In this document: positions 1 to 64,000 of the stretch, in pieces
How positions within the stretch are numbered: the first letter of the stretch is position 1
Layout of the letters: every line of letters starts with the position of its first letter
Assembly (NCBI GenBank): GCA_963576725.1
Contig: OY755243.1
Coordinates: 41,463,243 to 41,527,242, forward strand
Direction: 5' to 3'
DNA from: Azorinus chamasolen
Lineage: Eukaryota > Mollusca > Bivalvia > Cardiida > Solecurtidae
Length of the DNA: 64,000 nucleotides
Made by a program: the position numbers and the translations under genes
The notes under the pieces: generated by a model
The model's input: the letters and a program-made list of their open reading frames with translations, nothing else
The model's database searches: none
Told to the model about the DNA's origin: nothing

Positions 1-147
1 ATCATGGATTTTGCCCGTGATAAATGTCTTTAGACATGGCTGCCTTCATATGATCATGGATTAACATGGACATTGTAAGTACAGACATTATTTCTTATAT
101 GAATATTCATGAGGTAAATGGAGCATCTAAGACCTGTCTGTTTAGTC

Positions 148-376
148 TTAACCCATTCCCTTATAGGCTACTTTTAGATACAACCTCTTTGAATAAATCT
201 ACCGAAAAGGAGCATTAACTATAGAAAAGGAAAACTTTAGAATGCTGTAGTTTGAAACCATTGTGATAAATAGAGCATTTGCTCCTATAGGAGCAAATGC
301 TCTATTTATCACAATGGTTTCACAAAGTGACTTTTAAAGAGTCCTCAAAAGTCGTCAATGTGAGGGAATGGGTTAA
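148..376. mobile_element. MITE family A, copy 1
   Basis: Both ends are TTAA followed by an inverted CCCATTCCC(T) terminus. The centre is a near-perfect palindrome of about 66 bp with apex GCTCCTATAGGAGC, flanked by AAACCATTGTGATAAATAG and its complement. The internal arms carry CTACCGAAAAGGAGCATTAA and TGACGACTTTTGA-like segments. No coding capacity. TTAA target duplication with CCC ends is the known signature of piggyBac-type elements, so this is probably a non-autonomous piggyBac-like MITE. Confidence 0.85.
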
Positions 377-560
377 CTAATTCGCTGCCAAATTATGTAG
401 TCTACAAACTTTGTTGTGTGCTACAATTTTTGTTTCATTTTAGTTTTCTTCATTTTTGTTTAAAAAAAAACCAACACCATAGTCACAGAAACAAACAGCT
501 TAGATCCAAATGAGACGCCGAGTGACCCGGCATCTCGATTTGCTCCAGACTGTTTGCATA
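374..560. mobile_element. MITE family F, decayed copy
   Basis: Starts at the TTAA that closes the preceding family A copy and continues with a TTCGCTGCC end and a long T-rich arm. It reaches a core (about 492-553) of AAACAGCTTAGATCCAAATG and its imperfect complement. The right terminus is not recognisable. Confidence 0.55.
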
Positions 561-934
561 TAATAGAGAACTGATTTGTTATATTTTGTAGGCAACTGCA
601 AACATTGAGAATATTTATAGTCGCTGTAATAATTAATTATGCAAGTGGTGCAAATAAATCTCCGTTGTGCAAAAAGGCATTTATTGTCATTGAATTTTAT
701 TCTGATTTGGCAATCATTCATATTTAAAATTCACATGAGACAGATGAGATGATAAGTAAACACGTACATGTATTTGCAGCGGTATTTGGTGATTTACAGG
801 TGTGTTATCTGTATTAAGTTCTTTGGCCAAACATAAACCATCATCGAGACCATTTTATTGGCATTTGATCATAAACTACATCAATATAGATGAAGAAAGT
901 GGCTATTAGGTGCCCTCCGTGACGTTTATACACT

Positions 935-1338
935 TAGAAACTATAGTCGTCATTTAACCTTTTATATGCTTAAGGAACTAGTCGTCATGTTGACCTTTTA
1001 TATACATTACCTTTCATATGCTTACAGTAAAACCTCTCTATAACGGCCACTAAATTACATCAAGTATTTTGTGTTAAATGCACGTGGTTGCTTAAAGCAA
1101 GGTGAAAGTAAAACAGAACGTTTCTATAGGAGCGTTCTGTTTTTCTTTCACCTTGCTTTAAGCCGCCCTAAATACCAACTAATTAACACAATTCAGTAGC
1201 CGTTATAGAGAGGTTTTACTGTAGTCGTCATGTTGACCTTTTATATACTTTGAAACTCGTGATCATTTGATCTTTTATATGCTTAAGAAACTAGTCGTCA
1301 TGTTGACCTTTTATAACTCTGGTCTTTTATATGCTTAG
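935..1338. repeat. 35-bp tandem repeat, split by a MITE
   Basis: Irregular copies of a unit of about 35 bp containing TAGTCGTCATGTTGACC and TTTTATATGCTTA lie on both sides of the family B insertion at 1023-1223. The insertion postdates the tandem array. Confidence 0.6.
1023..1223. mobile_element. MITE family B, copy 1
   Basis: Ends are TACAGTAAAACCTCTCTATA and its inverted complement, bounded by TA. The internal hairpin has GGTGAAAGTAAAACAGAACG arms and an apex of the GCTCCTATAGGAGC type (here slightly diverged). A TA target with CAGT ends is typical of Tc1/mariner-derived MITEs. It sits inside a 35-bp tandem array. Confidence 0.82.
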
Positions 1339-1394
1339 TCTAAACTCATCGCCATACTGTCCAGAGCAACAGATATTCTCAAGTACTAAAATCG

Positions 1395-1496
1395 TCATTT
1401 CTCCACCAAACCCTATGTTGTGACCACTCTTTAGAATCATATTTTCAAGTCGAATCTAAAGAGTGGTCACAGCATTGGGTTTGGTGGAGAAATAAA
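1395..1496. mobile_element. MITE family I, copy 1
   Basis: A short element that is almost entirely a long inverted repeat. The left arm runs from TTTCTCCACCAAACCCTATG through GACCACTCTTTAGAATC, and the right arm is its complement with a few mismatches. A second copy is at 6459-6626. No target duplication could be fixed. Confidence 0.6.
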
Positions 1497-1644
1497 GAAG
1501 TTATTCTTGAAAATGTTTTAATTTACGCAATTTATCTGGACTTCTGCTGACCTCTTGTTGCTCTATAACTGTGGCAAATAGTTTCGATCTAGTAACTCTT
1601 TGACTCATCATGAGCAAAACTGTTAGACATTCTGATCTGGTTTT

Positions 1645-1955
1645 TAAAGTCTGAATCTGAATTCATTCTCAAGTGTCGGATTGGCCAGATGCTTGAGAAT
1701 GACCCCAGACTCAAGTAAAAGGTTTTATAACTTAGGGACCTGATTATAGAAATTACACAGACTAGATTGTTCCAGTCGACAATTACTTAGTGTTGAAATC
1801 GTCAAAGATCGCCTGCTAAATATTTTAGACCAGGTTCCACGATTATAACACATGCTTGAGTCTGAGCTCATTCCTAAGTATATGATTGGTCAGATTTTGA
1901 GTTGACGTAAAACAAGAACAGTATCTGAATTTCAGATACATTAGAATGAGCTCAG
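1645..1955. repeat. Two degenerate family D hairpins
   Basis: The stretches at 1645-1741 and about 1820-1955 keep pieces of the family D arms (TTGAGTCTGA, TTCTCAAG, ATTGGTCAGAT, TTTTATAA), but the hairpin is broken by many substitutions. These look like old copies. Confidence 0.45.
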
Positions 1956-2103
1956 ACGCAAACAGCTGTTTGCAAAGGCAGTTGATCGGGGTTAATCAAT
2001 ATACACGTACATGTATCCCCAGGGTGTAACTGAAAATTACAATCATCTTCTTCAATTAAATGTATGCTATATTTTTTAACCTTTTACCTAATGAATATGC
2101 ATT

Positions 2104-2296
2104 TACAGCAAAACCCATCTAATGCGACGACTTAATGAACAAACATGGCTGTCTTCATAAGCAGGTGGTTGCTTAATGCAGGACGAAAGTTATGGAGCTT
2201 TCTGCATAACTTTCGTCCAGCATTATGCTACCCCCTGCCTTTAACACCCAGAATTAGACCTGTTTCTGATGGTCGCATTAGAGGCGTTTTACTGTA
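2104..2296. mobile_element. MITE family C, copy 1
   Basis: TA-bounded element whose termini resemble family B (TACAG.AAAACC), followed by the family C signature CTAATGCGAC. The inner hairpin pairs GCAGGTGGTTGCTTAATGCA with its complement. The apex is reduced to GGAGCT and the right GTCGCATTAGAGG end is intact. Confidence 0.75.
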
Positions 2297-2719
2297 ATGA
2301 CATTATGAATATTGATTAGATGAATTTTGTAAATGTCATATGGGTACAGAATGTGTTTTGCCATGACACAAATTGTTGAATCGGAACTATATTATTTCAT
2401 AAAGAAACAGCCCCAATAATCCTGATCGGATGGCTGTCTGAGCTTGGTCTACTGTGTTTGCAATGACATGAAAAGGCGTTTCTGTAAGGTAAAAGGTAAA
2501 AACCCAAACACGCCCATGCACAGTGTCAGATTGTCAAACAGTTTCGATCCCGGTATCACGCCTAGTTACTCATCTCTACATATCACGAGTTATAGTCCTG
2601 TTGCACTATGTTCTCCACCCCTCCCCCCCCCCCCCTGAACTCGTACTCTTTGAGCCTTGCTATACGAAAACAGATCTTTAGTGTACGCGAGCATTGTAGA
2701 GCAGTACCAGCCACCGCGA

Positions 2720-2962
2720 TTAACCATTTACTCCACAGATACATTATTTAATGCCTATGCAAACAGAGTATACCCAGATCAGAAGGCTACTGCGGGAGCC
2801 GTCTGATCAGGGTCTTTCCTGTTTGCCTATGAAATACTATATCTAATTCTACAGTGTCTGTCATGGCCTCTCATGTGCTCATATACCGTTATAAAAACTC
2901 ATTTATGCAATATTGAAAATGTGTTGATTTCTGGCATGACTATTCATGAAGTTAACGGTTAA
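2720..2962. mobile_element. MITE family E, copy 1
   Basis: TTAA is present at both edges. The core palindrome (2759-2828) pairs TGCAAACAGAGTATACCCAG with CTGTTTGC on the other arm. The right part carries the family hallmark CATGAATATTCATGAAGTAA-like sequence, partly decayed. A 12-base C run lies just outside at 2624-2635. Confidence 0.65.
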
Positions 2963-3300
2963 AGACATTACCCAGGTCCATTCAATGATTCCCCCCCCCA
3001 TTGTTCTCAATAGGCGTGAAAGTAACAGTAAAAGCATGATACAAGTGTGCAAAATATGGCAATCCGTCTCATTCTGTCTAGAGAGGCCCTGCCATAATAA
3101 AAAATAAAAACATATACTGCATTAGTGACAATCTAATCATTTCAAAATCATCAAATGTAAGAGACGGGCCTCACATGGAACGCTCCAGTGGTTCTTGACA
3201 GGCAAACTGCTATAGCTCTTACCATGTGCTGCATGCTTTTTCACAGGTTAGCTGTAAAGACCCAAGCCGGCCAAGGGAATGTCTTTAAATCGCGGCTTGT

Positions 3301-3449
3301 GGGTCCATGCTTATAAAGCTTTTAGTTGAGTCTGAGTTTCGTTCTCAAGCTTTTGATTGGTCAGATTTGAGCCAGAGGCTCAAATCTGACCAATCAAAAG
3401 CTTGAGAACGTACTCAGACTCAACTAAAAGTTTTATAAGCATGGACCCT
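3301..3449. mobile_element. MITE family D, copy 1
   Basis: One large hairpin of about 145 bp. The left arm starts GGGTCCATGCTTATAAAGCT and includes GTTGAGTCTGAG, CTCAAGCTTTTGATTGGTCA and GATTTGAGCC; the right arm is its complement ending AAGCATGGACCC. The flank continues as half of an E-type core (CCTGATCAGGTTCTGCACTG), so it probably sits in an older hairpin element. It ends about 180 bp upstream of gene 1. Confidence 0.8.
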
Positions 3450-3627
3450 GATCAGGTTCTGCACTGTTCGTCAGACAAGTCAGTGAATCAGAAAAGGTTC
3501 TGATGTTTGGCAAAATCAGAATTCGCGTTTCAAACCCGGCGGTTGATCGAGATCTATATTCCTTGTAAGGCCTAAAGTTTTGATTTTGTATAGAGGGGTT
3601 AATTTGAAATTGATTTGTGTTGTAGAT

Positions 3628-3876
3628 ATGAATGCTGGTTTAGTGTTTTGCTTGTTGGCTCTGGCTGCCGGGGTCTCGGCCCAGTACATGCCGTATCCAT
3701 ACATGACTGGAATGAACGGTATCGCTGGGATGCAACTACAATTTGACCAGTTCGGAGGTGTTATGGACTACGATGCTGGACCAGGAGGAGCCCGAGGACT
3801 CCCGATTTGGGGCGGGGCTTGTGCTAACTGTCCTAGCGGGATCCGGCCCGATGGACGTGGGCTGTACCCGATGTAG
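3628..3876 (+). CDS. Gene 1: small secreted Gly/Met/Pro-rich protein, 82 aa
   Basis: Function unknown; probably a small secreted matrix-type protein. I chose the ATG at 3628 because a 3' splice site (T-rich tract ending TGTAG at 3621-3625) lies two bases upstream, the same layout as the three other genes here, and because it starts a clean signal peptide. Residues 1-18 form a hydrophobic signal sequence, with cleavage expected after VSA before QY. The mature 64 residues are rich in Gly, Met, Tyr and Pro. The stretch GGARGLPIWGG aligns with GGRRGMPYMGG of gene 2 (7 of 11 identical); the downstream half of the shared module is missing. It has a CxxC pair (CANC), while the other three mature proteins have no cysteine. 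The upstream 5' exon is not identified. The stop is TAG at 3874-3876. No AATAAA was seen nearby. It could be a truncated paralogue rather than a functional gene. Confidence 0.68.
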   Translation: MNAGLVFCLLALAAGVSAQYMPYPYMTGMNGIAGMQLQFDQFGGVMDYDAGPGGARGLPIWGGACANCPSGIRPDGRGLYPM

Positions 3877-4272
3877 AAATCTACTGTTACAATAACGCGA
3901 TCTTAAGTGCTGGTTATGTGAGTTTGGACAGGCTAAAACAAAAGTTAAAATGGTATAAAATGCATCATTAAGTTTTGTGGACAGATATTTTTGCAGCCCA
4001 CCTCTGTGCAATAGATGCATTACTTGATATATTTCGTAATAAGATGATAACCATCTGTCAAATAACGATACTCACGTGAAACAACAATGACTGTGGGTTA
4101 TAAGACGAATTATTTACCAAGCAGTAAGATTTCATAGTCAGTTGTTGCTTTTTGTTTGTTAAGAAATGCTCTTCGGAATTCGTATTTATATATTTATACC
4201 AATGTTATTATATTGTTGATATCTGTATGGATTTTGAATGATGTCACTAGAAAACTATTATCCTGTATGGTA

Positions 4273-4518
4273 TTAACCCTTTCTCTCATATCACAACTTT
4301 TCAGGCATTAGCAAACAGAGGGGAGTCAGATTAGACGGCTCCTAGAGGAGCCGTCTGATCATGGTCTGCTCTGTTCGCTAATGGAATTTGATATATTTGT
4401 TTCTTAAATTTCTAAAATGGCTACAATGTTCCACCTTCCACATTTTATTATAGCTATTTTGTCCATGAATATCCAGTAGATATTGAAAATTGGACTAAAT
4501 ATAGAACAAGGGAGAGTT
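4273..4518. mobile_element. MITE family E variant
   Basis: TTAA left end followed by CCCTTTCTCTCATA. The core at 4307-4379 pairs CAAACAGAG...GACGGCTCC with GGAGCCGTC...CTCTGTTCG around apex GGCTCCTAGAGGAGCC. The right half matches the copy at 53665-53915 (GCTACAATGTTCCACCTTCC), which defines a subfamily. The right end is decayed. It lies about 400 bp downstream of gene 1. Confidence 0.72.
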
Positions 4519-4878
4519 ATGCTATTGAAATAGTTAAAACAGTGGGACAGTTGTGTAATGTGTCAAAGACAACTCGTGTGACAGTGACAACATATTTAAT
4601 GAAGAAATCTTTAAAGATAAAATAGGCAACTAGCTGAGAAATGGTTTATAATGAGGCAATCTACATGATGCCTATATTTATTTAATACACTAGTTATATG
4701 TAGTATTTAATGTATATGTATGTATTAACCCTTTACTGCTTACAGAAGCATTTTGGTACCTAGAGAAATAGACTAGATGCAGGATCTGCTCTGTTTACTT
4801 ATGACATAACATATGTCTATTTCTACAGATAGTGCCTTGGTAAAATTCCCCTGTTCACGATACCATTATGAACATTTG

Positions 4879-5022
4879 GGTCCATGCTTATAAAGCTTTT
4901 TATTTGAGTCTGAGCTCGTTCTCAAGCTTTTGATTGGTCAGTTTGAGCTTAAGGCTCAAATCTGACCAATCAAAAACTTGAGAACGAACTCAGACTCAAC
5001 TAAAACGTTTTATAATCATGGC
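4879..5022. mobile_element. MITE family D, copy 2
   Basis: Hairpin with GGGTCCATGCTTATAAAGCT at the left and a slightly mutated complement (TATAATCATGG) at the right, apex GAGCTTAAGGCTC. The surroundings hold E-type right-arm sequence (GACATAAATAGTCATGGAGT, then GGGTTAA near 5076). Confidence 0.75.
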
Positions 5023-5307
5023 TACAGATTTATTCAAAGTCATTATTTCTGACATAAATAGTCATGGAGTTAAGGGTTAATATATGAATGCCCCTGACTA
5101 TATACATTTTGTAATGAAAATATTTTAGAAAACTATTCGGGTGAGATTTACTTGAAAAACAAAAACAAAGCAAAACATCGGTGTGTTCAGTTTGATTTGG
5201 GTGTAAAACTGAAGTAGAAGTATGTCCGCTATTCTTTCAACACACGAAACGAAACCTGCCATTGTTATATAAAACGATTAAGGTACCCTTTCAACCCTGA
5301 ATTATCA

Positions 5308-5617
5308 GAGTGGGATAGTCAATCAATGTTTAACTATAGAGTGGAATAGCCCATCAATGTCTAACTATAGTGTGGAATAGCCCATCAATGTCTAACTATA
5401 GTGTGGGATAGCCCATCAATGTTTAACTATAGTGTGGGATAGCCCATCAATGTTTAACTATAGTGTGGGATAGCCCATCAATGTTTAACTATAGAGTGGA
5501 ATAGCCCATCAATGTCTAACTATAGAGTGGAATAGCCCATCAATGTCTAACTATAGAGTGGAATAGCCCATCAATGTCTAACTATAGAGTGGAATAGCCC
5601 ATCAATGTTTAACTATA
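5308..5617. repeat. 31-bp minisatellite, 10 units
   Basis: Ten head-to-tail units of 31 bp containing GGAATAGCCCATCAATGT and CTAACTATA. Units differ mostly at GAGTGGAA versus GTGTGGGA and TCTAA versus TTTAA. Variant units are clustered, which suggests recent local duplication. No protein is implied. Confidence 0.9.
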
Positions 5618-8385
5618 GTGTCCACTCAGTATGAAAGGCTTCAACTTGCTAGAATATTTTGAATGACAGTGCAGACACTGATAAATTAGTGTTTATTGTG
5701 ACACAAAGGGGTAAGAGGTTTGCTCCGTTATCATTTTAAGAACAAATATTGTACTTGATAATAACTGAAGGTGATCTAAAGCAAAAGCAATATTTAAGAA
5801 TTTTGTAACAGACTTAAGAATTTTATCAAATTCATGTTGGGTTTAATTACCTGTTCCTTGCAAAAACCAGAATTTTCTATTCTAAAATATAACAGAATAT
5901 CTCTAAGGTTTCTGTTAAGATAAAATTATTTGACACGTCTTCTCTAAATATAAGTGTAATACCCCTAAGAAGTTAAGCCTGGTATTAAGTAATTACTTAA
6001 GAATGTTCGTGAAACGGGGACCTGAACCCTTGGCTTTGGGTATACACTGTTTGCATATGATAGAGTATGTGCAACCGGGGTTAATACATATAAACTATTT
6101 ATTATATTATAGATGTGATCATGTGAATCTCACTTGTTTTGTGTGCGTATAATGTTAAGGAAACGTGTCAATTTAAATTCAAAAACTAGTTTGGGACAAT
6201 GAATAAATTAACATTGTTTCCCTTAAAAACAGGTGGCTGCTTAATGCGACGCGACAGTTAAGCAGAACGCTTATATGGGTTCGTCTTACATTAAGGTGCC
6301 ACTTGTTTTATAGATCGAGAATTACAACTGTATCCGTGTGGTCGTTGTAGAGAGGTTTTATTGTGTGCAATGAGAGAATGTGCCTTTGGAATTTTATAGT
6401 CTAAATAGTTCCAGATACGATGCATAAATTAAAACATTTTCACAAATAACTTCTTTTTTTCTCCACCAACGCCTATATGTTGTGACCACGCGTTGGAATC
6501 GTCTCTATCTATCTATTGGTACTGCTTCAAACCCTAGCGGGTAATTTTGAGCAGCTGCATTTTTAGCAGCTCTTTGAGACGATTCTAAAGAGTGGTTACA
6601 ACATAGACTTTGGTGGAGAAATAACGAGTTCAGTACTTGAGTACGCACGTTTATCTGTTACTTCGGAACTCTCATGCAGACACCAAAGCCAGCCACTAAG
6701 TTAGAGGACACGGATTTAGACAATGATCTACACTATCTATAAGATGGGGCTAATAAAGCACTATATTAGCTGATGGATACTCTAATAAGACGCACAATCT
6801 CTGATGTTAAGAAACGTTTCTCTATTAACCCATTGCTCTCACCATCCTATAACGAGACATAGACAAATCTTGTATACCCAGATCAGAAGAAATCAATCTG
6901 ATCAGGGCATGCACTGTTTGCTAAATTAATCGATATCAGCGGTTTACACCAGCATATATTTGGTTCGCTCTGTCCCTCAACGTATTATGCGATGGGTTAC
7001 AATGTCATTTTGGGCGAGTTTATTGTAAAGAATACGGGAGTAAATGGGTTAAGTATATACTACACAGAGAGGGATAACTGAACTTAGAATTAAGTATTTT
7101 AAAAGTTTTTATGGATGTATGACTGATACAGTACGCCCCCTTTAACCCTTTTAATAAAGAAGAAATTAGGCATTTTAGGCAGGTTGCTGCTAAATGCATG
7201 ATGAAAGTCGTGCAGCAAACTCCTTTGGAAGCTTTCTGTATTACTTTCACCCTGCAATAAACTGCCACCTGTCTTAAGGATCGTAAATAATATTCATTTA
7301 AACGTCCAGTTTAACCATTTCCTCCTTTTCTCTAGTTAATGCTCCTTTTCGGTAGGTTTATTCAAAGTGGTTGGATCTGAAAATAGCCTATGAGGGAATG
7401 GGAGGTTTTAATGTATACTATGTTGACAAAAATGCATTCATATGTTAGGACAATGTGGCGGTGACTGTATAAAAGAGATATATTTATAAACATATAATAG
7501 CTTTTAAATAAAATCTTAAAGAAATACCGTTTCGTGAAATTTGTATATTAACCATCAGTCTGCTGAGTAAATGTTTGGCAGTAGAAAATTTTGTCCCCAT
7601 CATTTTTTGTTTTTAGATATCTTGCATATCTTTCCGAAACATTACTGAGTGCCAAACACCTGGGATCATGATGAGCCATCGAGTAACTCGGTTTCTCGCC
7701 AAGGTCCAAACCGTGTTCAAGATAATCATTCATTTACCCACAACAGGTTAGTGTGACCCGCTGTTTAGTTATTTTCAAAGAAGAATCATTGCATTGTTTG
7801 GCAATGCTCCGTTGCTATAAAGCTTAACCCTTTGAAAAAACAGTCTGTTAAACCCTGACCTGGTACACATTTGACATACATTCGATTTGTTCAAGCTTTT
7901 AAGAACCTATTGTGTCTCATCTGAGTCTAGACTGTTTGCAAATGTCAGCCAGTTCACGGTTAGAATGAGAAGGGCCAAAGAAACGAATTTCGTGCTCAAG
8001 ACTTTTGAGTTTTCATAGCACATCATAACATACACTACAACACTACTGTTTCTATTGACGAATCTTGAAGTGTACTACGTACAAATCTTGTTCTAAAGTC
8101 AGTGCAAGTAATTAATTTGTTAAAGTTGATATCTAAACTAAGTATTGAACACAATTTTCATTGAACGTTTCATTACCTCATGGCCTGATCAAGGTCTGCT
8201 GTTTGCTCTTGAAATAATATAGATACGATTCTACAGTTTCTGTCATTTTCCTTTGTTCATGTGCCATTAGAAAAAATAAATTAATCAATAGTTACATGTA
8301 TGATGTCATTATATCTTGCATGAATATTCATGAAGTAAAGGGTTAAATCTCATCTTTCATAGAACAGTTTCGTGATGCAATGTAA
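5618..8385. other. Gene-less stretch with MITE debris
   Basis: No supported gene. Recognisable pieces: a family C remnant at 6226-6365 (CAGGTGGCTGCTTAATGCGA...), an E-like core near 6880-6945, a C hairpin at about 7168-7276 (GGCAGGTTGCTGC...GCCACCTGTCTT), and the right half of family A at 7321-7410 (TCTCTAGTTAATGCTCCTTT). The stretches 5618-6225 and 7411-8385 show nothing I recognise apart from a few E-type arm fragments near 8190-8345. Confidence 0.5.
6459..6626. mobile_element. MITE family I, copy 2
   Basis: Terminal inverted repeats of about 45 bp (TTTCTCCACCAACGCCTATA at the left; TTTGGTGGAGAAATAA at the right), with GACCAC...GAATCGTCTC matched by GAGACGATTC. About 60 bp of unrelated sequence, including a smaller AGCAGCT hairpin, sits in the loop, so this copy is longer than the one at 1395-1496. 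Confidence 0.6.
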
Positions 8386-8774
8386 CCTGTGTATAACGAC
8401 CATATAATAAATACGGACATCCATAAGAGCAGGCGGTTGCTTAATGCAGGATGAAGTAATGCAGAAAACTCCTAGTGGAATTTCCTGCACCATTTTCGTC
8501 CTGAATTAACCCTTTCTTTCATATTAACGCACTTTAATGCATGTGCAATCAGAGTAGACTGCTCCTATAGCAGTCGTCTGATCCCTGATGTGATCTGATT
8601 CATTTTGAAATTATAATAGATCTGTACAGTTTCTACCAATACCAGAGAATCCTGTGCACATACGCCTTTAAAAAACCCAAAAAAAACCCCAACAAAAACA
8701 AACAAACAAAAGAATTATAATAATTAAAAATTAGACATAGTTCTACTGGTGGCTGTCGACAGGTTTTACCGTAG
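8386..8774. mobile_element. Family C MITE split by a family E insertion
   Basis: The left part (8386-8509) is a C hairpin with GCAGGCGGTTGCTTAATGCA and its paired arm. At its TTAA (8506-8509) the sequence switches to a family E left end (CCCTTTCTTTCATATTAACG) and a decayed E core (about 8552-8605). The C right end returns near 8745-8774 (GTGGCTGTCGACAGGTTTTA). The E right end has been replaced by an A-rich run. Confidence 0.55.
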
Positions 8775-8961
8775 TTTTCAAGCAGGTTAGCTACAGATTA
8801 AGTCTCGTACATTGTACTAAAATGACAATGTACTAAATGTCAAAGAAGGAAGAGGTATTTGAAGAAGGAGCCGTCTCCCCTTTTGATATGAATATGAATC
8901 ATAAAAGTCTTGTCGCCTGGCTGTTAGCCGTTCTCCCACTAAGCGCCACTTCACTGACATT

Positions 8962-9026
8962 TGCAGACAGTTTAGATTCAGATGAGACACAGAGTAACTC
9001 GGTGTCTCATCAGGATCCAAACTGTT
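8962..9026. repeat. Family F core hairpin
   Basis: GCAGACAGTTTAGATTCAGA pairs with ATCAGGATCCAAACTGTTTG around an apex of GAGTAACTCGGTGTC type. The outer arms (to about 8790 and 9130) are too decayed to place the termini. Confidence 0.55.
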
Positions 9027-9039
9027 TGGCATTCGATCA

Positions 9040-10079
9040 ATAGTTTCTCAAACTCTTGATTGAATCGGAAGTAGTCAAACTGCCGCAGATCCAGAATTTA
9101 GCAGCCATTAGTTATTACTGCAAGGTTAAGGGTTTAATAGCACTTGCGTTTCCTGTACATCTCACGTGTACATAGACAATAAAAAATGTCTGTTTCTTCG
9201 GACGCGACCCATTTGGCACGTGGTATGATTGCAAGTCAGTTAGCCATATCATAATCTGCAGTCGAACAATGATGACAGATGAAGACAACAAATGAAAATA
9301 CATCTAATCATTTTAATACTTTAACTCGTTTTTAAAATGCAGGAGAACAAATATTACTGGTACTGTCGAACAGTGCAGACCCAGATCAGAGGGCCTCTGA
9401 TCAGGGTCTGCACTATGTGCCATTCAAATTAAACCTTTTATACTATATGGACAAATGGACTCTGTAGTTAAAACTTTCAAGGGTGAACACTCAAGTAGTT
9501 AACTGGAAATTGCAAACAGTGTAGACTAAGATGAGAGGGATTATGACCCTTTGATCAGGATCTGTATTTTTGTCATTAGAACTCTGTAGTGATTTAATCT
9601 TCTATATATAATGGACTTTATCATGAAACAATGATAGATAATTCCATCTTTTAAACTCAGCATTCAAAGGGTTGAAATAAAACGTACATATAAGACGTAC
9701 ATACCAATTGAAGTCACAGTTTGCATGAACATATACCAGGTTTAACCTTTAGTTTGTCTTACGACAGCAATATTTATGACCATTGCAGCACCGCGTGCCT
9801 TTATAATCGACATTTAAATGTTTAAAGGGGTGTTTAAGGTAGGGCGTAATGAAGGACGAATGAACTGCAAACAGTTCATTTAGGCTTCCACATTAGCTCT
9901 TTTCAGTTTTCTGCATTACTTTTGCATTGCATTAAGCAATCACTTTGTATTAAAGGCGCATATGTTATATCCGTGAATGGTTGCTTAATACTTTACCTCC
10001 ATTCCACGCCAGACCTCTTGTACTCTTGTAGGTTTCGTCTGTTCAGGGTCTGCTCTGTTTGCTTGTGGAATTTGTATAT
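9040..10079. other. Gene-less stretch with E/C hairpin remnants
   Basis: An E-type core lies at 9371-9421 (GTGCAGACCCAGATCAGAGG with its complement) and a weaker one at 9516-9578. A degenerate family C hairpin spans about 9835-9960. The rest shows no gene. Confidence 0.45.
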
Positions 10080-10247
10080 GGGACTATATATGAAAATAGA
10101 ATAGAAGCCAGTATCGGATTATATATAAAATAGAATAGAACCACTATGGGACTTTATATAAAAATAGAATAGAAGCCACTATGGGACTATATATAAAAAT
10201 AGAATAGAATCCACTATGGGACTATATATAAAATAGAATAGAAGGCA
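10080..10247. repeat. 35-bp minisatellite, about 4.5 units
   Basis: Units of about 35 bp built on GGGACTATATATAAAAATAG and AATAGAAGCCACTAT, with indels of 1-3 bp. Confidence 0.85.
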
Positions 10248-11344
10248 GGCAGGGAATTCGGAAATGACACACGACGGTGTACAGCAACACCAGCGACATA
10301 AATGTAATGCGTTCTTGCATACGACCTTCATTGCACTGTTCCTTGACTGTTCAACACCGATATCAAATAGAGCACTGCGATACTAAAAAGGTCACGTAGT
10401 GTCAAACGATGTAGGGCATTAGGGAAGTATGTAAGTACTGAATCACAGCAATCAAAGAGCGCTCATACACACACATATCATACACATTTACTGTACACAT
10501 ACACATAGAACTGGTCCAACACCGACAACATATTAGCTGCTCCAAAACTAAAACTCATCAACATCAAAAGGTAAGATGTGATACTTAATAGGATAGTTTG
10601 GAGTTAAAAGTACACGCCACGACATTGAAAGATCAGATAGCGCCAATTTAAGCATACTGAATTTCACAAGCACTGAGTCACAGCAATCGAGGACCACTCA
10701 TACACACGCATACACATTCAAATGTACAAAAGTATGAACGATGCAACGTACATACAAAAATTCACACAAATACACATAAAAATACCACTGTGATTTAAAC
10801 CATTGTATGGGGACACGTCCAACATCACACTTATCCTATCGTCAACTATCGTCACCCAGTCATACCCAGCAAATATACCCCGCCCAACTGCTCCACAACA
10901 GAAGTGACGGTTAATTCAACAGTGTATATGTAAGTAAAACAAGAAACATATATAGAAAAAGGATTCGTTAAATACACCAAGCGGAACTATGCCACATAAT
11001 TTCAGCATGCGCCTTCAACGAACCTGAAGCCAGTCACATTTACCGAAGTCAGAATAGCTGTAGAGAAGCCATTATGGATACGGCAGGGAAAGAACAACGT
11101 ACAAATATTCGACACCCTCCTTCCGTCTCCGGATTTGGAAGTTCACCACCATGGATTACTGTGTCCTTCCTGTCATCGCACATCAAAGATGGAAACATGA
11201 TGATCGAGTGTAGAGGGACCGACCACCAAACATGCAGTGCGTTCGCACAATAGTGTTGGATTATTGGACTTTAAATATTTTACAAATATTTGTGCACTTT
11301 CAAGAATCTGTATGAGTTGTTATTGTTTCAAAATACTCCATGCC
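10248..11344. other. Gene-less stretch with a diverged internal duplication
   Basis: Two related segments near 10430-10520 and 10670-10740 share AAGTACTGAATCACAGCAAT-like and CTCATACACACGCATACACA-like sequence. About 10975-11253 is open on the + strand for roughly 93 codons without a good ATG; its translation is not one I recognise. It could be a relic of a transposable element or a short exon. No gene is called. Confidence 0.35.
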
Positions 11345-11452
11345 CCGAGGTTATAAAACGGTTTGCTTGAGTCTCAGATCATTTCCGAGAATCTGACCAA
11401 TTAGATACTTGAGAATGAACTGAGATTCGGAAGTTTATAACTTCGGACCCTG
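11345..11452. repeat. Diverged family D hairpin
   Basis: Keeps GAGGTTATAAAACGGTTTGC, CTTGAGTCTCAGATC and GAGAATCTGACCAATTAGAT and their approximate complements ending TTATAACTTCGGACCCTG. Older than the copies at 3301 or 37291. Confidence 0.5.
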
Positions 11453-11647
11453 ATCTTGTATTTCTTCAGGATATGAGTATATTCTAGAACGAAATTTAGT
11501 GCACGTTCTTGGGGTCAATGACCTGTCTCATAATATAAAGGGACTGTGTTATTACCGTAAGTATGTCGTTATGGTGATAGATACTGGGCAATAAAGTATC
11601 TGACCGCACGGTCAGAGCAGGCGTGGCTAGGTCAGTGAGTAATGGGA

Positions 11648-11825
11648 CACAGTAAAACTCATCTAAACCGGAATACTAGTAAAGAAGAATTTATATACTT
11701 TTAGACGGGTGGCTGCTTAATGACAGTCATGCATAAAGCTCCTATAGGAGCTTTCTGTACGACTTTCATCCTGCATTAAGCTGACACCTGTCTCCAAGAC
11801 CGATATTTATACTAAATGTAACGTT
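11648..11825. mobile_element. MITE family C2, copy 1
   Basis: Left end CACAGTAAAACTCATCTAAA, then GACGGGTGGCTGCTTAATG. The apex AGCTCCTATAGGAGCT is perfect. The right arm is CATCCTGCATTAAGCTGACA. The outer right terminus is eroded. Confidence 0.65.
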
Positions 11826-12289
11826 ATTTGGTTTCATGTACCAAAAAATGTATCCCTTCATACATTGTGTGAGAATATATTAGAAAATGCATACGTGTGT
11901 ACGGCGAATAGTTGTTTATGGTGTACGGCGAATAGTGTTTCTGGTGAATTTTAGTGTACGGCAAATAGCTTCTACAGTTTTCGAAAAAGAAATGCCTTAA
12001 AAGGGATAGTATTTTAACAGACAGTTTAGAACAAGGACCCGTTAGTTAAATTACGTTAATATGCTACTTAAATATTGCTTTAGAGTTAATCAATGTGCTC
12101 ATTCAAATCGAAATTCTATTCTTAAGTGTATAACTTATGTAGTTTCATGAATACACGTCATGCTTTATAACAGCCTTCCGTAGGCAAGTAGAGCAGACAA
12201 ATGAATCTGATTCTACTGTTTGCAAAGGCTTAGATGTGTGTTTTATATAGAAATGGTGTTAGATTTGTTTCTGGCAGAGAATATAGTAG

Positions 12290-12448
12290 AACCTGTCTTA
12301 ACCGGTCATCAAAAAGGTCTTATTATGGGTCTGTAAGGCAGGTGGTAGCTTAATGAAGGCCAAAATAATTAATGCAAAAATAAAACTAATTTTGCCTTTA
12401 AGACTCCTATGTTCAATAAATGAATGGTCATTTAGGACAGATTCTATT
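12290..12448. mobile_element. Family C MITE, decayed
   Basis: GAACCTGTCTTAACCGGTCA at the left faces GGTCATTTAGGACAGATTCT at the right. The inner GGCAGGTGGTAGCTTAATGA arm has lost most of its partner. Confidence 0.5.
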
Positions 12449-13835
12449 GTATATAGATACAGTTACTGTGCATAGTATTACTCCCTTTCTACTAAAGAAA
12501 TTTAACAAGCGAATTTTATGCAAGCGTAAATGGCTGCCTAACATGTAGCAGGTTGCAATGTGAGCAGAGAAAACAAGAAGCGGATTATCTATTGTATTGG
12601 CAGAATAAAGAACACTGGGTGAAAAGGATGTAAATGAATGGAAATCAGAGAAAGAACATAGTTACATGTATAACAATTTTATTAAACTATAACAAAAAAA
12701 CAAAGATTAATCAATAAAGCCCATGTTATCATCAATGAAAATAAAATGAATCAAACAGAATAATGGCTAATTCAAAAGTGAATAATGTAAACGGAATTGT
12801 CATGGCAATAAGATAAGTGTAAAATGTTAGTCCTGAATATGTTGTCAAATCGAGAGAATTTATAATTGAATAATTTCCAATCAGAAGCCTACTATGTCTG
12901 GAATCATCAGAATTGAAGTAAACAGTGTTAAATATACATTCTAGAGTGTTTGTAATCGTCTTCAGCATTTTAGTGAAACCAATTATATAATAAGCAGGGA
13001 ATATAAAACCTTATATGGCTCACCTGAGCCTTAAGAAGTGTTGGCCATTTTTCCATAGGTGTAGTAATTTAAGAGAATGTATTTTTTTAAAATTACTATA
13101 TTTTTCTGATGAGATTTTGTTGTATGTCCATGCTAAATATGTGACTTCTGGGGCAGGGTCAATGTTAACCACTAGGGATGTATATGTAATTTGAATAATC
13201 TAGATTATGCCACATGCGAAATATCAAAACTACATGCCTATAGATTTAAACATTTCGAATGTACATGTTACGTATGTGGCCCTTGTTGCCGGTACAATTT
13301 CGATCCATTCATTAAGAATCTGACCTGAAAATAGTATGCGACCTTCCGCCTTCCCACGAAGCATTGGTATTTCCAACTGCAGTGATATGATATGATATGA
13401 TATGATTCGGACAAACATTTTTCTAAAATATAAGTCAAAGTTCAACGTCACACAGACCTAAAAATAGTATACAACACCGTGCCTTCCCAATACACATAAA
13501 CACACTAAGTTTAGTATCCCAGATTAAGTAGTACAGGAGATATCCTCCCCGGCCGGACGCACGGACACACGGCCGCACGGACATACGGACGCATGGACAC
13601 ACGGGCGCACAAAGGGCCAGAGCGATTACTATATGCATCATCAAAGCCTAACTTTGGGGGCATAAAATGTTAAAATATTAACATATGAAAAGCATATACA
13701 AGAAAACTTCCTTAACTGAAATGAAAACTAAGGCTGGAGTACAAATTAAACAGATAGTGGAGTAATGCTGGACAAAAGCGTTGCACAAACCTCAGGACTA
13801 CATGATCATTTTATAATGTTCTGTCATGCATTATG
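12449..13835. other. Gene-less stretch
   Basis: No gene supported. Contents: a short (ATATG)n tract at about 13386-13405, and a run of GGAC/ACACGG-type degenerate short repeats at 13550-13615 of a kind common in dispersed repeats. The segment 13020-13640 reads like a diffuse old repeat. Confidence 0.4.
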
Positions 13836-13840
13836 GTTCC
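13836..13840. repeat. Target-site duplication of the Gypsy element (left)
   Basis: GTTCC directly before the left LTR, repeated as GTTCC at 18649-18653 directly after the right LTR. A 5-bp duplication is normal for Gypsy integrases. Confidence 0.85.
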
Positions 13841-14077
13841 TGTAATGTTTGTATTGTTACATGTGTTGAGTATCAGACCCTTAAAGGGATGGTATTTATA
13901 ACAGACCCTAATGGGATAAGTTTACTACGTTTATTTACTCTCGCATACTACTAGCAACTAACATGTACACGCATACCGCATTCTACCGACATACATGATA
14001 GGGCTGGAACCCTTCACTGTATCGTGATACGCTGGACCCTGTTATGGGCGGATCCTATTTACTCACTGACCACTACA
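13841..14077 (-). repeat. 3' LTR of the Gypsy element
   Basis: 237 bp, TGTAGTG...CATTACA on the - strand, i.e. short inverted TG...CA ends. A TATAAATACC box lies at about 13892-13901 (complement) and an AATAAA at about 13931-13936 (complement). Positions 13846-14077 are identical to 18417-18648. Confidence 0.9.
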
Positions 14078-14094
14078 TCCCTCCATTTTTTTCT
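14078..14094 (-). promoter_or_regulatory. Polypurine tract of the Gypsy element
   Basis: On the - strand this reads AGAAAAAAATGGAGGGA immediately before the 3' LTR, the expected place for the plus-strand primer. Between it and the stop codon (14884) lie about 790 bp of non-coding 3' sequence with no recognised feature. Confidence 0.75.
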
Positions 14095-14883
14095 GAATGA
14101 TAAGTAAGTACAAACAGGTGTATAGCAGTTCTAATGAAACAACGTTCAGTGTGAAAAAGGATAAAATATTCTGAGATAAAAACTATGAGAATCCTTTGAA
14201 ATCCATAAAAGAAAATATGTTACTGTAATTAGCAGTCACTTGATAGTCTGTTCTATGTTCCTTCCCAGGCAAATGGATGTTAACCTGCGGTCAGCCATAA
14301 GGTTTCAAAGTCCGAGAAGAGAAGACTCGCTTTATCTAGAGATTGTAATCTAAGCATACCACATTTGTAAATTTGTAACTGACAGAGTCAATAAATCCGT
14401 GTCTTTGAGTCTTTGCCGCAAAACTAATGAAACTATTTCACAGAATTTTACACGGGATTGCCGTGATATAGATATCCGGGTGTGGTTATAAAGTTCCAAG
14501 AAAAATAGAGAAAATATGAGAAATCCCACAAATGTGCGAACAACCGTTTGACCATGGCTTGTGAATCAATATTTCAGATCAAAGGAAGCCAAGACTGAGA
14601 TTCTATATAACAGATTGAGAACTAGATTTAACCTTGTGAAGGTAATTTCCGAGATGTGATTTTGCTCTAGAGGTCAAACGCTGTAGGCACAGTTGGTTCA
14701 CATAATACATGTAAATTAAAACAAGGCATTATTATAGCCTTTTAGTATAACACATTTTCAACATATAACTAGCTCCACTGAATATACAGGTAATCCAATC
14801 ACACGAAATGTATGAATATTATTCACTGAATATAGATTAAAACACACACTTGTAACAGGTTTTATTATGACCTGTGTGCAATT

Positions 14884-17800
14884 TTAATCCAAATATCGTT
14901 TAGGACGATGTCGTTGTCTGTGCGACCGTCGTAATGCAGGCGGAGTTGGCTCAACGGCTGGGTTTCGGACTGCCTGCTGACATTGTTCGTACGACGGTAC
15001 AAATTTAAAGTGAGATGCGTCACGTGTTATCGTGCGATCCTTGTGTTTAGCAGTTATCATTGACCCTTTCCGATATAGCACTTTCCCGGGCATTGGATGA
15101 AAGGGAGTATCCAGTTTATTGTGTTGTTTTTGTTTCACGAGCACACTGTCTCCAGGTTTCAGAATGCACTGCTTAGTTTTTCGACGATTGTCTGCATATT
15201 GTTTGTTCTTTGCTTTTGCTCTACTATCTCTCATTCTGATGTACGTATCCTTTTTGTTTACTCTGAACTGTGGTAGTTTAGTTTTGATTTTTCGGTTAAA
15301 CAAAATTTCTGCAGGAGACATGCCGGTGCTTGGATGTGGAGTATTTCTGTAATTTAGAAGGAACTTTGAAAGTTCTGTTTTGTAGTTGTGTCGTTGCGCG
15401 TTGGCGGTTTTGATAGCTTTTGATAATGGTTTCATGAAAGCTTCTACTGTTCCATTAGCCATAGGGTGCAATGGCGTAATTTTTCGATGCCTGAATCCGA
15501 ATCTAAGTGCAAAATCAGCAAACATGTGGCTGTTGAATGGAGCGCCATTATCGCTCTTGATGATGTCGGGAATTCCGAAAATCGAAAGTACAGATTCTAG
15601 CCTCTGGATAACATTGTCCGCGGTGATGTTTGTCAATCTTTCAATCACTGGGAATCGGCTGTAGTCATCGATTACGACCATGAAATAGTCTCCAGACGGA
15701 AAAGGACCACAAAAGTCTACTGACAACTCAGCCCATGGTTTCTGTGGTAACGGAGTAGATTTGATCGTATCTGGAGTTGAAGTTGGAGATACTGACATAC
15801 ATGGAATACAGCTTTTGCAGATTTCATCTACGAGTCTGTCTATGTAGGGAAACCAGCAACTTTCGCGCAGTAAATATTTACACCTAACTCTTCCCTGATG
15901 ACCTTCGTGTGCTAGGTCAACGACCTGACGATGCAGCGATTCTGGAATGCATAGGCGCGTGCCGCGTAATAGCACCTGACTGCCCTCCATGTAAACTACT
16001 GTTAATTCACCTGAGACTTGGTAATAACAGCGATAACTGTCGCATTTGTTCCGAAGCTGTTTGCACCATGCATTTTCTTGCACAGCGGATATGACGGATT
16101 GCATAATGTTGTCTTTTTGTGCAGCTTTGATTACGTCAAAAATTGTAAGGGCGTTTGGCACTGACGCATTAGCGATAAATTTGACATATTCTTCGGCGAT
16201 AGTTCCGATCTGGCATTTGTTAACTGGGTGCCTTGAGCAATAATCTGAGATCATGATATTTCCTGGACGGTATTTGACCATGTAATTGTAGGTCGTTAAG
16301 TTGAGCCTCCATCGTTCAAGACGTGCTGACTGAATTTGTTTCGTGTTATTGAAAATTGACTCCAATGGCTTGTGGTCAGATATGATGATAAACGGCTTAC
16401 CGAACAGGTACAGGTGGAAATGCTGACATCCCCACACACAGGCTAAAGCTTCACGCTCGGTTTGGCTGTATCTTTGCTCAACTGGTGAAAGCGATCGGCT
16501 ACCGTATGACACGATTTTGTTTTCTTGAACTAGAATTGCAGAAATTCCAACAGGACTTGCATCAACCCATATTTCTGATTGCTTTTTCGGGTCAAAGTAC
16601 GCCATGACTGTGTCACTGATCAGGGCGTTTTTCAGCTGACTGAATGCCTTTTCTTGTTCGTCCGTCCATTCAAATAGTGTATTGTGGTGTGTGAGACGCC
16701 TCAGTGGTTCTGAGATTGTTGAGTAGTTGTCAATGAAGCGAGACACATAATTTGTCATACCCAGAAAACTCCTGACCTCGGCTTGATTTTTCGGGTTCTC
16801 CATGTTTTTAATGCATTTGACCTTTTCTGGATCGGGGGAAATTCCTGACTCTGAAAACACGTACCCATAGAATTTAATTTTAGTCTTTCCAAATTCACAC
16901 TTCCTTTGGTTCAAAGTTAGATTTCTTTCACTCAGTCTCGAGAGAAGAGCTTTTAGGTTTGTGTCATGCTCTTTGCGAGTTGTCCCATGCACAATAATAT
17001 CGTCACTGATATTGAGTGTTTTGCTCAGTCCTTGAAGTGCCTGGCGGATTTCATTTTGAAATATTTCCGGTGCGACACTTACACCGAAATTGAGCCTTTT
17101 ATAACGGCGGAGTCCGACGTGCGTTGCAAAGACTGTCATGTTTCGCGATTCCTCCGAAAGTTCAAGCTGATGAAAACCGTTGTTCAGATCGACTTTTGAG
17201 AATACTGTAGAGCCGTTTAACTCTAGTATGATGTCATCTATTGTTGGGGTGACGTGTCGTTCTCGTTTTAAGGCTTGGTTTGCTTTTCTCATGTCAACGC
17301 AAAGTCTGATTTCATTCGGAGCTTTTGGTTTTGGTGCAACGACTAGGTTCGAAACCCATGGCGTAGGACCCTCGACTTTCTCTATAACATCAAGCTCCTC
17401 CAAGCGGTCGAGTTCGAGCTCTAATTTTTCGCGAATGTGAAATGGAATGCGCCTTGGTGGTTGTGTTGTCGGAACTACGGATTCATCAATATGAAATTTT
17501 ATTTGCCTGCCCTTGAGTTTCCCTAGACCAGTGAAAACCGTTTTGTACTGATCGCACAAAGTCGCGTAGTTGTCTTCACTTGTTACCGACTTGATGACTG
17601 GTACGATCCCGAGCTCTACGGCTGTCTGGTAACTGATGATATTTTCCGGCGATCCCTGGATGATGTGGAAATCTGTTGTCGTGATTTTGGTTTCTGACTC
17701 AACTTCGCACAAATATTTGCCTTTTATGGTCAATGGTTTGTTTTGGCCAAACGCATATGCCTTTGTATCTGTTCGCCGTAATTGTGGTGTTTGCTTCATT

Positions 17801-18345
17801 TTTCTGACCACTGCTTCGTCTATCACATTTAAGCTACTTCCGGTGTCAACAAGAAAGCTAGCACAGATCCCGTTTACTTTCAAGTCAACCTTTGGCACTT
17901 TACTGTTTAAGACTTTCTTTACGGCTTTAATTCCAAATGTCACATTTGGCTCTTGATTGTTTCCATTTTCACTGTCTCTGTAATCTTCTACTATTTCCCG
18001 TAAATGCTTTCTTGGATTTGTCCCTAACCTTTTGCGACATACAGCTATGAAGTGATTTCGTTTGTGACAATAACTGCAACTAGCACCAATTGCGGGACAG
18101 CGTTTTTCGTGAGGATATTCACCTCCACAGTTTCTACATTTTTGCTTTGGTTTAGTAGAATGGACAGTTTTGCTGAAGTGTCCATATTTCTGTGTAGGCT
18201 GATTTGGTTTGTGTCCGATTTTGTTAACTGGTATTTCTTTGTCAAAGCTTTTGTCCATTGCTTTTGCTTGTTTTGATGCTATCTCCATAGTCCGTGCCAT
18301 TGTTAACAAATCAGTCAGTGACTTATCTTCTTCCAAACACTTCAT
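14884..18345 (-). CDS. Gypsy Gag(partial)-Pol polyprotein, 1153 aa from first ATG
   Basis: Retrotransposon polyprotein. Domains in order (residues from the ATG at 18345): end of gag with two zinc knuckles, C70-C73-H79-C83 and C90-C93-H98-C103; aspartic protease DTG at 167-169; reverse transcriptase about 300-470 with VDLNNGFHQ (D386) and catalytic ISDD at 446-449; RNase H with D595, E632 and D657 (SDHKP); integrase with H813/H816 and C846/C849 zinc residues and catalytic D877, D932 and E968 (exactly 35 residues between the last two). The tail ends in an RSHRQRHRPKRY-like basic stretch. ISDD in place of YxDD is, as I recall, common in K02A2.6-like elements, so it does not by itself mean loss of activity. 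The frame stays open upstream of this ATG to the LTR junction near 18411, so the ATG is internal and the N-terminal part of gag is missing. No stop or frameshift occurs in the 1153 codons. Confidence 0.95.
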   Translation of the reverse strand: MKCLEEDKSLTDLLTMARTMEIASKQAKAMDKSFDKEIPVNKIGHKPNQPTQKYGHFSKTVHSTKPKQKCRNCGGEYPHEKRCPAIGASCSYCHKRNHFIAVCRKRLGTNPRKHLREIVEDYRDSENGNNQEPNVTFGIKAVKKVLNSKVPKVDLKVNGICASFLVDTGSSLNVIDEAVVRKMKQTPQLRRTDTKAYAFGQNKPLTIKGKYLCEVESETKITTTDFHIIQGSPENIISYQTAVELGIVPVIKSVTSEDNYATLCDQYKTVFTGLGKLKGRQIKFHIDESVVPTTQPPRRIPFHIREKLELELDRLEELDVIEKVEGPTPWVSNLVVAPKPKAPNEIRLCVDMRKANQALKRERHVTPTIDDIILELNGSTVFSKVDLNNGFHQLELSEESRNMTVFATHVGLRRYKRLNFGVSVAPEIFQNEIRQALQGLSKTLNISDDIIVHGTTRKEHDTNLKALLSRLSERNLTLNQRKCEFGKTKIKFYGYVFSESGISPDPEKVKCIKNMENPKNQAEVRSFLGMTNYVSRFIDNYSTISEPLRRLTHHNTLFEWTDEQEKAFSQLKNALISDTVMAYFDPKKQSEIWVDASPVGISAILVQENKIVSYGSRSLSPVEQRYSQTEREALACVWGCQHFHLYLFGKPFIIISDHKPLESIFNNTKQIQSARLERWRLNLTTYNYMVKYRPGNIMISDYCSRHPVNKCQIGTIAEEYVKFIANASVPNALTIFDVIKAAQKDNIMQSVISAVQENAWCKQLRNKCDSYRCYYQVSGELTVVYMEGSQVLLRGTRLCIPESLHRQVVDLAHEGHQGRVRCKYLLRESCWFPYIDRLVDEICKSCIPCMSVSPTSTPDTIKSTPLPQKPWAELSVDFCGPFPSGDYFMVVIDDYSRFPVIERLTNITADNVIQRLESVLSIFGIPDIIKSDNGAPFNSHMFADFALRFGFRHRKITPLHPMANGTVEAFMKPLSKAIKTANAQRHNYKTELSKFLLNYRNTPHPSTGMSPAEILFNRKIKTKLPQFRVNKKDTYIRMRDSRAKAKNKQYADNRRKTKQCILKPGDSVLVKQKQHNKLDTPFHPMPGKVLYRKGSMITAKHKDRTITRDASHFKFVPSYEQCQQAVRNPAVEPTPPALRRSHRQRHRPKRYLD

Positions 18346-18416
18346 TCTTAATTTCTTAGAAATGCAGCCTTGAATGAATTGACTTTTGATTTCTCCTTCT
18401 TTGTCGGCAAATTCGC

Positions 18417-18648
18417 TGTTTGTATTGTTACATGTGTTGAGTATCAGACCCTTAAAGGGATGGTATTTATAACAGACCCTAATGGGATAAGTTTACTACG
18501 TTTATTTACTCTCGCATACTACTAGCAACTAACATGTACACGCATACCGCATTCTACCGACATACATGATAGGGCTGGAACCCTTCACTGTATCGTGATA
18601 CGCTGGACCCTGTTATGGGCGGATCCTATTTACTCACTGACCACTACA
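18417..18648 (-). repeat. 5' LTR of the Gypsy element (inner end clipped)
   Basis: Matches the other LTR over 232 bp with no difference that I can see. The inner five bases (18412-18416) no longer match the CATTACA-type end and are already continuous with gag-like coding sequence. This marks a deletion junction rather than a normal LTR/leader border. Confidence 0.88.
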
Positions 18649-18653
18649 GTTCC
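18649..18653. repeat. Target-site duplication of the Gypsy element (right)
   Basis: GTTCC, identical to 13836-13840. Confidence 0.85.
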
Positions 18654-19740
18654 GGCCAAACATATCTGAATGTCTTGTTCGTATTTGAGAGGTACTGTTG
18701 TGTTTGCATCTTTTATGCAAAGTAACTTTTTAATAAATAGTTTGTGTATTCAGTTGTGGTTGACGTTATTTCACCAGCAAATCAGAGTTTAAGGTGCCAT
18801 TTGTGTAAGTGTGGAATACAAACGGGACGACGTCTCATGGAGTTGGTATGCCTTGATGTTAATATAAAATGAATTCAAAACAACAGCACGTAAAGTAAAA
18901 CAATGAGAAAAAGAGAGAAAAATGACATACGAAACCCAGGTCTTGTTACCTCTATACCACTATGTCTTAAATTATTTGAATAAATCAATTATACCTGAGT
19001 CACTAACATATGGCGGGAAATCCCAACGAAGGGATTGAAATTGAAAGGGCGCAAATTTTCGTTTCCGTAACACACGTTTACAGATATACTGAAAACAAGA
19101 AAAACAACGAACAAACTTTCATGAAATTTAATTGCAATTATACAGTACAATATTAGCTGTTAATTCATATAAACATGTAGCATTCCTTTTCATTAATAGC
19201 ATTTGTTTTCGGTTAATAAAAACGCTTTCAAATACAGAAACAAGAACTCTGTCATAAATATGTGCATATAAAATTGAAATACAATAGTAATATACGGAGT
19301 TAAAACAGTAATAAATTGATACCCGTAATAAATGTGAATTTCGTGAATTTTAAAATAGATGAGCTAACAAAAACAATATGTGGCATTCGGCATTTTAGAA
19401 ACACAGGATCGCAGTAAATCATGCGAAAAACCCAATCTATATAAGATTGAGCTGCCTTTGGCAGCCTAATAAGAATTAATTTATCCTGTATCTGTTCAAC
19501 ATGTATGCAAGAATATTAGCCAAAATATGTAGATGTTTCAAGGGAGGTTTTTGTTTTGACAAAAAAAAATTTTTTGTCTATAAATCTACACGTGCAATGT
19601 CATAGAGCAACCAGCAGATCCTGATCACACGGCTCCTAAATGTCATCTGATTTGGATATACTCTGTTTTCAAATGCGAGAAACGGTGTTTATATGAAGAA
19701 AATCGTTAATTGTTTAATCCAGATTCCTTTAACCAGTGGG
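18654..19740. other. Gene-less stretch
   Basis: AT-rich sequence with a few short palindromes and an A9 run near 19560. I see no gene, hairpin element or tandem repeat. Confidence 0.4.
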
Positions 19741-19835
19741 TTCCCTAGAGAAAATATACCCATCGGGTGTGGGGATCGAACTCGAGACCTCGAGATTCGT
19801 AGTCAAATACTCTACTGCGGAACCATAAAACCTGG
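19741..19835 (-). repeat. tRNA-like SINE remnant
   Basis: On the - strand the sequence has an A-box-like TGGTTCCGCAGTAGAG, an anticodon-loop-like TTGACTACGAATC, and a T-arm/B-box GAGTTCGATCC flanked by the stem CTCGAGGTCTCGAG. The acceptor stem does not pair and there is no intact tRNA, so a tRNA-derived SINE head is the best reading. The tail is not delimited. Confidence 0.5.
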
Positions 19836-20079
19836 CTTGCACAGCAAAATACAAGCAAGGTCAGCTACAGCCTGTGGGACATACTAAGTGTTTATCGCTA
19901 GCTATGTCCCTGTCTTTAGAAGCTGGCATGTAGTCTTCGCGGCTCGCATTGAAATGTTTGATCCACTGCAAGCGCACTTCTTCACTGCGAGGAATGATGT
20001 GCATTTTTTAGGCTCCAAAGACGGGCGGTTTTTAAGCAGAATTTTGTAATCCTTACAGTTTCACCATTGATAAAGTTTC

Positions 20080-20940
20080 TTTTTATTGGATCTAGTTTTC
20101 AGGATGCGGATGATTGCACCATCATTTTTTCTCACCGCAATCCAGATGTTATTCGTCAACAGCTTGGATCTGAATTAGAAAACTGTAACAAGTGGCTTAT
20201 TGACAATAGATTATCTCTACATCTAGGAAAAAATGAATGTATTTTTTTGGCGGGAACAGAAAGGTTAACAAGACCAAGGCTTTTTCGGTAGAATGTAACA
20301 ATAATGTAATTGAATCTAAAAGCTCTGTTAAATACTTAGGCCATGTATTAGATAATACTCTTTCATGAAGTTCTTGTGTATCGGATATTATAAAAAAGGT
20401 AAATTCAAAACTGAAGTTCTTTTATAGGTGCAATGATGTTCTCGATACTAAAACAAGAAATACTCTTTGTGATTCTCTTACATAATGTCATTTCGACAAC
20501 GCCTGTTCAGCATGGTATAACAGTATCACTAAAACACAGAAAAGAAGTTACAGATCACTCAAAATAAAGTTATCAGATTTATTTTAAATGAACATCCGCG
20601 TTTCTCTGTTACAAATGAACATTTTAAGAAACTTGGCATTTTAAACGCAGATGATCGGGTCAAACAACTGGAAATGAATCATGTACATAACATTTATAAT
20701 GATCACTGTCCATCTTATATGAAAATATATTTTACTAAAACTTTAGATGTACGTTCATACAACACAAGGAAAAGTGAGTCTAATTTTCATAAAGGTAAAG
20801 GTAAAATAAATAATGTGTTATTCTATACTTTCTACTTTAACAGCACGAACATTTGGAATTCATTGCCAGAGAAAGTGCAGTTTATAAAAAAATACACAAA
20901 AAGTTAAAAAAAAAATTAAAAAGTTTTTCCCGGAACAGTA
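20080..20940 (+). pseudogene. Non-LTR retrotransposon (LINE) RT C-terminal fragment, broken
   Basis: The first frame (to 20291) contains DADDCTIIF, matching the YADD-type RT motif C, and NRLSLHLGKNE, typical of the next RT block. A frameshift near 20270 leads to KYLGHVLDNTLS, KVNSKLKFFYRCND and HFDNACSAWY. Another frameshift near 20550 leads to KLQITQNKVIRFIL and a C-terminal piece ending WNSLPEKVQF. At least two frameshifts and two in-frame stops (in the middle segment) show that it is dead. The sequence after 20940 to about 21150 (GGACCCCAGTGGAAATAAAT near 21098) looks like the LINE 3' end. The 5' part, including the endonuclease and first RT blocks, is absent. It belongs to the jockey/CR1/I group in the broad sense; the clade cannot be fixed by eye. 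Confidence 0.85.
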
Positions 20941-21283
20941 TTAGATGTTCATACCTGATTTTAAACTATATTAATATTAATATTGACTAAATGCTATAAA
21001 ATAGACATTTTGTAATTTTTGAAAACGAGCATCCTTTATTTAAAATAGATTTTATTTTTCAATTGAACCATATTTTAAGCATTTCTTCTAATTTCGGGAC
21101 CCCAGTGGAAATAAATTTCTAGGATTTCCCAGCATCGGCATACTCTTCCAAGTCATGATCAAAGTCAACTTAGATCTATTTTTTATCATCATCATTTTAA
21201 CATATTATACCATCTAATTGGGTCGAACTACACTACTGTAATATTTCAATATAACTGATTAAAAATTGCTTCATAAAATTAAA

Positions 21284-21944
21284 TTGTTCTATATTAAACA
21301 CTGGGCTATGTATTAGGCACTGCGTTCTATATAAGACACTTAATTCTGATTAAGACACTGAGCTGTATGTTAGACACTGAGTTCTATATTAGACACTGGG
21401 TTCTATATTAGACACTGGGTTCTATATTAGACACTGAGTTCTATATTAGACACTGGGCTGTAAATTAGACACTGGGCTGTATATTAGACACTGAGTTCTA
21501 TATTAGACACTGGGTTCTATATTAGACACTGGGTTCTATATTAGACACTGAGTTCTATATTAGACACTGGGTTCTATATTAGATATTGAGTTCTATATTA
21601 GACACTGGGTTCTATATTAGATATTGAGTTCTATATTAGACACTGGGTTCTATATTAGACACTGAGTTCTATATTAGACACTGGGCTGTATATTAGACAC
21701 TGAGTTCTATATTAGACACTGGGTTCTATATTAGACACTAGGCTGTATATTAGACACTGAGTTCTATATTAGACACTGAGTTCTATATTAGACACTGAGT
21801 TCTATATTAGACACTGGGTTCTATATTAGATATTGAGTTCTATATTAGACACTGGGTTCTATATTAGATATTGAGTTCTATATTAGACACTGGGTTCTAT
21901 ATTAGATATTGAGTTCTATATTAGACACTGGGGTATATATTAGT
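21284..21944. repeat. 19-bp minisatellite, about 35 units
   Basis: About 35 units of TTCTATATTAGACACTGGG and variants (CTGAG, GCTGTATATTAGACACTG, ATATTGAG). Variant units alternate in blocks, giving a higher-order 38- and 57-bp pattern. The first units (to about 21360) are the most diverged, as expected for array edges. Confidence 0.93.
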
Positions 21945-22688
21945 GTTATAGAATTTATACGTCGATGTTTTAGAATTGCTAACGTCCGGGTGTCCGTTTA
22001 AAGAAAAATAGTACAACTTGCAGTTGCGATCGTCGTGTGTTTTTCTTTCGTACGAAGTTACCGATACTGTCGCATGCTATATCGAATATGTGATACTTTC
22101 GGTTATGTGATTAATAAATTATGACTTACGAGATAAGATTGGTCGAATTAACTTTCGATCTTTCACGTTTTTTTCAGTGCACGTCAGGATAACATTTGTG
22201 ACTGTCGAACAAAAGGACTACTAACCATTAGTAATTATTCCATAGTTGTTAATTCCTTTTATTTTCATACAAAACGTCAAGACAAAAAATGCAAATGTTT
22301 CAAAATGATGCAAGATATATCCATATAAAATGGCGTGCAAGTGCATCCCATAAATATCTTACTGCATTGTATAAAACAATAAAGTTGAATGTGCACGAAC
22401 TGATGATTGATCTATTACAGGTTAAGACATAATTTATGTGTTCGCCTGAAGATAAATTTTCTAAAAGAGTTTATCGTCTGCTGGGTTTGAAATGGTAGTA
22501 TTCACTTGCAACGCCTTTTAAAAAGGCCTAAGATAATACATGTGCAGGGAAAGGGTTGCTATAATTTAAAGACATACATACTTTGAGAATTGAATAGAGA
22601 CATCATTTTGCTGAAACCTTCTACAGGTTGACCCTTACCCTGCTGTAAAATGATGTATGCTGTGAATACTTCCATGCAAAGATTTAAT
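21945..22688. other. Gene-less stretch
   Basis: No gene, hairpin or tandem repeat recognised. Short ORFs are not supported by any motif. Confidence 0.4.
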
Positions 22689-22940
22689 CTTAACCCTTAT
22701 CTTGCTGAATTTTAAAACACATTTCTCCTTCTTTACCCATGCTCTCTTGTATAATTACATAATATCTTCACTGTGTACAAGTATTTCGCTGTGCAATCAC
22801 TGCTGTGGAGTACACTGGTTGCACAATCAACTTGTAAATAGTGCAGACCCTGATGAGACAGCTCCTGCAGGAGCTGTCTCATCTGGGTCTTCACTATTTA
22901 CAGGTACGTATATTGACGTGAATAGCAAGCGAATGGTTAA
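22689..22940. mobile_element. MITE family G, copy 1
   Basis: TTAA at both edges, left terminus CCCTTATCTTGCTGAATTTT, right terminus AGCAAGCGAATGG. The core is a long perfect hairpin: TAAATAGTGCAGACCCTGAT and GACAGCTCC paired with GGAGCTGTC and the complement, apex GCTCCTGCAGGAGC. Very close to the copy at 46013-46262. Confidence 0.85.
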
Positions 22941-23143
22941 TACGTCTTTCTAAGTTTTTGCAAATAGAGTAAGATCCGTCTGATCAGACTCTGCTCTGTT
23001 TGCTAATGAAATAATGTAGATATGATTCAACAGTTTCTGCCATTGCCAAATATTGTGGTCATGTGTCATCATAATATTATTCTAATTAATATTCATGATG
23101 TCATTACTTTCTTACTTGCATATTCATGATGTAAAGGTTTAAA
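22937..23143. mobile_element. Family E MITE abutting family G
   Basis: Begins at the TTAA that ends the G copy. The core at 22959-23009 is shortened (the apex is lost). The right half carries AATTAATATTCATGATGTCA and ends near GTAAAGGTTTAAAC. The left end is mutated, so sharing of the TTAA is inferred. Confidence 0.6.
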
Positions 23144-23186
23144 CTCCGATCTGTTTCAGTTTGTACTTACTTCCGATTTCGCTATT

Positions 23187-23692
23187 GAACGAGTATCATA
23201 TAGTTTGATCGAGTATCAAATAGTTAGATCGAGTATCAAAGAGCTTGAACGAGTATCAAATAGCTTGAACGAGTATCAAATTATCAAATAGCTGGAACGA
23301 GTATCAAATGGCTTGAACGCGTATCAAATAGCTTGAACGAGTATCAAATAGCTTGAACGAGTATCAAATTATCAAATAGCTGGAACGAGTATCAAATGGC
23401 TTGAACGCGTATCAAATAGCTTGAACGAGTATCAAATAGCCTGAACGAGTTCAAATAGCTTGAATTAGTATCAAATAGCTGGAACGAACGAGTATCAAAT
23501 GGCTTGAACGCGTATCAAATAGCTTGAACGAGTATCAAATAGCCTGAACGAGTTCAAATAGCTTGAATTAGTATCAAATAGCTGGAACGAACGAGTATCG
23601 AATAGCTTGAACGAGTATCAAATAGCTTGAACGAGTATCAAATAGCTGAATCGAGCATCAAATAGCTTGAATTAGTATCAAGTAGCTTGAAT
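23187..23692. repeat. 20-bp minisatellite with higher-order copies
   Basis: Units of AGCTTGAACGAGTATCAAAT (20 bp). Long segments are repeated: 23275-23345 recurs at about 23365-23430, and the GGAACGAACGAG...AATTAGTATC block recurs at about 23480 and 23590. This indicates duplication of whole unit blocks. Confidence 0.9.
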
Positions 23693-23790
23693 CCTCATGA
23701 GACGCCCAATTACTCGGCGTCTCATCAGGATCTATACAATTCTGGTCTCGCTATTAACAGGATAAAGGTTTAACCCTTACGCCGTAAAAT

Positions 23791-24187
23791 TACAGTAAGA
23801 CCTGTCTTAAGCCACCTTATATTAATTGGACACGGTCATCTTAAAAAGCGTAATAGCTATCTCTATTACTTTGGACCTGTATTAAGATACCACCTGCCTT
23901 ATAGACCTACATTTGTATAAACATACTTCTATTTGATGGTCGCTTAACCCATTACCTCATAGGCTATTTTAGATACATCCACTTTGAATAAATCTACCGA
24001 AAAGGAGCATTAACTAGAGAAAAGGAAAAGTTTAGAATTTTGTAGTTTGAAACCATTGTGATAAATAGAGCATTTGCTCCTATAGGAGCAAATGCTCTAT
24101 TTATCACAATGGTTTCACAAAGTGACTTTTACAGAGTCGTCAAACGTCGTCAATATGAGGGAATGGGTTAAGACAGGTTCTACTGTA
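23791..24187. mobile_element. Family C MITE carrying a nested family A copy
   Basis: Left end TACAGTAAGACCTGTCTTAA, right end TTAAGACAGGTTCTACTGTA, both bounded by TA. The element is interrupted at the TTAA of its right terminal repeat by family A (23944-24171). Without the insert the two termini are clean complements. Confidence 0.82.
23944..24171. mobile_element. MITE family A, nested copy
   Basis: Same orientation as the copy at 148-376. Flanked by TTAA on both sides, where an uninterrupted family C terminus has a single TTAA. This is direct evidence for TTAA target duplication. The apex palindrome is perfect. Confidence 0.9.
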
Positions 24188-24339
24188 CTTTTGTCTGCTA
24201 GGATTAGCGTGTGCTTCTAGTTTCATCTTGGAGTATTATTTTCTTTTCAAAAACACAATCGCAGTGTCAAATAGTTTGGATCCTGATGAGAAGCCGAGTT
24301 ACTCACAGATTCACAGATTCGCAATTGGCGGAGAAAGAG

Positions 24340-24568
24340 TTAACCCATTCCCTCATAGTGACGACTTTTGACGACTCTGTAAAAGTCACTTTGTGAAACC
24401 ATTGTGATAAATAGAGCATTTGCTCCTATAGGAGCAAATGCTCTATTTATCACAATGGTTTCAAACTACAAAATTCTAAAATTTTCCTTTTCTCTAGTTC
24501 ATGCTCCTTTTCGGTAGATTTTTTCAAAGAGGTTGTATCTAAAAATAGCCTATGAGGTAATGGGCTAA
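24340..24568. mobile_element. MITE family A copy
   Basis: Opposite orientation to its neighbour at 23944-24171, only 170 bp away, so the two form a large inverted pair. Left TTAA intact, right TTAA mutated to CTAA. Palindromic centre perfect. Confidence 0.88.
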
Positions 24569-24955
24569 ACTAATAAACTGATTCAAAATGACCGGCACAT
24601 TTGTTAAGAGAAAGACAATAATTATTGTCTACGGTTAGAGTACATTCTTCAACTGTATGAATGCTTAGAACAGTTCGTTCTTCATAATGTATGATAATTT
24701 CCAAATACATTTCTTTCTTCCAGTTCTTCGCAGAATCATGATCGGAGTATTAAACAGTTTGGAATATGATGAGACGCCGGCATCATATTTAGATCTACAC
24801 TGCTTGCAAATATTAATACATATTCGCCCTTAGTCAGGACAGGGTAACATTTGAAACAACATAAACAAAATGAGACATCCTTGAGATTGTCTAGTCACGG
24901 AAACCATGCATCATATTTTTCTCAGTTTCTATTTAAAATATAATTCGGGAATGAT
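24569..24955. other. Gene-less stretch
   Basis: Only a degraded F half-core (GTATTAAACAGTTTGGAATA at about 24752) is recognisable. Confidence 0.4.
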
Positions 24956-25168
24956 TTAACTCTTTCGCTTTCAAATTCTGACATCTGATAACTTTATCGT
25001 CTGCTACCATTTTCATACTTTAATTTTCTTCATTTTCTGTTTAAAAACATTGTCGCAGTAACAAACAATTTGGATCCTGATTAGACACCGAGTTACTCGG
25101 CGTCTAATCAGGATCCAAACTGTTTGCATAGGTAATCACAGATGCAGCATTGACAGCGAAAGAGTCAA
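24956..25168. mobile_element. MITE family F copy
   Basis: TTTAACTCTTTCGCTTTCAA at the left and TTGACAGCGAAAGAGTCAA at the right form the termini. The core (25056-25123) is a strong hairpin: ACAATTTGGATCCTGATTAG paired with its complement around CACCGAGTTACTCGGCGT. Confidence 0.78.
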
Positions 25169-25433
25169 TGTGACAGGCAAAGTTTTAGCAAAAATAGAAT
25201 TGAAAAGAAAAAAAATAACCACAATCCACGTATAATATGTATTTGTCGTATCAATGACAACATTTACAACACTGTTCCGATCATGACTTCACCATTTTAT
25301 TCCATAGACATAAGAAATAATGCCATCATGAATATCATTTAAATCATTGTATTTCTGTTATGGCATTATAAACATAGAAAACATTGGCCTTGGCAGAAAC
25401 TATAGAATAAGATCTATATATAACTCTATAAGT

Positions 25434-25502
25434 AGACAGAGCAGACCCAGATCAAACGACTCCTACAGGAGCCTTTGATCTGAGTCTGCGATGTTAGCAA
25501 AG
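25434..25502. repeat. Family E core hairpin
   Basis: GACAGAGCAGACCCAGATCA pairs with TGATCTGAGTCTGCGATGTT around apex GACTCCTACAGGAGCC. Upstream sequence (from about 25270) is an E right-arm type in reverse orientation. Confidence 0.65.
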
Positions 25503-25604
25503 GCGTTACAAGACATCTCTATGAGATACAATATTAAATAGAGTCTTGGTAGAATACTGGAATCAGACTTGTTTTACATACGTATGTATAGACCTGTATA
25601 TTTT

Positions 25605-25811
25605 AAAACCGTTACAACATAACACCCGCTAATGCGACCACCTAAAAGAGGTATAAGTCTAGGCGCTAGACAGCTTAATACAGGACAAAAGTAATGCAAA
25701 AAGCTCCTAGAGGAGCTTTCTGTATAACTTTTGCCCTGCATTAAGCAACCACCTGCTTATAGAGACACTCATGTTTATTCATTAAGTGGTCGCATTAGAG
25801 CGTTATACTGT
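25605..25811. mobile_element. MITE family C copy
   Basis: AACACCCGCTAATGCGACCA at the left; GGTCGCATTAGAGCGTTATA and CTGTA at the right. The inner hairpin has AAAAGCTCCTAGAGGAGCTTTC at its apex (22 bp, perfect over the central 20) and GCAACCACCTGCTTATAGAG on the right arm. Confidence 0.8.
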
Positions 25812-25867
25812 ATTTATATAGTAGAAATGAAGCAGAGGACTTTCTGGCGGACATTTGTTGAGCTTAC

Positions 25868-26096
25868 TTAACACTTTCCTCCATAAATACGCCTTTCTAC
25901 GCCTCTGTAAAAGTCACTTTATGAAACCAGTGTGATAAATAGGGCATTTGCTCCTATAGGAGCAAATGCTCTATTTATCACAGTGGTTTCAAACTACAAA
26001 ATTCTTGATTTTTCATTTTCTCTAGTTAATGTTCCTTTTCGGTACATTTATTCAAAGAGGTTGGATCTAAAAATAGCCTATGAGGGACTGGGTTAA
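25868..26096. mobile_element. MITE family A copy
   Basis: TTAA at both edges; left terminus diverged (CACTTTCCTCCATAAATACG, resembling family E), right terminus typical. Apex GCTCCTATAGGAGC. The E-like left end next to an A-type right end suggests recombination between families or shared ancestry. Confidence 0.82.
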
Positions 26097-26109
26097 GGTC
26101 AAGGTTAAC

Positions 26110-26322
26110 CTTTACACCATTGTAAAAAACAAAAGTCTGCTCAAATTCAGTACTCCTGAAATTTTTGCCGTCTTTCGATTGGTTCAAAATTGTGAGCATC
26201 TATTGGCCGAGTGTCAAACAGCTAGGATCCAGATGAGATGCCGAGTTACCGTGCGTCTCATCAGGATCCAAGCTGTTTGCAAATGCGATTGAAAATCTCG
26301 CTTAGCGGGACAAAGGTTTATG
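26110..26322. mobile_element. MITE family F copy
   Basis: Left end GTTAACCTTTACACCATTG, right end GGACAAAGGTTTA. The core at 26207-26285 pairs GTCAAACAGCTAGGATCCAG with ATCAGGATCCAAGCTGTTTG around GAGTTACCGTGCGTCTC. Confidence 0.65.
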
Positions 26323-26468
26323 ATAATTAGTAGCGATCAATTAAAAGCTTCACAGGCGTGTATGGTAAGACAATAGATTGTTCTCTTTTGCTTGAGGGCA
26401 GTGTGTGTGACGGATGGAGGACAAGGCTTCGCGTCCAATTACCTACAGACCAGCGACGATGTGAAACT

Positions 26469-26684
26469 TGTTAACCCTTATCTCACTGTATGTCCCGACC
26501 GGACTAGCATTTGCAAACAGCTTGGATCCAGATGAGACGCCGAATAACATCTCATCTGGACTCATGCTGTTTGAAACTCTGTAAATAGTTTCTCAAAATC
26601 TTGAACGAAGAAGAAGGCAATACTTGCACCAGATAAGAATTTAATCAGACATTTAGTTTTTTTTACGGTTGGTAAAGTGTTAAT
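26469..26684. mobile_element. MITE family F-like copy
   Basis: TTAACCCTTATCTCACTGTA at the left, GGTAAAGTGTTAA at the right. The core at 26512-26575 is a shortened hairpin (GCAAACAGCTTGGATCCAGA / TCTGGACTCATGCTGTTTG). Confidence 0.62.
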
Positions 26685-27830
26685 CACCAAACAGCATGCA
26701 TTGACTATTCAAAATCTCAAGCACGTGACAGTTTTAACAAATAAAATACATGTAGTTTGGATCCTGATCAAATGCCGAGTATCTCGGACTCTCTTCAGGC
26801 TCAAAAGTGTTTGACACCCGAAACGAAATTCTGAAGAAAAGAAAAATGTCTGCTTGTAAATAGTTATGACAGACACTTTCTGAGGACGACATAGTTTGCA
26901 GAGGACAATTTGTTCAATGCCCAACATATTTATGTTAATGTCACTAAAAGCTAATGTAAATGTCACAGTAACTGTCTACTAATAATTAACCATTTATCGC
27001 AATGTGTTTGACTTCAATCCCGCTATCCCCATGTCAAAAACATCACCTGTTGTAATGATGAAGTATTATGTTCTGGAGCGAGAGGACGCGAGTTGGATGC
27101 CAGACCGAAATGATCCAGAACTGATCTTTGTTCCAGGTTTCAGTGTAAATATGAGGTTGGTGTCATTTAGGAGCTGTTGGAGCTTTTCTGTATGACTTTC
27201 CCCATGCACTAAGCTGCCATCTGTCTTAAAACTGACACTGATAGCAATTTGAACGTCATGTTAAGAGATGTTTAATCGCATACATTTTATTTGTTTTATG
27301 TGGGTGTAAAATTGAGGAATGTTTATCAGTAAGACCTCGTCAAAAAGTATCTCTTGGTTTTCAGACAGGCAGTGGTAGCTTAATGCAGTAAAGTCCAACT
27401 TTTGAAATGCATTGAACAGCCACCTGCTTTTAAAGTCATCTAAGTTTCCTAATAAGAGACCGTTTTGAAAGGGACTTTACTGTTTTAGTTTAACCCTTTG
27501 AATGCGATAAACTGGTATTTGCAAATAATGTAGACCCAGATCAGAGACTCCAAGAGGATCCCATCTGGCCAGGGTCTACACTGTTTGTCATACCAATCCG
27601 TTAGCAATTGTTATTGACTGTACTACTGTATCGTTAAACTAGGATGAGTATTTTAACGTTGAATACAGTAAACTTCCTCTGCTGGGAATTCAGGAAAGAA
27701 GAATTACATGTCTATCATTTAAGGAACGGTGGCTGCTTAATAATACAGGGTAAATGACATACCTAAAACTCTTTTAAGAACTTTCTGGGTGACCTTCATC
27801 CTGCAGTTAGCTGTTGTAAATGCCTATAAT
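26685..27830. other. Gene-less stretch with hairpin remnants
   Basis: F-type half-cores at about 26755-26815, C-type arms at about 27150-27260 and 27331-27480 (AGACAGGCAGTGGTAGCTTA), an E core at 27515-27591, and another C remnant at 27720-27815. No gene supported. Confidence 0.45.
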
Positions 27831-27845
27831 GATGCTATGTGACGC

Positions 27846-27983
27846 CGCATAGACGTGACCGGTTCCGTCTATGCGATGATTTGCAACGCGTAGACAGGGT
27901 GGTTTTGTCTATGCGGCGACGCACAACACATGCACAGGTCGTCCTGTCTATGCGACACAAGTGTGCGTTTTTGCCGCATAGAC
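27846..27983. repeat. Cluster of alternating inverted CGCATAGAC motifs
   Basis: Six copies of the 9-mer CGCATAGAC or its complement GTCTATGCG in 138 bp. Forward copies are at 27846, 27887 (one mismatch) and 27975; reverse copies are at 27867, 27907 and 27946. The first four start 20-21 bp apart. Local CpG content is high for this window. It may be a protein-binding array or a relic of a short inverted duplication; the function is unknown. Confidence 0.7.
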
Positions 27984-28029
27984 AGGTCGCACTTAAAGTA
28001 TTCATCATCCATTTAAAAAACGGAGAATA

Positions 28030-28110
28030 TAACAACTCTAATGAAGATGATGATAATGATGAAGATGTTAATGGTGATAAGGATGATGATGATGATGATT
28101 ACGGCAGCGG
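28030..28110. repeat. GAT-rich microsatellite
   Basis: Imperfect (GAT)n/(GATGAA)n tract, followed by a short (GGTTGC)-like run up to 28145. Confidence 0.8.
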
Positions 28111-28149
28111 CTGTGGTTGCGGTTGTTGCAGTAGTGTTGTTTGTTGAAG

Positions 28150-28860
28150 CCAACGTTTTAAGGACCTTCCCTCTATTGGGGTGAGATTTCCTCTTGTCCG
28201 TCCGTTCGTCCGAACGTCCCAAACAGTTATGCGTGCGTATGCCTGCTTTACTATTTGAGAAATAGTCTCAAACCTTTATACGAAGGTTTGTTGAAATGCA
28301 AAGTTGAACCTGTGTTCTGACAGAATTATAGCCATTGATTAAGTCAAAATGGAGATCTTCTACACACTATTATCTTATATAATATGATCTTATTGCCACA
28401 GTAACTCCTCAACAAACCTAACATATACTGACTACACTGGCTACATAATTTTATGTTCATTTGAAATCGAAATGGTAAGCCTTGGTTTTTCATGTATTTG
28501 CATTATAGACAGCATAACTAGCCATTGAGTTTGTCTTAATTGATTTTGTCTTTACCGTATAATATTGCAGCCGGCATAGCAACTTTACAACTTAATACAG
28601 AGTCACCAAACTTTACAGCCATAAATATTCACTTGCATGTGAAGCTGTTTACCTTAGTTTCTTTTTGAATCACATCATATGACAGAGTTATGGTGCCTGA
28701 CTTAGTCATAGGGGTTTAATTGTTGCATACCTATTTTGTGGCACACAGTACTCCATAGGTACTTGACCTATAGTAACCAAACAGTACAGAAATTTGTTTA
28801 AGCGTTTTAGAAAAATACCGGTTGCTTTGATTTTGTTAAATAACATTACATTAAGCCCAT
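28150..28860. repeat. Old dispersed repeat with internal periodicity
   Basis: Starts with a GTCCGTCCGTTCGTCCGAAC run. It then contains recurring phrases about 330 bp apart (CAGAATTATAGCCATTGATT / CAGAGTTATGGTGCCTGACT; GTCACCAAACTTTACAGCC / GTAACCAAACAGTACAG). Such phrases are typical of abundant diffuse repeats in mollusc genomes. No coding frame. Confidence 0.45.
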
Positions 28861-28975
28861 TTTTATCATTATCATTATTATAATAATTCTTATTATTATG
28901 GTTGTTGTTGTTGTTATTATTATTGTTGTTGTTATAATTGTTGTTATTATATGATTATTATTATTATTTAACATT
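28857..28975. repeat. ATT/GTT microsatellite
   Basis: Mixed (ATT)n and (GTT)n trinucleotide tract with interruptions. Confidence 0.85.
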
Positions 28976-29082
28976 ATCTCTAAGATAAACAAATGCACCT
29001 CCTGGGAGTACATGTGTCGCATAGACTTATTAGAAAAATATTTCTGATTCGTACAGGCGATTGAGAAACTGTTGACTGAGTG

Positions 29083-29160
29083 TCAAACTGATTGGGTCCA
29101 GATGAGATGCCGAGTTACTCGGCGTCTCATCTGGGTTCCAGCTATTCGCAAATGCGAGTC
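29083..29160. repeat. Family F core hairpin
   Basis: GTCAAACTGATTGGGTCCAG and ATGAGATGCCGAGTTACTCG pair with CGGCGTCTCATCTGGGTTCC. The outer sequence (GCGAGTCAGG...GGTTAAGGGTT) suggests a complete but worn element to about 29185. Confidence 0.6.
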
Positions 29161-29185
29161 AGGTCATGCTTAGGTTAAGGGTTGA

Positions 29186-29746
29186 CATAACACGGGCGTC
29201 AACTCCGGCTGTTTATCTGTGATCTGAGTAATTCGGCGTTATTTTAGATTTGTGGAATTGATAGATATGACTGCAAATATCAGTCTATATCTTACTTAAT
29301 TAATATAATATTTTGTAGGCAATTTCATTTCAATAAACCCAATTTAAATCAGTTAATGATGACATTTGATTGAAGCCTGCTCAACGGTTTTGAGTATTTA
29401 CTCATTTACTTTTCTTTTTGTAAAGCACAATTTTCTACAAAAGGTGTCAATTATCGTATTTCAACTTAAGCAATATGTGGATATAGATCCAAAGCAATTT
29501 TGAATTTTGAATTGTTAAGAGTGATATTATCAATAAATCAAGCACGTTTCACTATATATTATGGGAGAATTATTTTCACATATGAACAGCGTTGTTGTGA
29601 AGATGTATATAAAGAAGGGAATTTTTGGTCCGACTATTTTTTACAACAGTTACGGGACTTTGACATTTTTTCACTTTATAAGATATCTCTAGGTGCATAT
29701 ATAGTATTATCTGATAGTTTTACGGCAAGGAATCTCCAAAATAAAG
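29186..29746. other. Gene-less stretch
   Basis: No recognised element. A frame at 29500-29754 begins with TTG, has no signal peptide or motif, and is not called. Confidence 0.4.
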
Positions 29747-30140
29747 TACAATAAAGTATCTCGCTAATACGACCACTCAAAAGGAATTTTAAATCAAACT
29801 ACTTAGTGCGCCTAGAGGAGCTTTCTACATTACTTTTGCCCTGAATTAACCCATTCTCTCCTAATGACGCCTTTTTGAGCCTCCTCTGTAAAACCATTGT
29901 GATAAATAGAGCAGTTGCTCCCTAGGAGCAAATGCTTTATTTATCACAATGGTTTCAAAACTACATAATTCTAAAATTCTCATTTTCTATATAGTAAATG
30001 CTCCTTTTCGGTAGATTAGTTCAAAGAGGTTGGGTCTAAAATGGTCTAGGAGGGAATAAGTTAAGCAACCACCGGCCTTAGAGACTCATACTTTTTATGT
30101 TACTAATTCATGTGGTCGCATTTGAGAGATTTTACTATAT
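29747..30140. mobile_element. Family C MITE carrying a nested family A copy
   Basis: Left end TACAATAAAGTATCTCGCTA with ATACGACCAC; right end GTGGTCGCATTTGAGAGATT. The right arm GCAACCACCGGCC is separated from its partner by the A insertion at the host TTAA (ATTAAG in intact copies). Confidence 0.8.
29846..30064. mobile_element. MITE family A, nested copy
   Basis: TTAA on both sides inside a family C element. The apex is shortened (GCTCCCTAGGAGC) by a small deletion; otherwise it is typical. Confidence 0.88.
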
Positions 30141-30230
30141 ATTTGTTTCAGATTTTTTTTCTAAATAAAGACGGGATCATATCCCATTAATTAGTTTGCT
30201 GTCGATGGCGAATCTCTGATTGCCTCGGCA

Positions 30231-30424
30231 AACAGTTTACATCCAGATGAGACGCTGAGTAGTTCGGAGTCTCAAACTGCAGGACTCGAACTGTTTCCTA
30301 CTGTGATAATGCGGTTTGAAAGTAAAGGCAATGAAATATAATAACAACTGAAGTAAATGGCAATGAAATATAATAACAATTGAAGTAAATGGCAATGAAA
30401 TATAATAACAATTGAAGTAAATGG
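30231..30424. repeat. F-type hairpin followed by a 32-bp triplication
   Basis: 30231-30296: AACAGTTTACATCCAGATGA with a mismatched partner ACTCGAACTGTTTCC. 30327-30424: three units of 32 bp (GGCAATGAAATATAATAACA, then ATTGAAGTAAAT). The triplication probably lies in the right arm of the F element. Confidence 0.65.
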
Positions 30425-30507
30425 CAAAGTTTGCAGACGACACTACATGGCAGCGAAATGGTACTTTTAGCAATACAAGAAAGAAAAATAAATAAAACAT
30501 CAACATG

Positions 30508-30728
30508 TTAACCCATTTTCACGCATTTGCAAACAGAGTAGACCCAGACCAGACGGCTCTTATAGAATCAGGGTCTGATCTGTTTGCTTATGGTATAATA
30601 TAGATCTTATTCTATAGTTTCTGCTTAAACAAAATTGTCATGTGTTTACATGCCATTATAATAATTAATCTAATTAATATTAATGATGTCATTATTTCTT
30701 ACATGAATATTGAACTTGGAAAGGGTTA
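30508..30728. mobile_element. MITE family E copy
   Basis: TTAA at both edges. The core at 30532-30591 (TGCAAACAGAGTAGACCCAG ... GGTCTGATCTGTTTGC) lacks the second half of the apex. The right arm has TAATTAATATTAATGATGTC. Confidence 0.78.
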
Positions 30729-31540
30729 ACCTGTTTTCTGCAGACAATGTGACTATTTATCAGTCGACGTGCGTAAGGTTACTCATGAATACGTTTCCTC
30801 CTCCCTATTAAATGTAATAGTCGGGCTGTTTTTAAATGGCCGATGCATTTGGTCAGTTTGAAGTATGAATTAAGTTAGAATGCATCTAGACTCACTTGCT
30901 GGAGTTAAAAATTTCGAGCAAAACATTTCCCCTTTTGAAACATTGGCAAATATGTAGGCTGAAAAGTCTCATGAGATTTATGAAGATGGACAGTCATTGC
31001 TATTTAAATTATTCTAAACTAAATCTGACATACATGTACTTATAAAGTCTTGCTGACACGAATATTTAGTAACGAAGACCCGGGAAGTTTATATGCAGAT
31101 GTATGCATAATTCAGGATGAAATCATACAAAAAGCCCGGAGAGGAGCTTTCTTCCAGATGTTCATCTTGCGTTAAGCTTCCACCTGTCGTTAAGACCTAT
31201 ACTAATACGTATTTGATTGGATCAGATTTGCGATGTTTTACTGTAGCCATAAAGTGGAGTGTCACTTGTATTGTTTCCTTCGTGTCTCAAATTATTTAAA
31301 TAATTTATTCATTTAATAAACTGAAATGTAATTCATGAAGGGGACGTTTGAATTTTTATTCAGATCTTCAGGTGGGTTGTCTTTTAAGTAGACACGGAAG
31401 GGATCTCCGCTGTAAACTGTAAGTAAATTAATGTTCTATAGTACAAAGTTTAGTATTTTTCAGATGCGTCAAGTCACGTGAATATGTATATCCGAGACAT
31501 TCAAACAGTGTAGACCCTGATCAACAGTGTGTAATCAGTC
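30729..31540. other. Gene-less stretch with two weak hairpins
   Basis: A decayed C-type hairpin at about 31085-31195 (GATGAAATCATACAAAAAGC ... GCTTCCACCTGTC) and an E-type stub at 31497-31553. Nothing else recognised. Confidence 0.4.
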
Positions 31541-31866
31541 TTTACACTGTTTTGAACTCAATATGTTTGGTTTCCAGATTACAGTAAAACCTCTCTATAA
31601 CGGCTACTGAATTACATCATGTATTTTGTGTTAAAGGCAGGTGGGTGCTTAAAGCAAGGTGAATGTAGAAACAGAACGCTCCTATTGGAGCGTTCTGTGT
31701 TACTTTCACCTTGCTTTAAGCACCCACCTGCCCCAGATACCAACTAATTAACACAATTTAGTGGCCGTTATAGAGAGATTGTACAGTACACTGTTTTGAA
31801 CTCAATGTGTTTGGTTTCCAGATTACACTGTTTTGAACTCAATGTGTTTGGTTTCCAGATTACAGT
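31541..31866. repeat. Three copies of a 38-bp repeat split by a MITE
   Basis: CACTGTTTTGAACTCAATGT with GTTTGGTTTCCAGATTA occurs at about 31543-31581, 31789-31827 and 31828-31866. The first two flank the family B insertion. A tandem repeat of 38 bp existed before insertion, or the duplication arose at the insertion site. Confidence 0.75.
31580..31788. mobile_element. MITE family B copy
   Basis: TACAGTAAAACCTCTCTATA at the left; the right end GTACAGTA has a rearranged terminus. The apex AACGCTCCTATTGGAGCGTT and the GCAGGTGGGTGCTTAAAGCA arm are well preserved. Confidence 0.82.
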
Positions 31867-32549
31867 GTTTGAACACTAAATATTTTTAAACGCTTTAAGC
31901 CATAGCAAACAAAGTAGACAGGGTCTTTGCTGCTCTATTTGCGTATGAAACAATATAGCTGTGATTATACAGATTCTGACATGGCCAAATCCTGAGTTCA
32001 TATGCGATTAAAACTTCACCTTATAAATATTCATATTGTCATTAATTCGCAAATACACTTAAATAAAGTAAAAGGCTACTTATAAGCATATGGAAAATGA
32101 AAAACCGCTCTTAGTAAGTAGCCACAGCTAAAAAACGAGAAACAAGCTTTTTGTACACTGAAATAAACAATGTTTTGTATACACAATACCTTAATAAAAC
32201 GACCACTTTTGAAACAGACGGTAGCTTAAATTATGACAAAGTTTACACAGGAGCTTTCTACATAACTTGGGTTTCGCAGTAATCAACATATTCCATCACG
32301 TTGGAACACGGGCTTTGAGCAGGTTCAAGCATATGAATGCGGGAAACGAACTTGTACTGCCATTTGCAAACAAAGTCGTTTTAAATGTGTGTGTGATAAT
32401 AATTCTCATTAAATAATCAATTACGTAAATCCGATGGACAGGGTGGGTAGCCGCATGGGTAAGGAAATTGCTCTCTCGCCGATCACCCACCTGTGCACGA
32501 TAATACAGTGCTTGATTGAATAGCCTATATTCCATAAACGCGTACGTCT

Positions 32550-32785
32550 AGTAACGCCTTGCAAACAGAGTACACCCAGATCAGATGGTTACGGTAGGTG
32601 TCATCTGATCAGGATCTGTTCTGTTTGCTTATAAGGGATAATATAGGCCTGACTCTATAGTTTCTGCCGTGGCAAAAAAGTTCCTTTGTTACATGACATT
32701 TTAAGAAATCTAATTAATACCCATGATGTCATTATATTTGTTTTACATGCATGTACATATTCATGGAGTAAATGTATAAAAGCTT
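32550..32785. mobile_element. Family E MITE, worn
   Basis: The core at 32562-32631 pairs TTGCAAACAGAGTACACCCA with GATCTGTTCTGTTTGC. The right arm is ACCCATGATGTCATTATATT ... CATATTCATGGAGTAAA. The terminal TTAA is not conserved. It ends about 180 bp before the splice acceptor of gene 2. Confidence 0.6.
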
Positions 32786-32973
32786 CATTAAGTAACCAAC
32801 TTATATATGAGAAGATACCAACTGATGGTAAAACAGTTCATATGATAATGACTGTCAGATACATGTAGTATAGACACTGTCATATAGGCACAATAGCTGG
32901 CCTCTGACTTTACTGCTGTAATATTCGGTGGCGTCTTTGCTCACGAAGCTGTTCGTTTCTTTTGCAGGTCAAT

Positions 32974-35097
32974 ATGGTGTCTCTGATTGTCCTCGCTACA
33001 ATCGCCGTCATGGCTACTTGTGCAATGGGACAGCAGGACATGAGTATGAGAAGAACGGGTAGGAGAAGAACAGGTCAAGATGGTTTTCAAATGGACAGAA
33101 GTACAATGAGACAGACAGACATGGGTCGGAGAAGACCGGATCAAGAGGGTTACCAAATGGAAAGAAGTGCAATGGGGGCGCGAGACATGGTTATGAGAAG
33201 AATGGGCCAAGAGGGTTACCAAATGGACAGAAGTGTAATGGGGCCGCGAGGCATGGGTATGAGAAGAATGAGTCAGGAGGGTTACCAAGTGGACAGAAGT
33301 GCAATGGGGCCGCGAGACATGAGTATGAGAAGTACGGGTCAACAGGGTTACCAAATGGACAGAGGTGCGATGGGACCGCGAGACATGGGTATGAGAAGGA
33401 CGGGTCAACAGGGTTACCAAATGGACAGAAGAGGTATGTCCGGTGATCCGTCCTTAATAGGCCCAAGAGAACGTGATAGGAGACTAAGAGCACCAGACCC
33501 ATTTGGTCCTCAGGGTCCATTTATGCCCGAAAGACCGCAGAGAAGAGGTAGGGGTGGTATAAGCGGTCGTTTCGACAGAGATCGGTTGTTCTCTGGTATG
33601 GATCGTAGATCTTCACGAAGGCGAAGCCCAAGACGGAGGAGTCGTAGAGGTAGAATTGGTGGCAGAAGAACATTCAATAGTCCACGAAGGAGTGGATTTC
33701 GTTTTGGGCGTATAAGTGACGGACAAGAAGGATATTTTGGAGGTGCCGGTGGTCGACGGGGAATGCCTTACATGGGAGGCGTAGGTCCTACGAACGCCTT
33801 CTCTAACGGTGGGCTAAGTTTAGGTTTGCAAGATGGCATAGGTGTCGGGTCCTTAAGTGCATATGTTGAACGACGAAGGACGGGCAGGGAGAACACACTT
33901 CCTCTTGATTATCTAAGAAGAATAGAGAGTACAGGTGCAGTAGATAGTTTAGGCGTAATGAGTGGTACTGAAGGCTTGATACCAGTAGAACCGGCTGGTA
34001 TGGAAGGAATTGGCGACATAAGAAGTACTGGCATGGACATCAGTGGATCGGGGCGCATAGATACCATAAGTCAGTTGAAAAGAGGAAATGGAACACTGGA
34101 TGCAAGGGAAAGTCGTACTGGAAGTGCTGGAGACACTGCTGGTATGGGGTCTAGCGAACGTGTTCTTAGTCCTATACCGGCCACTGAAAGTATAAGTGGT
34201 GTAGCAGGTGAGCTTATGCCTAGTCCTATACCAGCCATTGAAAGTATAAGTGGCGTGGTAGATGAGCGCATGCGTAGTCCTATGCCAGCCATTGAAAGCA
34301 TGGGTGGCGTGGCAGGTGAGCGTATGCCTAGTCCTATACCAGCCATTGAAAGTATGAGTGGCATGACAGGTGAGCGTATGCCTAGTCCTATACCAGCCAT
34401 TGAAAGTATGAGTGGCATGCCAGGTGAGCGTATGCCTAGTCCTATACCAGCCATTGAAAGTATGAGTGGCGTGGGAGGTGAGCGTATGCCCAATCCTATA
34501 CCAGCCATTGAAAGTATGAGTGGCATGACTAATGGACGTATGCGTGGACCTGTACCAGGTATTGATAGGAGAGGTATCAGAGACGGACGTAGGCGTGAAC
34601 CTGGATCAGGTATTGACAGAATGAGGGGCATGGTGGACGAGCGTAGGCGAGGACCTGTACAAGGCATTGAACGTATGAGAGGCATGAGAGATGAGCGTAG
34701 GCGTGGACCTGTACAAGGCATTGACAGCATGAGGGGCATGAGAGATGAACGTAGGCGTGGACCTGTAGGAGGCATTGACAGCATGAGAGGCATGAGAGAA
34801 GAACGTAGGCGTGGACCTGTAGGAGGCATTGACAGCATGAGAGGCATGAGAGATGAACGTAGGCGTGGACCTGTACAAGGTAATGACAGAATGAGAGGCA
34901 TGAGAGACGAACAATGGCGTGGACCTGTACAAGGCAATGTCAGAACGAGAGGCATGAGAGACGAACGTAGACGTGGACCTATGCAAGGTGCCGATATCAT
35001 AAGCGGCATGGCAGGCATTGGTAATATGGGATTTCCAGGAAATCCTAGAGGTGCTGTAGATACAAATCTGATCAGTAGAACCATGTCAATGCCTTAA
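32974..35097 (+). CDS. Gene 2: secreted Met/Arg-rich repetitive protein, 707 aa
   Basis: Not a family I can name; most likely an extracellular structural protein. The ATG at 32974 follows a strong 3' splice site (TTCTTTTGCAG, AG at 32966-32967), so a 5'UTR exon lies upstream. Residues 1-19 are a signal peptide (ends CAMG before QQ). Mature layout: six 22-residue repeats (about 29-158; GQ.GYQMDRSAMGPRDM); a very basic R/S/G region (about 190-246); the shared family module (about 247-307: GQEGYFGGAGGRRGMPYMGG ... GSLSAYVERRRTGRE); a spacer; about seven 18-residue SPIPAIESMSGM..ERM repeats (398-520); about eight or nine 18-residue RGPVQGIDSMRGMRDERR repeats (521-673); and a Gly-rich tail. The mature protein has no cysteine, and many dibasic sites could allow proteolysis. 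AATAAA at 35419 is a likely poly(A) signal. Secretion and matrix role are inference. Confidence 0.85.
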   Translation: MVSLIVLATIAVMATCAMGQQDMSMRRTGRRRTGQDGFQMDRSTMRQTDMGRRRPDQEGYQMERSAMGARDMVMRRMGQEGYQMDRSVMGPRGMGMRRMSQEGYQVDRSAMGPRDMSMRSTGQQGYQMDRGAMGPRDMGMRRTGQQGYQMDRRGMSGDPSLIGPRERDRRLRAPDPFGPQGPFMPERPQRRGRGGISGRFDRDRLFSGMDRRSSRRRSPRRRSRRGRIGGRRTFNSPRRSGFRFGRISDGQEGYFGGAGGRRGMPYMGGVGPTNAFSNGGLSLGLQDGIGVGSLSAYVERRRTGRENTLPLDYLRRIESTGAVDSLGVMSGTEGLIPVEPAGMEGIGDIRSTGMDISGSGRIDTISQLKRGNGTLDARESRTGSAGDTAGMGSSERVLSPIPATESISGVAGELMPSPIPAIESISGVVDERMRSPMPAIESMGGVAGERMPSPIPAIESMSGMTGERMPSPIPAIESMSGMPGERMPSPIPAIESMSGVGGERMPNPIPAIESMSGMTNGRMRGPVPGIDRRGIRDGRRREPGSGIDRMRGMVDERRRGPVQGIERMRGMRDERRRGPVQGIDSMRGMRDERRRGPVGGIDSMRGMREERRRGPVGGIDSMRGMRDERRRGPVQGNDRMRGMRDEQWRGPVQGNVRTRGMRDERRRGPMQGADIISGMAGIGNMGFPGNPRGAVDTNLISRTMSMP

Positions 35098-35418
35098 GTT
35101 TTGTATTAGTTTATGGTTGATATAATAGTCACGTTGTTTGGAAGAGACTGCACATAGCAATGGATAGTCAGCCACACGGTCCTTGTGAAAAGTAAACCTA
35201 CATGTACCACCCTCTCCGATGCGAAGAGCTCAAAAGAACTAAAATCTGTCGGTCCATAAGACCAATTCTGGACGAAAAGAAGCATTTGACAGCATTCACT
35301 AATCGGTCAAATTAAGAAGGTGCTATTGTTTGAAAATCACAACCGATGCTGTTCCAGTCAGTTTGATTTATATGGACTTAGATTGAACACACACACGATC
35401 ACACACTTCGACATGGCA

Positions 35419-35424
35419 ATAAAG
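35419..35424 (+). promoter_or_regulatory. Candidate poly(A) signal of gene 2
   Basis: AATAAA 322 bp after the gene 2 stop codon, the first canonical hexamer downstream. It would give a 3'UTR of about 340 bp. Confidence 0.55.
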
Positions 35425-35774
35425 TTCAGACGTAATTCGGAATCATGCTATTTCCTTTTGAAAACATGATTAAGTGGCTCCTTCGGGACGTTTGCAGTTT
35501 TGTAAACAAAGACCAGACATCGTGTCATATACTCAGCCCCTGGTCTGGGAATTACTGTGAAGTTCCGTAGAGTGAAGCACTTTGGATAAGAACGATAGAA
35601 TCACGTGGGTGTCGATTACTACATTGTAGAATATCATTTAACCCTTACAGTGTGGGACACGAGTCACTAATGTCCTTTGCAAACAGTGTAGACCCAGATG
35701 ACAGGGATCCTAGAGGAAAAAGTCCCTAAATATTCACCATAAGCTTGACTTGTTTGAATTTTGGAATAGTCCAT

Positions 35775-35992
35775 TTAACCCATTCCCTCATATTGAAGAC
35801 TTTTGACGACTCTGTAAAAGTCACTTTGTGAAACCATTGTGATAAATAGAGCATTTGCTCCTATAGGAGCATTTATCACAATGGTTTCAAGCAAATAAAT
35901 CTATTTTCCCCTTTTCTCTAGTTAGTGCTCCTTTTCGGTAGATTTATTCAAAGAGGCTGTATCTAAAACTAGTCTATAAGGTAATGGATTAA
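35775..35992. mobile_element. MITE family A copy, one arm shortened
   Basis: TTAA at both edges. The right half of the palindrome has lost about 10 bases after the apex (GCTCCTATAGGAGC then ATTTATCAC), so the hairpin is asymmetric. Confidence 0.85.
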
Positions 35993-36117
35993 AAATTCAA
36001 CGTTGTAAGTGTTAATCGACCACTACTAGAGGACCAAACAGAGTCTCAACAGCAGGTGGTTGTTCGCAGCAGGGGCATTATGTTTTGTCTGTGTCTTGCA
36101 TCAAGCATCAACCTGCC

Positions 36118-36366
36118 TTAACCCTTTCCCTGTTCCATATTCATGTAAGAAATATTGACGTCATGAATATTAATAAGATTAGTTTTTATAATGGCATATG
36201 AACACAGGGCATTTGGGCTCAGGCAGAAGCTGTAGAATCAGATCTCTATTACACCATAAGCAAACAGAGCAGGCCCTGATCAGACGGCTCCTATAGGAGC
36301 CGTCTGGTCTGGGTCTACTCTGTTTGCAGATGCGTAAAAAAGCGTTTACATAAGGGAAACGGTTAA
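36118..36366. mobile_element. MITE family E copy (reverse orientation)
   Basis: TTAA at both edges. The core at 36253-36333 has the apex GACGGCTCCTATAGGAGCCGTC. Just upstream (36052-36117) is a family C half hairpin (AGCAGGTGGTTG ... CATCAACCTGCC) whose TTAA appears to be the insertion site. Confidence 0.85.
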
Positions 36367-36376
36367 TCCTTTCAAT

Positions 36377-36600
36377 GCTAACTTTTCAGATGGACTATTC
36401 CTAACTTTTCAGATGGACTATTCCTAACTTTTCAGATGGACTATTCCAAATTTAAACAGTAACAGATTGCCGTGAATATTGAGGGATTTTAAAAGAAAAG
36501 TGTACTGTGATGAACAGTGCAGACCCAAATGAGAGGACTTTTCTAGGATCCCTCTCAGCCATGTATACACAAATTTTAATTTGCAAAGGACATTAGTCAT
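36377..36600. repeat. 23-bp triplication in a worn hairpin element
   Basis: TAACTTTTCAGATGGACTAT plus TCC occurs three times (36380-36447). The following AACAGTAACAGATTGCCGTG ... GTGCAGACCCAAATGAGAGG resembles 61720-61830, so a dispersed MITE type is likely. A weak hairpin covers 36511-36570. Confidence 0.6.
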
Positions 36601-36728
36601 ACACTGAAATGATTAAAGAACCAAAATTATACTTACTTTTAATCATGAACTCCATATGTATATATACCTTCTTGTGGTTTTGCATAGATCATAGACCTAG
36701 ATCAGACATAGTCTGTGCTGGTTGTTAA

Positions 36729-36933
36729 GTAACCTTTAGCCTGCTGAGCAAATTATTTTTTACAGAATTTATCACCTATAATTTCAAGCTATAATTATTT
36801 TGTCTACCAAAATGCAAGCAGTGTGTCAAAAAGTTTGGATCCTGATGAGACGCCGAGTTACTCGGCGTCTCATCTGGATCCAAACTGTTTGCATAGGTAT
36901 TCACGCATTCGCCCATAGCAGGCTAAAGGTTAA
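36729..36933. mobile_element. MITE family F copy
   Basis: TAACCTTTAGCCTGCTGAGC at the left faces GCCCATAGCAGGCTAAAGGT and TTAA at the right. The core at 36825-36895 is a very strong hairpin: AAAGTTTGGATCCTGATGAG / CTCATCTGGATCCAAACTGT around ACGCCGAGTTACTCGGCGT. Confidence 0.82.
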
Positions 36934-37244
36934 ACTATATAGATTCTACGGCTTTTACAAGGGCCAGCACATTACTAGTTCATATATTTTTATAGATATT
37001 AATATTTATGTATGCATTATATTTCTTACATATAAGGGTTACTGTACTGTTAAGTCTTTGTATCTGCAAGCAGCTTGAATCCTGATGTGACGCCGAGTAA
37101 CTCGGAATTTGATCGGGATCCAAACTGTTCAACACTCGGTCTATATATATATATATAGTTTTTTCCAAAACTTTAACAAATTGGAAGTAAGTGAAATCAG
37201 AGATTAACTACGTGGGAAGATGAGTAATTACCGAGGGGAAAAGT
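36934..37244. other. Gene-less stretch with an F-type core
   Basis: 37068-37135 is a mismatched F core (GCAGCTTGAATCCTGATGTG / CGGGATCCAAACTGTTCAAC). Then a (TA)n run at about 37141-37157. Confidence 0.45.
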
Positions 37245-37445
37245 TAAGATTGGACAGATGAGACGTCGAGTAACTCGGGGCGTCGCATCTGGGTCCATGC
37301 TTATAAAGCTTTTTAGTTGAGTCCGAGTTTGTTCTCAAGCTTTTGACTGGTCAGATTTGGCTCAAATCTGACCAATCAAAAACTTGAGAACGAACTCAGA
37401 CTCAACTAAAAGGTTTTATAAGCATGGAACCAGGATTCAAACCAT
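37245..37445. mobile_element. Family D hairpin inserted in an F-type hairpin
   Basis: The outer F pieces GATGAGACGTCGAGTAACTC and CAGGATTCAAACCATTTGAT flank a D hairpin at 37291-37428 (GGGTCCATGCTTATAAAGCT ... TTATAAGCATGGAACC). The D apex is GATTTGGCTCAAATC, shorter than in other copies. Confidence 0.7.
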
Positions 37446-37834
37446 TTGATACTATTTGATGTTGAAAACAGAAGTCGATGATATGCTAAATGTATCTGTT
37501 TTAGACAAAGGATTAAACATTGCACACATTTTGTTTGGGTCTATTCAGTTTGCAGAGTCCCAACAGTTCTAGTCATAGTGTGTCTCTTATGTAAGTGAAT
37601 ATTCAATTATTGTTGTCTGCTAAAACTGTCTTCTGTTACACTACTCAAACGTAATCTATTTCCATTTACAAATACAGCCAGGGTATCAAACTGTTTGGAT
37701 CCGATGTGATGCCTGTTTACTCGGTGTCTCATTTGGATCCAAACTGTTTACATACGTCATCACAAATTTGCCGATAGCATGCAAAGATCTAAACCGCATA
37801 GAATCTTATTGAGCAGCATGCAGATAGGAACGAC
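37446..37834. other. Gene-less stretch with an F-type core
   Basis: 37688-37752 is an F core (CAAACTGTTTGGATCCGATG / CATTTGGATCCAAACTGTTT). Nothing else seen. Confidence 0.45.
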
Positions 37835-38045
37835 TACAGTAAAACCTCTCTATAACGGCCACTAAATTGTGTTAAATAGTTGGTATTATGGGGCAGGTGG
37901 CTGCATAAAGCAAGGTGAACGTAAAACAGAACGCTCCTATATAGGAGCGTTCTGTTTTACTTTCACCTTGCTTTAAACAGTCACCTGCTTTTTACACAAA
38001 ATACTTGATGTTATTTAGTGGCCGTTATAGAGAGGTTTTACTGTA
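37835..38045. mobile_element. MITE family B copy
   Basis: Clean TACAGTAAAACCTCTCTATA ... TATAGAGAGGTTTTACTGTA ends with TA bounds. The inner hairpin is near perfect around AACGCTCCTATATAGGAGCG. One of the best-preserved B copies. Confidence 0.88.
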
Positions 38046-38729
38046 ACTCATTCCTAGAATAAATTCATGAAATGTATGCAGAATATCATTACTCTCAATC
38101 CTTCACATGAAAGAGAAGAATTTTATACGCATTTGCAAACACAGTAGACCCAGTTCAGACAGCTGCTCTTTTTGTTTTTGAAATGATATATGTCTGATTC
38201 TGCTGTTTATGCAATGATACAAAAATGTTCTTGTTCAAAATGCCATAATAAAAAATCAGATAATTACTTTTCATGGATTCATTATTTCTTTAACCCGTTA
38301 CCTAACAGAGATACCTTTTGATGCATTTGCAAACAGAATATACCCGTCTCATATTGATCCAAGCTGTTTGCAAATGCGAGTGCGTATGTTAGTCGTACGA
38401 AGTTCATTGATACATACTCAAATGTGCGATATATTCGGTTATGCGGAACCGTAGCGAGTCGTAAATTAGGACTTAGGATAATTTGATCGTACGGTCTAAA
38501 TAAGACAGGCCATAGGAGAAAAAAAACTGTTCGACTTTGATAATCTTTTTCACAACAAATAGAAGAATGCCTGTAGTATAAAAGAATTCTGGAATTGCAA
38601 AAAAGATACCTATATTCTTGCAAAGTTTCCTGATTTGTCGATGTGATAAAAATTATTAATTCATATTATTATATTATATTAATCTCGATATATTCCAAGT
38701 AAATTTGATTACCAATTATAAAAAAAGTC

Positions 38730-38964
38730 TTAACATTTTACTCCATAAATATGCCTTTCTACGCCTTTGCAAACAGAGTAGACCCAGATCAGACGGCTCC
38801 TATAGGAGTCATCTGATCAGGGTCTGCTCTGTTTGATTATTGAATAAAATAGATATGGTTCTACAGTTTCTGCCATGGCTAAATATTACTGTGTCTATGG
38901 ACAATTATTACCTATTCATAATGTCATTATTTCTTACATGAATATTCATGAAGTAAAGCATTAA
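38730..38964. mobile_element. MITE family E copy
   Basis: TTAA at both edges, core at 38769-38834 with GACGGCTCCTATAGGAGTC apex, right arm with GTCATTATTTCTTACATGAA and TATTCATGAAGTAAAGCA. Between 38046 and 38729 there are only worn E/F cores (38128-38172, 38326-38375). Confidence 0.85.
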
Positions 38965-39856
38965 ATAGGATTTATGGTATGAACTCGTGGTGATTTTTGC
39001 AAACAGTTTGTATCCAGATAAAACGCCGAGTAACTCGGCGCACTCTGATTGTGTTTTTCGAAAGAAATGAAAGGGGATTCATTTTAGGTAATTTCAAGAA
39101 AGCAATTATTTTAACAATTTTCCTCATATTGAAACCTTTTGGCGCCTCTGTAAAAGTCTCATCTGCCTCCAGGTTGTTTGAGTCACATATTGGTCCAAGC
39201 TGTTTGGGTCTCATCTGGATTCAAGTTGTTCGAGTCTTAACTGGATCTAAAGTTGTTAGCAGGTAAATGATTAATAAATTTGTTAATGATCCCCTCTTTT
39301 AAGAGAATAAATTTTAAGACGACCATTTGCACGTCTATAGTCTATAACATTGAAAGAAAGGCATGTGGGGGTAGCATTGTTAAAGGTACAGGTTGTGTAG
39401 GCATGTTGATTCTTATTCCAGGCATGACCATTATATGTCTATCTTGGATTAATTTGATAACATTGACATTAACATCATGGTGAAAAAAAATATAAAAGCA
39501 CAAAAAACCTTAGCGGTTGTTGCAGGTGTATTTCATCTAACTTTTTAATAACTTCTGGATTTTATGATTTTTGTTCTATTTTAACTGATGGATTGAAACA
39601 ACAATTATCATTCGTAACAGACTAGTGACGTTTGCGGCTGTCATTAGGATTGGTTATAGGCGGACTTCTGTCACTCTGTGAGTAGGTTTCTGTATAACCG
39701 TTCAACTGTGTAAATAGAGTGTATTTCGAAATTGCGCAAAGCATTTTTACCTAGTTAATATACATATAAGAAATGGCATCAACTTCGTGAATATTAATTA
39801 TCTGATTTTTTTTCTACGATGGCAAAATATTTTTGTTGACGAAAACTGTACAATCA
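38965..39856. other. Gene-less stretch
   Basis: 38995-39045 and 39155-39245 contain F-like phrases (AAACAGTTTGTATCCAGATA; GGTCTCATCTGGATTCAAGT) in a scrambled order. The rest, to 39856, shows no element or gene. Confidence 0.4.
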
Positions 39857-40006
39857 GGGTCCATGCTTATAAAGCTTTTTAGTTGAGTCTGAGTTTGTTT
39901 TCAAGCTTTTGATAGGCCAGATTTGAGCCAAAGGCTCAAATCTGACCAATCAAAAACTTGAGAACGAACTCAGACTCAACTAAAAACGTTTTATAAGCAT
40001 GGACCC
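39857..40006. mobile_element. MITE family D copy, inside an E-type core
   Basis: GGGTCCATGCTTATAAAGCT to TTATAAGCATGGACCC. The flanks TACAATCAG and AGATGAATAGAGCAGACCC belong to an E/F-like element. The D apex is GAGCCAAAGGCTC. Confidence 0.8.
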
Positions 40007-40321
40007 AGATGAATAGAGCAGACCCTTATCAGACGGATCCTGTGGATCTACCATGTTTGCTAATGCGTCAAAAAGTTGCTCTGTCAAATAAACTGTTGAG
40101 ACGCACCAAGAACCGCCTGTTCATGGTCTACTCTGTTTGTTTATAAAACTATATAGATCTAAGTGTACTGTTGTTTCCGTGGCCAAACGTTCCCGAGTTC
40201 AGACGCCAGTATAAACACATGAGCTAATTGATATTTATCAGACTAAGAAGTAAATGATTCTGCTACTACTACAGCAAATTATTTTGTCATCAAAACCTCT
40301 GTAATTTCTTTTGAGGCTGTG

Positions 40322-40890
40322 TGAACTTCCTGTTGTTAAGTAGTGACGGTGTGGACGTCCCATTGTTTAGTAGTGACGGTGTGGACGTCCCATTGTTAAG
40401 TAGTGACGGTGTTGACTTCCCATTGTTAAGTAGTGACGGTGTGGACGTTCCATTGTTAAGTAGTGACGGTGTGGACGTCCCATTGTTAAGTAGTGACGAT
40501 GTGGACGTCCCATTGTTAAGTAGTGACGGTGTGGACTTCCCATTGTTAAGTAGTGACGGTGTGGACGTCCCATTGTTAAGTAGTGACGATGTGGACGTCC
40601 CATTGTTAAGTAGTGACGGTGTGGACTTCCAATTGTTAAGTAGTGACGGTGTGGACTTCCCATTGTTAAGTAGTGACGGTGTTGACTTCCCATTGTTAAG
40701 TAGTGACGATGCGAGCTTCCCATTGTTAAGTAGTGACGGTGTAGATTTCCCATTGTTAAGTAGGGACCGGGTGGGCTTCCCATTGTTAAGTAGGGACGGT
40801 GTGGACTTCCAATTGTTAAGTAGTGACGATGCGGGCTTCCCATTGTTAAGTAGGGGCGGTGATGACTTTCCCTTGTTAAGTAGGGGCTTA
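40322..40890. repeat. 30-bp minisatellite, 19 units
   Basis: Nineteen units of 30 bp (TTAAGTAGTGACGGTGTGGA plus CGTCCCATTG). Because 30 is divisible by three, both strands stay open (10-residue repeats LLSSDGVDVP on +). There is no ATG at the frame start (it begins GTG), no signal peptide, and unit-to-unit changes fall in all codon positions, so I treat it as non-coding. Confidence 0.88.
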
Positions 40891-41159
40891 TGAAATGAAA
40901 GCGTCGATCGTGTGTTTGATAGATGTATTCTGTGGCTCAGTTATATTTTTCGACAGATTGTCATTCAATTACTGTGCCTAATATTTTGAACGCGGTCTCT
41001 ATTATAAGAACAAACAATATACAATACACCATATACAAGACAAATGCTCTTGAACCGTATATTGTATCTTGTAAGTAGCACTATATCTAATAACTGGTTG
41101 ATCTTATGGCCCATAGCCGTTCATGTTAACTACTATGAAGTATTTGTATAACCTTGTAC

Positions 41160-41375
41160 CTGATAAAATGCATTTAAAAATAGGGTAGACCCAGATCATA
41201 CGCCTCCTGTAGAAGCCGTCTGACCCGGATCTGCTATTATAACATTGATCTGCTTATGCAGTTTCTGTCGTGGTTATAAAATCCTTTGTGTATGATCCCA
41301 TTCAAAAAAAACTTAAGCTAATTAATATTCATGATGTTATTATTTCTTACGTTAATATTCATTAATTAAATGATA
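41160..41375. mobile_element. Family E MITE, worn
   Basis: The core at 41167-41240 (AAAATAGGGTAGACCCAGAT ... CCGTCTGACCCGGATCTGCT) and right arm AATTAATATTCATGATGTTA are recognisable. Termini eroded. Confidence 0.6.
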
Positions 41376-41599
41376 ACTCATGTTGACGGTATTATAAATG
41401 CTAAACACACAGCAATAGCAGCTGGAACAAAATTCATACCTATTTAGAGGAACAGTTGCTTAAGTCAGTTGATCGTCTTTGGCCAGAACTTTGTATGTCC
41501 TTGCATAATCAAAATTACTAAATTATAATATTGCTTTCTGTTTTATCTTCTATCATGCTTAAACATGTTTTACGTAGTTATTGTACGCCTGCGTAAAAC

Positions 41600-42250
41600 C
41601 TCGCTTGTGACCACTCACACCACTATCCGTTTAGTGTACCCTATCAATCGTATACCACACACGCCACTATCCGATTACTGTACCCTTTCAGTTTTATGAC
41701 CACGCACGTCAATGTACGTTTAATGTACTCTATCAATATTTTGACCACGTACGCCACTATCCAATTAGTGTGCCATTTCAGCTTTATTACCACACACGCC
41801 AGTATCCGATTAGTGTACCCTTTCAGTTTTATGACCACACACGCCACTGTACGTTTAGTGTACTCTATCAATATGTTGACCGATTGGTGTACCCTATCAG
41901 CTTTATTACCACACACGCCAGTATCCGATTAGTGTACCCTGTAAGCTTTATAACCACTCACACCACTATCCGATTAGTGTGCCATTTCAGCTTTATTACC
42001 ACACACGCCAGTATCCGATTAGTGTACCCTGTAAGCTTTATGACCACTCACACCACTATCCGATTAGTGTGCCATTTCAGCTTTATTACCACACACGCCA
42101 GTATCCGATTAGTGTACCCTGTAAGCTTTATGACCACTCACACCACTATCCGATTAGTGTACCCTTTCAGCTTTATGACGATACACGCCGATTTACGTTT
42201 AGTTTACCCTATCAATATTTTGACCAGTACGCCGCTATCCGATTTCATTG
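41600..42250. repeat. 45-bp minisatellite with 90-bp higher-order units
   Basis: About 14 units of 45 bp (ACCACACACGCCACTATCCG, ATTAGTGTACCCTTTCAGCT, TTATG). From 41930 to 42160 two alternating unit types form 90-bp dimers repeated three times with almost no change, which indicates recent amplification. Open frames across it start with GTG and follow from the unit length. Confidence 0.9.
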
Positions 42251-42984
42251 TGGATGATTAGTTAAATCGTTACCTTTACCTGAAAAGTAGGTTTTGAATT
42301 TAAAAAAAACCCGCCAATTTACCTTTCAACCATTTACGTGATGCATTTTACACATTGCAAACACAGTCGACCCGGACCAGGCAGGTCTTATGAGCTGTCT
42401 GATCAGGAAGGGTTTGCTCTGTTTGCTTATGAGTAACATAATTATATCTGATTCATTGTTAAAAAAAACCCATTCAATATTATGCCACATAAAAGTCCAA
42501 CTGATTCTTACATAAATATTCATTAGACAAATCATTAAATGACCGAAGCTTCTAAAATGTACATACAATCTTACAGTTTCGTCAAATATACGTAAGAGTG
42601 GTTTTGTTGTCGGCGCCCGATGCTTTCTAGGAGTGCGTTTGAATACAATCTCCTACGGAATACGTTTAGGGCTAAAGATTGTAGTTTCTTCAATAGTCAA
42701 ATATTTCCAATTTAATAATGGCATAAACATTCAGCTAATTAATATTCATAAGGTTTTTATTTCTATTCAGCAGGTAAAAAAATAATATAATTGTTCCTCG
42801 TTAAGGAAAAACGATAGAACTCCTACGTTTGGGTCCTAGGAAGGAACCCAATCTGATCTTGTTCTGCACGGATTGCAAATGTCCGAATGCATATTTTTAT
42901 TCGAAACTGGACACAATGACTATAGCCTATGGCATGACTTATTCCTTTACGCCATGAATGTTTGTACAATAATTCATGACGCTA
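42251..42984. other. Gene-less stretch with a worn E element
   Basis: 42325-42540 is a worn E element (core 42351-42431, CAAACACAGTCGACCCGGAC ... GGTTTGCTCTGTTTGC). 42541-42984 has E-type right-arm fragments only. Confidence 0.45.
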
Positions 42985-43215
42985 TTAACCCTTTCCCTGA
43001 TGAATATTCATGAAGGAAACAATGACCTCGTGAATATTAATAAGATTATTTTTATAATGGCATATGAACACAGGACATTTCGGCTCAGGCAGAAGCTGTA
43101 GAATCAGATATATAATGCACCATAAGCAAACAGAGAAGACCCTGATCAGACGGCTGATCTAGGTCTACTCTGTTTGCATATGACTCAAAATGCGCTTACT
43201 TAAGAGAAAGGGTTA
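42985..43215. mobile_element. MITE family E copy (reverse orientation)
   Basis: TTAACCCTTTCCCTGATGAA at the left, AGAGAAAGGGTTA at the right. The core at about 43115-43182 has lost the apex (CAGACGGCTGATCTAGGTCT). Close relative of 36118-36366 and 48372-48620. Confidence 0.82.
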
Positions 43216-43257
43216 CCATTTATTGCCTGTTGTTATAATGGTGCATGAACATAGTGG

Positions 43258-43476
43258 CAGTATAGAACCCCTCTAGTGCGACCAGTTAATGAATAAACAT
43301 GGGTGTCTTAATGGGGTTGCTTAATGCAGGTGGTTGCTTAATGCAGGACAAAAGTAATGCAGAAAACTCCCAGGGGAACTTTCTACATTACTTTTGTCCT
43401 ACATTAAGCTACCACCTGCATCTAGCACCCATAATTATACATGTTTAAGTGGTCGTATTAGCGGGGGTTTACTGTA
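43258..43476. mobile_element. MITE family C copy
   Basis: CAGTATAGAACCCCTCTAGT with GCGACCAGTTAATGA at the left; GTGGTCGTATTAGCGGGGGT and TTACTGTA at the right. The hairpin arm GCAGGTGGTTGCTTAATGCA has a duplicated start. Apex AACTCCCAGGGGAACTT. Confidence 0.8.
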
Positions 43477-43592
43477 TGTTTGGGCCGTTGCAGAAACTGT
43501 AGAATCAGATCTGTATACATGATTTGATGAGCAATTTTAATCAGATGGTCCCTATAGGAACCGTCTGATCTGGGTCCACTCTATTTGCAAAT

Positions 43593-43799
43593 ACAGTAAA
43601 ACCTCTCTTAACCGGCAGTTAAATTTAGAATGAATATCGGTCTTGGAGACAGGTGGCAGCTTAATGCAGGGTGAAAGTCATGCAGAAAGCTCCTAGAGGA
43701 GCTTTCTGCATGACTTTCACCATACATTAAGCAGCCACCTGCCTAAAAGTATCTAAATTATTATCTACTAGAATTCCGGTTAAGAGAGGTTATACTGTA
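43593..43799. mobile_element. MITE family C2 copy
   Basis: TA-bounded; TACAGTAAAACCTCTCTTAA / TTAAGAGAGGTTATACTGTA ends and CCGG near each terminus. The inner hairpin GCAGAAAGCTCCTAGAGGAG is perfect and continues as GTGAAAGTCATGCAG. A half E core (43530-43590) lies directly upstream. Confidence 0.88.
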
Positions 43800-44148
43800 C
43801 GCGAAAAGGCGTCTATATCAGGAAAATGGCTAAGCAGTCTTGCAATGGTAGCATTCTCACGTGACGGAGGAAATGTTCTTAACAAAGACAGTATGATCAG
43901 TCATACCAATGAAATGACGTTGAACACTCATTTGTCATCTGCTCTAAGTCACTCACTTATCATCTGCCGATTCTGTTATAATTAAATTACCAAAGAGTTT
44001 AGATCCTAATGACATGGAGATTTAATCGACCTTCATCGGGATCAAAACTGTTTGCATATACATGCATTAATGTGTTATAAACGAATTAATCGCTCAAGTT
44101 AATCCACAATAAATTCTATAGTTTGTAGTATTGAATTTATTATTGCTT

Positions 44149-44359
44149 TACAGTAAAACACCTCTAAAACGGACGTTCGTTAAATTTAGTATAAATATCG
44201 GTATTGGAGACAGGTGGCAGCTTAATGCAGGGTGAACGTCATGCAGAATGCTCCTCTATGAGCTTTCTGCATGAGTTTCACCCTGCATTAAGCAGTCACC
44301 TGTCTAAACGTATCTAAATTCTTCTCTACTAGAATTCCGGTTTAGAAGGGTTTATTGTA
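44149..44359. mobile_element. MITE family C2 copy
   Basis: TACAGTAAAACACCTCTAAA at the left, AGAAGGGTTTATTGTA at the right. Same arms as 43593-43799, with a damaged apex (GCTCCTCTATGAGC). Confidence 0.83.
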
Positions 44360-44527
44360 GGGTAATTTATCTCTGTCAACGTTTGATAGCTATGTCATGT
44401 CATGTAATTAGAATTGTTTAATTGGAAATTTACGGTAATCACCGCCATAACATATGCTTTGTATGAGACAAAGACTGTCGCGTAACTAATTATGTATTAT
44501 TTGAATGCGACAAATGAGTGTACTGGT

Positions 44528-44594
44528 ATTTGCAAACAGTGTAGACCAAGATCAGATAACTCCTAGAGGATACTTCTGATCAGGGTCTGCACTC
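44528..44594. repeat. E-type core hairpin
   Basis: TTTGCAAACAGTGTAGACCA pairs with GATCAGGGTCTGCACTCTTT. The outer arms reach about 44700 (ATCCATTATTCAAAGGGTTA). Confidence 0.55.
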
Positions 44595-44783
44595 TTTATC
44601 ATTTAAAATATTCTCTCAGTAAAAAACGTTCATATTGAAAGAATTTTACAGGTAGATCATTTCAATTTTGAATATCCATTATTCAAAGGGTTAAAGTATT
44701 CTGATGACAAAGGTCGTGACATAGGAATTAATCTTCATTGGTGCAGTGCACGATTACATTTTAAGTATGCACGTACTTGAATG

Positions 44784-44988
44784 TACAGTAAAACCCCGCT
44801 AATGCAACCACCTAAAAGAGGTATAATGCTGTGAGCCAGATGCAGGTGCTTAATGCAGGACAAAAGTAATGCAGACAGCTCCTAGAGGAACTTTCTGCAT
44901 TACTTTTGCCCAGCATTAAGCAACCATCTGCTTATAAAGACACCCTTGTTTATTCATTAAGTGGTCGCATTAGAGGGGTTCTACTGTA
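44784..44988. mobile_element. MITE family C copy
   Basis: TACAGTAAAACCCCGCTAAT with GCAACCACCTAAAAGAGG at the left; GGTCGCATTAGAGGGGTTCT and ACTGTA at the right. Closest to the copy at 25605-25811. Confidence 0.86.
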
Positions 44989-46012
44989 TACGCCTCATTG
45001 GGCTGCACCGCAAGTTGTGTACAGTGTCCCTAAACAGGTGCATATGTAAACATTGCAGATCCTAACCAGCAGCCTTCTAAAGAGTGACTGCACCGTTTGC
45101 CTCGTAAATTGTTTTCCCAAGATCACATCGGTAAGCAATACTTGCAGAAACAGCCCTTAAAATGAAGATTAGATTGGTCAATGATGTAGTTAAAAATACG
45201 GATTTGGACAATCGCACTTACAGAGTACTAACACTTTACTTGATAGAGAATTCTTTTACGCCTCTGCAAGCAGTGTAGACCCAGATCGGAAACTCCTGTA
45301 TGAGCTTCTGATCAGGGTATGCTCGTTTTGCTTAACCCTTTACTCCATGAATACTCATGTAAGAAATAATGCCATCATGACTATTAACATTTAGCCTGCT
45401 ATGGGCGGATGAGTGAATACATATGCAAACAGTTGGGCTCCAGTGAGACGCCTTCTCTGACTGCATTTTGGTAGACAAATTGATTATAGCTTAAATTTTG
45501 AAAATGTAGTAGGTGTAAATGTCTGTAAAATTGATTTGCTAAAGGTTAATCAGATTAATTCTTGTAATAGTGCATGGAAACAGGATTTTTGGCCATAGTA
45601 GAATCGCATATAAATTATTTCATCAGCAGACACAGCATTCCTTTACGCCATAAATGCACCTTTCTGCGCCTTTGACAAACGAAATGACCCAGATCAGACG
45701 GATCCCATAGGAACAGTCAGACCTGGGTCTACTCTCGTTGCTTATGCAATAATATAAATACATGTATGCTTCTACAGTTCATACTTTTGCAAAAATTACA
45801 TATGACATTTCAAGAAATATTCTAATTAATGTTCATGCTGTCATCATTTCTAAAATGAATATTCATGGAGTAAAATGGCATATAACCTTTATTCTATAAC
45901 CCCGCCATTTAGGCATTTGTATACATTTCGAAAATTGAAAAAATCACTTATTTCGTGTGCAATATTAAAATGACTTAATTGATATTCATGAAATCATAGT
46001 TTTGTACGAATA
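44989..46012. other. Gene-less stretch with E-type cores
   Basis: E cores at 45247-45333 and 45669-45742. Between them, F-type arms (AGCCTGCTATGGGCGGATGA at about 45395) suggest an F element broken by an E element. No gene. Confidence 0.45.
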
Positions 46013-46262
46013 TTAACCCTTCGCTTGCTGAATTTTAAAATATATTTCTCCTTCTTTACCCATGCCCTGTTGTATAATTACATATATCTTCACTGTGTAC
46101 ACGTATTTCGCTGTGCAATCACTGCTGTGGAGTGTACTGGTTGCACCATCAACTTGTAAATAGTGCAGACCCTGATGAGACAGCTCCTGCAGGAGCTGTC
46201 TCATCTGGGTCTTCACTATTTACAGGTAGGTATATTGACGTGAACAGCAAGCGAAGGGTTAA
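46013..46262. mobile_element. MITE family G, copy 2
   Basis: TTAA at both edges; differs from 22689-22940 at only a handful of positions by eye. Left end CCCTTCGCTTGCTGAATTTT, right end AGCAAGCGAAGGG. Here the termini are a perfect inverted repeat. Confidence 0.9.
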
Positions 46263-46426
46263 CGCAGTAAAGGAATACTAGGGTTATATAGGACAAACTT
46301 CATCACAAATAAAATGTAGTGTTTCTTTACCAATGTATTGTTAAAAGTGCTCACAGACAGTAGCGGGTACATGTTTAACTTTAGATGAAAATGAAGGATC
46401 TGGATCGTTCGTAAGTTGAATAAGTA

Positions 46427-46848
46427 TACAGTAACGTTCCACTAATACGACCACAAAGTTTATTAACTCGTTACCTCCCAGGCTATTTTTAGACCCAGTC
46501 TCCCTGAATTAATCTACCGAAAAGGAGCATTAACTATAGAAAAGGACAGTTTTAGAATTATGTAGTCTTGAAACCATTGTGATAAATAGAGCATTTGCTC
46601 CTATGGAGCAAATGCTCTATTTATCACAATGGTTTCCATATGTGAATTTTATAGAGGCGCAAAAATGCGTCACTAGGGGGTAATGTGTTAATTAATATAG
46701 GAGGCTGTAAAAGCAAGTACATGTAGTTACTTATGTAGGGGAAAACTTCTATTTGAGATTTCTCTATAATTGTTGCCTTGTCTTGTTTTTAAGCTTCTAC
46801 CTGTTTTAAAAATCTCTTCAGTGGTCGTATTCGAGATACTTTACTGTA
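46427..46848. mobile_element. Family C MITE carrying a nested family A copy
   Basis: TACAGTAACGTTCCACTAAT with ACGACCAC at the left; GTGGTCGTATTCGAGATACT and TTACTGTA at the right, TA bounds. The host is interrupted at a TTAA by family A. Confidence 0.8.
46463..46691. mobile_element. MITE family A, nested copy
   Basis: TTAA on both sides within a family C host. Termini more diverged (CTCGTTACCTCCCA / TAGGGGGTAATGTG); hairpin good, with one apex base lost (GCTCCTATGGAGC). Confidence 0.86.
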
Positions 46849-46872
46849 TATACATTTGTACATTTAATTAGA

Positions 46873-47110
46873 TTAACTCTTTACGTCATATATACTCCAT
46901 CTACGCCTTTGCAACCAGACTAGACCCAGGTCTGACAGCTCCTGTATAGTAGCTATCTCATAAGGGTCTGCCCTATTTGCTTATGGAATAATATACTTAT
47001 AGATCTGATTCTATACGTTGTGCCATGGCCAAACAAATGCCCCTTGTTCATTTGCAAGTATCATCAATAGTAAAGTTTTTTTTTATAAATATACATGAAA
47101 TAAATGCAAT
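46873..47110. mobile_element. Family E MITE, worn
   Basis: The left end TTAACTCTTTACGTCATATA is good. The core at 46909-46982 is mismatched. The right end near 47100 (ATATACATGAAATAAATG) is eroded. Confidence 0.65.
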
Positions 47111-47548
47111 AATCAGTTGCATAAATACATAATATTCTCAATCAGCAACTCAGTAGTAAAGACGTAATAAAGAATGAGAGAATACAGACAGATGGACAGA
47201 CAGACAGACAGACGGACGAGCATCGTCTTAATACATAGGTCGTACTATATAGTAGATGTTATAATTATAACAAATGTAAGTCTTATATAAAGCAATACTA
47301 AGGTGTTATAAAATAACAAAGGCGTCCCTATCCACCCTCCATTCTCACGATTATATTAAATATATAACCGTTTATTATGAGGGTACTTATTAAGAATGGA
47401 CGGGTGAGCAGGCAACGTAAAGTCTCTTTCGGGATAGGGTGGGACGAATGACCAGTTTACATTACTTATCAACAGTTTGTATGATGACATTCGAAGTGGA
47501 ATGGTCAGCGTGTAAGTATAGAGTATGAAAGGCTTAAATGGCGAACCT
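47111..47548. other. Gene-less stretch
   Basis: A (GACA)n tract at about 47188-47215. No other feature. Confidence 0.5.
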
Positions 47549-47690
47549 GGCTCCGAGATTATAAAGCTTTTTGCTTGAGTCTGATCTCATTCTCAAGCAT
47601 CTGAATGGCCAGATTCTGAGCTTGCTCAGAATCTGACAATCAGATACTTAAGAATGATCTCAGACTCAGAAACTTTATAACATTGGACAC
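47549..47690. mobile_element. Family D hairpin, diverged
   Basis: GATTATAAAGCTTTTTGCTT and GAGTCTGATCTCATTCTCAA at the left with complement at the right, apex TTCTGAGCTTGCTCAGAA. Ends differ from the main D type (CTCCGAG / CATTGGACACTG). A distinct subfamily together with 11345-11452. Confidence 0.65.
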
Positions 47691-47928
47691 TGATTCTCTA
47701 GAAGTAGAAGCGATTGGCTCTTGGTTTACACTGTTTACAAATCCCATTACACTTGGTTCCCGCATTCAAAGAATTCGTCCGTTACTGTACCGGTGTAGTG
47801 AAAGTTTCGAAAATGTTCAAACATAACCATCTAAGACAGTATGTTTTAGTAGAATTTAACGACAAATCAGATCACAAGAGCTCTTAAAACATTCTTCTAT
47901 ATAGGAACGTCTGTAAATACATTTGCAA

Positions 47929-47994
47929 ACAGAGTAGACACTGATCAGACGGCTCCTGTAGGAGTTGTTTGATTGGGGTATCTTTTATTTGCCC
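47929..47994. repeat. E-type core hairpin
   Basis: GCAAACAGAGTAGACACTGA, GACGGCTCCTGTAGGAGTTG. The partner arm is degraded after the apex. Confidence 0.55.
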
Positions 47995-48072
47995 ATGAAA
48001 TAATCTGATTGTACAGTTTCTGCCATGGCCAAACAGTTCTGTGTACATACATGTATACTATTGTAACAGTTT

Positions 48073-48286
48073 TTAACCCTTTCGCTGCCAATGCCGGATC
48101 TATGATTACCTATGCAAACAGTTTGGATCCAGATGAGACGCCGAGTAACTCGGCGTCTCATCAGGATCCAAACTGTTTGTTACTATTACTATGTTTTCGA
48201 AACAAAAATGAAGAAAATCAAAAGAATGAAATTTGTAGCAGGCGACAAAGTTAGCAGACGACAGAGTTTGGCAGCGAAAGGGTTTA
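48073..48286. mobile_element. MITE family F copy
   Basis: TTAACCCTTTCGCTGCCAAT at the left; TTGGCAGCGAAAGGGTTTA at the right. The core at 48113-48180 is a perfect-looking hairpin around ACGCCGAGTAACTCGGCGT. Short ORFs running through it are artefacts. Confidence 0.85.
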
Positions 48287-48371
48287 CAGTCATAATGGCA
48301 TTATTGTTTACATCAATATTCGTGGAGACCAGGGTTAAGCCTGCCATACGCAACGAAGACTAAGTGGTGTT

Positions 48372-48620
48372 CATAACCCTTTCCCTGATGAATATTCATG
48401 TAGGAAAAAATGACGTCATGAATATTAATAAGATTATTTTTTATAATGGCATATGAACACAGGACATTTTGGCTCAGACAGGAGCTGTAGAATCCAATCT
48501 ATATTACACCATAAGCAAACAGAACCGACCCTGATCAGACGGCTCCTATAGGAGCCGTCTGATCTGGGTCTACTCTGTTTGAATATGCGTCAGAATGCGC
48601 TTACACCAGGGAAAGGGTTG
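48372..48620. mobile_element. MITE family E copy next to gene 3
   Basis: CCCTTTCCCTGATGAATATT at the left, CAGGGAAAGGGTT at the right. Terminal TTAA mutated on both sides. The core at 48516-48581 has apex GACGGCTCCTATAGGAGCCGTC. It lies about 70 bp upstream of the gene 3 splice acceptor, so inside its 5' intron if that intron exists. Confidence 0.85.
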
Positions 48621-48697
48621 AGTAACAATGAAAACCCCTATCATTAATCTACAGACATCAATAAATGTTAATGTTTATATTTTCATTGCAGACCGAC

Positions 48698-49999
48698 ATG
48701 CAGTTCTTCTTTTTGCTTGGCACTGTTGCCTTTCTGGTCTCAGAAACAAGAGGACAGTCTGGGGGCCTCCCCTACACACCCTTGTCACATGGACAAGGAT
48801 CTCATAGCCGGGAAAGTTTCAGCATGGGGCAGAGCGGGGCAGGGATGTCTGTTCCTTATAACACAGGGGGCAGTTTTAGTATGACTGGGTCTGTGCCTAC
48901 AGCGGGAGGCATGCGTATGACATCATTCAACAGCGGCACAGGGGCTTACTTCAACGGTTTAAATGGAAGAGCAGAGCACCGTGCAGGCCATGCTCACAGA
49001 GGAATGGGTATGTCCACTAGAAGCCATCACACTGGAAGTGGAGGGCATTCCACTGGGGGTAGTAGCAGTGTATCTGGAATAACTGGGACCACGGGAAGTA
49101 GTGCTGTGCCAACAGTCAATGGAGTTAGTGGATATTTAGGGGCGCTAGGTGGTCGAAATGGTTTCCCATACATGGGTGGAGCTGGGGCAAATCGTGAACA
49201 TGCTGATGGGGGCATGAGGCATGGGGTAGCCAATGGTGTAGGATCAGGTTCAATTCAGGCATTTTTAGAGAGAAGAAGAACAGGAAGAGAAGATGTCAGA
49301 CCAGACTTACCCGGAGGCCGCCGAATGTTCAGAATGGGCGGAATACCAGGAATGGGGGGAATGGGTGGAATGCCGGGTATAGGTGGAATGCCTGGATTTG
49401 AAAGTATGTCGGGATTAGGAAGAATGTCAAGGCGTGGTAGCATGGGAAGTATGCCCCGGATGGGAGGACTGCCTGGAATGGGAGGAATGTCAGGAATGGG
49501 AGGAATGTTAGGTATTGGAGGAATGTCAGGTATTGGAGGAATGACAGGAATGCCTGGCATGCCCGGAATGTCGGAAATTGGAGGAATGGCTGGAATGGGA
49601 AGTATGTCGGGAATGGGAGGTATGTCGGGAATGGGAAGAATGTCGACAATGGGTAGTATGTCAGGAATTGGAGGTATGTCGGGAATAGGAGGTATGTCGG
49701 GAATGGGTGGAATGTCGGGAATGGGAGGTATGTCGGGAATGGGAGGTATGTCGGGAATGGGTGGAATGTCGGGAATGGGAGGTATGTCGGGAATGGGAGG
49801 TATGTCGGGAATGGGAGGTATGTCAGGAATGGGAAGTTTGCCGGGAATGGGAAGTATGTCGGGAATGGGAAGTATGTCGGGAATGGGAGGTATGGGTTCC
49901 TTCGATGGACATCGTCAGGGCGGAATTGGCCGCATGAGCTTCAGCCGGAATTCACACAGAGGATCTGGTATGTCATCTGGCGGCCCTTATATGTTATAA
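48698..49999 (+). CDS. Gene 3: secreted Gly/Met-rich protein with GMSGMG repeats, 433 aa
   Basis: Unnamed family; probably a secreted structural protein. A 3' splice site (ATATTTTCATTGCAG, AG at 48690-48691) precedes the ATG at 48698 by six bases; an upstream in-frame ATG at 48665 would lie in the intron. Residues 1-19 are a signal peptide (about ETRG before QS). The mature protein starts with a Ser/Gly-rich part, then a His-containing stretch (about 93-123: RAEHRAGHAHRGMG...), then the shared module (about 141-198: SGYLGALGGRNGFPYMGGAG ... GSGSIQAFLERRRTGRE). From about 212 to 399 it consists almost only of Gly, Met and Ser in a GMSGMG hexapeptide (18-bp DNA repeat). The tail is GGHR/S-rich and ends GGPYML. 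No cysteine. ATTAAA at 50065 may be its poly(A) signal. The repeat number could vary between alleles. Confidence 0.85.
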   Translation: MQFFFLLGTVAFLVSETRGQSGGLPYTPLSHGQGSHSRESFSMGQSGAGMSVPYNTGGSFSMTGSVPTAGGMRMTSFNSGTGAYFNGLNGRAEHRAGHAHRGMGMSTRSHHTGSGGHSTGGSSSVSGITGTTGSSAVPTVNGVSGYLGALGGRNGFPYMGGAGANREHADGGMRHGVANGVGSGSIQAFLERRRTGREDVRPDLPGGRRMFRMGGIPGMGGMGGMPGIGGMPGFESMSGLGRMSRRGSMGSMPRMGGLPGMGGMSGMGGMLGIGGMSGIGGMTGMPGMPGMSEIGGMAGMGSMSGMGGMSGMGRMSTMGSMSGIGGMSGIGGMSGMGGMSGMGGMSGMGGMSGMGGMSGMGGMSGMGGMSGMGGMSGMGSLPGMGSMSGMGSMSGMGGMGSFDGHRQGGIGRMSFSRNSHRGSGMSSGGPYML

Positions 50000-50064
50000 T
50001 TCCACGCATCTCTACTTTTTAATCACCTAGTCTTATATTTTTCCTAAATTGAACAGATTAAGAT

Positions 50065-50070
50065 ATTAAA
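50065..50070 (+). promoter_or_regulatory. Candidate poly(A) signal of gene 3
   Basis: ATTAAA, the common variant hexamer, 66 bp after the gene 3 stop. Weak evidence, as the region is AT-rich. Confidence 0.35.
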
Positions 50071-50234
50071 TCTGACTGAGTTTCGATCAATAAGAATATA
50101 TGTGAAAGAAGCAGAGGTTTCAGGTTAGTGAAAGGTTTTCTTCAAAACAGAAAAGAAAATCAACCTTTTGATTTCTCAAAGGATTATTGTTGACAATCAG
50201 TACATGTATCTCGTTAACTGTATGCCAAATATGG

Positions 50235-50418
50235 TAATGTCTCGCTAATGCGACCACTCAAAAGAGGTTTAATTCTGGAATATTGAAACAGATAGTAGTT
50301 TAATACAGAACAAACGTTATGCAGAAAGCTCCAATAGCATTAAGCTACCGCCTTTTTTCCAGACTCATAATTTATATATTAATAACTTATTTGGTCGCAT
50401 TAGTGAAACTTTATTGTA
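50235..50418. mobile_element. Family C MITE, apex lost
   Basis: TAATGTCTCGCTAATGCGAC at the left; GGTCGCATTAGTGAAACTTT and ATTGTA at the right. The second half of the internal hairpin is deleted after AGCTCCAATAGC. Confidence 0.72.
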
Positions 50419-50471
50419 TCTGTAGTTTAATTATTTTGCCTGTACCACACTGAGCTATTGCCATCTGCAAC

Positions 50472-50661
50472 TACAGCAAAACCTCTCTATAACCACCACT
50501 AAATTACATCAAGTATTTTGTGTTAAAGGCATGTGGTTGCTTAAAGCAAGGCTCCTATAGGAGCGTTTTGTTTTACTTTCTTTTTGCTTTAAGCAACCAC
50601 CTGCCCAAAATACCAACTAATTAATATAATTTTGTGGTCGTTATAGAGGGGATTTACTGTA
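50472..50661. mobile_element. MITE family B copy
   Basis: TACAGCAAAACCTCTCTATA at the left, TATAGAGGGGATTTACTGTA at the right. The left arm has lost its GTGAAAGTAAAACAGAACG part, leaving AGGCTCCTATAGGAGCGTTT. Confidence 0.8.
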
Positions 50662-50724
50662 CTTCTAATCCTCACAAGAAGAGTTATTTTCCTTATATGT
50701 TCCTTAGACCAGAGTGGCAAACAG

Positions 50725-50970
50725 TTTGTATCCAGGATCCATGCTTATAAAACTTTTTAGTTCAATCTGAGTTCGTTCTCTAGCTTTTGATTGGTTAGAT
50801 TTGAGTTCTCAAGCTTTTGATTGGTCAGATTTGAATCAAAGGCTCAAATCTGACCAATCAAAAACTTGAGAACGAACTCAGACTCAACTAAAAGTTTTAT
50901 AAGCATGGACCCTGATGAGACCCTGAGTGACTTGGCGTCTCAAAGGGACCAAATTTGTTTGCATTCGCCA
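50725..50970. mobile_element. Family D hairpin inserted in a family F core
   Basis: The F arms CAAACAGTTTGTATCCAG and CTGATGAGACCCTGAGTGAC ... CCAAATTTGTTTGC flank the D hairpin (50737-50911). The D left arm contains an internal duplication (GCTTTTGATTGGTTAGATTT then GCTTTTGATTGGTCAGATTT), also seen at 52539-52699. Confidence 0.78.
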
Positions 50971-51019
50971 GTACAGCGTTTAAGATTTGCGTGTCTCGCG
51001 TAAGTAGCTTTAGGTTTAA

Positions 51020-51320
51020 GAAACAACGTGTAATTGAAAACGTTTTCTGTGTCAAAATTCTAATTGTCGTTTGCAGCCAAATTTTGCTAAAACTATTCTA
51101 CAAAATGATAAAATTAGCTAAATAAATGTAAAAGCCAAAGGAATAAATCTCACTTATAAAACTAGATGTTTAGACAAACAGTGAAGGCTCTGTCCAGGTG
51201 CCATTTTTTTTCAAAATGGCGTCTGATCTCTGGCTGCACTGTTTGTCTCGGTGCATTTTTTGCAACATTGGCGGTGAGCAAGTTAATGGTTTACATTTTT
51301 AATGATCAAAATTTAGTCTA
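51020..51320. repeat. Dispersed 300-bp repeat, copy 1
   Basis: Aligns by eye with 62502-62785: both hold ACAACGTGTAATTGAAAACG, TAAAACTATTCTRCAA, CAAAGGAATAAA and GCAACATTGGCGGTGA. In both cases it follows an F-type hairpin. No coding frame. Confidence 0.65.
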
Positions 51321-51556
51321 CTATTTCAACAGTATTGGTTGATTTAAAGTGTTGGGGGTTTTATCTGAAATATTGAAATCACATGACTGGTATAATGTTA
51401 CATAAGTGACATGACCGTTAGGATTAAAAACATTTTCTTCATGAACATGTATACCAGATTCCACCTATTTTTTAAATATTGAATGATTATATTCTTAATC
51501 TAAATAAGGATTTGTTTCCTTAGCAAACAGTAGAGAATCGGTAATATACACATGTA

Positions 51557-51630
51557 TAAGCATTCAAAGCAGACCCTGATCAGATAGGTCCTACATGAGC
51601 TGTCTGATCTGAGTCTACTCTTTTTGCAAA
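51557..51630. repeat. E-type core hairpin
   Basis: CAAAGCAGACCCTGATCAGA, TAGGTCCTACATGAGCTGTC, TGATCTGAGTCTACTCTTTT. A worn E copy. Confidence 0.55.
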
Positions 51631-51857
51631 TGCGTCAAAAGGCAGGCTGATAGAGTAAAGGTGTTTTTTTTATATCAATGGCATGTGGTGATTTAAAATC
51701 GCCTTTTCTTTTATTTATGAGTATTGGTGGAAGGGTTTTCATTTTGCGAATTTACTCTTTTCATTAAATGTATACAGTTTAGCTCGTTGCTGTTTTAATA
51801 GACTCCACAAACAAACCTACAGCACTATTAAACAAACCGTAATGTTACAACTGAAGC

Positions 51858-52131
51858 AGAAGAAGAAGAAGAAGAAGAAGAAGAAGAAGAAGAAGAAGAA
51901 GAAGAAGAAGAAGAAGAAGAAGAAGAAGAAGAAGAAGAAGAAGAAGAAGAAGAAGAAGAAGAAGAAGAAGAATATGATGACGAAGAAGAAGAAGAAGAAG
52001 AAGAAGAAGAAGAAGAAGAAGAAGAAGAAGAAGAAGAAGAAGAAGAAGAAGAAGAAGAAGAAGAAGAAGAAGAAGAAGAAGAAGAAGAAGAAGAAGAAGA
52101 AGAAGAAGAAGAAGAAGAAGAGAAGAAGAAG
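51858..52131. repeat. (GAA)n microsatellite
   Basis: About 270 bp of almost pure GAA/AAG with one TATGATGAC interruption near 51973 and a GAT-rich 3' edge. It is a purine strand that can form triplex DNA. Open frames of poly-Lys or poly-Ser across it follow from the repeat and are not genes. Confidence 0.97.
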
Positions 52132-52507
52132 ATGATTATGATGATGATGATGAATTTACTTGGAGACTCAATCTGTTTGCAAATGCTAGTCAGGCAGCGC
52201 CTAGCGGGATAAAGCTTCAGAGACATTAGACAAATATGTGGTAAGCCAAAAAGCAGTGGTCTGTTTGTAGGTCTCTACGACAGGTGGTTTTGATTTTGCA
52301 TAATTACTTATTAAATTACATTCACGAATCACCTGAGCATGCTTAAACATCGCTGCTATCACAAGAATTTATAGAAATGCTTTAGCATGCTTATGCGTTT
52401 CGTGAGTATAATTTAATGAGTAATTGTTCAACACCAGACTCCGAGGTCTGCTCTTACGACTCCCATATTGATTCAGTCAGTGGTCGACTTTAGAATCAGA
52501 TCTGTAC

Positions 52508-52738
52508 AATTCCGTACGCAAACAGAGCAGACCCTGAGTCCATGCTTATAAGTCTGAGTTCGTTCTCGAGTTTATGATTGGTCAGATTTGAGTTCTCAAG
52601 CTTTTGATTGGTCAGATTTGAGCCAGAGGCTCAAATCTGACCAATCAAAAACTTGAGAACGAACTCAGACTCAACTAAAAGTTTTATAAGCATGGACCCA
52701 GATTAGATTACTCTAATATGGGTCTTCTCTGTGTGCAA
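52508..52738. mobile_element. Family D hairpin inserted in a family E core
   Basis: The E arms GCAAACAGAGCAGACCCTG and CAGATTAGATTACTCTAATA, TGGGTCTTCTCTGTG enclose a D copy (52539-52699). As at 50737, the left D arm carries the duplicated TTGATTGGTCAGATTTGAG. Confidence 0.78.
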
Positions 52739-52799
52739 AGGCGTACAAAGTTGTCCCTATCAATGACTGAGCATAGGGTAGTGCTTTTTGCTACCAAAC

Positions 52800-53352
52800 T
52801 TTAACCCGTAACTCCAATTTATCTGGATCCAAACTGTTTGCAACAGTTTTCATTTCCTATGACAATGAAAGAGTTAACATTTTTGCATGCATGAAGTCGT
52901 GATGCAAATAGTTTGGATCTAGAAGAATCGCTGAAAACCTCTGCACCTCATTAGGATGCAATTAGTTTGAAGGTCTAGTGACGTTCGTTTCAATTTTAGA
53001 AAAACGAAGAAAAATTACGCAATCAATCTGTTACAGATGGCAGCTTTTCCCTTCAAAAAAAATGTTACAGATGAATTATTCCTATTTTGACAAGTTTCAT
53101 CTCTTTAGGCAATATATACATGTAACCCCAATCACGCTAAACGTGATCTGTAGCAGTTTTACAAACAGCATGGATCCAGGTGAGGCCGAGTATCTCGGCG
53201 TTTCATCAGCGTTTGACACTCGGTTAATACATGTAGTTTCTCTAATGCTTGATCGAATCAGAAGTTGATAAAATTGCACCAGATAAAAACTAAGCAGACA
53301 TTTTCTTCACACCTGGGGTAATATTTAAGTATTTGAATGTGTTAAACCGTTA
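52800..53352. other. Gene-less stretch with F-type debris
   Basis: F half elements at 52800-52880 (AACCCGTAACTCCAATTTAT ... CAATGAAAGAGTTAACA), at 52908-52970 and at 53150-53225 (ACAAACAGCATGGATCCAGG). Short ORFs here reuse F arms. 53353-53664 shows nothing recognisable. Confidence 0.45.
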
Positions 53353-53664
53353 GCCCTATACCACGGGCCCATAGTGGTGACAAACGTGGAGCTTGGCCTT
53401 AGGTAATTATCTTAACTAATATTATCTGTAATATTAACTTATTTTATTTATTTATTTAAGTCTAATGTCTACTGTCTACAGTAATGGACATAAGGAAACA
53501 GTGTATGTCAGGATCAAGGACATTTGATCAGAATCGTTTCGTCTGTTTCAAAATAAAGTTTAAAAGTTCAAAATATTTTCAATGAAAAGAATTCTTTCAG
53601 AACAACTAAAATTAGGATCACGTAGAAACCATATAAAATACTCATATGGAGCTCAATAACACTT

Positions 53665-53915
53665 TTAACCCTTTCCCTCATATAAACGTGTTTTCACACG
53701 CATTTGCAAACAGAGTAGACCCAGATCAGACGGCTCCTAGAGGAGCCGTCTGATCAGGGTCTACTCTGTTTGCTAATGGAAATTGATAGATCTGTTTCTT
53801 TACTTTCTAAAATAGCTACAATAGTCCACCTTCCATATTTCATTATAACTCTTTTCCCATGAATATTCAGTAGGTATTGAACTTTGGACTAAATATAGAA
53901 CAGGGAAAGGGTTAA
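53665..53915. mobile_element. MITE family E subfamily copy, intact
   Basis: TTAA at both edges with CCCTTTCCCTCATATA / ACAGGGAAAGGG termini. The core at 53701-53772 is a perfect hairpin with apex GGCTCCTAGAGGAGCC. Best-preserved member of the subfamily that includes 4273-4518. Confidence 0.9.
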
Positions 53916-53968
53916 AACAGTTTTAATCCAGATCTAATCAACGTCAAACATTTGTTCGCGAAACGACG

Positions 53969-54173
53969 TTACCCTTTCGCTGTCAGACTCTGTCGTCTGC
54001 TAACTTTGTCGCCTGCTACAAATTTTCGTTCTTTTGATTTTCTTCATTTTTGTTTCAAAAACATAGTAACAGTAACAAACAGTTTGGATCTTGATGAGAC
54101 GCCGAGTTACTCATCTGGTTCCAAACTGTTTGCATAGGTAATCACAGATGCGACATTGGCAGCGAAAGGGTTA
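53969..54173. mobile_element. MITE family F copy
   Basis: TTACCCTTTCGCTGTCAGAC at the left, TTGGCAGCGAAAGGGTTAA at the right. The core at 54074-54137 has lost half of its apex (GAGTTACTCATCTGG). Confidence 0.82.
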
Positions 54174-54800
54174 AATATTGACGAAAATACAAATGTTGAA
54201 ATTGATGGTATAACACATTGTCATAGTGTTTTGTTGTCAGATTGCTGACTTTGGGCTAGAAGATCAGAAAAGGAGGAACAGGTGTCTTTTTTTTTCATAA
54301 TATTTCTTGTCTCTAACATTTGTTAACGAGACATTTGGTGTGTCTTAGGATCCACGATTTACCTCAAATCACCTCCCAATTATAAATATAATATTGGCTA
54401 TAATACTTTGGATTTATATTTAAAGTTATAGTGGTAAATTTCATTTTGAATTAATTCTTTCGTTACCAATGGCGTGTCAATAATTACATTTGCAAAAAGT
54501 GTAGATCTAGATCAAACGCCAAGGAATCTGGCGTCTCATCAGTGCCCATATTACTTAATACTGTGTAAATGTTTTGGAAACTTCAGGAAGAAAAGATGAT
54601 AATACGATACAGAGATAGTAAATTATTTTGTTCATGTTGTATCTATACACGTGTCTTTTAAAAAAAAAACCATAAAAAAGATAAAATCTAAGTAAAACGA
54701 TAATTTTATTTGGGAATCTATTGGACCAATAGCAAACAGTTCAGATATCGATAAGATCCATGTTACTCGTCATTTGGACGCATAATGTGAACAGCTGTCA
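54174..54800. other. Gene-less stretch
   Basis: An F-like half core near 54495-54560 (GTGTAGATCTAGATCAAACG, GGCGTCTCATCAG) and another near 54730-54790. No gene. Confidence 0.4.
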
Positions 54801-55028
54801 TTAAACCTTTCCCTCATATTGACGACTTTTGACGACTCTGTAGAAGTCAGTTTGTGAAACCATTGTTATAAATAGAGCATTTGCTCCTATAGGAGCAAAT
54901 GCTCTATTTATCACAACGGTTTCAAACTACACAATTCTGAAATTTTCCTTTTCTCTAGTTACTGCTCCTTTTCGGTAGATTTATTCAAAGAGGTTGGATC
55001 TAAAATAGCCCATGAGGTAATGGGTTAA
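54801..55028. mobile_element. MITE family A copy
   Basis: TTAA at both edges. Apex perfect; two mismatches in the AAACCATTGTTATAAATAG arm. Confidence 0.88.
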
Positions 55029-55254
55029 ACCTTTTATCTGATGGAGGTGCCTTTGCAAACATAGTACACTCAGATCAGAACAGAATATGTAATTTTTACA
55101 TAGTCATAATTTTGATATAGTCATACAGATATAATAACTAAACAAGTACCACGTGACTAAGTATTGCTATTAAACATGCAAACCTTAAATAAATGAATAT
55201 GACGTTAAATTGTTATTAGGAGCTGGACTTGCTAAGGTAAGTACATGTATCACA

Positions 55255-56575
55255 ATTCATTGTTATTACTCAAAGAATTACGTAAAATAAATGTTTCATA
55301 CACAAATCTAGATAACCTCTTTATAACAGGGAGTTGTGTGCATTTCATAAATTCAGTAAATTTAAAACACTCGGACGTCTATAGTAATAGGAATTAGTAT
55401 AAAGTTTACGTATTCCTCTATAGACTGGACAGATAAGTAAGAAATGGTATTCATCTTCAATATCTCAACAATGACATAGGGTGCAAAGCCGCATGTTTCC
55501 ATTCTCTATGTTTAAGTATATCTACCAGTAACTATTCTCAAACTATTTACCAAGAGCCCGAATCTTCTAAAATGTATCTAAGCTTTTTAGGTAAGATGTT
55601 TAGATAATTTTCCAATCCAAATGTAAAAAAGTACCTAGTTATAGTCTACTTTCAGTCCGAATGACCGCTCAGCCGACTGTACAATGTCAACTTTTAATTC
55701 TCATATATGTATAACTGAAGAGAGCTGCTGTTTTCTACACCGTTTTTCCATTGTTGGATAAACGCGTCAACAACTATATATTTAAAAACTCTATGAAAGC
55801 GGTTTTTAAAAAGTCAACATCGAATGGGTTATGTCATGCAAATCCACAATCTTCAAGCTAATGTTTGATGTTACTCGCCCAGTTTACAATACCATTTTCA
55901 CAATTATGTACAAGCATTAATAAAATGTTTTTATTAAGATATTTTTAGAGCTCACAATTAACAATTCGGACAAATATTGACACATTAATTTAACCCTTTC
56001 CCTGATATTGACGACTTTTGACGACTCTGTAAAAGTCACTTTGTGAAACCATTGTGATAAATAGAGCATTTGCTCCTATAGTAGCAAATGCTCTATTTAT
56101 CACAATGGTTTCAAACTGCAAACTTCTAAAATTTTCCTTTTCTCTAGTTAATGCTCCTTTTCGGTAGATTTATTCAAAGAGGTTATATCTAAAAATAGCC
56201 TATGAGGTAATGGGTTAAGGGGGTATCTTCCAAGTTCTCCATACATTAGTGGGAGTAGATTTGCGAACTTGTAATAAAGATTTACAAAATTTGAGATGCA
56301 CACGTTCAATTGCTTTGATAATACAACATACCATATTCCACACGAATAGCTGAGAATAGGACCAACAAATGCGTGGATACAGCATAACAATTACTATTAG
56401 ATAAAATAGCATTAAATGTGTTTAAGCTCTTACTTATCAAAACGAACGTACGTGTATACAGTCGAATACAGTGCCAAGATAGTTAAAGACATTCACCCTC
56501 TCTAACTCAATTTTGTTATAAGACCATGCGTCACCTAGCAAAATAAGACTGAACATTATCTACATATTTACCCAT
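55255..56575 (-). pseudogene. LINE reverse transcriptase C-terminal fragment, split by a MITE
   Basis: On the - strand, in decaying frames: RVNVFNYLGTVFD (about 56500-56460), then HAFVGPILSYSCGIWY and AIERVHLKFCKSLLQVRKST, PLMYGELGRYP (56400-56220). After the family A insertion it resumes with QEWKNGVENSSSLQLY (about 55790-55720), IENGNMRLCTLC and DIEDEYHFLLICPVYRGIR (about 55500-55410), then YYYRRPS-like (about 55360). These are the order and wording of the C-terminal region of RTE/CR1-like LINEs, widespread in molluscs. Many stops and frame changes show that it is dead. No RT YxDD motif is visible upstream. Confidence 0.75.
55989..56218. mobile_element. MITE family A inserted in a LINE
   Basis: TTAA at both edges, apex with one mismatch (GCTCCTATAGTAGC). 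It separates two pieces of the same LINE-derived coding sequence. Confidence 0.88.
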
Positions 56576-57571
56576 CCCTAAGAAGGAGAAGCTGAAGAAA
56601 AGAATAGATAATATATATTCAGTCTGTCTTATAAACAAGGGGTATAGTCTGCTATATTACTACTATAATGGTAGGATTTTGAAGCATGAACACCCCATAT
56701 TAGTTATTGTTCCTGCTTCCAAACTCAGCATTGAAAATAACTGTAGAATACATATTGAAGGTAGTTCGTGCTTATTTAATAATAGGCCACACTGTACTAA
56801 ATATTAACTAACATTTCTGCTAGGAAAGACTAGCTAAATAATTCAGAATATTAATGAAAAAGTAGTAAAGTCAAGCAGGAAAAGACACACACAAAACGCA
56901 ACCAACACCAAAACACCAACAGAAGCAAGCAACACATCCACATAACCACATACACACATGCGCGCGCACGCACAAACACATGAGATGAAAACATGAAATA
57001 CAAACAAAAGCACAAACACAAAAATCTGACTGTAGGAGATCCTTCGAAAGCAAAAGCAGCAATGCAAAAAGAGAAAATCTCTCACCACTTTGTCAGAAAA
57101 TGACATGATTCTAAAAATATCAACAATGTGATAATATGGACCTATAATATCTATAGATTTGATAAAATATTCATCTAATAGTTGACCACCTGCATAAGAT
57201 TTGCCTCTTTTTAATTTGCGTACTGCTGTCTCTTACTTCAGCTAACAGTAATAATTCTGTCCAGCGAATCAAAGTTGAAATCAATATTTTCAAAATCGTT
57301 GCCCCTGCAAAACTGTTCCGATTACATTTGTATTTCATTAAATGTACCGTAGTCTACTGCTCATGAGAGATACATGTATTATCATTCGTATGCTTATTAC
57401 TATTCCTAAAAACTAATTTCCAAAACTGGTTGTATCTCCAATATCTTTTTACGTTCATATGCCCTATTTTTCTTTCTGACAATACTTTTATATTTTGTTT
57501 TACATTCACACATATTAATCCTATTTTCGTTACTTTTAAAAGAGTTAAAATAATGCAAAGCGTTCTTGTAA
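56576..57571. other. Gene-less stretch upstream of gene 4
   Basis: A CA-rich tract at about 56880-57020 (ACACACA, GCGCGCACGCAC). Otherwise unremarkable AT-rich DNA. A 5' exon of gene 4 may lie here but cannot be recognised. Confidence 0.4.
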
Positions 57572-57699
57572 ACACGTTTTGTCGCAGTACACTCGGTATA
57601 TAAACCCGTTTTGTCGCAGTACACTCGGTATATAAACACGTTTTGTCGCAGTACACTCGGTATATAAACACGTTTTGTCGCAGTACACTCGGTATATAC
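57572..57699. repeat. 32-bp tandem repeat carrying TATATAA, 4 units
   Basis: Four units of 32 bp: ACACGTTTTGTCGCAGTACA then CTCGGTATATAA. Three units have TATATAA, the last TATATAC. The array ends 53 bp before the gene 4 splice acceptor and 55 bp before its ATG, so it may hold promoter elements or lie in the 5' intron. Confidence 0.85.
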
Positions 57700-57754
57700 A
57701 AAGACATGCTTATCTGTTTTAGTTTTGACATTGTTCCTTTGTTTTGTTTCAGCT

Positions 57755-58339
57755 ATGAAGTCCTATCTCCTTCTGTTGGTTTTGGGAAATCCCATTTACA
57801 ATATTGCCGTAGCACAAGTGTCCAGAGCCCATGGGCAATCAGCCATATCCTCACACAGAGGGTTCACAGGTGGGGGTCGCATTAATTTAGGCACAACGGA
57901 AGACGGTCAGGAGGGTTATCTCGCAGCCAGGGGAGGACAAGGGCCCTTCCCGTTCTATGGCGGCGCCGGGCATGGAACCCGGTACTCTGATGGAGGGGTA
58001 TCTATGGGGGTTGGGAATGGTTTTGGATCAGGTTCCATAGTTGCGTATTATGACAGACTTCGAAGTGGGAGGAGTGATTGGGGGGCACATATTCCACCTG
58101 AGCCCAGCGGTCGTGGAGCAAGCATGCAAACCGGAAGTGGCAATGGATTATTCCGAAGTGAGAGCAGACCCATGATATTCCGCGGATTCGGAACTGGGAC
58201 GGGATTTTCAGGCCCTAGAATTACATCTGAACGTGTTGGAGGATTTCAAAGACATTCCTTTGGACCTGGATTTATTAGACCTAGTATTTCGTTCGGACTA
58301 TTTTCAGGACTTCAGTTTGGATCGCCATTTATGTTTTAA
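57755..58339 (+). CDS. Gene 4: secreted Gly-rich protein with the family module, 194 aa
   Basis: Unnamed; the most compact full member of the family. The 3' splice site (TTTGTTTTGTTTCAG, AG at 57751-57752) is followed two bases later by the ATG at 57755. Residues 1-20 form a signal peptide (AVA before QV). The module spans about 49-108: DGQEGYLAARGGQGPFPFYG ... GSGSIVAYYDRLRSGRSD, so RRRTGRE of genes 2 and 3 is RLRSGRSD here. After it comes a Ser/Gly-rich linker and a tail rich in F and G (GFGTGTGFSG, SFGPGFIRP, SFGLFSG, LQFGSPFMF). It lacks the large repeats of genes 2 and 3. No cysteine in the mature part. The stop TAA is part of a TTAA that begins a family E remnant. No clear AATAAA downstream. 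Role as a matrix protein is inferred. Confidence 0.82.
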   Translation: MKSYLLLLVLGNPIYNIAVAQVSRAHGQSAISSHRGFTGGGRINLGTTEDGQEGYLAARGGQGPFPFYGGAGHGTRYSDGGVSMGVGNGFGSGSIVAYYDRLRSGRSDWGAHIPPEPSGRGASMQTGSGNGLFRSESRPMIFRGFGTGTGFSGPRITSERVGGFQRHSFGPGFIRPSISFGLFSGLQFGSPFMF

Positions 58340-58432
58340 CCCTTTTCCTCATAGATACGCATTTGCAAATGAAGTAGACCTAGATAAGAAAACTCTTGTT
58401 GGAGCCGTCTGATCAGGATCTGCTCTGTTTTG
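58336..58432. mobile_element. Truncated family E MITE at the gene 4 stop codon
   Basis: Starts with TTAACCCTTTTCCTCATAGA and continues through CGCATTTGCAAATGAAGTAG and GGAGCCGTCTGATCAGGATC to TGCTCTGTTTTGG, then stops. The right half is absent. It forms the start of the gene 4 3'UTR. Confidence 0.72.
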
Positions 58433-61427
58433 GAACGTTAAAACACTGACTCCAGCCAAGACAAATATAATGAAATATTTGGGACCCGTCTGGAATTGAT
58501 TTCTCTCAATTTGGATGATCTATTATTTTTTTATGAAAGTTAAACAATATGCAATAGTGTTTGTGTTTTATTTTTTATTTACATTGAAAAGTACTTTCCG
58601 TAGATATACAATGTAGCATTTCTAAAGCAGCCATATAACCCTTTGATCCATGTCGGGTAAAGTCACTCTAATGCGACCACCAAAACGATGTCTGAAACTG
58701 GCATGGGTCTATTCTATTTGCAAAGTCGCAATAATGCGTATATATAGGACATGTTGCGAGTTGTCATTTTGTACAAATTGATATTCAACGAATCTTGGGA
58801 AATGGCCTCTGGCTGTCTTGATAACATTTTCCAGTTTAATATACAAAATGTCTACGAGCATCGTAATAATCATTCTTTTGATCACATAAATCATTTCCAC
58901 TGAAATTGCCGTTTTTGACAAGTCCGACATGTAGGAATATATATTAATCACATAACCTGGCTTGTCCCCGGGTTAATATAACAATCACGTATTTGTATAT
59001 ATCTAAAATATGTAGTTTAGGATATGACGTGGATTCCTATTCATGGGAAAAATCAAAACAAACATGTACATTTACGTCAAAAGCGGTGCAGTTATGTGAT
59101 AAAAAGAATTTGACATTTTTCTTAAACGAGTCCAGAATATATAGTTATTCAGCGAGCCTTTCTCAAATCAAAACTCGTGAAAGATCCTATATGCAACAAT
59201 GTAGTTAAGGATTAATTAATAGACACGAGTGCCTTATTAATGATGTGACTGCTTGTAAATACTGAATATAAGTAATACAGAACACTGTCACGTCACTGGT
59301 ACTAGATAGAAAAAGTTTATTTATAACACCTAAACATTATACATGTAGTACACAATGGTAAACAAGACCGATCGCACAGTTCCGACGTTCTTTTTTTCAG
59401 CAAACCGCACAGACTAAAAGGTGCAACGTAATTCTTCAAAATAGACATTTAACTCGCTGAAAACGGCGAAAAACTCCCATTATGCGGACAAATTTCTAAG
59501 AAATTGATCATTTTTTAACGGAATTGGGTTTATCGTTTCTTCTACCCCGTGTGAGTTTCTGGTTTAATTGGCATTCACTGGTATGCCTAGAAATAAACGT
59601 TTTCATTGGACGAATAAGAAAGGTGTGTCGAGCTGCTTTTTCTCACACACTCTGTCATGCTAAAACTGCACGCGTTCGCAAACATGTCACATATTTTACA
59701 GGAAAACAACCCACGGCGCTTGAAAGAGTGTTCGAAGGACACAATATAGTCATTACAGGACATGATTGAACACCCAACTGTTGGTGAACACTATATTATT
59801 CTCTCGTTTTCATTGAGGACTCGCTGTAGATGACATTTACTGTCATTTGTATTTTTGTCTTCATACGATGAAATCATATAATTCCAGAATACATGCAACT
59901 TCATTGCACTGGACATTAGTTAAAACTGTTTCATTCTTGACTTGTCTCTGATGGCGATCTCTGCAACCGAAAACTTAAATAGTTGTTTACGTTTATTAGC
60001 TTGAAAGCCGTTAAGAGATCAACGCCATATCTTTTGTAACATATTGTTTCAAGGAGAGGATCTATATAAGCTGTTAGTGTTCGATCCAATCCTTTTTCTC
60101 ATATGTTGATGTAATTTCTGAATTGTATATAACTGAAAGAAATAAAATATAAAAAATAAAAGAGATCAAACAATCAGGTAACAACTGCTCCGGGTCAGAC
60201 GAGGTCAACGGAAGTCGACACCGGATTAAAGAAAAGGAACTCCGCGAAAGTGTTAAATTGTTGAACAATTATCTAATTTCTGCGAGAAATGTTCGTTTAT
60301 GGACAGAATGTCAATGTCACTTTTACGGCAGAATTAGATATGTTTTCTATCGAATGAAGTTGTAATACGGTAATATACTTGGTTTTTATTGAACATCCCC
60401 CGGAGGGGACAATCCTATGGAATGCATTTTCCATTTGTGCTATGGTCGAGGGGAAGTGGACAGTTTCTCCTATTACTGATGATCAGTGTAGCAGCGAATA
60501 GTTTTATGATATTCACGCTATTTGGATACTGATAAGATGTGTTTGCTAATAACATTCATTCTCTGGATCAAGAAAGTGAAGAGGTCAATTATCATAATTA
60601 AGCATGATGTTAAGACAGTTTGGATTCTGATCAGACGAGTTACGTAAAGTTTTCACGATCAGGACCCAATCTGTTTGCAAAAAACTTTTACATTCGGGAA
60701 CAAGTCACTGAAGTTTAAGCACAGTGTAAATGAAAATTGCAGGGGTATCATACTTTGTTAGACAAAATGCCTGAGAAACTCCTTATAAATAACTGAGATT
60801 TTTATATAGAATACATGTATATAGGGCTAGGCAGAAAAACGAGGAAAATGCATGAGATTTGATTTTTGTACATAAAGACATAGGTAATAACAGTGGTTTG
60901 TTTACCTGCGAGTCCCGTGTCCTGTACTCACAAAAGTCTCTGGGAATGCAAAGGTTCAAATTATGTGAGTCACAATAATGCATTGAAATTTCTAGCAAAA
61001 TTTAATTTTGAAGTTTTATTAATATCTTAGCTATAATCAATACCCAGATTTTCATCAGCCAATAGTATGAAAAATCCAGTTTTACAAAATACCTTTGACT
61101 GGGTGCTTTAATGTATTTTCACAGAATATTTGGACTCGTTATTTAAATTTGGGGACTCGCAGATTTACAGTTTATTGAGTCCCCGGATTCGTACAAGACA
61201 TTTTTTATAAACACATCACTGTGATTAAAACTCGGCATTAGGATTAGAGAATAACAAATTAAACTGTTTCATTCATTTCACTAAATTGTCATATTTATAT
61301 AAATATTCAAGTTTTGATGGGGTCAAATCAAATTATTTAGATTCTTTTTCTGATTCCTAAGTGTCCCACACCCTGGTGTTATATTACTCTTTCTTGTAAT
61401 AAAATTTTTGGGGCCATCCAGATGCTT
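58433..61427. other. Gene-less stretch, low repeat density
   Basis: A C-type left end at 58660-58700 (AAAGTCACTCTAATGCGACC) and an F-like half core at 60615-60680 (AGACAGTTTGGATTCTGATC) are the only elements seen. Short ORFs (for example 58993-59208, 59524-59769) lack ATG context or motifs. This is the quietest region of the window and could hold exons too short to recognise. Confidence 0.4.
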
Positions 61428-61510
61428 ACAAGATACAAGATACAAAAAACTTTATTTATAGTCGGGTATTACAGAATAACATTTAACATTAGCTAGAAGC
61501 TATTTACCGA
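61428..61510 (-). repeat. Probable LINE 3' end
   Basis: On the - strand the sequence ends AATAAAGTTTTTTGTATCTT then GTATCTTG: a poly(A)-type hexamer followed by a short TTGTATC-type tail repeat, as in CR1-like LINE 3' ends. No coding part is attached. Confidence 0.4.
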
Positions 61511-62009
61511 CTAATCTAAATGTTGCTTGCATAAATGTTTGCCTTTAGTAGGTATCTAGGCGGCGCTGTTTACCACGGTGTATTAGTGTATATGCGTTAT
61601 AAATCAACTATACATGTAGTATAAACTATACATGTAGTCTTTTTCGATCTGGTGCCAGTGTGTCACATATTTCATGCATAATTCTCGTCCTGCTTCAGCC
61701 CTTTCAGAACGAAATGTTCAATGGACTATTCCAAAACTCAAACAGTTCAAGCTTACCGTGAATATTCAGGGATGTTCAAAGAAAAGGGGCAACATGACAA
61801 ACAGTGCAAAGCCTTGTTCACGAGAGGGCATTGCTTGCAAAGGACATTAATGATTCGCATCTCGCACTGGTAACGAGTACACTGTCATTAGCAAGCTGTG
61901 GAGACCATTTCAGAGAGCTCCTAGAAGAGCTTTCAGATAAGACTACCTAAATGACACAGAATTAAATTTCTTTTAACCCGTTGCCATGGCCAATTCTACG
62001 GTCCTTTTT
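61511..62009. other. Gene-less stretch with an old MITE
   Basis: 61715-61830 resembles 36420-36540 (ATGGACTATTCCAAAACTCA ... CCGTGAATATTCAGGGAT). ACTATACATGTAGT is repeated at 61608-61640. Confidence 0.45.
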
Positions 62010-62380
62010 GCAAACAGTTTGTATCCAGATGAGATGTGAATCTATCACGTTCAACAAGTTTATCACGGATCCACTTATGCAAGAGTTAAACTGATCGGGG
62101 ACTTAGTGCCAAACTGCTGTATCTACAATCTATGGTGCAAAACAGTGATGACATCTGAACACAGTTTAGATCCACTCCAGATGAGATGTCAATCTATCAC
62201 GTTCGAAAAGCTTATCATGGAATTACCTATGGAAGAGTTAGCCTGATAACTGATGGCGTACTGCAAAACTGCTGTATCTACAATCTATGGTGCAAAACAG
62301 CGATGACATCTGAAATCAGTTCGGATCCAGATGAGATGCCGAGTAACTCGGCATGTCATCAGAGTTCAAACTGTTCGATA
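62010..62380. repeat. 150-bp direct duplication ending in an F hairpin
   Basis: Segments starting at about 62028 and 62178 (ATGAGATGT.AATCTATCAC, CTGCTGTATCTACAATCTAT, GGTGCAAAACAG.GATGACAT) are direct copies about 150 bp apart. A third start at 62330 leads into an F core (CAGTTCGGATCCAGATGAGA ... AGAGTTCAAACTGTTCG). Confidence 0.75.
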
Positions 62381-62501
62381 CTCAAGTCGGCAATTTGGAA
62401 AGAATTTGAAGAAAACACTGTTTTCAGAATTAAAAAAGGACAGTTTTCACATTTTATAGATATCAAAGAAATAGTTACAATAGTTTGGGCTAAGCCCATG
62501 T

Positions 62502-62785
62502 AACAACGTGTAATTGAAAACGATGTCTGTGCCACACTTCTGTCATCTGCAGCCAAATCGTGTTAAAACTATTCTGCAACATGATATAAATAGTTAAATA
62601 AATTAAAAACAAATCAAAGGAATAAACCGCACACTAGAACTAGAGGTTGAGACAGTGGCTGTCCAGACCAGGCGTCAATGGTTTTCAAAACTGTTTCTTC
62701 ACTGTTAGTCTTGGGGCATTGCTGCAACATTGGCGGTGAACCAATCAATTATTTACATCTTTGAATGATACAACCTTAGTCCGTT
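62502..62785. repeat. Dispersed 300-bp repeat, copy 2
   Basis: Counterpart of 51020-51320 in the same orientation, with many substitutions. Confidence 0.62.
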
Positions 62786-62939
62786 TACGTTTTACGTTTA
62801 CTTAGTAATAGTCAGGGAGCCCGTAGTGCCTACCGTGCACCCCTAGACTTTTTTTCATGGGTACCAAAATGTTCAGAAAAGTGTCCTGAATCAGAATCGC
62901 GAATGTACTCAAACTTAATTCTTTTAGGCTATGTGTATT

Positions 62940-64000
62940 TTAATCGTTTCCATGGCAACCCCCCAGTTTTCGTAATGATGACCCATACCTACAAATTCGC
63001 CCATATCACAGCCAGTTTTTGTCCTAAAACTATAAAAACTGGTACCAAATGGAAGATAAGACATTGTGCTTTTATTTCTAACTTTTTTTTAAAATTACCT
63101 TATTTGCATACTCATGAATATTAATGAGAACATTAAAAATAGTAAAAAAAGTATAGAAATAACGTAAACCTTTCATTTTTTATCCTACAAATATCAGAAA
63201 ATAACTTCAAATGCAGTTTAACATGATGACGAAACCCCCAGGAAACAAAATGTCCAATTTGAGGACCATAGCATTAATTTTAAGCACGATTTTCACCGTT
63301 TCCATGGCAACACCCTAGTTTTCGTAATGATGGTCCGTACCTGCAAAATCGTCCATATCACAGTCAGTTTTTGTCCAAAACCTATAAAACTGGTACCAAA
63401 TTGGAGATAGGACATTGTGCTTTTATTTCCAGTTTTTTTTAAATTATCTTATTTGCATACTCATGAATATTAATGAGAACATTAAAAATAGTAAAAACAA
63501 TATAGAAATAACGTAAATAGTGTAAACTATTCACTTTCTATCCTACAAATTTCAGAAAACAATTTCAAATGCAGTTTAACCTGATGACAAAATCCTCAGA
63601 AAACAAAATATCAAATTTGAGGACCAAAAATTTAACTCTAAGTAACTTTTCAACTATTTCCATAGTAACCATTTATTTCACTCTGTTCACACATTTTTGT
63701 TAGTCGACACCTACCTGCAAAAATCATCCATATCAATGGTAGTTTTTGTGCTAACTGTATAAAACTGGTACCGAATTAAAGCCAAGACATTGGGCTTTGG
63801 TTTAAAGGCTATAATTAGGAATTACCTTATTTGCATACACATGAATATTAATGAGAATAATTAAAAAATAGCAAAAATATACAGAAATAACGTAAACCTA
63901 TCAATTCTTATCCTACCAATATCAGAAAACAACTTCAAATGTAATTTAAATTGATGACAAAATACTCAGAAAGCTAAGTATCTAAATTGATACCCAAACA
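62940..64000. repeat. Satellite-like array, unit about 355 bp, 3 copies to window edge
   Basis: Three tandem units beginning GTTTCCATGGCAAC(C) at about 62946, 63297 and 63656. Each contains GTTTTTGT, AAAACTGGTACCAAAT, GACATTGTGCTTTTATTTC, ATTTGCATACTCATGAATAT and GAAATAACGTAAA in the same order. The third is the most diverged, and the array runs off the window. Confidence 0.85.

Follow-up and report, generated by a model that had tools for sequence, protein, structure and literature searches.

Tandem clusters of shell-matrix genes have been described as common in bivalves (PMC4759782), and five shematrin genes are reported to lie in tandem on two Pinctada scaffolds (PMC4759782; PMC4897951). 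The shematrin-like proteins of Dreissena are portrayed as basic, with compositional bias and arrays of G(n)Y repeats (PMC9210306). In the KRMP family, for which independent expansions are described (PMC4897951), KRMP-3, a protein of 101 amino acids, has a Gly/Tyr region reported to bind chitin and a Lys-rich region reported to control crystal growth (PMC4498902). Met-rich insoluble proteins have been recorded in the shell and ligament of Pinctada (PMC7591529), and GM-rich and G/R-rich low-complexity proteins (e.g. Tcr_714321, Tcr_597367 and Tcr_618259) in shells of Tridacna crocea, a heterodont bivalve (PMC8217771). The SilkSlider rule for silk-like structural proteins is given as secretion together with 80 residues containing at least 25% Gly (PMC4944945).

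Here we consider a 64,000-nucleotide stretch of DNA from Azorinus chamasolen (the window), in which an earlier note had pointed to four plus-strand genes for secreted proteins. Four such genes are indeed clustered there on the same strand, all with signal-peptide-like starts: gene 1 (3628-3876; 82 aa, rich in Gly, Ala, Met, Pro and Tyr, acidic, pI 4.6), gene 2 (32974-35097; 707 aa, Arg/Gly/Met-rich, basic, pI 11.5), gene 3 (48698-49999; 433 aa, Gly/Met/Ser-rich, basic, pI 11.7) and gene 4 (57755-58339; 194 aa, Gly-rich, basic, pI 11.0). The coding part of each is one open frame from its ATG, Lys occurs 0 or 1 times and Cys 0-3 times per protein, and Met makes up 9.6% and 15.5% of the mature proteins of genes 2 and 3, respectively. 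All four begin with a hydrophobic core (best Kyte-Doolittle 8-mer mean 2.44-3.31) and have Gln at the predicted mature N-terminus. A rough rule (not SignalP) asks for a hydrophobic core and, at a plausible cleavage point, a small residue with Gln next after it, Gln having been included after it had been seen in genes 1-4; it selects 5 of the 246 nested ATG frames of at least 60 aa in the window, four of the five being genes 1-4. The mature proteins had been called Gly-rich; genes 2, 3 and 4 each have an 80-residue stretch above the SilkSlider cut-off (27.5, 46.2 and 28.7% Gly, respectively; the secretion part of this test was judged by the rough signal rule only), whereas gene 1 offers fewer than 80 residues and reaches at most 32.1% Gly over 28 residues, against 35%.

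Upstream of gene 2, a TATA scan finds TATAAAA at 32775 (plus strand), and a predicted 5' UTR intron (GT at 32828, AG at 32966-32967, plus strand; placed by eye only, together with an acceptor score) stops 6 nt ahead of the ATG. The acceptor score also predicts a splice acceptor for gene 3 (48673-48697, plus strand), its AG 6 nt before the ATG, and gene 4 is preceded at 57569-57754 (plus strand) by a 32-bp tandem repeat with three TATATAA boxes and then by a predicted acceptor 2 nt before the ATG; acceptor-like sites in this position are not rare, as 6-7% of all ATGs have one.

Genes 2, 3 and 4 are one paralogous family, united by a conserved 59-residue module that profile and alignment place, always on the plus strand, at 33718-33894 in gene 2 (residues 249-307), 49118-49294 in gene 3 (residues 141-199) and 57902-58078 in gene 4 (residues 50-108). 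A gapped module of about 55-60 residues had been proposed; its size and its sharing stand, but the alignment runs without a gap through all 59 residues. Of these, 30 are identical between genes 2 and 3, 27 between genes 2 and 4 and 31 between genes 3 and 4. The shared module is real: the score of each pair was reached by none of 5000 shuffles and, with Gly columns excluded and the remaining columns permuted, not once in 20000 trials; leave-one-out profiles recovered the missing copy from the six-frame window at E values of 1e-17, 3e-20 and 1e-16; and profile scores for genes 2-4 were 112-116 bits, against at most 8.5 bits in 300 shuffles of each. A profile search revealed no fourth full copy elsewhere in the six-frame window. 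Over its first 45 residues the module is near-neutral and contains 15-16 Gly and 3-6 aromatics; the last 14 bear Arg, with a net charge of +1 to +2, and end in R-x-R-[TS]-G-R in all three copies. From the three-row alignment AlphaFold2 predicts a structure with low confidence (mean pLDDT 48.8, pTM 0.21), so the module may be no folded domain.

Silent-site divergence is saturated (pS 0.73-0.84 among genes 2-4), and pN is 0.35-0.40; neutral drift would have saturated pN as well, so that genes 2-4 are old duplicates with a module under constraint and with flanks that do not align. At conserved residues the same codon is used in 9 of 30, 8 of 27 and 12 of 31 cases for the three pairs. A recent segmental duplication is unsupported: among the matches listed in a same-strand blastn comparison of the four loci, at most 12 for each pair, none touches a coding region, and those matches recur between loci and resemble dispersed repeat elements.

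Outside the module, gene 2 has 5.7 copies of an N-terminal 22-aa (66-bp) repeat (33057-33431) and, at its C-terminal end, 18-aa (54-bp) repeats (34167-34988) in two rows that overlap, one with 13.7 copies (34167-34903) and one with 13.0 (34290-34988); gene 3 has C-terminal Gly-Met repeats on an 18-bp (6-aa) base (49442-49894), all these arrays being on the plus strand; and no tandem repeat array was found within the coding part of gene 4. That the surroundings of the module are unrelated repeats was well judged, in that, when the parts before and after the module were compared among genes 2-4, five of the six comparisons fall inside the shuffled range and the sixth reflects composition only: aligning the tail of gene 2 with that of gene 3 gives 185, which beats 500 shuffles, but the reversed sequence gives 188, and we reject homology of these tails. 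The further idea that the repeats are exchangeable would mean swapping, and the data give only unalignable flanks on either side of the module.

Gene 1 had been thought to retain GG.RG.P..GG from the module. The profile does detect a possible first half at 3757-3828 (plus strand; domain E 0.099 in the six-frame window), its score of 11.8 bits being reached by 2 of 5000 shuffles and by 8 of 5000 Gly-fixed shuffles, but pairwise alignments are weaker: the best local alignments of gene 1 to genes 2, 3 and 4 were equalled by 3, 7 and 28 of 300 shuffles, respectively, and that with gene 4 falls outside the module. To judge from its sequence, it is therefore probable at best that gene 1 keeps the first half of the module only. 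Having failed the Gly rule and kept half a module at most, gene 1 sits uneasily among matrix proteins.

The module, which the earlier note did not recognise, is apparently undescribed and is new as far as tested, the literature covered being open-licence papers, in whose texts five exact peptide strings of the window found no match. None of the four proteins matched a Pfam family at E 1 or below (the query for gene 4 began at residue 21, and that for gene 3 had 11 additional residues upstream); the eight matches of gene 4, the only query, to PDB sequences at E up to 10 (best E 0.042) were taken as chance; and genes 3 and 4 found no relative in a set of 5.8 billion proteins that includes bivalves, where relatives no further apart than genes 2 and 3 should have come up but remoter ones could have escaped. 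Scans of bacterial/archaeal and viral contigs with the module gave 65 and 14 pattern matches, none of them confirmed, and Rfam gave nothing at the gathering threshold. As these databases yielded no relative, any proposed function rests on composition and analogy. Of the sources that bear a name, those most similar to a retroelement elsewhere in the window are heterodont bivalves, which makes the molluscan setting assumed in the earlier note very likely right. The scan for other genes began from 142 open frames of at least 60 aa (low-complexity frames and those inside the retroelement having been excluded beforehand), of which 123 were compared with Pfam; of those left out, 16 overlap genes 1-4, two are repeat-array frames close to 41.6 kb and the last is an overlapping frame close to 56.9 kb. 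Five weak matches, each in a single frame, have the look of chance, the best of them having E 0.0016.

By analogy with the known systems, we incline, with some reserve, to the view that the genes form a lineage-restricted family of paralogues whose products are secreted proteins of the extracellular matrix in a heterodont bivalve, with the shell as their likeliest site. Epithelium of the mantle, or of another gland, would export each protein. In the module, residues 1-45 could serve for stickiness or cross-linking, with chitin or other matrix proteins as binding partners, and the Arg-bearing last 14 could give a basic end contacting acidic partners or mineral (a weak one, as its net charge is so low), a split of tasks that may be likened to that between the Gly/Tyr and Lys-rich parts of KRMP-3. 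The module would then anchor the protein while the flanking repeats turn over; these repeats may determine how long, charged and stiff the protein is and may evolve quickly through their copy number.

It is possible, if a good deal less likely, that the same secreted structural family serves some other site, such as a byssus or foot adhesive, the hinge ligament, mucus, a siphon sheath or an egg covering, as nothing in the sequence names a tissue. A byssal role fits poorly, since byssal adhesives are Lys/Tyr-rich and each of genes 1-4 encodes 0 or 1 Lys. Gly-rich silk-like secreted proteins are described as serving many materials (PMC4944945), and a Met-rich protein is reported also from the Pinctada ligament (PMC7591529); against this, the closest heterodont match in composition that was seen belongs to shell matrix (PMC8217771).

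Compatible with the matrix-protein explanation is the tentative suggestion that the module is a processing unit, R-x-R-[TS]-G-R being a candidate proprotein-convertase site whose use would yield two products with different jobs. All three modules have RxxR with an extra Arg two residues upstream; genes 3 and 4 have one RxRxxR each, both at the module end, and gene 4 lacks any other RxxR; and the site is followed by E/S and then N/D, beyond which the three sequences diverge. However, the residue just ahead of the final Arg is Gly, which proprotein convertases are not known to prefer; gene 2 encodes RxxR 27 times and RxRxxR 9 times, which leaves nothing special about the motif in that protein; gene 3 has two further RxxR; and Arg clusters fit simple binding too. 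An extended version, which we think unlikely, would make the module a new short assembly and processing unit restricted to one heterodont clam lineage, with post-secretory cleavage at R-x-R-[TS]-G-R. The module's own ends would have seeded at least one repeat array (the N-terminal one of gene 2), and the family would have been built by copying pieces of one founder module. QEGY or QQGY, as at the module start, recurs in five N-terminal repeats of gene 2, where the four residues ahead are RRPD, RRMG, RRMS, RSTG and RRTG; the exact RRTG of the module end thus precedes QxGY in only one of the five repeats, and RRxx in four.

Duplicated clusters of small basic Gly-rich secreted proteins also fit immune effectors, and these genes might on that ground be taken for a Gly/Arg-rich antimicrobial family with variable tails; this is very improbable given lengths of 707 and 433 aa, extended repeats of Met/Gly or Pro/Ile/Met, a Cys count of 0-3 and one acidic member (gene 1). 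A chance match between Gly-rich low-complexity sequences, or a shared DNA repeat, is refuted as the source of the module in genes 2-4, for although the proteins are Gly-rich and composition-bias terms in the profile search amount to 9-12 bits, the shuffles, the Gly-free permutations and the profile rule out chance, and codons differ at most conserved residues.

Matrix proteins, those of shell included, change so fast that most defy cross-species comparison, and a fixed short module amid replaced surroundings marks the part that matters. Its profile is a probe for cousins in other clams, and a piece of 59 residues is small enough to be synthesised and tested for binding to chitin, to mineral or to itself. 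Like the shematrins of Pinctada and Dreissena as described, the genes are Gly-rich, repetitive, apparently lineage-specific and clustered, and the products of genes 2-4 basic with biased composition; unlike them, again by description only, they conserve a non-repetitive 59-residue module, and their repeats are Met-Gly, Arg/Met or absent. The G(n)Y arrays by which the Dreissena shematrin-like proteins are described do not occur in the translations, in which the arrays are of 22 and 18 aa (gene 2) and of 6-aa-based Gly-Met units (gene 3). With the Pinctada KRMPs, as these are described, the genes share secretion and a Gly/aromatic part beside a basic part, but KRMPs are Lys-rich and in KRMP-3 the basic region comes first, whereas here Arg is used and the Gly/aromatic part leads; with 0-1 Lys per protein and the order reversed, the Lys-rich region followed by a Gly/Tyr region that defines KRMPs is not present. 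The mature proteins of genes 2 and 3 resemble the shell protein NU-5 in being Met-rich (PMC7591529), although NU-5, compared by description only, has Asp-rich regions and genes 2-4 encode basic proteins; MRNP34 is grouped with the Met-rich shell proteins by its title only, and the Tridacna crocea shell proteins are likened to the present ones in composition class. Clustered, fast-evolving, Gly-rich secreted families such as the shematrins and KRMPs are already established in bivalves, and beside them the present family would be a tidy case rather than a surprise; its novelty, as far as tested, is the module.

Four + strand genes, each a single open coding frame, were re-derived in the window (G+C 37%), in agreement with the earlier note: gene 1 (3628-3876, 82 aa), gene 2 (32974-35097, 707 aa), gene 3 (48698-49999, 433 aa) and gene 4 (57755-58339, 194 aa). 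The common module claimed for genes 2-4, described there as gapped and about 55-60 residues long, is borne out: the alignment is gapless over 59 residues, with 27-31 identities per pair, and a 67-column alignment of the three proteins has 21 invariant columns, 14 of them Gly. The module pair scores were unmatched in 5000 shuffles per pair, and none of 20000 permutations matched the module score when Gly columns were excluded. Profiles, each made from two copies, recovered the third in the window at 1e-16 or better (E 1e-17, 3e-20 and 1e-16). Silent positions in the module codons are saturated, amino-acid-changing positions are about half as divergent, and the conserved residues are mostly encoded by differing codons. 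Taken together, the shuffle tests, profile matches and codon pattern show that the likeness of the modules is inherited and maintained by selection, and that the underlying duplications are old. Beyond the module the proteins are, as had been thought, unrelated, no alignment of genes 2-4 exceeding what composition allows.

The first 45 residues of the module contain 15-16 Gly and 3-6 aromatics, and the last 14 contain 3-4 Arg (net charge +1 to +2); its structure is poorly predicted (mean pLDDT 48.8). Gene 1 had been credited with part of the module, and by profile it does show a weak match to the first half, equalled by 2/5000 shuffles (8/5000 with Gly fixed). Pairwise alignments are less clear, being equalled by 3, 7 and 28 of 300 shuffles, the third of them falling outside the module. 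That gene 1 carries the first half is at best probable, not proven.

All three module copies end in R-x-R-[TS]-G-R. This is the sole RxRxxR in the proteins of genes 3 and 4 (and the sole RxxR in gene 4, gene 3 having two further RxxR), but one among nine RxRxxR and 27 RxxR in gene 2. It might be read as a putative convertase site parting the module from the tail, but we consider this rather unlikely, because a Gly preceding the final Arg is atypical of such sites. QEGY or QQGY occurs in five units of the gene 2 N-terminal repeats (33057-33431), the residues just before it being RRPD, RRMG, RRMS, RSTG and RRTG. These strings, very short as they are, resemble the module start (QEGY) and, loosely, its end (RRTG), and the repeats may have been seeded from the module.

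The N-termini of all four proteins resemble signal peptides, as had been claimed. Under a rough rule of our own (a strong hydrophobic core and, where cleavage is plausible, a small residue with Gln directly after it), 5 of 246 nested ATG frames of at least 60 aa pass, and genes 1-4 are four of the five; this count is partly a product of the rule, because Gln was added after being noticed in these very genes. If the predicted cuts are correct, the mature proteins would all start with Gln, and could carry pyroglutamate. In three of the four genes an acceptor-like YAG with 9 or more pyrimidines out of 15 lies 2 or 6 bases upstream of the ATG, the site of gene 1 being weaker (8/15). This hints at a 5' UTR intron common to the genes, and no more than hints, because about 6-7% of all window ATGs pass the same rule (101/1441 on the + strand, 79/1321 on the - strand). 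Upstream of gene 4 there is a 32-bp tandem repeat (57569-57698; 4.1 copies, 97% matches) with three TATATAA boxes, at 94, 126 and 158 bases ahead of the start codon. If this is a promoter at all, its core has been multiplied.

How widespread is the module? None of the four proteins matched a Pfam family at E 1 or better, and gene 4 matched PDB sequences only at chance level. In a set of 5.8 billion annotated proteins, 546 word-sharing candidates for gene 4 (about 107-339 aa) and 616 for gene 3 residues 125-215 (239-757 aa) included none at E up to 10. At that database size the gene 4 query would have scored gene 3 at E 7e-7 and gene 2 at E 9e-4, and the gene 3 query gene 2 at E 8e-9 and gene 4 at E 7e-8. 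Because candidates were picked by a few shared words, however, power differs: the gene 3 query has five five-residue words in common with gene 2 and one with gene 4, and the gene 4 query one with gene 3 and two with gene 2. A relative no more distant than gene 2 from gene 3 should have been caught, but one at the distance of gene 4 could have been missed. As regards conservation in other species, which the earlier note had wished to see checked, no relative of genes 3 and 4 turned up in this set, which includes bivalves, at a power limited to close relatives. Scans of prokaryote and viral contigs with the module found none, as expected for an animal gene.

That the set holds heterodont and other bivalves is known from a retroelement control, a long open Ty3/gypsy-type polyprotein frame at 14887-18492 (-) with Pfam reverse transcriptase, RNase H and integrase (the protease match is weak). 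Of 388 passing proteins the best 120 were compared; most of these 120, the top two included, carry no source name, and the closest with a named source comes from Mya arenaria, at 62% identity, followed by Mercenaria mercenaria (55%) and Ruditapes philippinarum (54%). Mya and Mercenaria belong to Imparidentia. The window thus most likely derives from a heterodont bivalve, though this falls short of proof because retroelements can pass between species. Some bivalve-type retroelement proteins among the same 120 bear bacterial source names (MAGs of Sedimenticola sp. and Candidatus Thiodiazotropha endolucinida), suggesting that symbiont genome bins contain host DNA. Elsewhere in the window, four elements of about 100-140 bp, 90-94% alike (3317-3455, 4918-5021, 50782-50919 and 52581-52709), resemble dispersed elements of foldback or MITE-like type, the copy upstream of gene 1 (3317-3455) being, by eye, a near-perfect inverted repeat. 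Minisatellites at 40319-40883 and 41608-42244 have 30-bp and 45-bp units. As both unit lengths are divisible by three, the arrays stay open over long stretches on both strands (up to 216 aa); these frames are unlikely to be genes. About 94 consecutive GAA trinucleotides occupy 51853-52132.

The sequence observation is solid, the biology moderate; the module itself is apparently undescribed, and the genes belong to a familiar class of proteins. A published tool for predicting silk-like proteins sets a Gly cut-off (an 80-residue stretch with at least 25% Gly; PMC4944945) that genes 2-4 pass and gene 1 does not. Tandem clusters of shell-matrix genes, shematrin among them, are described from Pinctada, and the same account reports MSI60, shematrin and N19 absent from the Pacific oyster (PMC4759782). 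Among the 39 proteins identified in Tridacna crocea shell, most of them novel, GM-rich and G/R-rich ones are reported (PMC8217771); Tridacna is a heterodont. The tissue in which our proteins act is a guess weighted by such precedent. By analogy, the module would be the anchoring or cross-linking part and the flanking repeats the mechanical part. Its nearest tested mechanistic analogue is Pinctada KRMP-3, in which a Gly/Tyr region is reported to bind chitin and a Lys-rich region to control crystal growth (PMC4498902); the two ingredients, Gly/aromatic and basic, are the same, but in reverse order, the Gly/aromatic part coming first in the module.
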